Positions 1-32,277 of a stretch of 32,277 nt of DNA are shown piece after piece. Every line of letters begins with the position of its first letter. Within the stretch, counting starts at the first letter, position 1. A model generated the notes under the pieces. That model did no database searches. It worked only from the letters and a program-made list of their open reading frames with translations, and was not told where the DNA came from. Origin of the DNA: a virus; IMG/VR virus record IMGVR_UViG_3300025141_000445, positions 1-32,277 of that record, one strand, 5' to 3'. The position numbers were made by a program, and so were the translations under genes.

Positions 1-1770
1 TATGTTCCAGCTATTCGCGCCAAACGAATATCGGTTTGGATAAGACCCCAGACTGTCATAGTGAAAAGTGCCTCTGGCTAAGATAGTATTTTGCGAGTTC
101 TGGATGGCGGTGGCAGCCCCATAGCACGCAACGTTGGGGTCGCTCCCGCCGGTCTTTAATTCGGTGGGGTCTGTTTCGAGGTTGTCAAACCCTATGGCCC
201 CGCCTAGAAAACCAGCACCCGCAAATGTCTCTCTCTGGGTTTCTACGGCTGCTGCTGGATCTCCAACCCTTAATACAGTGTTCCCGGTACCGTTATTTTG
301 AACCAGTAACTCCCCACCGCCGGCAACAGTTAGCCGACGTATCCTCGCATCAAAATCACCGGTCGTGGTTTCTGTGGTAAAATCTATAAAAGAAGTTTCG
401 CTCCCCGTTCGGGACGAACCAACTTCTATCCCGCAAGAAACAGCGGAACCATTACCGAGAATAATCTTGTTAGTGAGGGGAGCACCATTTACATATAGGT
501 CACCGTGAAGAGTAGTGGTCTGTGACGAAGTTATGGCAAGGGCCACATCACCATCAGTCTGCAATCTGAGGTCACCGGTCCCTTTTTGAATAATATTAAA
601 AGTATCATTGGTAGATCCGCCGCGAACCATCTCCACAAGAGAGACGGACAGTCCATTATACCAACTCCACGTCAAGTCGTTGGTGGCTCCGCCGCGCAAA
701 GCAAATTCAGAAAGAGGAGCCCCGTTGGCAATATGAATATCAACATCGCCACCCCCTTTGAGTTTTATCCCATCGTAGAATCTTCCCAGTCTTTGATCGT
801 AACTTCCGGTAATAAATAAATCGGTTTGGGTGGAGGTGGGTTTGGGATTTCCCCAATAAGCAATTACCCCGTCATCTGCGCTTATCTGCGGAGTTAACGG
901 TACCGTTGGGAAATTCGGATCCGCCCAGTATGAGTTTAATCCCGTGTTCACCGCCGTCGCTGTCAAATCTAGATGTTGCGGCCCGTCGGCCGAATCGCCG
1001 GAAGGGGCGAGTAGGGTGCCCTGAATACGGAATCCATTCTGAGCATCAGTAATGTGACCGGGGCCAGCCGGAGCTACTTCAACATACCACAGCGATGGAT
1101 AGGTGTAATCGACGGCAGACGGCGCTAAAATACTTTCAAGTTTACCAATTCTCACTGACCCAGCGTCATCCAGCACCGATAAGCCAAGGACGGTGGGTCC
1201 CCAGTTATACCCGGCAGCAACGCCACCGGTATTGGTAACACCAACACAGGTTAAGATAGCGTCCGTGGAAGATCCAGCATCACTGGCAAAGTCAAATTCC
1301 TTAATTGCGGCATCGTATCTGGCGTAACCCATAGAAGGCGCAAAGGCATCATAGTCATTCTGAAACCCATATTGATCGGACCCCGGGACCCCCCCGCTCG
1401 TGGTTAGCTGTATTTCTGTACCGCTGCCGTCACGGAAGAATAGGTTTTGATCATCACAATAAACATTAAGATTACTGGTTACGGGATAGGTGCCGGCAGC
1501 CGTGCCCGCGATAAGCTGTATTGACTTTAAGTTTATAGGTCGATTGTAGGCGTTAAACCCCGGGCTCAATGGGTCTATGTCTTGGAAATTCATATCCCCA
1601 TTAACATTAATCCCAACAGACCCGGCACCGGTGGTTTTTACATACACGCCCTTTCCGGTGCTGTGGTCATGTTCCTCTATGTTCGGTGAAAGTGCCGTGT
1701 TGAGCATTGTTGCCCAAGTTGTTCCGGGCGTTTCCCCGACGACAGGTAAATCTAAATTCATTGAACCCAT
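1..1770 (-). CDS. Tail fibre protein (partial, C-terminus beyond window)
   Basis: The frame stays open from an ATG at 1768-1770 to the left edge (590 codons), so the C-terminus is missing. The start is supported by GGAG at 1777-1780, overlapping the stop of the gene upstream. An early segment reads HDHSTGKGV, then GINVNGDMNFQ, then YCDDQNLFFRDGSGTEIQLT. This D-H-S-x-G-K-G-V / GxNIN / LYxxDGxGxxxQxT pattern is one I associate with N-terminal parts of phage tail fibres. The later part is rich in G, T, S, N and D with repeated beta-strand-like blocks (for example FIDFTTETTTGDFDARI), as expected of a trimeric beta-structured fibre. It is the last gene seen in the leftward head operon. Fibre is inferred from composition and motif recall; receptor or enzymatic domains would lie in the unseen part. 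Confidence 0.7.
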   Translation of the reverse strand, partial: MGSMNLDLPVVGETPGTTWATMLNTALSPNIEEHDHSTGKGVYVKTTGAGSVGINVNGDMNFQDIDPLSPGFNAYNRPINLKSIQLIAGTAAGTYPVTSNLNVYCDDQNLFFRDGSGTEIQLTTSGGVPGSDQYGFQNDYDAFAPSMGYARYDAAIKEFDFASDAGSSTDAILTCVGVTNTGGVAAGYNWGPTVLGLSVLDDAGSVRIGKLESILAPSAVDYTYPSLWYVEVAPAGPGHITDAQNGFRIQGTLLAPSGDSADGPQHLDLTATAVNTGLNSYWADPNFPTVPLTPQISADDGVIAYWGNPKPTSTQTDLFITGSYDQRLGRFYDGIKLKGGGDVDIHIANGAPLSEFALRGGATNDLTWSWYNGLSVSLVEMVRGGSTNDTFNIIQKGTGDLRLQTDGDVALAITSSQTTTLHGDLYVNGAPLTNKIILGNGSAVSCGIEVGSSRTGSETSFIDFTTETTTGDFDARIRRLTVAGGGELLVQNNGTGNTVLRVGDPAAAVETQRETFAGAGFLGGAIGFDNLETDPTELKTGGSDPNVACYGAATAIQNSQNTILARGTFHYDSLGSYPNRYSFGANSWNI

Positions 1771-1779
1771 TTGGATCTC

Positions 1780-2115
1780 CTAAAAAAACCAAAAGGAAAA
1801 ATAGGCTTGCCCTGTGCCCGTGCCGATTCCCTTTAAAGCTATAACTTTTTTATTGTCTACTTTTTTTGAGGTGTCATTCACTACCAAATAAACACCTCCT
1901 ACGTCCCGTACATGATTAACAATTATAAATCCTTGCCAAGCTCGACCAAGCTGAGTGCTCACTGTCGAAGTTTCTCCTGCCTTTATTAGGACATCCTTAA
2001 CCAGCTCCCCGCGCACAATGGCCGACGAAAAAGGAATCATCGAAGTCTTCTCCAGAGTTTCCTGCATTTTCTGAAGGTTTAAATCAGAGGATTGCTGGCG
2101 TTGGAAAAAAGTCAT
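1780..2115 (-). CDS. Small virion-associated protein (111 aa)
   Basis: The N-terminal half is predicted helical (QRQQSSDLNLQKMQETLEK). The C-terminal half is a beta-rich domain containing VSTQLGRAWQGFIIVN followed by a hydrophobic aromatic end (YFSFWFF). The pattern N/S-x-x-LGRxxQGFxVxx, then a short strand, then a C-terminal hydrophobic strand occurs in a widespread small phage protein family found next to tail fibre genes; its exact role is not established. It sits between the adaptor gene, whose stop directly abuts this ATG (TAGATG), and the tail fibre gene, so the three are probably translated from one message. A fibre-attachment or virion-surface role is inferred from position only. Confidence 0.6.
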   Translation of the reverse strand: MTFFQRQQSSDLNLQKMQETLEKTSMIPFSSAIVRGELVKDVLIKAGETSTVSTQLGRAWQGFIIVNHVRDVGGVYLVVNDTSKKVDNKKVIALKGIGTGTGQAYFSFWFF

Positions 2116-2820
2116 CTACCACCACCACTCGCTATGACCGGAACTTACATAGGCAATTCTTCCCGGATCTCCAACATCTCTGTTCTGAGCAACCCCTTCT
2201 ATGCGTCCAAGTTGTATCCTCTTTTCTTGCATGAGTGGTCCTGTATCGCTCTCTTCCTTTTGTAGGCATTTTATTGCAGCCGTAATAACTGCGTACTCTT
2301 CCCAGCCATTATTTAGGTAGGGAAGGAAGTTACAGATAGCGTCGGTATCAGTTTCCAGTTTACAGAATTGAGGGATGTACCATATTGTTATGGTGCCCGC
2401 TACTCCGCTTTTTGGGAAAAAGAATATTTCTTCGCCTCGAACAGAATACCTATAGGGCACCACTGATATATTCCAAGGTGCATTGGGGATGGTCCAGTAA
2501 TCCCTTTCGCTAAACATGAACCTCTTCATCGGTATAGTGCGTCCGCCAGTGTTCAGGTCAATACCCAATATCTTCATGAAATTAAAGATGCCGAAGTCGC
2601 CGGAAAGACTGTAGGATTCTTGTCCGGCGGTGAGCTGAAGAGGGCCTGCGGCGCTAACCACGTACTCCTCATATTTCGTTATGAAAATGTCATTTAACTC
2701 GGAGAGGCCATCGTTAATATAGGTGTTTATTTCCGAGTCAGAAACAAACTTCGTATTCTCCATATCTGCACGTTGGCGTACCCTGAGCCGCATCTGTGCA
2801 AGTGTCGTGCTGTTGCCCAT
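2116..2820 (-). CDS. Phage head-tail adaptor protein
   Basis: The 234-aa product begins with LAQMRLRVRQRADMENTKFVSDSEINTYINDGLSELNDIF. This helical N-terminus is characteristic of the phage adaptor family (DUF6682-type) that joins portal to tail machinery; the RxRADxxxxxFVxDxExxxYIN pattern is the basis of the call. The rest has beta segments and a C-terminal region with IKCLQKEE. It lies downstream of capsid and decoration genes, as in other phages with this adaptor. The ATG at 2818-2820 is preceded by GGAG (GGAGGCTCC on the minus strand at 2822-2830). Family membership is from recall, not a database search. Confidence 0.75.
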   Translation of the reverse strand: MGNSTTLAQMRLRVRQRADMENTKFVSDSEINTYINDGLSELNDIFITKYEEYVVSAAGPLQLTAGQESYSLSGDFGIFNFMKILGIDLNTGGRTIPMKRFMFSERDYWTIPNAPWNISVVPYRYSVRGEEIFFFPKSGVAGTITIWYIPQFCKLETDTDAICNFLPYLNNGWEEYAVITAAIKCLQKEESDTGPLMQEKRIQLGRIEGVAQNRDVGDPGRIAYVSSGHSEWWW

Positions 2821-2836
2821 TGGAGCCTCCGTTTAT

Positions 2837-2858
2837 AAGGGGGGCTTTCGCCCCCCTT
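2837..2858 (-). terminator. Hairpin after the decoration gene, probable intrinsic terminator
   Basis: Perfect 9-bp inverted repeat AAGGGGGGC / GCCCCCCTT with a 4-nt loop. Read on the minus strand the loop is GAAA, a stable GNRA-type tetraloop. It starts 7 nt beyond the stop codon of the 130-aa decoration-like gene and is followed by TTATAAA. The stem is very strong but the T-run is short, so it may end only part of the transcripts or stabilise the capsid/decoration message 3' end. It would let head genes be made in excess over the adaptor and fibre genes. Confidence 0.65.
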
Positions 2859-2864
2859 TGAGTC

Positions 2865-3257
2865 CTACTGAACTGTGGAGTTCCGGAGAACCAATGTAAA
2901 AAATACTATATCACCTGCGGCCAAATTTCCCTTTGCCCCGGCCCCATCAATATTTTGAAGGGTTACACCCGGACTTGTGGTGCTTTCTACATCCTCGGCC
3001 AAAAGTGTCTGATACTCTATTCCAGTAGCCGTTAAGCTATTAGTGGTACAAGACAAAAGACCAACATAGTTATCCTGAAGGGTGATTACAATCTCCCCCG
3101 TATTTCCATTACTGTCTGCTGAAAAACCAATCCCCTCTGTATTCGCCCACGATAAATTATCGGGGTCAGTCAAAGGGTCCGAGGCCAATATTTGACCCGA
3201 TATAACTTTAACTTCTTTATTTAAGGCTTGAACATTATCAAAAGTTCTGTTTGCCAT
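2865..3257 (-). CDS. Head decoration-like structural protein (130 aa)
   Basis: The preferred start is the ATG at 3255-3257, giving MANRTFDNVQALNKEVKVIS. It is preceded by a strong AAGGAG at 3264-3269; a longer reading to 3293 has no such site. The pattern MANRxFxxVQxLxKEVKxIxG, then a beta-rich domain with GEIVITLQDNYVGLLS, is a common phage structural family encoded next to the major capsid protein. It is thought to be a capsid decoration or fibre protein, but I know of no proven function. Flanked by two strong hairpins, it sits alone between capsid and adaptor genes, consistent with high, separately tuned expression. Confidence 0.65.
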   Translation of the reverse strand: MANRTFDNVQALNKEVKVISGQILASDPLTDPDNLSWANTEGIGFSADSNGNTGEIVITLQDNYVGLLSCTTNSLTATGIEYQTLLAEDVESTTSPGVTLQNIDGAGAKGNLAAGDIVFFTLVLRNSTVQ

Positions 3258-3276
3258 TTTTTTCTCCTTACGCGGA

Positions 3277-3300
3277 AGGGGGAGCGTATCCACTCCCCCT
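3277..3300 (-). promoter_or_regulatory. Hairpin between capsid and decoration genes
   Basis: Perfect 8-bp inverted repeat AGGGGGAG / CTCCCCCT around the loop CGTATCCA. It begins 11 nt after the capsid gene stop and ends about 8 nt before the ribosome-binding site of the decoration gene. There is no T-run after it on the minus strand, so it is more likely an mRNA processing or stability element, or an insulator of the next start, than a terminator. Confidence 0.5.
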
Positions 3301-3310
3301 AATAATTAAT

Positions 3311-4591
3311 CTATAAGGCTACGCGGCAGTTCCAGCCGGGAGCATTACAAGCAATATTTGCATAGTATCCAATTCTAACTTCAACAGCATCGGCGTTACT
3401 GACGCGTAACATACGATTACCATCTTGCATTAAGATCTTTGGAGCTGCCCCAATACTATTGAGACTCCAAGTATCCAACTGCAACAAATAAGCTGCATTG
3501 TCTGGACAGTTAAGGTCAGGAATAACTTTCATTGTTCCATAAGGTGCATGAAGCTCCAGAGCGCGGAAACCAACCCCGGCTGGACCTTCAACATCTACAT
3601 ACATAACCTTAGAGCCAAGACTCTTAACTAAGTCGCTAAACTTAGAAAAGCTCATGAAGCAATGATCTGGACGGCCACCTTCGCGACCAATCAAAGATGC
3701 ACCACCAATTAAGGCTTCCTCTAAAGGCTGTGCTGAACCATCAAAACGAACACCACCCAATCGGGTAGGGTCCGTGCTGCGGTCAACACCAAAGAATGTG
3801 GTTGCCGTAGGCGCTGTCGCCGGAACCCAAGCATCAAGACCTGCTACTTTCTTGGCATCACCTGCGTTTTGAGCATCACCAAGGACCTGAATAAAGTCAC
3901 CCAATACAGGAGAGTCAAAAATATCATCCCAGTCATCAGCAACACCGGCAATATCCGTTACCGTAATTGTTCCGGCATCTCTATCCACCGCTGCGACAAC
4001 AGCAATATTTGCACCAGTACCACCCGATATGATTGCACCGGTAGCAGTATGTGAAGATGTTAACGCCATACCCACTTCAAAGTGAGTAATGTCTTCGGCA
4101 TTTGCAAGAGCGATGGTTGCCGAGCCTAAAGAGGCTGTAGGCGTACCTACTTGACCGATAGATCCACTTCCATCTCTATACATAGCAACAGCCAAAGAAC
4201 GCGAACAAGAGTGTAAAGCCCCGTCGATTTCTGTGGTTGCCGCCCTCATGAAAGCATCTGCATTGGAGGCGGAAGCATCGATCATCTGACCGCTGATTTG
4301 AGCGATAGAATAATCGGTGATTCGGCTAATAAAGAATTGCTGAATCTTACTAGCCTGATAATCCAATGCTACACCACCCACTGATTGCGGTGCCTGTGCC
4401 GAAGCAAAAAGCGCACTGCGGTTCTGAGGGTTTCCGTTGATTACGGGAATTGGCATTCCCTCACCACCGAATTTCTCATACTTATCCATCAGTGCGAGTA
4501 AAGGGTTATTTTTATATACAAGGTTTTTAACAACCAAGGGTTTATAATGTTCTTTCAGAGCGTTCTGAAAGGACGTAAAATCTAAAGCCAT
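3311..4591 (-). CDS. Major capsid protein
   Basis: The 426-aa product has the N-terminal pattern ALKEHYKPLVVKNLVYKNNPLLALMDKYEKFGGEGMPIPV typical of a large HK97-fold coat family (helix, then NPLLxLM, then a GGxxxPIPV strand). There is a central Gly/Ala/Thr-rich insertion (about residues 150-220) and a C-terminal IGYYANIACNAPGWNCRVAL. Position after scaffold and portal genes and before the decoration gene is the canonical place for the coat gene. Start ATG at 4589-4591 has AGGAG at minus-strand spacing 6, but that site can be hidden in a hairpin (4597-4616). Coat identity is inferred from motif recall plus gene order. Confidence 0.85.
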   Translation of the reverse strand: MALDFTSFQNALKEHYKPLVVKNLVYKNNPLLALMDKYEKFGGEGMPIPVINGNPQNRSALFASAQAPQSVGGVALDYQASKIQQFFISRITDYSIAQISGQMIDASASNADAFMRAATTEIDGALHSCSRSLAVAMYRDGSGSIGQVGTPTASLGSATIALANAEDITHFEVGMALTSSHTATGAIISGGTGANIAVVAAVDRDAGTITVTDIAGVADDWDDIFDSPVLGDFIQVLGDAQNAGDAKKVAGLDAWVPATAPTATTFFGVDRSTDPTRLGGVRFDGSAQPLEEALIGGASLIGREGGRPDHCFMSFSKFSDLVKSLGSKVMYVDVEGPAGVGFRALELHAPYGTMKVIPDLNCPDNAAYLLQLDTWSLNSIGAAPKILMQDGNRMLRVSNADAVEVRIGYYANIACNAPGWNCRVAL

Positions 4592-4596
4592 TTTCT

Positions 4597-4616
4597 TCTC
4601 CTAAGATTATAGGAGA
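4597..4616 (-). promoter_or_regulatory. Hairpin that can mask the capsid gene ribosome-binding site
   Basis: TCTCCT (4597-4602) pairs with AGGAGA (4611-4616) around an 8-nt A+T loop. On the minus-strand mRNA the 3' arm is not the binding site itself: the arm nearest the start, complementary to 4597-4602, reads AGGAGA and is the Shine-Dalgarno of the capsid gene. Folding would hide it; translating ribosomes finishing the scaffold gene 15 nt upstream could open it. This predicts coupling of coat synthesis to scaffold synthesis. The stem is short, so the effect is uncertain. Confidence 0.35.
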
Positions 4617-4631
4617 TATCCCTACCCCCTA

Positions 4632-5618
4632 CTAAGTAAATTGTAATAGTTTGGCCGAACGAGCAACGCGCTCACGCCTATCCATCTTGAGGATGTCTTC
4701 TTCCTTCTCAACGGACGGCTGTGCGGTCATACTGTTAGTAAGGGTCTTAGGAGTGCTTGCGCCAACTTTACCATTCCCCTTGGTCTGCTGTGGGGATTTA
4801 TCCTGAGATCTCTTCTCATATCCGAACTCACCGGCTAGCGCCTCTGACGAATAGAACCGTTTGGCTATATCCCGAAGATTCTTCGTAACCAACTTGCAAG
4901 CGTCAGAAACATCGAGCTGTTGCCCGGTGTCGTTGTAAAACTCTTCAGCTTCCCGCAATACACTGCTGTACGAATCTGTTTCTTTAATGAGATCATATCT
5001 TTTATTATTATCAACAAATTCTTTGATTTGTCCAATAAAATAGTTCTTACTTGCTTGGGCGTCCTGTTGGTCCAATCTGGTAATTAGCTGCTTGTTTTGA
5101 GATTCCAGCTCCTCAAGTCGTATTTCTTGGAGGGAAAGCTTGTGATCTGCCGTTGGTTTTTGATTTAAAGTCAGATGTTGTTCGGCAATATCCTCAAAGT
5201 TAAGACCACTTTCCCTAATGAATTTGAGAGGATCGTCACGCTTTAAACGCTCCATCTCTTCAAAGCGACCAACCTTGGCCCGGTATCCATCAAGCTCGTT
5301 CGTCTTGGAAAGTCGAGATTTCTCCTCTTTAGCCTTCTCCCTGAAGGCAGCCACCTTGGCTACAATATCTTCCTCGGCCTCCTCTTCAGGTTCCTCGGCA
5401 GCAGCTTCGGCCTCGGCCTCCTCTTCGGATGCCTCCTGTGTTACCTCCTCCTCTTTTGCCGGCAATGATGTGCCGCCGGGTGGCTTGGAGTAGTCCGGTG
5501 TAGAGCCATCATCCTCCATCATAAAGCTCTCGGGCATTACATATTCTTCTTCTTGAACCTCCGCTTCAGATTCAGGTGTTTCCTGTACCTCTACCGCTTG
5601 GACCTCTTCTTCGGGCAT
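4632..5618 (-). CDS. Head scaffolding protein
   Basis: The 328-aa product is extremely acidic in its first 110 residues (runs of E and A), then strongly helical with coiled-coil character (about residues 150-215, LEELESQNKQLITRLDQQ). It ends with a basic segment (MDRRERVARSAKLLQFT). An acidic, helical protein with a basic C-terminal coat-binding tail, encoded between portal and coat genes, is the classic scaffold description. The ATG at 5616-5618 follows AAGGAG (minus-strand AAAGGAGAATCAT). No protease gene is seen next to it, so removal may be by exit rather than cleavage. Confidence 0.8.
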   Translation of the reverse strand: MPEEEVQAVEVQETPESEAEVQEEEYVMPESFMMEDDGSTPDYSKPPGGTSLPAKEEEVTQEASEEEAEAEAAAEEPEEEAEEDIVAKVAAFREKAKEEKSRLSKTNELDGYRAKVGRFEEMERLKRDDPLKFIRESGLNFEDIAEQHLTLNQKPTADHKLSLQEIRLEELESQNKQLITRLDQQDAQASKNYFIGQIKEFVDNNKRYDLIKETDSYSSVLREAEEFYNDTGQQLDVSDACKLVTKNLRDIAKRFYSSEALAGEFGYEKRSQDKSPQQTKGNGKVGASTPKTLTNSMTAQPSVEKEEDILKMDRRERVARSAKLLQFT

Positions 5619-5639
5619 ATGATTCTCCTTTAATGTTAG

Positions 5640-7541
5640 TTAAGCTCCTCCGCCCATCGCTGCTGATGGCGGCGGCTGAGTTGCCATTGTTAAATCAACG
5701 GGGGTTAGACTGGCTCCCTGATTCATTGCTGCGCCTTCGGCCTCCGGGGAGATTGGTGCCATAGGCTGGGGTTGCGGAGCAAGCTCCGGCGGCGGCGAGA
5801 GAAGCGCCATTGCATCAGAGATAAATCTTCGGCACAACTCTAAACGATCGTCAGGTGCGCCTTCTGTCTTAGCCTTTAAATAGGCCGAGTTAATCGTCTT
5901 GATGGCTAAGGGTAAATTGGTAAATGGCTCGGGTGAAACATAAACCCCCTTATCAATCAAAAGCTCAATAATCATGTTGATGTCATTGCGCTCGGCGTTC
6001 TGGAGATCTTGAACCTCCTTGAGGTCGGGAAATTCTAAAAGCGATAGGCCGTCCTCGCGGCTCAAAAGACCTGCGGTCATCATCTCCTGAATGGTCTGTA
6101 ATCGGCCCGCAGGAGTAGCCGGAAGCATTGAGACGGGCCACATCTGCATGACGTACTTGTCCTCGTCTAAGTCAATGTCCTTCCAGTCAATCTGCTCAAC
6201 GAATGCCCGATTAAAAGAACGTACCTTGTAGGCGCCCTCGCGCATGTAGATGTCGCGGGCCATTTCAATCATGATCTTGGCAACATCCAGATACATCTTC
6301 TCGTGGTCCTTGGCAAAGCTCATAAATCGCTCGGACTCAATGTCGTGGTACTCACGCAAGGCCCGACCGGAGTCGATTCCAGAAGGCTTCTTCGCTGAAG
6401 CACTTAACTGGGAAATGCCCACAATCTCATAGGCCCTCTGATAGAGTCTGTCGAGATGGGTGAACATTTCAGGTCCAACTGCCTGAGCAGTTCTGTATTC
6501 AGGCATTGTCCCGGAATAGGTAATTATGCCGCCAATCTCGTTATTTAGATGGCTCTTAGAGACCTTTGACCCGGCCTCGATGAACACTTTAGGCACTGAA
6601 ACGAGGTCCATAGCCACGCGAATTGTGTTTAATAGCCTATTTATCTGTACCTGTAATCCGGTGAGCTGCTCGGCTATTCCTTGAGCAAAATAACCCAAAG
6701 AGCGATTACTCCAGTCTAACTTAACAAATGGGAAGTATGGTTTTTCATACTCTTCATCAGATAAAACCACATTGTCTATGGTGATAATATGACGCCCGTC
6801 CCCGCTGCCCTCTGCGCTGGGAAGATGCCACGCCTCAACAACTGCGACTTGATCTACAGCCTTGGCTAAATCATAACCCTGATTGAGAGTTTCCTCCCAA
6901 TCCTCATCAAGTGCTGCTTGCCGGATATACTTCTCCTTGTCGGGGAACTGCGCCACCAAAACTTCTCTGGCCACAACCTTTCTCTGGAAAAGCTGGCGAG
7001 GGGAATTAAAGAGTGCTTCCCTGTCATCAACCAATATCTCTTCCGGGAATACCCGCTCGCATTTAACCTTACCGTCCTCCTCGAACACCTTCATAAATCC
7101 GGTTCCAAAGATACACGCATCCCGGGCTACGGCATCACCCTCTTGATAAACATTCGTGGCGTAGAAGAGTCCTTGAACGAATTGATTAAGCTTCTTGGCC
7201 TTAAGCTGCATAGAGTAATCCCCACCAGAGGTGAGGAAAGTACATCGAGGGCGATTCTTAATAATCTTAGAGACTATAGTAGAGATCATTGAGTGTACTA
7301 TATTCAGTGTAACCTTGTTTGCCGACTCGCCCGGTGCCGATGTGGGTACGCGGGAATACCACCCACCACTTAATCCTATGAGTGGAGAGTTTCCATAGAG
7401 GCGTAGATTACGCAGGTTTCCCTGCGTCCTGTAAGACTGTGCCTCTCGAATGAAATTAACCGTATCAAATATTACTGAAAAGACGCGCTTTTTAGACGCC
7501 TTCCACCAAAATGCGTCTGGGTCTGCCGTATACTTTGCCAT
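5640..7541 (-). CDS. Portal protein
   Basis: The 633-aa product matches phage portals by size, position and composition. It has an N-terminal helical region, then NIVHSMISTIVSKIIKNRPRCTFLTSGGDYSMQLKAKKLNQFVQG. A central wing/stem region contains FGTGFMKVFEEDGKVKCERVFPEEILVDDREA, a typical portal pattern (G-x-G-x-x-K-V, then P-x-E-x-x-V-D). It then has LTGLQVQINRLLNTIRVAMDLVSVPKVFIEAGS and a Pro/Ala/Met-rich tail (about 585-633). It would form the dodecameric DNA channel at one capsid vertex, working with TerL. The start codon overlaps the previous gene's stop by one base (TAATG), so the genes are probably translationally coupled. Confidence 0.9.
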   Translation of the reverse strand: MAKYTADPDAFWWKASKKRVFSVIFDTVNFIREAQSYRTQGNLRNLRLYGNSPLIGLSGGWYSRVPTSAPGESANKVTLNIVHSMISTIVSKIIKNRPRCTFLTSGGDYSMQLKAKKLNQFVQGLFYATNVYQEGDAVARDACIFGTGFMKVFEEDGKVKCERVFPEEILVDDREALFNSPRQLFQRKVVAREVLVAQFPDKEKYIRQAALDEDWEETLNQGYDLAKAVDQVAVVEAWHLPSAEGSGDGRHIITIDNVVLSDEEYEKPYFPFVKLDWSNRSLGYFAQGIAEQLTGLQVQINRLLNTIRVAMDLVSVPKVFIEAGSKVSKSHLNNEIGGIITYSGTMPEYRTAQAVGPEMFTHLDRLYQRAYEIVGISQLSASAKKPSGIDSGRALREYHDIESERFMSFAKDHEKMYLDVAKIMIEMARDIYMREGAYKVRSFNRAFVEQIDWKDIDLDEDKYVMQMWPVSMLPATPAGRLQTIQEMMTAGLLSREDGLSLLEFPDLKEVQDLQNAERNDINMIIELLIDKGVYVSPEPFTNLPLAIKTINSAYLKAKTEGAPDDRLELCRRFISDAMALLSPPPELAPQPQPMAPISPEAEGAAMNQGASLTPVDLTMATQPPPSAAMGGGA

Positions 7542-7984
7542 TACTTATTCTTTCTCAAAGATTTAGGAATCTTTGGTTTTGCTTTTTTGGATGTAACAAT
7601 GCCTACAATCTCATCGGCTCGTTTTCTCCTTGCCTTGATTCTTGCAGTCGAGTGTTTGACGGTGCCTCTCAGAAAAAGCCTCATGTCTTCCTTTAATTGC
7701 ATCCGCTTCCTGTGGTACTCATCCGCCTTCTCGTTGGCCGTTATAGGTCTTCTTATGGACTTCGGAGTAGCCGCCCGATCTTTTCTTTTGCGGGCTTGCT
7801 TTAGATCGTCGGACATCATCTTGTCGCGTTTTCTCTCCGCGTTGTCCTCCGCCTGCGCCGCTAGTTGATCCCAAAGACCAACCATAAGCTTTCCGGTTTT
7901 TCTGCTCTTTTTTGCCGTTTTAGATAATGCGAGCATTTTCTTTCCGTATCCGCTGCCGCCGGTTCTACCTGTTGTCTTTGCCAT
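7541..7984 (-). CDS. Small very basic protein with MAKTTGRTGGS tag (147 aa)
   Basis: Rich in K and R throughout (for example MLALSKTAKKSRKTGK, QARKRKDRAATPKSIRRP, KARRKRADEIVGIVTSKKAK) with no membrane segment. The first 11 residues, MAKTTGRTGGS, are nearly identical to the starts of two other basic proteins in this window (7984-8283 and 25000-25236), although the rest of the sequences differ. It lies between portal and TerL genes and is joined to both sides by one-base TAATG overlaps. Composition suggests nucleic acid binding, perhaps as an internal head protein; that is inference. No family recognised. Confidence 0.75.
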   Translation of the reverse strand: MAKTTGRTGGSGYGKKMLALSKTAKKSRKTGKLMVGLWDQLAAQAEDNAERKRDKMMSDDLKQARKRKDRAATPKSIRRPITANEKADEYHRKRMQLKEDMRLFLRGTVKHSTARIKARRKRADEIVGIVTSKKAKPKIPKSLRKNK

Positions 7985-8283
7985 TACTTCACCTTCTTCT
8001 TGGGGGATTTAAACTTAGACTTCTGCCTTTTTTTCAGGGCATCAATTCTTTTATAGTCGGGCTTAGACTTATTTTGCTCATACCTTAGTGTCGGGCCGAT
8101 AGCCTTAGCGGCAATCTTGGAAACGGGCCTAGATGATTTGGCCGGAGGGTATTCAAAAAATAGCACACTCGTTGCGTGTCTAACTGCTGCTCTCGCCTTT
8201 TGCTTTGGCTTCTTCTCTAGCTTCTTATAAAGCGGTTTCTTTTTCCTGCTACTACCGCCGGTTCCACCTGTTGTCTTTGCCAT
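7984..8283 (-). CDS. Small very basic protein with MAKTTGGTGGS tag (99 aa)
   Basis: Starts MAKTTGGTGGSSRKKK and ends KSKFKSPKKKVK; about a third of the residues are K or R. The first 29 bases of the gene match the start of the neighbouring 147-aa gene except for one base, while the bodies differ, pointing to a duplicated and diverged gene or a conserved leader. The ATG at 8281-8283 has GGAG at minus-strand spacing about 6. A role in DNA condensation or in the virion is plausible from composition and its place between terminase and portal, but there is no direct proof. Confidence 0.75.
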   Translation of the reverse strand: MAKTTGGTGGSSRKKKPLYKKLEKKPKQKARAAVRHATSVLFFEYPPAKSSRPVSKIAAKAIGPTLRYEQNKSKPDYKRIDALKKRQKSKFKSPKKKVK

Positions 8284-8292
8284 CTAATTCTC

Positions 8293-8496
8293 CTATTCCG
8301 CCGAGTAATATAGCAAGTCATCCTCGGACATCTTTTTTGGTTCTCCGACTATTAAATCATCAAGATCGTCATGTCGAATCATTTTCTCTGGTAAGAATTT
8401 AACCTTCACATCAAAACCGTCTCGAGTAAATTCAAACTCGCCAACCCCGCAAGCCTTCATCATGTCTACAAATTGTTTTAGCTCATTTGGGTTCAT
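8293..8496 (-). CDS. 67-aa acidic protein resembling a BCCP N-terminal segment
   Basis: The chosen start is the ATG at 8494-8496, overlapping the TerL stop as ATGA with GGAG eight bases upstream; a longer reading to 8520 lies in TerL and has no better site. The first 34 residues, beginning MNPNELKQFVDMMKACGVGE and continuing FEFTRDGFDVKVKF, have the helix-then-two-strands pattern seen at the N-terminus of biotin carboxyl carrier proteins (x-x-x-L-K-x-F-V-x-x-M-x-x-x-G-V-x-E-x-E). I have seen similar short proteins beside phage terminases. No lysine-containing biotinyl domain is present. Function unknown. Confidence 0.7.
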   Translation of the reverse strand: MNPNELKQFVDMMKACGVGEFEFTRDGFDVKVKFLPEKMIRHDDLDDLIVGEPKKMSEDDLLYYSAE

Positions 8497-9974
8497 TGTA
8501 AGTTCTCCGTTTCCCACCAATCGTCGGTGTCTTCTTCCTGCTCAAGTCTTTGTAATTCATCTTCTTCCATCTTCTCACACTCGTCATCGAACCACTGGAG
8601 AGTCCCGTATTTTGGCGCTCTGATCAATTCTTCACTACAATAGTGTCTTGATTCACGCCAAGCATAAAGAAAGGCATCAGACAAATGGTTCTCACAACGT
8701 TCGCTTTCCTTCTGGCGTTTTTCATCCCACTGCAAGAGCCTCCACTCGTCTTCCAGACCGCTGCCGCGAGGAAGCTTAATGAAACCGGAGGCGAGATCAG
8801 AGTTAAGAAGCTCAATGTAGGAGAACTTGTCGTATTTGCTTGCGGCGGTGATGGGAAGTTGGTAGCGGATACGAAACTCCTCCGCAATGCTCTTGCCAAG
8901 GCCGCCCGTGTCGACAACGATTTTGATAAATTCGTAAATATTCGTCAGCTCACGGATATGCTGCGCGATTTCTGTAGGTATCATATGACTGGCCTTAAAT
9001 TCGTCGACGAGATAGAGAAGGGGAAGGTCTCTGCTGAATGCTACGACAGTGAATGCAGTTGCATCCTCGAAACCCAAGTCGACACCAAGAATATACTCAA
9101 AATCGAAATCCTCAACGGGGAGGGTTTCGTAAATATTCTTGTCCTCGAACATTCTGTAGACAAGAGAATCTGCGCTACGTACCCACTGGCCCCGCCACTC
9201 CCGCATAAAGACCGGATGATCGCTATTCCACCCGCGCCTCGCCATACGTTGATCTAACCACTCCTTCGCGTGGGGGATATGGGGATTCTCCATAATGGTC
9301 CAAGCATGTGCAGAATAGTCGCTTTTCTCATCCATTGTGGACCGATAAAAGATTCCTGAACAAGAAGCGTTAGGCGTACCTATCATGCATAGGGTCCCGT
9401 CGCAGTCGACCAAGGTAGGCTCTAGGGCTTCTTCGACCAGCTCATCCATATGTCGGCCAAAAGACGCACACTCATCAAGCACAACGAGACGAAAAGCAGA
9501 TCCTCTAAGTTTATCGACATCAGCTTGGTCATTAGCTCCTGTTAAATAGATTACGCTCTCATTTGGGAAGGTGCAAAAAAGCTCTGAGTTATTGAAGTGT
9601 AGACCGAGAGAATATTGCTGATTGAGCTGTTTGATCTTTGGCCACATAACCCTCTTCGCATTCGAGCGAGTAAGAGCAATATAGGCAGCCTCAGAGCCGG
9701 GGTTTTCCACCATTTCCTTTAATAAATATACTGCGGCTGAATGTGTTTTCCCGGCTCGTCTTGAGCAAAGTGCTGTCTTGAGCTTGGATGGGTCTGAAAT
9801 AAAATCAATCTGCTCCTGAAAACAATCCTTGTAGAATTGAGTAGACCTCTCCGTATGCGCTATGCTTTTCTTGATGGGCGGCAGCTCACCAAAGCGCTTG
9901 GTATATTCCTTTAAGACCGTCCGGGCCTTCAGGACGTTCATGTTGCTAGTTGTCTTTTTCGTACTTTTCGACAT
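8493..9974 (-). CDS. terL: Terminase large subunit
   Basis: A 493-aa packaging motor. The ATPase domain has Walker A CSRRAGKTH (residues 70-78), Walker B LVVLDECA (163-170, D167/E168) and coupling motif GTPN (199-202). The C-terminal RNase H-like nuclease domain has its three acidic metal ligands at GVDLG (D299), VVDTGG (D355) and HLSDA (D433). All key residues are present, so it should be active in DNA translocation and in cutting concatemers. The upstream region of the ATG has only a weak binding site; a start at Met12 (MNVLKARTV) is possible. It is followed by the 67-aa gene with an ATGA overlap. Confidence 0.95.
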   Translation of the reverse strand: MSKSTKKTTSNMNVLKARTVLKEYTKRFGELPPIKKSIAHTERSTQFYKDCFQEQIDFISDPSKLKTALCSRRAGKTHSAAVYLLKEMVENPGSEAAYIALTRSNAKRVMWPKIKQLNQQYSLGLHFNNSELFCTFPNESVIYLTGANDQADVDKLRGSAFRLVVLDECASFGRHMDELVEEALEPTLVDCDGTLCMIGTPNASCSGIFYRSTMDEKSDYSAHAWTIMENPHIPHAKEWLDQRMARRGWNSDHPVFMREWRGQWVRSADSLVYRMFEDKNIYETLPVEDFDFEYILGVDLGFEDATAFTVVAFSRDLPLLYLVDEFKASHMIPTEIAQHIRELTNIYEFIKIVVDTGGLGKSIAEEFRIRYQLPITAASKYDKFSYIELLNSDLASGFIKLPRGSGLEDEWRLLQWDEKRQKESERCENHLSDAFLYAWRESRHYCSEELIRAPKYGTLQWFDDECEKMEEDELQRLEQEEDTDDWWETENLQ

Positions 9975-10027
9975 CTTTTGAGTTCTTTACAGGTATATAA
10001 ACTTGTCCATTTTCCCAATTAAAAAAC

Positions 10028-10336
10028 CTATCCCAAGGAAGCCTTGCCCTTCTTGCCGGCTCCCTTACTTCCCTTATCCGCTGTAGTCTCCTTCTTCGCA
10101 TTTGGGTCCTCCCCCCCAAACTCGACTATAGCTGGTTCGTTCACTGTTTCAAAAAATGAGACATTTGATAAAGGCGCAACCGTGGTCACGTTTTGGCAGT
10201 GAATAAATATATAGCACTCGTGTAGGGATATGTAGGATATGGGTGGATTAGAGCAGTTGAGCCTTATAAATGTTTCTGGTCTTTTCGACGATATGGCTAC
10301 AGGCTCAAAGAACCTAACAGTTTTCAAACTAATCAT
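10028..10336 (-). CDS. Hypothetical protein with Lys/Gly-rich tail (102 aa)
   Basis: The first 70 residues look beta-rich (VRFFEPVAISSKRPETFIRLN, SYISLHECYIFIHC, NVSFFETV). The last 30 are low-complexity and basic (NAKKETTADKGSKGAGKKGKASLG), probably disordered. The start overlaps the stop of the upstream GNAT-like gene as ATGA. About 53 bases separate it from TerL, with no feature I can call. No family recognised. Confidence 0.65.
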   Translation of the reverse strand: MISLKTVRFFEPVAISSKRPETFIRLNCSNPPISYISLHECYIFIHCQNVTTVAPLSNVSFFETVNEPAIVEFGGEDPNAKKETTADKGSKGAGKKGKASLG

Positions 10337-10803
10337 TGGCTAACCTCGATTTGTATATTGTGTAAAATGTAGGGATTATACATCATTGCCTTCCCCTCGA
10401 TATATACAGGCTTAGAACAGAAGAAGTGCGACATTACCACTTCTTTATCTGGAGTCCAGCCTAATTCTTTGAGCAGCATTTTAAAGATACCATAGCGGCG
10501 AAACCTCCCTTTAACGAAGGCATAGTGTAGTAGCGGCCATTCTTGGGCTTCTCCACAGATAAATCCGTACATGATGCTAATGTCTGCTGGGTCGCAGGCA
10601 ATATAGACATCCGATTTTTGAACTAGGTGGCTAATAATCCTTCGATGGTTGGAAAAGAAGGTTGCCTTTGGTATCCCTGCGGCGAATGCTGAGTAGGAAT
10701 GTTGCCTAAGCCACGAGCTATAGACAAATGGCATGTCTGGCTGGATGGCTTCCCGTATGCGTACAGGCAGGTCTTCCTTCATGTTTTTGGCAGCGCTACT
10801 CAT
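10333..10803 (-). CDS. GNAT-like acetyltransferase-fold protein (156 aa)
   Basis: Order of elements fits the GNAT fold: strand VRIREAIQPDMPFVYSSWLRQ, helix region around residues 45-60, strand VYIACDPADISIMYGFICGE, strand LLHYAFVKGRFRRYGIFKMLLKELGW. The FVKGRFRRYGIFKMLL segment has the position and V-x-x-x-x-R-x-x-G-I/A pattern of the acetyl-CoA loop (motif A). Proteins of this type are frequent in phage head operons near the terminase; substrate unknown. The start overlaps the upstream gene by 8 bases, so coupled translation is likely. Confidence 0.6.
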   Translation of the reverse strand: MSSAAKNMKEDLPVRIREAIQPDMPFVYSSWLRQHSYSAFAAGIPKATFFSNHRRIISHLVQKSDVYIACDPADISIMYGFICGEAQEWPLLHYAFVKGRFRRYGIFKMLLKELGWTPDKEVVMSHFFCSKPVYIEGKAMMYNPYILHNIQIEVSQ

Positions 10804-11002
10804 CGCCCACCAACATTCGTAAAAGTCGCTTGACGCGCTTTTTCAGTTCACTGTATATATTATATATACGGTAACGGTTCAGAGATACTACTTTCACATC
10901 AGACCTCCTAAACATGAATATGGCCCTCGCCGGCAAGGAAGCTCTTAGCTTCCGCGCAGGAAGTGGCTTTAGCCTCTTCCGAAGTTCTTTATCACCAATC
11001 AT
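10796..11002 (-). CDS. Small basic protein (68 aa)
   Basis: I place the start at the ATG 11000-11002 (MIGDKELRKRLKPLPARKLR) because GGGAG lies 6 bases upstream; the longer reading to 11047 lies inside the metallopeptidase gene without a site. The protein is rich in R, K and L with helices at both ends (ELRKRLKPL and YSELKKRVKRLLRMLVGDE). It overlaps its neighbours by 11 bases upstream and 8 bases downstream. No family recognised; nucleic acid binding is possible from charge. Confidence 0.6.
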   Translation of the reverse strand: MIGDKELRKRLKPLPARKLRASLPARAIFMFRRSDVKVVSLNRYRIYNIYSELKKRVKRLLRMLVGDE

Positions 11003-11408
11003 TAAGATCTCCCGCAGGGGCGCAGTGAGGGGTAGGAGCCCAGACAAGTTCCCATAACTCCTTGTTTAACTTATTAAATAATATAATCGCCTTGGTTGCG
11101 CTTTCGGTTATGTGCTCGTTATTCAATTTAATGCTTCCATCCTCAATGGATAGTTGTCCGTATCCTACGGATTCCCAGAGGATGTGCCAGATTTCATGAA
11201 GGAAACTCTGTCTGGCACATTCCTCATTCAGGGTTCCATCGATTGTCAACGTATGGGTCTCGAAATCAACATGAGAAAAACACTTGTGGTTTTCGTCATC
11301 CATTACTGGGTGGTCGATTACGATATCAAATACGCACCAACCAGCATTCACGCACATGCCGGTCTTTCTCAATCTCTGGAAAAAATTATCCAACCTCTTC
11401 CTCGTCAC
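10992..11408 (-). CDS. HExxH zinc metallopeptidase-like protein
   Basis: A 138-aa protein with the zinc-binding motif HEIWH at residues 71-75 in a helix (SFLHEIWHILWE). It follows a beta-region (HVDFETHTLTIDGTL) and precedes a helical C-terminus (EHITESATKAIILFNKLNKELWELV). The first acidic residue after the motif that could be the third ligand is E79, or E95/E98 within the later helix. Small phage proteins of this arrangement resemble the ImmA/IrrE-like and other minimal zincin families. In a head operon it could cleave a structural protein, or it could act on host proteins; neither is shown. It overlaps both neighbouring genes (23 and 11 bases), so translation is coupled. Confidence 0.7.
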   Translation of the reverse strand: MTRKRLDNFFQRLRKTGMCVNAGWCVFDIVIDHPVMDDENHKCFSHVDFETHTLTIDGTLNEECARQSFLHEIWHILWESVGYGQLSIEDGSIKLNNEHITESATKAIILFNKLNKELWELVWAPTPHCAPAGDLNDW

Positions 11409-11802
11409 TCTTCATCATCACGAGTGCCTTCCTCACTTCCCCTCGCAGCTCCTTGTCACTTAAGCGGTCCACGCGGGTCCTCTTCTCCATATCCTCCTCC
11501 AAAGTGGCGAGGGTCTTGAGGAGATTCCCCATACGCATGAAGTGCTTAGAGTCATCAGGTGCTAGGGTGGAAAGTGTTCCTGAAGTCTTTCCAATAAGCT
11601 TAGAGATTTCGAGCTGGCAAACCGACATAGCATCTGCAACGAGGGCCTGCGTATTAGGCAGTACCCGCATTGCTGACATATGGCGCCTAGTGGCCTTCTC
11701 AAAGCCGTCATGCTCTTTTCGCTCCTGCCTCCTCGAATCATATTTAGGGATGGCGGGACGGTCTTCAAGCGGCACTAGCGTGTTCTGAGTCGTCTTTTTC
11801 AT
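11386..11802 (-). CDS. Helical protein, possible terminase small subunit (138 aa)
   Basis: The preferred start is the ATG at 11800-11802 (MKKTTQNTLVPLEDRP), inside the end of the upstream coiled-coil gene; AAAGG precedes it closely. A longer reading to 11856 begins in the other gene and looks unnatural. The body is helical: a basic N-terminal part (YDSRRQERKEHDGFEKATRRH), a central helix pair, and a C-terminal LSDKELRGEVRKALVMMKSDEEEVG with an acidic tail. Position at the head of the packaging operon and this organisation fit a small terminase, but I see no clear helix-turn-helix. Alternative: unknown regulator. Confidence 0.55.
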   Translation of the reverse strand: MKKTTQNTLVPLEDRPAIPKYDSRRQERKEHDGFEKATRRHMSAMRVLPNTQALVADAMSVCQLEISKLIGKTSGTLSTLAPDDSKHFMRMGNLLKTLATLEEDMEKRTRVDRLSDKELRGEVRKALVMMKSDEEEVG

Positions 11803-11989
11803 TACCTTTAACCGGACCTTCAACGGGCTGTAGCTGAGAGACCACCATAAGACCAATCTCTAAACCATCTATCTGGGTCTTAATCTGAGTCTTTTGGTTG
11901 AGCAAGTTCATAAGCTGTTGTTCTACATGACCTAATTGGGTACACAGCTCAGTGTACTTCTTTCTTATTTGTTCCTGATTCTCTGACAT
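11765..11989 (-). CDS. Coiled-coil protein (74 aa), first gene of the leftward operon
   Basis: Residues 5-50 form a strong heptad-type helix (QEQIRKKYTELCTQLGHVEQ, then LMNLLNQKTQIKTQIDGLE), followed by an acidic tail. The ATG at 11987-11989 has an excellent site, AAAGGAG, at spacing 7. It is the first gene after the A+T-rich control region, so it should be the promoter-proximal gene of the leftward head transcript. No family recognised. Confidence 0.7.
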   Translation of the reverse strand: MSENQEQIRKKYTELCTQLGHVEQQLMNLLNQKTQIKTQIDGLEIGLMVVSQLQPVEGPVKGNEKDDSEHASAA

Positions 11990-12160
11990 GAAATTCTCCT
12001 TTATGGGTAACTAGATAAAAGACCCCCTCCTTTTGAAGAGGGCCGTAAAAAATATTAGTGACTGGTATGTATCCGTATTCAAGAGTTAGAACCCCCCCAA
12101 ACCCGTTTCCAACTTTTTTTAAATCCAGATTTATCAGAATATACTGAGTATAATTGCGTG

Positions 12161-12207
12161 ATTACATTGAATATATTCCTGATATTCTTAAGTATATTGA
12201 ATGTAAT
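12161..12207. repeat. Inverted repeat, likely operator or cruciform
   Basis: ATTACATTGAATATA (12161-12175) and TATATTGAATGTAAT (12193-12207) are reverse complements at 14 of 15 positions, separated by 17 bases. The half-site ATTGAATGTA recurs as a direct copy at 12308-12317. This is the size and layout of a binding site for a dimeric regulator with a second half-site 100 bases away. Confidence 0.6.
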
Positions 12208-12416
12208 ATAGTGAAGCGAGTGTATCGGATATAGTATTGCGGGAATAGTATTCAGACGATAGGTGTCTGAGTATATTATAGTTGGGATAAGATAGTTACT
12301 GTACTGAATTGAATGTAGTAAAGCCACGATATGATACTTGATATAGTCTATTCTAAATATCATTTCGCCACTCTCGCTTTACAACTCGCTCTTGAATTGT
12401 CTAAATCAGCCTATGT

Positions 12417-12460
12417 GCCATATGTCGCCATACAATACACTACCATACGTTGCCATACGT
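12417..12460 (+). repeat. Four phased CCATA repeats (iterons)
   Basis: CCATATG, CCATACA, CCATACG and CCATACG begin at 12418, 12428, 12443 and 12453. Spacing is 10, 15 and 10 bases, so two pairs each one helical turn apart lie 25 bases apart. Three of the four are preceded by G. They lie just upstream of a candidate rightward promoter and of the first early gene, fitting an activator or repressor array, or origin iterons. Confidence 0.5.
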
Positions 12461-12500
12461 ACTTATTGCTTGTCAATTCTATTTTTTTGGTGCCGATAAC

Positions 12501-12528
12501 TTGCGCCACCGGTGGAGCCGTATATACT
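12501..12528 (+). promoter_or_regulatory. Candidate rightward early promoter
   Basis: TTGCGC (12501-12506), a 16-base spacer, then TATACT (12523-12528), which matches the sigma-70 -10 box at five of six positions. Transcription would start near 12535, 38 bases before the first early gene. The -35 match is only three of six, which would fit a promoter needing an activator, and the CCATA array lies 40-85 bases upstream. TTGTCA at 12470-12475 is a better -35 sequence but has no good -10 partner. Confidence 0.35.
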
Positions 12529-12572
12529 CACGATGTGGCCAATTAAGGCCCACAAAAACAAGGATGAAAACA

Positions 12573-12881
12573 ATGACATATCAAGACTTAGTTAACAGGG
12601 CTCAAGCACGCTTGCGATGCAATTTGTGCATGTCACCCGAAAGAAGTGTTAGAAAAGCAATGCTTAAGAACTTCCCTTCACTAGTGAGCATTCAGCATAG
12701 TGCGCACTACGCCGACGGGGCGCCAGTGGCGTCGCATGACGGCACATTCTCCATCGATAGCATCATCAGCGATGCTGTGCGCCAAAATAATGCGCTTTAT
12801 GGCAATTATGGCAAGTCGATCCGGGTGATTAAGGAAATCGACCGTATAAAGGGCGATAGATACGTGTATTTGAACAAGTAA
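12573..12881 (+). CDS. Hypothetical early protein (102 aa)
   Basis: I choose the ATG at 12573 (MTYQDLVNRAQARL) because AAGGA lies 8 bases before it; an ATG nine bases earlier has no site. A possible Cys pair (RCNLCMS) occurs near residues 17-20, too little for a zinc finger. The middle part is helical (IDSIISDAVRQNNALYGNYGKS) and the C-terminus is basic (IRVIKEIDRIKGDRYVYLNK). It is the first gene of the rightward transcript, where host-takeover proteins are often found. No family recognised. Confidence 0.65.
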   Translation: MTYQDLVNRAQARLRCNLCMSPERSVRKAMLKNFPSLVSIQHSAHYADGAPVASHDGTFSIDSIISDAVRQNNALYGNYGKSIRVIKEIDRIKGDRYVYLNK

Positions 12882-12965
12882 ACAACAATGGGCCAGTGTA
12901 AAGGCTGGTAAGGTTACGCGTTTTTCACGCCCTCCCAAGGCAATAGAATAACAACATATTTCAAT

Positions 12966-12996
12966 GGCAAATGCTTGGCGCGTCCGGGCATTTGCC
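12966..12996 (+). promoter_or_regulatory. Hairpin before the clamp gene
   Basis: Perfect 9-bp inverted repeat GGCAAATGC / GCATTTGCC with a 13-base loop TTGGCGCGTCCGG. It ends 5 bases before the ribosome-binding site of the clamp gene, in a 137-base gap after the first early gene. No T-run follows, so it is probably not a terminator; a 5' UTR structure affecting translation or decay is more likely. Confidence 0.5.
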
Positions 12997-13018
12997 TAAC
13001 AAAAGAGGTAACACTATT

Positions 13019-13840
13019 ATGAATACACAAGAACAAACATCCACACAACCGGCCCAAGTCTTTACGTCTGAATATGCCGTAGATCCCGAACTAGTGACGA
13101 TCGAGGGGTTGGAATTGCCCCCATCAGTGGTCGAACTCTGGCGATTCTGTGATCTGGGCACGAGTAGCTCTATTGCACGTCCAGATTTCAAAGGTGTGAG
13201 CGTCCTATTCAAGAAAGATGGATCTTTGGAGGCTTGCGCTACAAACGGCCATTATCTGGTTTTAGTAAAGCTTGACCCCATACAAGGTCGATTCTCAAAG
13301 AATAGGAAATTTCCCGCGCTCAAACCCAGCGCCGCAAAGAATGAGGTCGTCACGTTTCGGGGCACCTTCGAAGGTGAGGACAGGCTTGCGGATGTTAGGA
13401 CGTGGCTGGACGGGAAGATCTTAAAAGGTCTCAAGCCCAAAAGGGGTGATCGCGTTCTTTTGACAAAGATCTCACCAACCATTCGAGACGATTATAATGA
13501 CTATTTGCATCCAATATCGTTTAGCGTCCACAACGGCACCCACACCTATAGAGATGAGCAACAGGCCACCGTCCGCGATAACTTCCCAGACTATAACGCG
13601 GTGGTTCCTCATAGTTTTACGCCGATCTCTGGCATTGGCTTGAATCCAGAATACTTTGGGATCTTTGCAGGCTACCTAAAGAAGATAGGTTGCCGTCAAG
13701 CTTGCAAGCTACAGTTTAGCCGGGACGACGGCCCTATGCTTATTGAAGCACCAGTGGAATCCATTAGTGGAGAGTTTAAAGGCGATCTTGTCAGCCGGAC
13801 CAATTCGATCCAGCTGGTTTTAATGCCTATGCGATTTTAG
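13019..13840 (+). CDS. Divergent DnaN-like sliding clamp (two-domain)
   Basis: A 273-aa protein with three hallmarks of bacterial beta clamps in the right order. These are ACATNGHYLVLVKL (residues 72-85, matching the TDGHRLA strand), NFPDYNAVVP (188-197, matching FPDYRRVLP) and a C-terminus LVLMPMRF (266-273, matching YVVMPMRL). A segment GIGLNPEYFGIFAGYLKKIG matches the clamp helix before the last strands. It would tether a DNA polymerase to DNA. It is about 90 residues shorter than the usual 366 and seems to lack one clamp domain. The start ATG at 13019 follows AAAGAGGTAACA; a longer reading from 12971 lacks a site. No DNA polymerase gene is in the window, so host Pol III is the likely partner. 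Confidence 0.75.
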   Translation: MNTQEQTSTQPAQVFTSEYAVDPELVTIEGLELPPSVVELWRFCDLGTSSSIARPDFKGVSVLFKKDGSLEACATNGHYLVLVKLDPIQGRFSKNRKFPALKPSAAKNEVVTFRGTFEGEDRLADVRTWLDGKILKGLKPKRGDRVLLTKISPTIRDDYNDYLHPISFSVHNGTHTYRDEQQATVRDNFPDYNAVVPHSFTPISGIGLNPEYFGIFAGYLKKIGCRQACKLQFSRDDGPMLIEAPVESISGEFKGDLVSRTNSIQLVLMPMRF

Positions 13841-13844
13841 TATT

Positions 13845-13872
13845 TTAACCGGGCGTCCTTAACCGGGCGCCC
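13845..13872 (+). repeat. Direct repeat with nested palindrome before the next early gene
   Basis: TTAACCGGGCG occurs at 13845-13855 and again at 13859-13869, 14 bases apart. The second copy runs into the palindrome GGGCGCCC (13865-13872), and GGGCG/CGCCC can also pair across the unit. It lies in the 52-base gap between the clamp gene and the next start, immediately before AAAAGAGGTAACA. Possible mRNA structure or protein site. Confidence 0.45.
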
Positions 13873-13892
13873 ATTAAAAGAGGTAACAAATA

Positions 13893-14258
13893 ATGGTAGC
13901 AAAGAGCACTAAAATATTTAATGCGTTTGAGTTTGTAAAGCCGAACGCACCAACACCCTCCGGTCTTTATTGGCCCAACCAGCTGAATTACCTTTGGGAG
14001 TATTGCCACTATCTGGGCAGCATTGTTGATAGCAACGGACGAAAACTTGATCTGGGCGTTTGCGGTAGTTGCGCCTGTTCACTTCCCGGTGAGGTCTCCG
14101 ATGCTACGGCTTATGGTAATGAGCCAGAAAACTACAGGAGCGGCCCCCTCAAGATTATTTTAGGAGGATCGGAGCGCTGGCAACGGGAGAGGGATACTAA
14201 AGATCCATACTATAAAGAGCTATTTTTTAGGGCCGTTTCCTATGGCCTAGCATATTAA
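13893..14258 (+). CDS. Hypothetical early protein (121 aa)
   Basis: Contains aromatic-rich segments (SGLYWPNQLNYLWEYCHYLG) and a cysteine cluster LGVCGSCACSLPG (three Cys within five residues), which could bind a metal or form disulfides. The C-terminus is helical (ERDTKDPYYKELFFRAVSYGLAY). The ribosome-binding site is AAAAGAGGTAACA at spacing 5. Its place directly after the clamp gene suggests a DNA-metabolism or accessory role, but no family is recognised. Confidence 0.7.
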   Translation: MVAKSTKIFNAFEFVKPNAPTPSGLYWPNQLNYLWEYCHYLGSIVDSNGRKLDLGVCGSCACSLPGEVSDATAYGNEPENYRSGPLKIILGGSERWQRERDTKDPYYKELFFRAVSYGLAY

Positions 14259-14281
14259 TCTTTTTTTTGAGGTAACAAATT

Positions 14282-14677
14282 ATGACACAAGAACAAAAAA
14301 CATGTGAACAACGAATTGATGAATCACTAGCAAGTAGAATAGAAGACATCCGCCGGCTATTTGAAGAGCCAGAAGACGCTAAGACGCTCGAAGAACTGGG
14401 CTCCCTAGACGAATATGGGCTGAGCTTCGACTATGTAGAGCCGGAGACCTTCGAAGACCAGCCAGACGGGTATTGGCGCTGGCAATTATCTTGGGGCGGA
14501 CCCGCAGACGAGTTCAGGTTCCACGACGGGGATCACCGAATCGAGTTCAGGTTCCACGATTGGGGCGACGGCGCCGGTCGATGGCTCGGTGGTGAGAGTA
14601 GAAAGCTAATCGCCGAGATAGCGGAGCTTTATTTCGGCCTGACTGCGTACCCTATATGGCGCCAAGAGCATGAATAG
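14282..14677 (+). CDS. Hypothetical acidic protein (131 aa) with internal repeat
   Basis: Strongly acidic (SLASRIEDIRRLFEEPEDAK, LEELGSLDEYGLSFDYVEPE). Residues 77-94 contain a doubled EFRFHD motif (DEFRFHDGDHRIEFRFHDWGDG), built from a 17-base exact DNA repeat. The overall look, with WRWQLSWGGPADEFRFH, suggests a beta-domain, and an acidic early protein could mimic DNA; that is speculation. Site GAGGTAACA precedes the start. Its end overlaps the next gene by 8 bases. Confidence 0.7.
   Translation: MTQEQKTCEQRIDESLASRIEDIRRLFEEPEDAKTLEELGSLDEYGLSFDYVEPETFEDQPDGYWRWQLSWGGPADEFRFHDGDHRIEFRFHDWGDGAGRWLGGESRKLIAEIAELYFGLTAYPIWRQEHE
14510..14559 (+). repeat. In-frame 33-base-period direct repeat
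   Basis: GAGTTCAGGTTCCACGA is present at 14510-14526 and again at 14543-14559, exactly 33 bases (11 codons) apart inside the acidic protein gene. Identical third positions imply recent duplication or gene conversion rather than protein-level selection alone. Confidence 0.7.
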
Positions 14678-14897
14678 GCTCGAAGAATATGTCTCAATCT
14701 ATGTCGGAGAGCGGGTATCGGACGCTCCCCACGTAGAAGATGTGGAAATTGCGTGGGTGCGCGTGATGGATTGGCTAGCCAAAAAAGCCGATACCAACGC
14801 ACTGCCGCCGCGCTTCAACATCATAGAGCTGTCGGTGTTGTCTGGTATCGTTGCATACCTAGACGAGGTCGGGCTGAGTGGCGATCAAATCATTTAA
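14670..14897 (+). CDS. Hypothetical protein (75 aa)
   Basis: Mostly helical and acidic (LEEYVSIYVGERVSDAPHVE, VEIAWVRVMDWLAKKADTNA), ending LSGIVAYLDEVGLSGDQII. The start lies 8 bases inside the previous gene and has only a weak AAGAG site, so it probably depends on translation of the upstream gene. No family recognised. Confidence 0.6.
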   Translation: MNRLEEYVSIYVGERVSDAPHVEDVEIAWVRVMDWLAKKADTNALPPRFNIIELSVLSGIVAYLDEVGLSGDQII

Positions 14898-14913
14898 AAA
14901 AAGAGGTGACACT

Positions 14914-15111
14914 ATGGAAAAATACCAAATCATAAGAATGTATGAGGACTCAGGGCGCAGTCGGCGCGTTATAGATAGCGGGTTGACACTTGAGGAAGCA
15001 CAATCCCATTGCCGGGACCCTGAGACAAGCTCTAGCACTTGCACATCCAGCCAGAAAAGGGCCTATACACGCAAAGTAGGCAGATGGTTCGATGGATACG
15101 AGTCATACTAA
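14914..15111 (+). CDS. Conserved small phage protein, AQxHCxDPETSS family (65 aa)
   Basis: I recognise the pattern G-L-T-L-E-E-A-Q-x-H-C-x-D-P-E-T-S-S-x-T, then a basic stretch and G-x-W-F-D-G-Y (here RSRRVIDSGLTLEEAQSHCR, DPETSSSTCTSSQ and VGRWFDGYESY). It is widely shared by small proteins of many unrelated phages; its function is unknown to me. The start ATG at 14914 follows AAAGAGGTGACA; a longer reading from 14878 lies across the previous gene. Confidence 0.75.
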   Translation: MEKYQIIRMYEDSGRSRRVIDSGLTLEEAQSHCRDPETSSSTCTSSQKRAYTRKVGRWFDGYESY

Positions 15112-15140
15112 CAACAAAAAAGGACAAAGAGGTAACAAGA

Positions 15141-15431
15141 ATGAGCGAACTATATAGAAAAAAAGAACATGAACAAAATCTTAACGATCTAATTTACACG
15201 CCAGACGATAGCGAAATTGAGCAACTATCCGGTCTGGAATATCGCAAGAGGTGTCGAGACCGCTGGTTTATTGCAAAGCAAGACGCCATCATTTCAGGAC
15301 TGATTTTAGGGCAGACGGGGATCGCTGCTTTAATCGCCACACTCGAGGCGCTCGGCCATTCTGTAGATGACGATCTAAACTTTGCGACTATAGAACTCGA
15401 CAGACTAATCCGGGAATTTAAAGAACTGTAG
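15141..15431 (+). CDS. Hypothetical helical protein (96 aa)
   Basis: Helical throughout with a charged N-terminus (ELYRKKEHEQNLNDLIYTPD) and a central segment IISGLILGQTGIAALIATLE that is moderately hydrophobic but flanked by charged helices, so probably soluble. The site AAAGAGGTAACA precedes the ATG at 15141; the longer reading from 15039 overlaps the previous gene without a site. No family recognised. Confidence 0.65.
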   Translation: MSELYRKKEHEQNLNDLIYTPDDSEIEQLSGLEYRKRCRDRWFIAKQDAIISGLILGQTGIAALIATLEALGHSVDDDLNFATIELDRLIREFKEL

Positions 15432-15437
15432 ACTAAA

Positions 15438-15500
15438 ATGACGAACGTACTTTGCTTCGGGTTTCTACTACTTTTGCTGTTGATCATACTGCAAAAGTGA
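15438..15500 (+). CDS. Possible 20-aa membrane microprotein
   Basis: The reading frame MTNVLCFGFLLLLLLIILQK consists almost wholly of a single hydrophobic helix with a C-terminal positive end. It fills the gap between two solid genes, starting 6 bases after the previous stop. Its ribosome-binding site is poor (AAAGAACTG). A hydrophobic run of this purity is unlikely in random sequence of this composition but the ORF is very short, so it is only a candidate. Confidence 0.3.
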   Translation: MTNVLCFGFLLLLLLIILQK

Positions 15501-15525
15501 ACTATTTGTCATAGAGAGGTAATGC

Positions 15526-16506
15526 ATGATAACACAATCTAGTCTCGGTCTATATCGGGCCTGCCCCCGTCGCTATCAATGGCGATATATCAAGGGTTGG
15601 CGTGACCAAACACCCGCAGAAGCCCTAGAAATAGGCACTCTCGTGCATCGGGGTCTAGACCTCTTTTGGACGAGTACCAGTTGGCGCGATGCTAGACGCA
15701 CCCTGCTTGAGGAGCGCTCTAAGTTCTTTTATTCAGAAGAAGGGAAAATATTCTTGGCGCAAGTGTTAGCTTACGTCGAGGGATATTATGAGAAATATAG
15801 CTTGGACGGTTGGGAGCCACTAGGGGTTGAAGAAAGCTTCGACCTTAGGATCGGTGGTATCCAGTTCGCGGGAAAAATGGATGCGCGTGCTAGACGCAGG
15901 TCGGATGGTAAGCAATTTCTTATTGAACACAAAACCGCTAAGTTTGCTGACGATGGCTATTTCTCTAGGCTTGCCTCAGCGATGAATCCACAGCTAGTGC
16001 TGTACCGAGAAGCGGTGCGTATCATGACCGGCGAGGACTGCGGCCTTCTGTATGATGTCATCCTCAAAAGTAACTCTGCTCCAACATACCGCGCTGACGA
16101 GTCTACCGGGAAAATCCCCCGGCCTAGACGCAGGAAGGACGAACCAGAGGAGGATTTTGCAGAGCGCAAAAGATCGTTGATGGAAACCCTAGACGAATAT
16201 AGGGCGCGACTAGCGCAGGACTACATAGGCAACAAGGACAAATACATCCGCAAAATTATCACATGCACTGAGCAGGAACATGAAGAAGCATTGAAGGATA
16301 TTCTTTTTGTAGCTGCCCAAATGCATGAGAGCAAAAAGCAAAACCGGTATCCACGTAACTCGAACGCATGTTGGAGCTATGGCCGGAATTGCGAGTATTT
16401 TAACATTTGTGTAGGAGTAGACACTCCCGAGACCAGTGGTCATCTAGAGCTTGTCGAAGACCTGCACCCAGAACTTAATCAGGAGGTAAAAAATGAGCCG
16501 TTTTGA
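15526..16506 (+). CDS. Cas4/RecB-type iron-sulfur PD-(D/E)XK nuclease
   Basis: A 326-aa protein with every motif of the AddB/Cas4-like RecB nucleases. It has GTLVH (H41), GKMD (D119), EHKT (E134, K136) and QLVLY (Q156, Y160). One N-terminal cysteine (YRACPRRY, C13) and three C-terminal cysteines (C282, C289, C295 in ACWSYGRNCEYFNIC) are arranged for a 4Fe-4S cluster. It should act as a DNA exonuclease that makes single-stranded ends for the Sak4-like protein encoded next, whose start overlaps by 14 bases. The ATG at 15526 follows AGAGAGGTAATGC. All catalytic and cluster residues are present. Confidence 0.85.
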   Translation: MITQSSLGLYRACPRRYQWRYIKGWRDQTPAEALEIGTLVHRGLDLFWTSTSWRDARRTLLEERSKFFYSEEGKIFLAQVLAYVEGYYEKYSLDGWEPLGVEESFDLRIGGIQFAGKMDARARRRSDGKQFLIEHKTAKFADDGYFSRLASAMNPQLVLYREAVRIMTGEDCGLLYDVILKSNSAPTYRADESTGKIPRPRRRKDEPEEDFAERKRSLMETLDEYRARLAQDYIGNKDKYIRKIITCTEQEHEEALKDILFVAAQMHESKKQNRYPRNSNACWSYGRNCEYFNICVGVDTPETSGHLELVEDLHPELNQEVKNEPF

Positions 16507-17446
16507 AATTAAAATGGTCAGCAGTGACATCCCACCACCAAGGTTGCTTTTATATGGCGACCCGGGAGTAGGAAAAACAACATTTGCGGCTGGCGCCGTG
16601 AATCCAATACTGGTCGTTACAGAGGCCGGGGCTCAAGGTCTCGACATCTACCGTCTACCAAATACGGGAGTGTGTCAGAGCTGGGGAGATCTTATCGAAT
16701 GCGTTGGCATTCTCGAAGGTAGTGGTCATGACCGCACGACGGTGGCCGTAGATACTATTAATCAGGCCGTCACGCTCTGCGAGGACTTTGTTTGTAAGAG
16801 AGACTTCGGCGGAGTGTGGAATGCAAGCCGTGGGCAGGAAGGATTCAATTCCTTCGGAAAGGGGAATTTTGCAGTTGCTCAGGAGATGAAGAAACTGCTT
16901 AACCACCTAGATAAACTACAGAATAATGGAATGATGGTGATTCTATGCGCCCACACAGGCCAGCATAAAGTCGCAAATGCGCTCGGTAGCGATTATACTG
17001 CTTACGGTGCAGATGTGCCGAGACAAACGTGGGCAGTCCTTTCAGCGTGGGCTGACCAAATTGCTCACGCTACCAGTGTGGTTCGAACTGTGAGCAGGGA
17101 GGGTGAAAAAGTGAAGGCTATTTCAGCAGGCTCCGAGAGATGGATGTACTTCGAACCAGAACCCGGGAGAATAGTCAAAAGCCGAGCGGGGTACGAGATG
17201 CCAAGCCAAGTCCTGTTTGATTATAATTCCTATGCCACAGCCTTAAAGAAAGACGTAATCGGGGACCTCGTTAGCCGAGCCGTCGAGCTTTATAGGCATG
17301 TTGGTGATGATGATAAAAAAATTGTAGCAGACAGATTAGGTCTACCGATGAAGCCAACCTTTACAGGTGACGCCTTCTCCGGTTTAGGCAAAACCAAATT
17401 AGACTCGCTAGTCAACTGGCTAATGAGTAAGAGAGTGGAGAGATAA
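16493..17446 (+). CDS. Sak4-like RecA-fold recombinase (AAA_24 type)
   Basis: A 317-aa P-loop protein with Walker A GDPGVGKTT (residues 22-30), Walker B TVAVD (D87) and a later strand MMVILCAHT (147-155). This is the compact RecA-like core of phage nucleotide-binding proteins of the Sak4 group, which anneal or pair single strands with the help of an SSB. The C-terminal 80 residues are helical. It follows a 5'-3' type nuclease and precedes an SSB-like gene, so the three form a recombination module. The site AGGAGGTAAAAA is the strongest in the window. UvsX/RecA-like activity is a less likely alternative. Confidence 0.8.
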   Translation: MSRFEIKMVSSDIPPPRLLLYGDPGVGKTTFAAGAVNPILVVTEAGAQGLDIYRLPNTGVCQSWGDLIECVGILEGSGHDRTTVAVDTINQAVTLCEDFVCKRDFGGVWNASRGQEGFNSFGKGNFAVAQEMKKLLNHLDKLQNNGMMVILCAHTGQHKVANALGSDYTAYGADVPRQTWAVLSAWADQIAHATSVVRTVSREGEKVKAISAGSERWMYFEPEPGRIVKSRAGYEMPSQVLFDYNSYATALKKDVIGDLVSRAVELYRHVGDDDKKIVADRLGLPMKPTFTGDAFSGLGKTKLDSLVNWLMSKRVER

Positions 17447-17896
17447 ATGGGAAACTTAACCTACCCAGACGGGTTCAAAGACAAGAGCACTGAGGTGAGC
17501 GCACAACAATTCATATTCCCGGACGGAGAGTATGACTTTAGTGTCAGGGAAGCCGAGGCTGCAACCTATAGCACCGGAAAACAGGGGATTAACCTCACGC
17601 TGGAGGGCGTTTACAACAGTGGGAAGACTTTCACCTGTTATGAGAGGGTATTTTTTACCGAGCCAGCAAAGCCTCGATATGAGGCATTCCTTAAATCCAT
17701 TGGCCTAGACCCGGCCAATAAACCCGAGGATACTGCCGATATCATTGGATTAGGTGGAAGGGGAGCATTTGTTGGAGACCCAGATAAGGAAAACCAATGG
17801 CCTAAAGTGCGATTCTACATCGCAAGTAAGGCCGGCGGCGACGAAAGAGATTGGTCTGAAGTAGTTCCAGAATCAATGGGCGGTACACCGTTCTAA
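17447..17896 (+). CDS. SSB-like protein (DUF669-type) partner of Sak4
   Basis: A 149-aa protein with predicted OB-fold strands (EYDFSVREAEAATYSTGKQGI, NLTLEGVYNSGKTFTCYERVFF, VRFYIASK) and a C-terminal end GGTPF. The T-P-F tail recalls the acidic D-x-I-P-F tails of SSBs, though it is not acidic here. Proteins of this size and position beside Sak4 are usually DUF669 or SSB-like and bind single-stranded DNA. Starts one base after the Sak4 stop region (TAAATG) with GGAGAG upstream, so expression is coupled. Confidence 0.7.
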   Translation: MGNLTYPDGFKDKSTEVSAQQFIFPDGEYDFSVREAEAATYSTGKQGINLTLEGVYNSGKTFTCYERVFFTEPAKPRYEAFLKSIGLDPANKPEDTADIIGLGGRGAFVGDPDKENQWPKVRFYIASKAGGDERDWSEVVPESMGGTPF

Positions 17897-17914
17897 CCAG
17901 AATTTGGCGGTCAC

Positions 17915-18220
17915 ATGAATTTTGAAGTATATTACCAGTTAGAAAACGACGTACGTGAGCCGGAAACAGTACTGGAGTTCAGTTGCAGGAATTTTAAAGA
18001 GGCGGTCAAATATGTCCACCGCAAAATTCCGACAAGTCGTAGAACGTGGGTGCTTCAGCGGCGGGGGGAGGAAAAACTCCTCCCCTCTTCCCGCGAAGAA
18101 CTTCTCGCACAAATTAGAGCTGGAAAGGCAAGATTCAGGCGTGGCAAAAGGAATAAAAGACCGCTTGATTGCGATCGAGGACCGGATGAACAGCTCGAAT
18201 GCGTTCTGGCTGAATTTTAG
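17915..18220 (+). CDS. Hypothetical protein (101 aa)
   Basis: Starts MNFEVYYQLENDVREPETVL and continues with alternating strands and helices (YVHRKIPTSRRTWVLQRRGE, then SSREELLAQIRAGKARFRRG). The basic C-terminus is dubious because it overlaps another frame that continues for 240 bases. The ribosome-binding site is weak (GGCGG). I prefer this frame over the competing one for 17915-18185 because its composition is more protein-like. No family recognised. Confidence 0.55.
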   Translation: MNFEVYYQLENDVREPETVLEFSCRNFKEAVKYVHRKIPTSRRTWVLQRRGEEKLLPSSREELLAQIRAGKARFRRGKRNKRPLDCDRGPDEQLECVLAEF

Positions 18221-18461
18221 AAAGATCGACACCGGAGTACGAATCGATGGCAAGAAAAGATGCCTGCTTCAAATCCTTATCAATGGTAATGACGCCATCG
18301 TTACCGATGAACTCGGTGACTTCCTTAAGAATGCAGCGGGCGATATGCTCTACATGATTAAAGCCTATCGGACGCTCCGTACCCAGCTTGCCGAAGAACG
18401 GCGAGAGGCTAAGACCATACTACGTGAATTAAGAGACGAGATAGAACATCTAAAGAGGTAA
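18186..18461 (+). CDS. Hypothetical helical protein (91 aa, start uncertain)
   Basis: From the ATG at 18186 (GAGG five bases upstream) the product is NSSNAFWLNFRKIDTGVRID followed by a strand pair (KRCLLQILINGNDAIVTDEL) and a long C-terminal coiled helix (LRTQLAEERREAKTILRELR). In-frame earlier starts are a GTG at 18141 (AKGIKDRLIAIEDRM would be added) and an ATG at 18012 with GAGGCGG upstream, which would overlap the previous gene by over 200 bases. The last one would add a low-complexity, less natural segment. No family recognised. Confidence 0.55.
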   Translation: MNSSNAFWLNFRKIDTGVRIDGKKRCLLQILINGNDAIVTDELGDFLKNAAGDMLYMIKAYRTLRTQLAEERREAKTILRELRDEIEHLKR

Positions 18462-18463
18462 CA

Positions 18464-19039
18464 ATGTGTCAAAATATTGACGAGGTAGACGCTCTGGTGG
18501 AGGCTGCGATGGCCAAGCTGCTACGAGCCCAAAAACTAATTAAAGAAAAGAAAAGTAAGATAAAAGAAAAAAAAGAATGTTTGAAGGAAAAGAGTAATAT
18601 AAATCAGGGTACATTCAGTACTATATATAATATAATATCTCATTATCAGAAATATCACCCCAAGGCAATGCGTAGCGTCAAAAAAAATTCAAGCATCTAC
18701 AGAAAGATCGAAACTCGCCTCCTTGAAGGCTATACCTATGAGGAAATATGCCGAGCCATTGACGGTCAGCACATGAGCCCGTTCCACCTCGGAGATAATA
18801 GACATAAGACCGAATATCTACAGCTAGAGCTTGTGGTTAGGTCTGGAGAGAAGCTCGATATGTTCATAGCGATTTTTGACAGACCGAAAACGTCTACCTT
18901 AAAACCAAAGACTGCCCGTACTCTCACCGCGGCGCAGGATTGGCTCTCGGATGACGAAGACCTGCCAGATATGCAGCGCGACCAAGGAAGTTCATCTGTT
19001 TCACCGGAACCCCTCGCGGCGGGATGGGTGGCGAAGTGA
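18464..19039 (+). CDS. Replication initiator-like protein
   Basis: A 191-aa protein. Residues 20-45 are almost all K and E (LIKEKKSKIKEKKECLKEKS). Residues 58-140 form a domain with pattern YHPKAMRSVKKNSS, then KIETRLLEGYTYEEICRAID, then SPFHLGDNRHKTEYLQLELV. This resembles the C-terminal domain of phage replisome-organiser proteins (I-x-x-R-L-x-E-G-Y-x-x-E-x-x-x-A-I-D, then S-P-F-H). It likely binds the origin, which may lie inside this gene because 18541-18660 is very A+T-rich, as in lambda O. Start site AAAGAGGTAACA. Its last 89 bases are read in another frame by the HNH gene. Confidence 0.6.
   Translation: MCQNIDEVDALVEAAMAKLLRAQKLIKEKKSKIKEKKECLKEKSNINQGTFSTIYNIISHYQKYHPKAMRSVKKNSSIYRKIETRLLEGYTYEEICRAIDGQHMSPFHLGDNRHKTEYLQLELVVRSGEKLDMFIAIFDRPKTSTLKPKTARTLTAAQDWLSDDEDLPDMQRDQGSSSVSPEPLAAGWVAK
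18537..18657. other. A+T-rich tract, candidate replication origin
   Basis: G and C make up 12 of 60 bases at 18541-18600 and 16 of 60 at 18601-18660. The first part is a purine tract (repeats of AAAGAAAAG on the plus strand). The second is an alternating A/T stretch (CTATATATAATATAATATCT at 18631-18650... within 18621-18640). It lies inside the initiator-like gene, the location used by lambda-type origins. No clear iterons were found beside it. Confidence 0.4.
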
Positions 19040-19388
19040 GTGCGCTGAGTGTACCCGAAGATCTCGCCGAAAACTTTGGAGGAAAAACAAAGCAAAGAAA
19101 CGAGAACAGGTACGGGAGTGGCGCCGAAAAAACCCAGAGAAGTCCGCAGCGCAAAGGGCCGTCGCCTTCGCCGTTAAGTTTGGCTTCCTTGTGCGACCAA
19201 ACCGATGTGAGTTATGTGGGGAAAAGTGCCGACCAGACGGACATCATGACTCATACGAAAGAAAAGACTTCCTCAGCGTACGTTGGGTGTGCAGGGGATG
19301 TCACAACAGAATACACGCTGAGAAGCGTAAGAATGGCGCTCACAAGGCGCGAACCACAAGGAGGACAGTAGGAGATGAGTTACTATGA
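18951..19388 (+). CDS. HNH-type zinc protein (145 aa)
   Basis: Two metal-binding parts. The N-terminal C5xxC8 with C31xxC34 spans the zinc ribbon TCQICSATKEVHLFHRNPSRR. The C-terminal C86xxC89, H98-H99, C114xxC117-H118 and H122 (RCELCG, GHHDSY, WVCRGCHNRIH) have the HNH-nuclease layout seen in phage proteins, with HH as the catalytic part. The middle is a basic helix (RRSRRKLWRKNKAKKREQVR). Likely a DNA endonuclease; target unknown. It starts inside the initiator gene and shares 89 bases with it in another frame, with AGGA about 11 bases upstream of the ATG. Confidence 0.75.
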   Translation: MTKTCQICSATKEVHLFHRNPSRRDGWRSECAECTRRSRRKLWRKNKAKKREQVREWRRKNPEKSAAQRAVAFAVKFGFLVRPNRCELCGEKCRPDGHHDSYERKDFLSVRWVCRGCHNRIHAEKRKNGAHKARTTRRTVGDELL

Positions 19389-19575
19389 AAAGATCGCCAC
19401 AGAGCCACATGAGGCTCCTGAGGGGTATTTGTACGATATCCCTATTAATTCTATCGGGTTACGTGACGTGCTTGCGGTTATCTATCTCGTCAAGGGTCCT
19501 GAGGGCACACTGACTAATCCGGGTGGCGCATATGATTGGGCGGACCACCTGTTACATTATCGTGAGGAGGGATGA
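19375..19575 (+). CDS. Hypothetical protein (66 aa)
   Basis: Begins MSYYEKIATEPHEAPEGYLY and continues DIPINSIGLRDVLAVIYLVK and NPGGAYDWADHLLHYREEG. Mixed strand and helix, mildly acidic, no transmembrane run. GTAGGAG lies immediately upstream of its ATG. It starts 14 bases inside the HNH gene and its stop overlaps the next start as ATGA, making a coupled string. No family recognised. Confidence 0.65.
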   Translation: MSYYEKIATEPHEAPEGYLYDIPINSIGLRDVLAVIYLVKGPEGTLTNPGGAYDWADHLLHYREEG

Positions 19576-19823
19576 GTATAAAGATGACGCAGCGCGGTAT
19601 GGATGCGTACCACAAGTACCGACCATTTTACGGGAGGGACACCGCTACCATTTTGATGGCTCTAGTAGACAACAAGTCAGCGATGAGTTTACCGGAGCTT
19701 GCTTCTTATTTAAGCATGACCAATTCGAGGGTAGCCAAGGGCCTAAGCGTCCTTGCTGAGGGTGAATTGGTTAAGGAGATTTTTCATAACGAGGAGTCAT
19801 TATATAAATTTACAGGGGGGTAA
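19572..19823 (+). CDS. Winged-helix DNA-binding protein (83 aa)
   Basis: The segment TILMALVDNKSAMSLPELAS followed by YLSMTNSRVAKGLSVLAEGE and LVKEIFHNEESLYKFTGG has the helix-turn-helix plus wing order of MarR/ArsR-like regulators (recognition helix TNSRVAKGLSVL, wing LVKEIFHNEESLYKF). Small stand-alone winged-helix proteins in phage early operons usually regulate transcription. The control region at 12.0-12.5 kb holds dyads that could be its sites. GAGGAGG precedes its ATGA-overlapped start. Confidence 0.6.
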   Translation: MSIKMTQRGMDAYHKYRPFYGRDTATILMALVDNKSAMSLPELASYLSMTNSRVAKGLSVLAEGELVKEIFHNEESLYKFTGG

Positions 19824-19827
19824 CACA

Positions 19828-20520
19828 ATGACAAACAAGGACAAGCCACAATTTCTACAAATCTTAACTGGACTTTCAGACTTATATAACGCGGAGCTTT
19901 CTCGCGTATCCATAACCCTTTTCTGGGAGGCGCTGAAAACTCACCGCATAGACCTTATCTCAGTTGCGGCCTCGGAGCATGTTAAGCATTCCAAATGGAT
20001 GCCGAAGCCTTCCGAGTTCCTCGACATCCTAACCAAATCGGAGATGAGCCCTGAAGAGCGAGCAATTCTCGCGTGGGGTTGTGTCTCCCGGGCGGCGAAG
20101 AGTATCGGGGGTTACTCTTGCGTAGACTTTGACGATCCTATCATCAACGCGACAATTCGCAATCAGGGCGGGTGGTCTAGAATCTGTTCTCAGCCCGCCG
20201 AGCATTTTGAGTCATTTATTCGTAGACAATTTATTGCCGACTATGTGGTTATGTACGGCGCCAAGCTGAGTCCTGATGCACTGCTCCCTTTGCAGGGTAC
20301 ATTTGACAAGGATAACCCCAGAGAAATAGAAACCGGGTTACCCCCGGGGCCCGGCCATAAGCTTTTGGCTGAGGTTGCAGAAAGACAAAGGCTACTTGCT
20401 CAAGAGTGCAAGGGTAGCCCAGAGGAAAATTTGGAGAAGGTACGTGGCATCATTAGAGAAACTTTGGATCCACCAGCAAAGGCTGCGGGGCCAGCAACAG
20501 CGGAGGAAGGCCCGCCTTAA
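19828..20520 (+). CDS. DUF6475-like replication protein, possible helicase loader
   Basis: A 230-aa protein. Its N-terminal part (FLQILTGLSDLYNAELSRVS, TLFWEALKTHRIDLISVAAS, HSKWMPKPSEFLDIL) resembles small helicase-loader domains with the K-W-M-P-K-P motif common in such proteins. Its middle (FDDPIINATIRNQGGWSRIC then HFESFIRRQFIADY) matches the F-D-D-P-x-x-x-x-x-I-R-x-x-G-G-W pattern of DUF6475 phage proteins. The C-terminus is Pro/Ala/Glu-rich and probably disordered. The gene sits in the replication block; no helicase is seen here, so it may act on the host's. The ATG at 19828 follows GGGGGGTAACACA. Confidence 0.6.
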   Translation: MTNKDKPQFLQILTGLSDLYNAELSRVSITLFWEALKTHRIDLISVAASEHVKHSKWMPKPSEFLDILTKSEMSPEERAILAWGCVSRAAKSIGGYSCVDFDDPIINATIRNQGGWSRICSQPAEHFESFIRRQFIADYVVMYGAKLSPDALLPLQGTFDKDNPREIETGLPPGPGHKLLAEVAERQRLLAQECKGSPEENLEKVRGIIRETLDPPAKAAGPATAEEGPP

Positions 20521-20542
20521 AAATCTTCTTAGGGACAATACC

Positions 20543-20713
20543 GTGTTGAGTCGCAAGCTTAAGTCTATATATCGAGAGATTTGTAAACTCGAGGTGCGCC
20601 TAGAATTGGATTCTGAAGAGCTAGAGGAGTTACAATATGAGATCAACAACGCACAAGAAGAGTGGAGAGAACATGAGGCCGCGCTACGAAACGAAAAAGG
20701 ACCTCCAGAATGA
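20543..20713 (+). CDS. Coiled-coil protein with GTG start (56 aa)
   Basis: I place the start at GTG 20543 (TTG at 20546 is an alternative) because AGGGA lies 7 bases before it. The only ATG in frame is at 20375, which would overlap the previous gene by 146 bases. The product is one long acidic-basic helix (SRKLKSIYREICKLEVRLEL, then EELEELQYEINNAQEEWREH) ending GPPE. The last 41 bases overlap the next gene. No family recognised. Confidence 0.55.
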   Translation: MLSRKLKSIYREICKLEVRLELDSEELEELQYEINNAQEEWREHEAALRNEKGPPE

Positions 20714-21092
20714 AAAACTTTTCACGCAGAAGTACACCCGCCAATATGATTTCTATAAACTACCCATATCCTATCGCTTGGACTTCGCCGTGTGCCGAAA
20801 GGGTACCAAGGAGATCACTGGATGGGTCGAGTTTAAAAGACGCCACCACAAGTTTGGAACCTACCCGACGGCTCTCTTCAGTCTAGGTAAAATTATCTAT
20901 GGCCTAACAATGGCTGACACCACAAGCATACCATTTTTCATCGCAGTGATGTGGGATGACGACCTGCGGTGGATGCGCGTTGACATGAAGGACGCAACAA
21001 TACTATGGGGGTCGCGCACAAAAAACACTAGGGACCGAGATGACATTGAGCCCGCGGCCCATTTCCCCATAGATAAATTTGTGAGATTCTAA
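20673..21092 (+). CDS. PD-(D/E)XK nuclease-like protein (139 aa)
   Basis: Core motif YRLDFAV (D37), then GWVEFKRR (E53, K55) spaced as in PD-(D/E)XK nucleases, then helix PTALFSLGKIIYGLTMADTT and strand IPFFIAVMWDDDLRWMRV, a typical alpha-beta core. I chose ATG 20673 because GGAGAGAAC precedes it. The catalytic set D-E-K is intact. It could process Holliday junctions or ends made in recombination; a VRR-NUC-like family is another option. The next gene, a lipoprotein, begins in its stop codon (TAATG). Confidence 0.65.
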   Translation: MRPRYETKKDLQNEKLFTQKYTRQYDFYKLPISYRLDFAVCRKGTKEITGWVEFKRRHHKFGTYPTALFSLGKIIYGLTMADTTSIPFFIAVMWDDDLRWMRVDMKDATILWGSRTKNTRDRDDIEPAAHFPIDKFVRF

Positions 21093-21259
21093 TGAAAAGA
21101 TTTTTAGTGGTCGTAGTCCTCGTGATGCTCGTCCGGTTCTTTGTCCTCGGATGTGCTCGCCAAATGATATACGATGGAAAAACATATTATAACCCCGAAC
21201 TAGATTGCGTAAGCGAGCTGAAAGGAAATTCCGATGGGTGGTGCGATGAGCAGAAATAA
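21092..21259 (+). CDS. Small lipoprotein (55 aa)
   Basis: Overlooked easily because it is under 60 codons. It begins MKRFLVVVVLVMLVRFFVLG, then C21: two positive residues, a 17-residue hydrophobic core and a lipobox V-L-G-C. The mature part is about 35 residues, ARQMIYDGKTYYNPELDCVS followed by ELKGNSDGWCDEQK, with two cysteines that could form a disulfide in the periplasm. The start overlaps the upstream stop by one base. The L at -2 of the lipobox is less usual. Phage-encoded lipoproteins often block superinfection or act in lysis; neither is shown here. Confidence 0.6.
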   Translation: MKRFLVVVVLVMLVRFFVLGCARQMIYDGKTYYNPELDCVSELKGNSDGWCDEQK

Positions 21260-21698
21260 AGGTCATAACTATGAGAGAGAACTCGTTCAATTATTTAGGA
21301 AACATTTCCCTGACCTCACCGTTGAGAGGGGTCTTGGGCAAACACGCCACGGCAGCGACTGCCCCGATGTGGAGATGCCACACTTCTGGATTGAAGCGAA
21401 GCGCGGGAAGAAGACCAACATAAAGCGTGCTCTGAGGCAGGCTTTCATCGCCAGAGATGTCCGGAAAGAGGATGACTACCGAACGCCCATAGCTATTTGT
21501 CGTGACGATCGTGAAGAAGCAACCGCAACCCTGATGCTCTCTGACCTTATGCCAATGCTTGTGATGTGGGTTGAACAGGAAGAGAAGAGTAGGGGAGATA
21601 TTCGCCGTTCAATGGCACTGTCTGTAGCTAAAGATGAGTGGCTCGACGCACCCAAGAACTCATATACCAAAGAAGAGTGGGTGGATTTATATGAATAA
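21234..21698 (+). CDS. Hjc-like PD-(D/E)XK Holliday-junction resolvase
   Basis: A 154-aa protein with the core KGHNYERELVQLFRKHFP (E14/E16), then RHGSDCPDV (D45), then HFWIEAKRGKK (E54, K56). This E...PD...E-x-K arrangement with a basic EAKRGKK is that of archaeal-type and phage resolvases. It would resolve branched DNA before packaging. AAAGGA precedes ATG 21234; ATG 21246 (MSRNKGHN) is an alternative start. It lies at the end of the rightward recombination block. Confidence 0.7.
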   Translation: MGGAMSRNKGHNYERELVQLFRKHFPDLTVERGLGQTRHGSDCPDVEMPHFWIEAKRGKKTNIKRALRQAFIARDVRKEDDYRTPIAICRDDREEATATLMLSDLMPMLVMWVEQEEKSRGDIRRSMALSVAKDEWLDAPKNSYTKEEWVDLYE

Positions 21699-21759
21699 GG
21701 GGAAATACGATCCTCGTAACAAGCTCAATGATCTAACATCTACAGGTCGATTAATTTAA
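21691..21759 (+). pseudogene. 22-codon remnant resembling the start of a phage DNA methylase or ParB-like protein
   Basis: The frame MNKGKYDPRNKLNDLTSTGR ends LI then stop. The Y-D-P-x-N-K-L-N-D-L-T start is one I associate with phage DNA-modification/ParB-like proteins, whose next residues are usually G-K-E-W. The ATG overlaps the resolvase stop (ATGAATAA) and has GGTGG upstream, as expected of a translated downstream gene. After residue 16 the match ends and no long frame follows. I read it as a gene cut by deletion, or a real 22-aa peptide; recall only, no search made. Confidence 0.35.
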
Positions 21760-21780
21760 TTGTTGCTGAGGAAAGAATTT

Positions 21781-21829
21781 TGGCCGCTCAAGGTAAAACT
21801 GGATGAGAGTAAAAATCCTTAAGCGGCCA
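21781..21829. terminator. Long hairpin at the convergent junction
   Basis: TGGCCGCTCAAGG (21781-21793) and CCTTAAGCGGCCA (21817-21829) pair at 12 of 13 positions around a 23-base loop. It lies between the end of the rightward early block and the end of the leftward lysis/virion block, where a two-way terminator is expected. No good T-run follows on either strand, so it may work with Rho or as an RNA stop for exonucleases. The loop side ends at an orphan AGAGGTAACA site (21829-21838) that has no gene behind it. Confidence 0.5.
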
Positions 21830-21844
21830 GAGGTAACAAGTATC

Positions 21845-22711
21845 TTATACACCCTCTGATGAAATACCACAAGATGTGAGCATCTCTTTTATCTCCTCTT
21901 TCGTATAGTCCCTCATTTTCCCTCGCAATTTATCCCTCACTGCCTCCCTGAATTGCTCCATTCTCAGATATCCTCCCGGGCATTTCTTCATAGGATCTTT
22001 AGTGGCATCCGGAAGCTCCGTATGGCCCCAGATATCTATTGCTCCTAAATAAAGGCTGAGGAGGCAGCAGAGCTGATAGAGAGCACTTTTCTGGTAGGGT
22101 GTCGGGTGCCTATAATTAAAATCTCCACGTAGAGCTATCGCCAGAGATTTGCCATTCCACCGACGTGCGTGGGCACCCCCTTCATCCAAACAAAGTGCTT
22201 GTTCTGTCTTGTCAAAGTCGATGATGAAGTGGTACGGGTTCTCGCCGCCAGTCATCCCAATCTTGGGATGTGTCTGAAACCAGCGGCAAACGTGGAGGGC
22301 GAAGCTATGACTTTTATCTGTATGTGCATGTTCTGTTTGGCAATAGTGGCAATCATTGAGTCTGCAATCTAGGTCTGGCCCTATCCGGTGGACTACAATC
22401 TTTTCCGGGCACAATAGGGCCTTATAGCGCCCGTCATCCACAGTACGAATTTGATTGACAACGTGTAGGTCGTACAGATCCATCTGCTCCCCGTTAGGTA
22501 AAATAACCACAGGTAGGGGTGACCCGTCAAAAATCCCAGCGGATTCCTCCACTGGCGGCGTAACCTTTATCGGAGGCCCAAGCCTCTGCGGTAGCGGATA
22601 GGTTGTGTGCGATCCGGTGTATGTACCGGGCACCGACCAATAAGTGCATATGGCGGTAATCCACGAGTAGATCCATTCTACCACGCCTCTCAGGAAAAGC
22701 CTCCGCTTCAT
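21845..22711 (-). CDS. N-acetylmuramoyl-L-alanine amidase endolysin
   Basis: A 288-aa amidase_2/PGRP-type endolysin. Zinc ligands are likely H108 (IVVHRIG), H230 (IWGHTELP) and C244 (KKCPGG), with H-A-R-R-W-N and SLAIALRGDF between. The N-terminus (residues 1-27, MKRRLFLRGVVEWIYSWITA) is basic then hydrophobic, a possible signal-anchor. Unusual is an insertion DCRLNDCHYCQTEHAH (115-130) after the first zinc histidine, with three Cys and three His that could bind another zinc. It is encoded 21 bases after the holin gene; the ATG has a poor binding site, so its synthesis may be coupled or low. Confidence 0.85.
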   Translation of the reverse strand: MKRRLFLRGVVEWIYSWITAICTYWSVPGTYTGSHTTYPLPQRLGPPIKVTPPVEESAGIFDGSPLPVVILPNGEQMDLYDLHVVNQIRTVDDGRYKALLCPEKIVVHRIGPDLDCRLNDCHYCQTEHAHTDKSHSFALHVCRWFQTHPKIGMTGGENPYHFIIDFDKTEQALCLDEGGAHARRWNGKSLAIALRGDFNYRHPTPYQKSALYQLCCLLSLYLGAIDIWGHTELPDATKDPMKKCPGGYLRMEQFREAVRDKLRGKMRDYTKEEIKEMLTSCGISSEGV

Positions 22712-22732
22712 CCAGCGCAGCCACGATCTGGG

Positions 22733-23011
22733 TCAGGACTTTTTTGTTTTCTTGGTTCCTTCGTGCAGGATAGTGAGTGCTTGTGCATCAACCGCAAGCT
22801 GCTGTGCCTTAAGCTTTGTGCGGCTTGCACCATACCCAAAAGACGCAAGACAAGTACCTGCGACCCCCAATATAGCAAGCGTGAGAGGACTCTCAACATA
22901 CCCACTATTTTGCACCACTTCTAGGATTGCCGCCAAAATCGGCAGCACTAAACTTGTAATGATGGCTACTTTCGCCAGCTTATGTTCTGAAGTATCTTTG
23001 CCGTCTTTCAT
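22733..23011 (-). CDS. Holin (two membrane segments)
   Basis: A 92-aa protein with two hydrophobic helices (about residues 15-35, KVAIITSLVLPILAAILEVV, and 43-63, LTLAILGVAGTCLASFGYGA). The short linker has two charges; the N-terminus is charged and the C-terminus carries helix and KKTKKS. This size and layout, directly upstream of an amidase gene, is that of a class II-type holin. Excellent site AAGGAG before ATG 23009-23011. It would permeabilise the inner membrane to start lysis. Confidence 0.75.
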   Translation of the reverse strand: MKDGKDTSEHKLAKVAIITSLVLPILAAILEVVQNSGYVESPLTLAILGVAGTCLASFGYGASRTKLKAQQLAVDAQALTILHEGTKKTKKS

Positions 23012-23020
23012 GTTTTCTCC

Positions 23021-23500
23021 TTATACACTGCCTACGTCTGTAACTATTATATTAAAGGCTGCTTGGATGGCGGCGGTTCCCGACCCTGTAAAGTGACATT
23101 GATAAATGTCTAGATGAGATACGGTGGCCGATGTGATATTATCGACTGTTGCCCACGAGGGCGCTACAGTGAGGCTGGCGGCGGCGGTCGTTACCGGGGT
23201 GGAATAGGCAATCGTAGCTGTATCACTCAGGCGTATTGCCAATTCTATTTTCCAATGTATCGCATTGTATGCATAAGGAGCAGCGGGTGTTAAGAGTCCA
23301 CTGCTTGCAATACTTACCATATTCATGTTTGGCGTTTCGAGAGTTCCAACGAATCCGGGTGGCGCACCAATAGAGAAGTTGCCCCTAGCCACAACCGCAC
23401 CGTTAGTGGGAGAAGATGGCGATAGTGAGGCCAGACTTACCGTCTTGACTACCATCTTCTTTTCATCGGACCGCAGAGTAAATGCGTATGGGGAGGCCAT
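23021..23500 (-). CDS. Hypothetical virion-like protein (159 aa)
   Basis: Rich in A, T, S, V and small residues with a beta-look throughout (VKTVSLASLSPSSPTNGAVV, HWKIELAIRLSDTATIAYST, and a C-terminal AAFNIIVTDVGSV). Such composition is frequent in phage structural proteins. It lies between holin and a large unknown gene in a leftward string with small gaps. No family recognised; soluble tail or fibre part suspected. Confidence 0.6.
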   Translation of the reverse strand: MASPYAFTLRSDEKKMVVKTVSLASLSPSSPTNGAVVARGNFSIGAPPGFVGTLETPNMNMVSIASSGLLTPAAPYAYNAIHWKIELAIRLSDTATIAYSTPVTTAAASLTVAPSWATVDNITSATVSHLDIYQCHFTGSGTAAIQAAFNIIVTDVGSV

Positions 23501-23506
23501 AATTAA

Positions 23507-24661
23507 TTATGCTTTCTTTAAGGTTATCGAGCCAATAATTTTATATTCACTACCATATCGGGCAATGTAGGGTAGCCATTCGGCCACTGTTCCAGCCGCC
23601 CCGGTCTGGGCAGCAGCCTCTATATATTTAAATGGCTCCAAAGGGGGGTTGCTCTCGTTAAACATATCTGTGTTGGGGGCATATCCAAATGGATTATGAA
23701 TACTTGTCGTGGGGGCTTGCATCTTAACATTCAGGAATCCTAAGTTATATATATCGTGAACATAGTTTACAACCGACATGACGGAGTTTTCTATGATGGA
23801 AAGTGGAGTCGGAATCATCGTACGCAATCTTTGGCCCACAGGAAAGTCGGCTGGTCCACCCCTAAAAAACTCAACCTCCCACCGGGAACAGGGTTCTGGG
23901 TCTAGCGCCGCAATAATTCTAAAGTAGGCACCCGGATCGCTGTTTTGAGGATCGTCATAGGTTCCGGAGGGATTTGTCCCTGCGGCTATGGCATGACCCC
24001 CGATGCTCGTGGCCTGTCCGGTAAATCGACACACCAGATTTCCAGTAGCATTGGCGTTGTTGTAGTAGCACCTCCGATCTGGGTTTGAACTCGGAAAGAC
24101 GTAATTATACTTATTTATCGGCAGTGTTGTCTCTAGGATATCCTCCCCACCTCCCCCCGTAGACCAATTATCTACTGCGGGCAAAACTATAGGGGTGGAT
24201 AAGTCAAACCAAGGCAATGGGGTGGTATCGTTTGGTACAATGAGATAATTATAAAATGGGTGAAGGTTCGCGGCCCAAGGCTTTTCGTCATACCCGCTTG
24301 GAATATAGGGTTGGAATACAGGGTTGGTTGGGCCAACTACCAACGACATATTGATGACATCTGAATATTTATGTATAGGAAATTGAAGAGTAAAGGAAAA
24401 AGGGTTTACCTTTTCCCTTATTACATTACCTGCGGCATCTGTGCCCAAGGTGTAATCCAGCATGTAGGTGTTGTCAAAGTCATACGAAGAATCTGCAATC
24501 ATCTTTTGAGGACCAACCCCACCCATAGAGAAGGGGTTTGTAGCCTGTATGCCGATGATCTCAAAATCGTCAGGGAGTTGCGGGCCTCGCTCTAAATTCG
24601 CCAACCCAAACGTATCTAAACGTAACGTGTTTCCACCAGACCTAAGTTTAAAAGATGGCAT
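23507..24661 (-). CDS. Hypothetical virion-like protein (384 aa)
   Basis: I place the start at ATG 24659-24661 (MPSFKLRSGGNTLRLDTFGL) because AAGGAG lies six bases upstream, rather than at 24682. The protein is rich in P, N, Y, G and D, with many aromatic residues and short strands (LHPFYNYLIVPNDTTPLPWF, YNYVFPSSNPDRRCYYNNAN). There is no membrane segment and little helix. This composition suits a virion surface or tail-spike-like part. Not recognised. Confidence 0.6.
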   Translation of the reverse strand: MPSFKLRSGGNTLRLDTFGLANLERGPQLPDDFEIIGIQATNPFSMGGVGPQKMIADSSYDFDNTYMLDYTLGTDAAGNVIREKVNPFSFTLQFPIHKYSDVINMSLVVGPTNPVFQPYIPSGYDEKPWAANLHPFYNYLIVPNDTTPLPWFDLSTPIVLPAVDNWSTGGGGEDILETTLPINKYNYVFPSSNPDRRCYYNNANATGNLVCRFTGQATSIGGHAIAAGTNPSGTYDDPQNSDPGAYFRIIAALDPEPCSRWEVEFFRGGPADFPVGQRLRTMIPTPLSIIENSVMSVVNYVHDIYNLGFLNVKMQAPTTSIHNPFGYAPNTDMFNESNPPLEPFKYIEAAAQTGAAGTVAEWLPYIARYGSEYKIIGSITLKKA

Positions 24662-24672
24662 CGCCTGCTCCT

Positions 24673-24990
24673 TTAAGTGCAAATCTCTTCAAAAACCCGT
24701 ACGCTGAAGCCCCGGAAGGTTTGAATGATTGTTCCACCCTCAGCGGTGTTGTCGAGCTGAATCTCCGCAGCGAACTTTCCCTCCTCGCTCATAAAGAGAG
24801 CAGGGGGATTACCGTAAGCCTTCCCCTGTGCCGCCTCCGCCGCTGTGGCCGAGCCCAGAACAAAGGAATCAGGGGTTGAAAAGTTTACGCAAAACGTCAC
24901 CACGAAGTCTCTTAAATCAAAGTTCTCCACCTCGATGATTACCGCAGGTGCGGTGTCATTTTTTACATACTCCAATACATAGCAACCCAT
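24673..24990 (-). CDS. Hypothetical protein (105 aa)
   Basis: Mixed strand pattern (GCYVLEYVKNDTAPAVIIEV, FDLRDFVVTFCVNF, IIQTFRGFSVRVFEEICT) with an Ala-rich centre. Four Cys are spread over the chain. The ATG at 24988-24990 has GGAG eight bases upstream. It lies between the basic-protein pair and the 384-aa protein and may be a virion component. No family recognised. Confidence 0.6.
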   Translation of the reverse strand: MGCYVLEYVKNDTAPAVIIEVENFDLRDFVVTFCVNFSTPDSFVLGSATAAEAAQGKAYGNPPALFMSEEGKFAAEIQLDNTAEGGTIIQTFRGFSVRVFEEICT

Positions 24991-24999
24991 TGTAATCTC

Positions 25000-25236
25000 C
25001 TAAGCGTTTTTCCACTTCGACGCATTTCTTGCGAAGTTCTTTTTCTTCCTTAAACTTGCTGAGTCTCCGGGCTTATCCTTTAATTTATTTTTAGGTATAT
25101 TCTTTCCCTTGGGCGTTTTAAGGGCCGCTCTTAAAGAGCCTCTGTTTTCTGGCTTGATGAAAATCTTGGCTTTCTTCTTTGTCTTCTTTGTTTTCTTTTT
25201 ACCAGACCCACCAGTTCTCCCTGTTGTTCTTGCCAT
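25000..25236 (-). CDS. Small very basic protein with MARTTGRTGGS tag (78 aa)
   Basis: Starts MARTTGRTGGSGKKKTKKTK, then a second basic part (NRGSLRAALKTPKGKNIPKN) and a C-terminal KKNFARNASKWKNA. The N-terminal 11 residues match those of the basic proteins at 7541-7984 and 7984-8283, over 17 kb away. About 40 percent of residues are K or R. It starts in the stop of the next basic gene (TAATG). Likely nucleic acid binding; a virion component is possible. No family recognised. Confidence 0.7.
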   Translation of the reverse strand: MARTTGRTGGSGKKKTKKTKKKAKIFIKPENRGSLRAALKTPKGKNIPKNKLKDKPGDSASLRKKKNFARNASKWKNA

Positions 25237-25523
25237 TACTTTTTCCTTTTCCTTGTTGGTGAGCTTGGTTTGGCTCGAGGGTTATGTGGCCCTTGTAGTT
25301 TTTTAATTACTTTCTTCTTAAGGCTCTTTTTTGCTTCTTTTATATCAGATGAGCTTGGCCTACTACCACCACTCCTCGACAATGCCAACTGTAAGGCCGA
25401 TCTAGATTCTAGTCGGTCCTTAAGGCTGCCCCTGCTCTTGCCGAGCGCCTTGAATAGATATTTAGCATCCCTATCGCTGGGCCTCGACCCCTGTGATTTC
25501 TTCACCTTCTTTTTCTTCGCCAT
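25236..25523 (-). CDS. Small very basic protein (95 aa)
   Basis: Very basic with several S-R-P and R-S-G-S segments (KKKKVKKSQGSRPSDRDAKY, SRGSLKDRLESRSALQLALS, KKSLKKKVIKKLQG) and a C-terminal SPTRKRKK. It lacks the MA-x-T-T-G tag but is paired with the tagged 78-aa gene just as the two basic genes near the portal are paired. One-base overlaps (TAATG) join it to both neighbours. No family recognised; nucleic acid binding is inferred from charge. Confidence 0.65.
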   Translation of the reverse strand: MAKKKKVKKSQGSRPSDRDAKYLFKALGKSRGSLKDRLESRSALQLALSRSGGSRPSSSDIKEAKKSLKKKVIKKLQGPHNPRAKPSSPTRKRKK

Positions 25524-25753
25524 TACTCACTCCTCAAAATATGATCTAGTATTAGTTTAACATCTTCGTGCATGTCTGCCTGTCTTACTTCTATTGAACC
25601 CAACCTACCATCTAGTTTCTGGTGGTCTTGTGCATGTGCGTTCTTTTCCACGAACTTGTACCCAGTGCTGCAAGGTGACGCGACTGCCATAAAAGAAGCA
25701 GTGGTCACCATAACGGTCACTATCTTTCCCCACGATGCAAACCACTCAGGCAT
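25523..25753 (-). CDS. Single-pass membrane or exported protein with periplasmic helix (76 aa)
   Basis: Residues 8-27 (WGKIVTVMVTTASFMAVASP) are a hydrophobic helix. They are followed by CSTGYKFVEKNAHAQDHQKL and a C-terminal amphipathic helix (DMHEDVKLILDHILRSE). The order, one N-terminal membrane segment then a helical outer part, is like an inner-membrane spanin or a small XhlA/holin-like protein. No separate spanin pair was found elsewhere, so this is a candidate, but the length is short for an i-spanin. Confidence 0.5.
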   Translation of the reverse strand: MPEWFASWGKIVTVMVTTASFMAVASPCSTGYKFVEKNAHAQDHQKLDGRLGSIEVRQADMHEDVKLILDHILRSE

Positions 25754-25757
25754 GACA

Positions 25758-26201
25758 TTATCTACCTATTCCCCCATCAACGGCAATAACTACCTTGAGG
25801 GTAAGGGTATCCGTATCCGCCGAAGTACCGGTAGCAGTCAGGCGAGCAAAGCGGGCGTTTACCGGTATATCAAAATAATATGTTACATTGCCGGAAACAG
25901 TTTTGCTGTAAGAAGCATTCCCTAATGTATGAAGAGGTGGCACTGAGTCGTCACTCATCTGCTCAGTGTAAAAGGTAGTTCCATCATCGCTCTGCTCCAG
26001 AGTCAGAACTACGTCCGTAGCGGCGCTCCGAGTAAGGTCTGCCAAAACAGTAATACGGTCTTTTCCCCTCACCGAGAAGATGTCGGAAGTTGGCCCTGCG
26101 GATAAATCCCCATCAGTCATTACCGTTATAATGGATTGCGCCCTATAATCTGCGCCCTTATAGGGCAGCGACGCTACCGGTGAGTTGGTTATACTAGACA
26201 T
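25758..26201 (-). CDS. Hypothetical virion-like beta-rich protein (147 aa)
   Basis: A beta-rich sequence with T, V, D and S (AQSIITVMTDGDLSAGPTSD, TDVVLTLEQSDDGTTFYTEQ, ARFARLTATGTSADTDTLTL) ending AVDGGIGR. The strand spacing resembles immunoglobulin- or jellyroll-like structural domains. The ATG at 26199-26201 has GGAG at about eight bases (AAGGAGAATAAT). No family recognised; possible tail or capsid-surface protein. Confidence 0.6.
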   Translation of the reverse strand: MSSITNSPVASLPYKGADYRAQSIITVMTDGDLSAGPTSDIFSVRGKDRITVLADLTRSAATDVVLTLEQSDDGTTFYTEQMSDDSVPPLHTLGNASYSKTVSGNVTYYFDIPVNARFARLTATGTSADTDTLTLKVVIAVDGGIGR

Positions 26202-26216
26202 ATTATTCTCCTTGTC

Positions 26217-26921
26217 CTAAGCCGTTTTCCACGGCTTGGGTTGTTCATTAACTCGTTGGTTGTTGGTTGTCGTATGTTGGGCCAGCTTAACTTTATCGAG
26301 GCCGCTCATCGTAGACTTTATAAGCCCTCCGCCCTTAGCCCGTGCTGGGGCTGCTTCGCCCGGTCCACCCTCCCCATCGCCGCTGAGTACCTTCTGTAAG
26401 GGGAGAACAAAGGTAGGATCTAAAACAGGGTCCGTATCTACGTTAAGAACCATCGCTAGGTTTACCTTGGCATTAAATGGCATATCCAAGCTCTTTTTGT
26501 TACCTAAAGCATCCAGAAATTCCTCCTTGAAAGACATAGCAAGCTCCGGCCAAACGGTATTGAAGGTCTGGGTCATTCCCCTTGTGACACCCTTATTGTT
26601 TTTTATCGCATCAAAATAGGCCCGAGGGTCATAAGCTATTTCATAGTTCCTATTAAACTCGGCCATCTGCACACCACTGGGCAGAACCTCCCTAGAGAAT
26701 GGGCCCTTCTTCTGAACGGTTCGGGGCATAGTCTGCTTGAGGTACGTAACAGTCCTAGCGGCCCTCTCCATAAGTCCAACCGCAACCTCCGGGCTGGCGT
26801 CTATAACACTTTCAAGTTGATCTTGCATTGCAGTCATTGCGTCCTCAAAGTTCTCTGAAGCCAAGTCTATCAAATCCCGATACTTGCGGAAAGTTTTTGT
26901 TGTTTCATCGAACTTTTCCAC
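26217..26921 (-). CDS. Internal virion protein-like, C-terminal partner (234 aa)
   Basis: Starts with a GTG (26919-26921) joined to the stop of the 1124-aa gene (TAGTG), with GAGG seven bases upstream. N-terminal helices (KYRDLIDLASENFEDAMTAM) lead to VQMAEFNRNYEIAYDPRAYF and then VTRGMTQTFNTVWPELAMSF. The F-x-x-x-Y-x-x-x-x-D-P... then V-x-P-E-L pattern is one I recall from the C-terminal part of large phage internal or polyvalent-type proteins. A disordered Gly/Ala/Lys tail follows. Possibly a detached C-terminal domain of the upstream protein. Confidence 0.6.
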   Translation of the reverse strand: MEKFDETTKTFRKYRDLIDLASENFEDAMTAMQDQLESVIDASPEVAVGLMERAARTVTYLKQTMPRTVQKKGPFSREVLPSGVQMAEFNRNYEIAYDPRAYFDAIKNNKGVTRGMTQTFNTVWPELAMSFKEEFLDALGNKKSLDMPFNAKVNLAMVLNVDTDPVLDPTFVLPLQKVLSGDGEGGPGEAAPARAKGGGLIKSTMSGLDKVKLAQHTTTNNQRVNEQPKPWKTA

Positions 26922-29900
26922 TACTCATCCTCGATATCTGGTCGGGCTGCGAGATATGCACTATAACGATACGTCTTAAACGCTAACTTCTTGGGGGAAA
27001 ATAATGAATCTATTGCCTCGTCCATAGACCCCTGTGTGGCGGAGATGCTTTTGAGGAAGGCCCTTCTCTGAGAAAGGCTTTTCCTAGCTGCCGCCATAAG
27101 TTGCTCACCGAATGTATTGAAAAAGTACATTCCCAAAGCACCCGTTACATAGGTGAGCGCATGAGATGTGAGCCCTCCCGGGATGGCTACCGAAAGAAGT
27201 GTTCCAAAAAGCCAAGGGTTATGCAGCTTAAGCTTTTCGGCTATCGCATTACGTACTTTTTTATTGGCACCCTTTTCCAAATCAGCCACGACGCCAAAGA
27301 GGAGATTGTCATTAGCCCACTCGTTTACCATCCCCTTGGCCTTCGAATCAATAATCTGGTTGGCTCCCATCTGCGCGTCATAGGCAGCTTCCGCCGCCTT
27401 CACAGCTTTCGTCCGTCTGTCCCCAACCACCGGAATAAGCTCCCTGTACATCATCTCTACACCATCTATTTCCTCTACAAGGTTGTCCCTAAAGGAGCGG
27501 TATAGCTTTTCCTCTATCTCTTTTTTGATCTCACGCCGAGTAATGGAGAGTGCCTGTTGCCCGCCCACACTAAGATTAACGGTTCCATCGGCCCTGTAAA
27601 GTATGTGGGCGTCCATAAGTCTGCGCAGTTGGTTGGCCTCAACAAACCGGGCCACAGGTAACGAGTTCAATCGCTTGGCCTGCTCCTCCAGCATTTTGAT
27701 AATTTCCTCCTCGACATCAGTAGTGACGCCCTCAAATATTTTCTCTACCTTGCGGGCCGTGGTGTCGCCAACAACGCCTCTGGTGTAGCCGCCCTTAATG
27801 TCATCCGCTAGGCCCAGCAGCCTCTTCGCCACCGCTGTTTTGTCAATAAGGTAGCGCGGCACCTCATCAATTTCGTGCTTTAGTTCCGGCATCTCCATTT
27901 TAGACAGTTGCCTCTCGAGATTTCTAGCCCGGGCGGTGCCGGCTCGAAGCTCTGCCTTGACGGCCCTGACTGAGCGCTGAAGGGAGGTTCCCTCTGTACC
28001 CTCGAGCAACGCTAGGCTTTTCTTCACAATGCCCGCAGGGCTTATATCGGAGGCTGGACCAAAAGGAAGTCCTCCTATTGGAGACACTCCAAATAACTCC
28101 TCAACACCACCGAGACTAGCTGCCTTGGCGTGCATTGCCTTATCCATCCATTCGCGGATTTTTGGAGCAGCTTCAGATCTTATCTTCCTAATAGCGGCAT
28201 CAATCTTCTTTTTCTTTAAGGTATTTTTAACAACTCTGCTCGCAGCAGCTTCGGCCATTTGGTCAGAAATACCCATCGTCCCGAGGCCCTCGGCCATCTG
28301 GGCATCCCGCGCAATAAGCACACCAAGATCTGCGGACTCATCCATAAGTGGCTCAATCATCGCGGATACAGTCTTCTTGCGTGCGTACAACTTGAATCCA
28401 AGTCCCGCAACGAGTTTTTTCATCTTCTCCTTGGCCGCCTTGTCCGCTGCGGTCTTCGCGGCATTTGCTCTAGTCTTCAGAGATTTAGGTATTTGACGAT
28501 CATTACGCAAATACTCCACAAGGGCGTCGCCAGTGTTGAGCATAATGTTGGTGTCCGGTGCGCCTGCAACCATTGGGTGAAGATTACCATTCAGAAGAGT
28601 AAAGCCTAGGTCCTCCCACTGGGCGGGGGTTAACACTCCACGCATCTCCTCAAAGGCTTTTATAAAACCAGCGGTATCAACGTTGTAAATGTCATCGCCC
28701 GCAGCGGCGAGGGTATTCAGGATAGACTTCTTGTGGTTGTACAGTTGCTCAACGCGGCCCTCATAATTTGTAAGCTCTCGGTATTTTATTCCGTCCTCAA
28801 CCATCTCCCCAGCAATATCTTCCTCAACGCTCATTCGGGCTCGTTCAAAATCAGCTACGTCGGCCTTGTGAGCAGCCTTTTGATTTTCGTATATTTGCTC
28901 ATATTTGCCAATCTCTTCTCTGACCAGCGGTAATGCATCGGCTGCATCAGGAACCACATCCAGCCTATGAACCAAGTAGGTGTATAAATCGCTCACTGCA
29001 TCGCGCATCTCCTGCGGCGACTTCATGCGGGGAAGAACTCCGGGGGTGAATAGTGCCTCGACTGGGGGCCTAACCGCATGACTCGCGGCCTTTAGGCCGT
29101 CATCCGGCTGGCTGGCAAAGAAGCTTCTGACCTTTAGCCATAGCTTCTCGTCGGAAAGAATGTTCCCTACCTCGCCTAACGCATCGGCTATCGATAGCTG
29201 GCCCGCGGGTAACTCGCCGTCAAAGCCTGCATTATGTAATTTTTGGTACTTATTAACCAAGCCCTGTAGGGAATCATCACTTAAATCCATCACAGCCTTA
29301 ACTGCGTATATCCTTGGGTCTTGACCCGGAAGTATACCCTCTATTCTGCGGTAAGACTTAGACGCTAGAGGTCCGCGCTTTTGCATGCTGCGAAGTGTGC
29401 CACTTCCTATGGCCGTACCAAGAACGCCGCCAAGGGCGAATGTTCCGCCAAGGGTTCCGAGCACCTTCTCTAAGTCTAGAGGCTCATCCGAAAGAGCCGC
29501 ATCGGTCACAAGCATCCCGGCCCCATAAATACCTCCCTCAACAGCAGCAGCAATTCCTTGAGAGAACCGGTTAACAAAAAACCTTTTAACATTCGTATCT
29601 CTGACAAATGGATCCATCAGGCGTTCCAAGCCCTTCGCGGCTCTGGCCCCCTCTACGGCAGCAGCTTCCCTCACTCCACCGGCGAGATACCCTCTTTTAT
29701 ATAATCCCTTCTGCGCGGCTCGCCCAACCTTGAGACCGGCACCAGCTGCGAAACGAGGTAGGATACCGACGGTTCTAGCGGCACGCACGGCGCTGCTGGC
29801 CTCAAGACCGAACCTACCTACGGCCCCGGCGCTTCTGGTTATAGTCCCGGCAGCGTTAATTGCGCCTATCGGGCCTCCTATAAGGAGCGGCCCAGCTATG

Positions 29901-30295
29901 CCCAATCCCTCACCAGTAATGCTTGACCAAGGGTTTTCTTCCCTCAAAGCTCTGGCCGTGTCCGCCCCGCCTAGAGCGCGAAGAAGAAGGTCGGACCCGC
30001 CAAAGCTTAAAGATCGGGCGGTGCCCGCGGCGAAGGCGGAAACCTCCCCGAAAGGTCCCTCCGCAAACTTGCGGGTATCGAGCATATCTGGCGATTCATA
30101 GGATACGCCGGGGGTGTTTAGTGCCTTATATAAATTCTCTGACGGGACCCGATAGCTTTTTCCGTCGGGGCCACGAATCCCTACCTGCTCCCCATCTAGG
30201 GCCATATGGGTCTTCCGTAAAATGGCCTCGGAGACGAGAGCGTCCTCCAAGTTTTCGACCATTCCGGTCTCTAGATTTAGGAGATTTAATGACAT
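26921..30295 (-). CDS. Large internal virion / DNA-ejection protein (1124 aa)
   Basis: The biggest gene here. The N-terminus (residues 10-65) is VENLEDALVSEAILRKTHMA, then IRGPDGKSYRVPSENLYKAL, a pattern seen in large phage internal proteins. Then come Gly/Ala-rich hydrophobic segments (about 130-150, GLGIAGPLLIGGPIGAINAA, and 279-300), a long helical middle (about 440-1000) and a hydrophobic region near 1030-1070 (WLFGTLLSVAIPGGLTSHAL). Membrane-inserting plus helical parts match podovirus ejection proteins that form a channel through the envelope. It starts at ATG 30293-30295 just after the 619-aa gene. No transglycosylase motif recognised. Confidence 0.6.
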   Translation of the reverse strand: MSLNLLNLETGMVENLEDALVSEAILRKTHMALDGEQVGIRGPDGKSYRVPSENLYKALNTPGVSYESPDMLDTRKFAEGPFGEVSAFAAGTARSLSFGGSDLLLRALGGADTARALREENPWSSITGEGLGIAGPLLIGGPIGAINAAGTITRSAGAVGRFGLEASSAVRAARTVGILPRFAAGAGLKVGRAAQKGLYKRGYLAGGVREAAAVEGARAAKGLERLMDPFVRDTNVKRFFVNRFSQGIAAAVEGGIYGAGMLVTDAALSDEPLDLEKVLGTLGGTFALGGVLGTAIGSGTLRSMQKRGPLASKSYRRIEGILPGQDPRIYAVKAVMDLSDDSLQGLVNKYQKLHNAGFDGELPAGQLSIADALGEVGNILSDEKLWLKVRSFFASQPDDGLKAASHAVRPPVEALFTPGVLPRMKSPQEMRDAVSDLYTYLVHRLDVVPDAADALPLVREEIGKYEQIYENQKAAHKADVADFERARMSVEEDIAGEMVEDGIKYRELTNYEGRVEQLYNHKKSILNTLAAAGDDIYNVDTAGFIKAFEEMRGVLTPAQWEDLGFTLLNGNLHPMVAGAPDTNIMLNTGDALVEYLRNDRQIPKSLKTRANAAKTAADKAAKEKMKKLVAGLGFKLYARKKTVSAMIEPLMDESADLGVLIARDAQMAEGLGTMGISDQMAEAAASRVVKNTLKKKKIDAAIRKIRSEAAPKIREWMDKAMHAKAASLGGVEELFGVSPIGGLPFGPASDISPAGIVKKSLALLEGTEGTSLQRSVRAVKAELRAGTARARNLERQLSKMEMPELKHEIDEVPRYLIDKTAVAKRLLGLADDIKGGYTRGVVGDTTARKVEKIFEGVTTDVEEEIIKMLEEQAKRLNSLPVARFVEANQLRRLMDAHILYRADGTVNLSVGGQQALSITRREIKKEIEEKLYRSFRDNLVEEIDGVEMMYRELIPVVGDRRTKAVKAAEAAYDAQMGANQIIDSKAKGMVNEWANDNLLFGVVADLEKGANKKVRNAIAEKLKLHNPWLFGTLLSVAIPGGLTSHALTYVTGALGMYFFNTFGEQLMAAARKSLSQRRAFLKSISATQGSMDEAIDSLFSPKKLAFKTYRYSAYLAARPDIEDE

Positions 30296-30300
30296 TTAGT

Positions 30301-32160
30301 TTACCAATTTTCAACTGCGCCGAGGTTGTACGCCCATTGATTTACCACAGACGCGGCATTGCCGGCGTCCAGCTTCCCGCGTTTGTCCAGTTCATCTAGG
30401 CGTGTTCCAATTTCAGTTAATTTCCTCCCCGCCCCGCTACTTGCATAATCCCTCCTGCGCTCCTCCTCGCCTTGCGGATTATTCCCGTAGGATTTTCCGC
30501 CAAATCTCTTCTTGAACTCCAGCTCAGCAGTTGCCGTCACTTCGGCAATATCCATAATGGCCTGAAAATCTGCTCGGGCGAGTTCAGGATCATCCCTCGT
30601 GCCGGGTATAAGGGTCTCTAGCTTTTTCCAGTCAAAATCGGATGGCCTAGAACCCTGAAGTGTTTTGACTATTCTGGCTACGGCCATCGTGCCTTTGTTT
30701 AGATATGTGGATGTGTGTTTATCCATCAAACCGGTCACTCTACCAAGGGAGAGTAACCAAGGTTGACTCTTGCCAAAGTGCCCGATCCACCTAGATAAAC
30801 CCCCACCCTCAGCAACCACGTCTTCATATGTCCTTGCCAAATCTACGGTTACGGCTGAAATCATAGAGGCATCTTTTTGAGCGTCACTCAGCTTTCCGCC
30901 GCCCAAATCCGATGATGGGATCTGCGTAGATGATGTTTTAACCTGCATGAGATTAGCCAACTGAAGATCTATCCCACCCAGCATCACTTTGTATTGATCC
31001 TGAAGGCGCAGGTCCGCCGTGTTTAATGCTAATTTCTCCACTTGGCGCCGATAACTCTGAAGTTGCTCTTTCTGAGCAAACATAAACATTTCCTTTTGTT
31101 GGCCGTGATTTAAATCCAAATCCTGTATCTTGGCCTTTTGTTTAATCATTTGTCGCTTAATATCTCGTTCTATGTGCCTATCCAGTGCCTTGGCTGCCAA
31201 GTTGTCTCCGCCCGTGAGCCCCGCTCCGATACTGCCAATGATTAAGGAAATAGCGGCGATCATCTTCTCTCGACCCTCAAAGCTCCCCCCCAGATCTAGC
31301 TCAAAGTTTTCTACGGCAGCTCGTCGAGCAAGATTCTGCTCATCTATAAGCTTCTTTAGTTCCCATCCAGCATCGCTAAAATCACCAATCGTTTGTTTAT
31401 ATGTGGGGGAATCTTTTCTGTCATCCACGCGAGGTAATAGCGCCATTTGGGCCTCATTCATGCCCAATGAGGCAGCCAGCATATCGCGCTCACGGACCTT
31501 TTCGTCGTACTCCTCTGGGTTATAGATAATGGCGTTTAGAACTGCCTTTTGAGCTGCTGCCCCCGCTCTTGCCAATGCCCTTCCTTTCCCGGTTAAGCCT
31601 TGGTAGGACTGGCTCGTCGTAAACGCTTGAGGACCAGAAGGTACAATGTTCTGACCAAGTAGCTGCTCTCCCTCCATTCTCTCCTGCGTGGTTCGCGCTT
31701 GCTGTGCTAACGCGTCCTCATTTTGCGAGAGAATACCCTCAGCGTCCTTGTGGCGGCCCTGCTTCATTGCCAGATCATACTGGGCCTTTTCCAACCCCTT
31801 TAGCTTAGCCACCTGCTTAGCCCTATCTTGTGCTTTCTTGTTGCCTATAGCACTAAGAGTTTTTCCCTTCGAAACAGACCACCCTTGGTCAGTCCTAGGC
31901 GATCCACTTGTTGCGGATTGGAATGCCGACCAGCCGGTCTCCTTCTCTGGGGAAAGATAATGTGCGCCTGCGGCTGCGTCCATAGTGATGCCATATTTTT
32001 TCGTCAAGAGGTTCCGGGCCAACAGCTCGGCCTGATCTAGAGGGAGGCCACTGTCCACACCCCTCTGTACCTCTCTGTCCCATATTTCTGCATCTTCGAG
32101 GGCCTTGGGCTCCTCATAGCCCGCGGTGTCGGGCCAATATCCTTGCGCTCCATTTGCCAT
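30301..32160 (-). CDS. Internal virion protein (619 aa)
   Basis: Mostly helical, rich in A, Q, K and L, with a long central helical region (about 105-290). There is one hydrophobic segment at 301-316 (IAAISLIIGSIGAGLTGGDN) followed by NLAAKALDRHIERDIKRQMI. The G-A-x-L-T-G-G-x-N-x-A-x-x-x-x-D-x-x-I-E-R-D-I pattern is one I associate with phage ejection-type proteins. It is the gene before the 1124-aa protein, and both probably share one role inside the capsid and during DNA entry. GGAG precedes ATG 32158-32160 (TAGGAGAGAACAATG). Confidence 0.6.
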   Translation of the reverse strand: MANGAQGYWPDTAGYEEPKALEDAEIWDREVQRGVDSGLPLDQAELLARNLLTKKYGITMDAAAGAHYLSPEKETGWSAFQSATSGSPRTDQGWSVSKGKTLSAIGNKKAQDRAKQVAKLKGLEKAQYDLAMKQGRHKDAEGILSQNEDALAQQARTTQERMEGEQLLGQNIVPSGPQAFTTSQSYQGLTGKGRALARAGAAAQKAVLNAIIYNPEEYDEKVRERDMLAASLGMNEAQMALLPRVDDRKDSPTYKQTIGDFSDAGWELKKLIDEQNLARRAAVENFELDLGGSFEGREKMIAAISLIIGSIGAGLTGGDNLAAKALDRHIERDIKRQMIKQKAKIQDLDLNHGQQKEMFMFAQKEQLQSYRRQVEKLALNTADLRLQDQYKVMLGGIDLQLANLMQVKTSSTQIPSSDLGGGKLSDAQKDASMISAVTVDLARTYEDVVAEGGGLSRWIGHFGKSQPWLLSLGRVTGLMDKHTSTYLNKGTMAVARIVKTLQGSRPSDFDWKKLETLIPGTRDDPELARADFQAIMDIAEVTATAELEFKKRFGGKSYGNNPQGEEERRRDYASSGAGRKLTEIGTRLDELDKRGKLDAGNAASVVNQWAYNLGAVENW

Positions 32161-32169
32161 TGTTCTCTC

Positions 32170-32277
32170 CTATACGTTTTGCGGACGATGCGTATAAGGC
32201 GTCACCTGTGAAGGCGCCCAAGATTTTTTGGCATACTCCATAATTTCCGGGGCATACCGAACCCCAACCTGACCGAG
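32170..32277 (-). CDS. C-terminal end of a gene entering from the right (partial)
   Basis: Only 35 codons and the stop (TAG at 32170-32172) are visible: LGQVGVRYAPEIMEYAKKSW followed by APSQVTPYTHRPQNV. No stop interrupts the frame to the edge, and the stop is 9 bases before the next gene's start, with that gene's AGGAG overlapping this stop region. The piece is too short to assign; by position a virion protein is likely. Confidence 0.5.
   Translation of the reverse strand, partial: LGQVGVRYAPEIMEYAKKSWAPSQVTPYTHRPQNV

Follow-up and report, generated by a model that had tools for sequence, protein, structure and literature searches.

A conserved N-terminal leader on exchangeable small basic proteins of an uncultured SU10-like podovirus: a candidate signal for sorting cargo into the virion

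The internal proteins of T4 and the other T-even phages are diverse and basic, and share only a conserved capsid-targeting sequence, or CTS (PMC3012670, PMC9026906). In IPI, IPII and IPIII of T4 the CTS amounts to about ten N-terminal residues on several small basic proteins whose bodies differ, and the content of internal protein genes varies among related phages (PMC9026906, PMC3012670). For DarB of phage P1, an N-terminal stretch longer than 9 and no longer than 30 residues is enough to target the capsid (PMC9024508); the Dar proteins have no common N-terminal consensus, whereas the leader considered here is common to all its proteins. Phage SU10 stores several proteins, gp20-24, in its head, and no shared leader is reported for its ejection proteins (PMC9509320). 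The crAss phage protein gp45 belongs to the virion cargo and is attached to the portal by its residues 425-552 (PMC10172136). Within the literature, a shared N-terminal leader on exchangeable cargo was found described only for T4-like phages. To our knowledge, the route by which cargo proteins of short-tailed phages reach the procapsid is poorly known.

The window, by which we mean the whole stretch of 32,277 bases analyzed here (IMG/VR virus record IMGVR_UViG_3300025141_000445), comes from an uncultured, short-tailed phage and carries on its minus strand three leader-bearing genes for small basic proteins. Gene 1 (7541-7984) encodes a 147-aa protein of pI 11.1 in which the leader MAKTTGRTGGS (7952-7984) precedes a helical body; gene 2 (7984-8283) encodes a 99-aa protein of pI 10.9 with the leader MAKTTGGTGGS (8251-8283) ahead of its body; and gene 3 (25000-25236) encodes a 78-aa protein of pI 11.8 in which MARTTGRTGGS (25204-25236) is followed by a domain of the phrog_25798 / crAss gp45 type. 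These coordinates, lengths and starts (MA[KR]TTG[RG]TGGS) all agree with the initial annotation; codons 2-11 read AKTTGRTGGS, AKTTGGTGGS and ARTTGRTGGS, respectively, and the net charge of every leader protein lies between +24 and +30. The proposal that the bodies are unrelated likewise holds, in that blastp among the three gave no match at E<=1e-4, as does the reported single difference in 29 bases between the two adjacent tags; in codons 2-11, 3/30 bases differ within the adjacent pair, and the far copy departs from either member at 9/30. A fourth protein grouped with these in the initial annotation (95 aa, pI 11.6; 25236-25523, minus strand) is indeed basic but lacks the leader. When the first 12 residues after the Met were compared for all candidate ORF starts within each genome, tag pairs showed 8-10 identities of 12, against 6-7 for the best non-homologous ORF pair of the window and of five further long genomes. 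As with the T4-type CTS, several basic proteins of a single phage, otherwise dissimilar, have a short N-terminal peptide in common. The portal gene also starts ATGGCAAAG and so has its first three codons in common with the leader, whose specific part is just TTGxTGGS. In two models of low confidence (pLDDT about 46-52) the leader is predicted to be unstructured, and the AlphaFold predictions for the 147- and 99-aa proteins (pTM 0.23-0.24) are too poor for fold searches.

The setting is that of an SU10/P22-like podovirus, with the same type of portal, adaptor and major capsid protein (Pfam: P22_portal 5.9e-11, SU10_portal 6.7e-10, SU10_adaptor 7e-15, SU10_MCP 9.8e-6). The P22/SU10-type portal gene (5640-7541) lies directly downstream of the slot that holds genes 1 and 2, a 75-aa gene (8293-8520) forms the upstream bound of that slot, and the large terminase subunit (8493-9974) and SU10-type major capsid protein (3311-4591) are encoded on the same minus strand. 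A presumed scaffold occupies 4632-5618. Compared with named phages, the portal found no match and the terminase only matches of about 26%. The window's large candidate ejection proteins (619 and 1124 aa) are without the leader. At 10333-10803 is encoded a protein that is kept upstream of the terminase in the relatives reaching that far and has no Pfam match at E<=0.1; on our own reading it is reminiscent of a GNAT acetyltransferase.

The initial annotation had placed the leader at two distant loci, a description that gives way once gene order in the near-complete relative G005 (35.9 kb) is considered. There, a single unbroken minus-strand late run extends from the terminase to the lysis genes, in the order terminase, 75-aa gene, 97-aa leader gene, portal, presumed scaffold, capsid, adaptor, tail, large ejection-type proteins, 76-aa gene, a second variable slot of basic proteins, and lysis genes. 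The two leader loci of the window correspond to the portal slot and the second variable slot of G005, and thus belong to one late gene block. Counterparts of the 1182-1192-aa and 204-233-aa genes of relatives are absent from the window and would fall at its ends, so the window is probably incomplete.

Across the window and its IMG/VR relatives (86-88% portal identity, with L027 found through its terminase), the slot between the 75-aa gene and the portal holds no, one or two leader genes. Both are present in the window, only a 97-aa leader gene in L009, only a 147-aa leader gene in L010, and none in six relatives (L005, L006, L007, L008, L011 and L027, of which L007 and L008 are nearly the same phage). 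The gene 1 homologue of L010 is 91% identical and occupies the same slot; those of gene 2 are 93% (L009/G005) and 69% (L051/G016) identical. The leader is therefore kept in relatives while the cargo set varies, as among T-even phages, and the objection that it might be an artefact of recent duplication, with no conservation in related phages, is ruled out by its presence in these IMG/VR genomes. In empty slots taggagaatta(a/g) leads directly to the portal. In filled slots the leader gene takes over the portal's ribosome site while the portal keeps an overlapping TAATG: gene 2 uses the strong site AGGAG, which is the portal's own in cassette-free relatives, and the stop of gene 1 overlaps the portal ATG. 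ATGGCAAAG forms a direct repeat on both sides of the inserted cassette. Within 7956-8283 the two window leaders share GGT-[AG]GA at codons 6-7; both L009 and L010, whose bodies differ, have GGC-AAG there. This sharing across different bodies suggests, from the DNA comparison, exchange or conversion through the leader, and cassette shuffling was probably helped by recombination at the repeated start.

That the peptide itself is selected, as the initial annotation supposed, is supported by synonymous sites saturated without residue change, by occurrence at another genomic position, and by the loss and gain of whole genes. When the leader of the 97-aa protein of L009 is compared with that of the 93-aa protein of L051, 7/8 synonymous sites differ and 0/22 nonsynonymous sites do (pS 0.88, pN 0), as against pS 0.61 and pN 0.236 for the bodies of the same two proteins. 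The far copy, on the 78-aa protein, has diverged from the other leaders at pS 0.56-0.81, with K3R and position 7 as the only residue changes. In the 99-aa family, 10/10 leader columns are identical versus 51/80 in the body, a result that is moderate when taken alone (P=0.016, or P=0.039 with three sequences) and comes from few sequences. The residues kept are T4, T5, G6, T8, G9, G10 and S11, with K, R or G at position 7, a pattern of constant Thr, Gly and Ser around a variable position that would indicate a recognized motif rather than merely a basic arm. What is conserved in the leader is the peptide, not the DNA; this fits a virion address label without proving it. A role as a translation enhancer or at the RNA level is disfavored by the synonymous changes and by the GTG start in L051.

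Beyond these genomes the leader is rare. Pattern scans for the peptide covered 2.9 million viral contigs and 84,980 genomes. When any start codon was allowed, 44 of the viral contigs matched, and the match is the N-terminus of a small basic ORF in three relatives only (L009, L010 and L051), which is the outcome of the search for N-terminal copies that the initial annotation had proposed. Seven bacterial or archaeal contigs among the 84,980 genomes match, none at the start of a small basic ORF. Matches outside the phage group were set aside as internal stretches rich in Gly, short frames lacking context or ORFs that are not basic, and that in L001 as one such chance match. A further copy belongs to the more distant relative L051 (IMGVR_UViG_3300045738_000559; terminase 68% identical), where a 93-aa homologue of the 99-aa protein bears a perfect leader, MAKTTGKTGGS, encoded GTG-GCA-AAG-ACA-ACA-GGA-AAA-ACG-GGG-GGT-AGC. 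The gene occupies another insertion point, upstream of the terminase, and is absent from that point in the near relatives of L051.

Among the bodies, only that of the 78-aa protein has known relatives outside the clade. Its residues 25-78 match phrog_25798 (PHROG E=2e-4) as well as proteins of crAss and N4-like Vibrio phages, and a profile built from crAss rows only picked out the window ORF from 4611 frames at E=1e-10 (the runner-up had 3.5), with the match covering the whole domain. In crAss phages the domain lies inside long proteins, and in one record it adjoins a stabilization protein near an RNA polymerase subunit gene. In crAss001 gp45 (cargo protein 1, 842 residues, portal-bound) it was located at 376-424, by a profile already containing crAss rows, and adjoins the portal-bound part 425-552, whereas in the window it is a stand-alone protein; the leader is absent from the crAss and Vibrio phage JSF3 proteins examined. 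In JSF3 the domain is a stand-alone 63-aa protein among many small ORFs, so that the domain alone is no virion marker. In the PDB, neither single-sequence nor non-crAss searches with the domain returned a match, and RNF4 matches in the PDB to the A3 profile were taken as spurious. The 147- and 99-aa proteins have no match in Pfam, PHROGs or named phages, and the 95-aa protein none in Pfam or PHROGs.

The second variable slot (22733-25753) lies between the 76-aa gene and a small membrane-type, holin-like gene. In the window it opens with the 95-aa gene and continues with genes of 78, 105, 391 and 159 aa, the last three without relatives in other genomes. Relatives open it with other basic proteins starting MAKKK, and G003 and G005 hold small basic proteins of 103/110, 52, 63/71 and 96/108 aa there. 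A recurrent small protein of the clade (L094:11397-11657; G003 6472-6762, L018) carries the motif GGSNVGKY...FAG..GGAPKGSYP...LAHNAPNP.GIKKKA, of which K-x-GGS-xx-GK loosely resembles the leader (KTGGSGYGKK), and has no match in named phages. In the distant relatives L095, L100 and L101 (G011, G015, G016), adjacent 118-142-aa proteins share MAGVxSxELAGISG; this pair was rejected as a second shared leader, since the proteins align over their whole length and are ordinary paralogues.

The reading we favor, at a probability of roughly 0.42, is that MA[KR]TTG[KRG]TGGS is a short linear motif that sorts variable basic cargo into the virion. The leader would be a short, disordered N-terminal motif, under selection at the peptide level, and would label a varying assortment of small, strongly basic late proteins. 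It would most likely dock them onto a head-assembly partner, be it scaffold, portal or capsid, and the docked proteins would enter the procapsid, travel with the DNA and be ejected into the host, much as T4 internal proteins do by way of the CTS. Cassettes would be gained and lost as host conditions change, much like the anti-restriction internal proteins in T-even phages. In favor of this sorting role are the position of the leader genes in the late head/tail block, the modular use of the leader, the slot dynamics, the status of gp45 as virion cargo and the T4 precedent; against it stand the six relatives without a leader gene at the portal slot and the stand-alone domain of JSF3. The likeness to T-even internal proteins is one of pattern, not membership: variable basic proteins with a common N-terminal peptide come close to the T4 case, as the initial annotation had it, but this phage is an SU10/P22-like podovirus with another leader sequence. 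The further suggestion that the tag is cut off in the head is unsupported, since no late-block protein matches a prohead protease in Pfam or PHROGs and none matches Peptidase_S78 (the Peptidase_S77 search had no positive control). The leader here is probably uncleaved.

Other accounts of the shared start must be set against this. A flexible DNA-binding arm on nucleoid-type proteins, condensing the genome or acting on the host chromosome in the infected cell with no sorting role, is unlikely overall: it would suit the charge of +24 to +30 in all the proteins, the disordered start rich in Gly and Lys, and the AT-hook-like GGSGRGKRP of L051, yet a generic basic arm is expected to keep its charge and let its spacers drift, whereas here Thr, Gly and Ser are invariant and position 7 may be K, R or G. 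Resemblances to histone tails or AT-hooks are not conserved, and the genes sit within the late block. The conservation pattern would be equally compatible with a linear motif for some other phage or host partner in the cell, such as a host polymerase, nuclease or chaperone, with no relation to packaging, but with the portal, terminase and late structural genes as neighbors we consider this improbable.

Very improbable, in our estimation, is that the shared start is mainly a recombination boundary, at which cassettes swap through the repeated DNA ATGGCAAAGACAACAGG..., with the peptide as a functionless passenger. Such a boundary would account for ATGGCAAAG being common to the leader genes and the portal as a direct repeat around the inserted genes, and for codons 6-7 being GGT-[AG]GA in the window pair and GGC-AAG in L009/L010 despite different bodies. 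However, the far and L051 copies have diverged at most synonymous sites and still keep the peptide, so what persists is not DNA identity; the cassettes may have been shuffled by recombination, but this leaves the survival of the peptide where DNA has diverged unexplained and is already weakened as an explanation. It is scarcely credible that the proteins are old paralogues that retained a common N-terminus as their bodies became unrecognizably different, without modular fusion. All are basic with the same start, but the 78-aa body is a member of a distinct domain family, present in crAss and N4-like phages, and the matching domain proteins examined are without the leader.

For this uncultured SU10-like clade, we suggest more tentatively that the leader is a cleavage-independent virion-sorting peptide, unrelated in sequence to that of T4, by which the phages may load exchangeable basic effector or DNA-condensing proteins into their heads. 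A conserved leader of ten residues on exchangeable bodies is a directly testable signal. It could help to tell which small orphan proteins are carried in virions, and might serve as a compact tag with which to load proteins into the heads of podoviruses.
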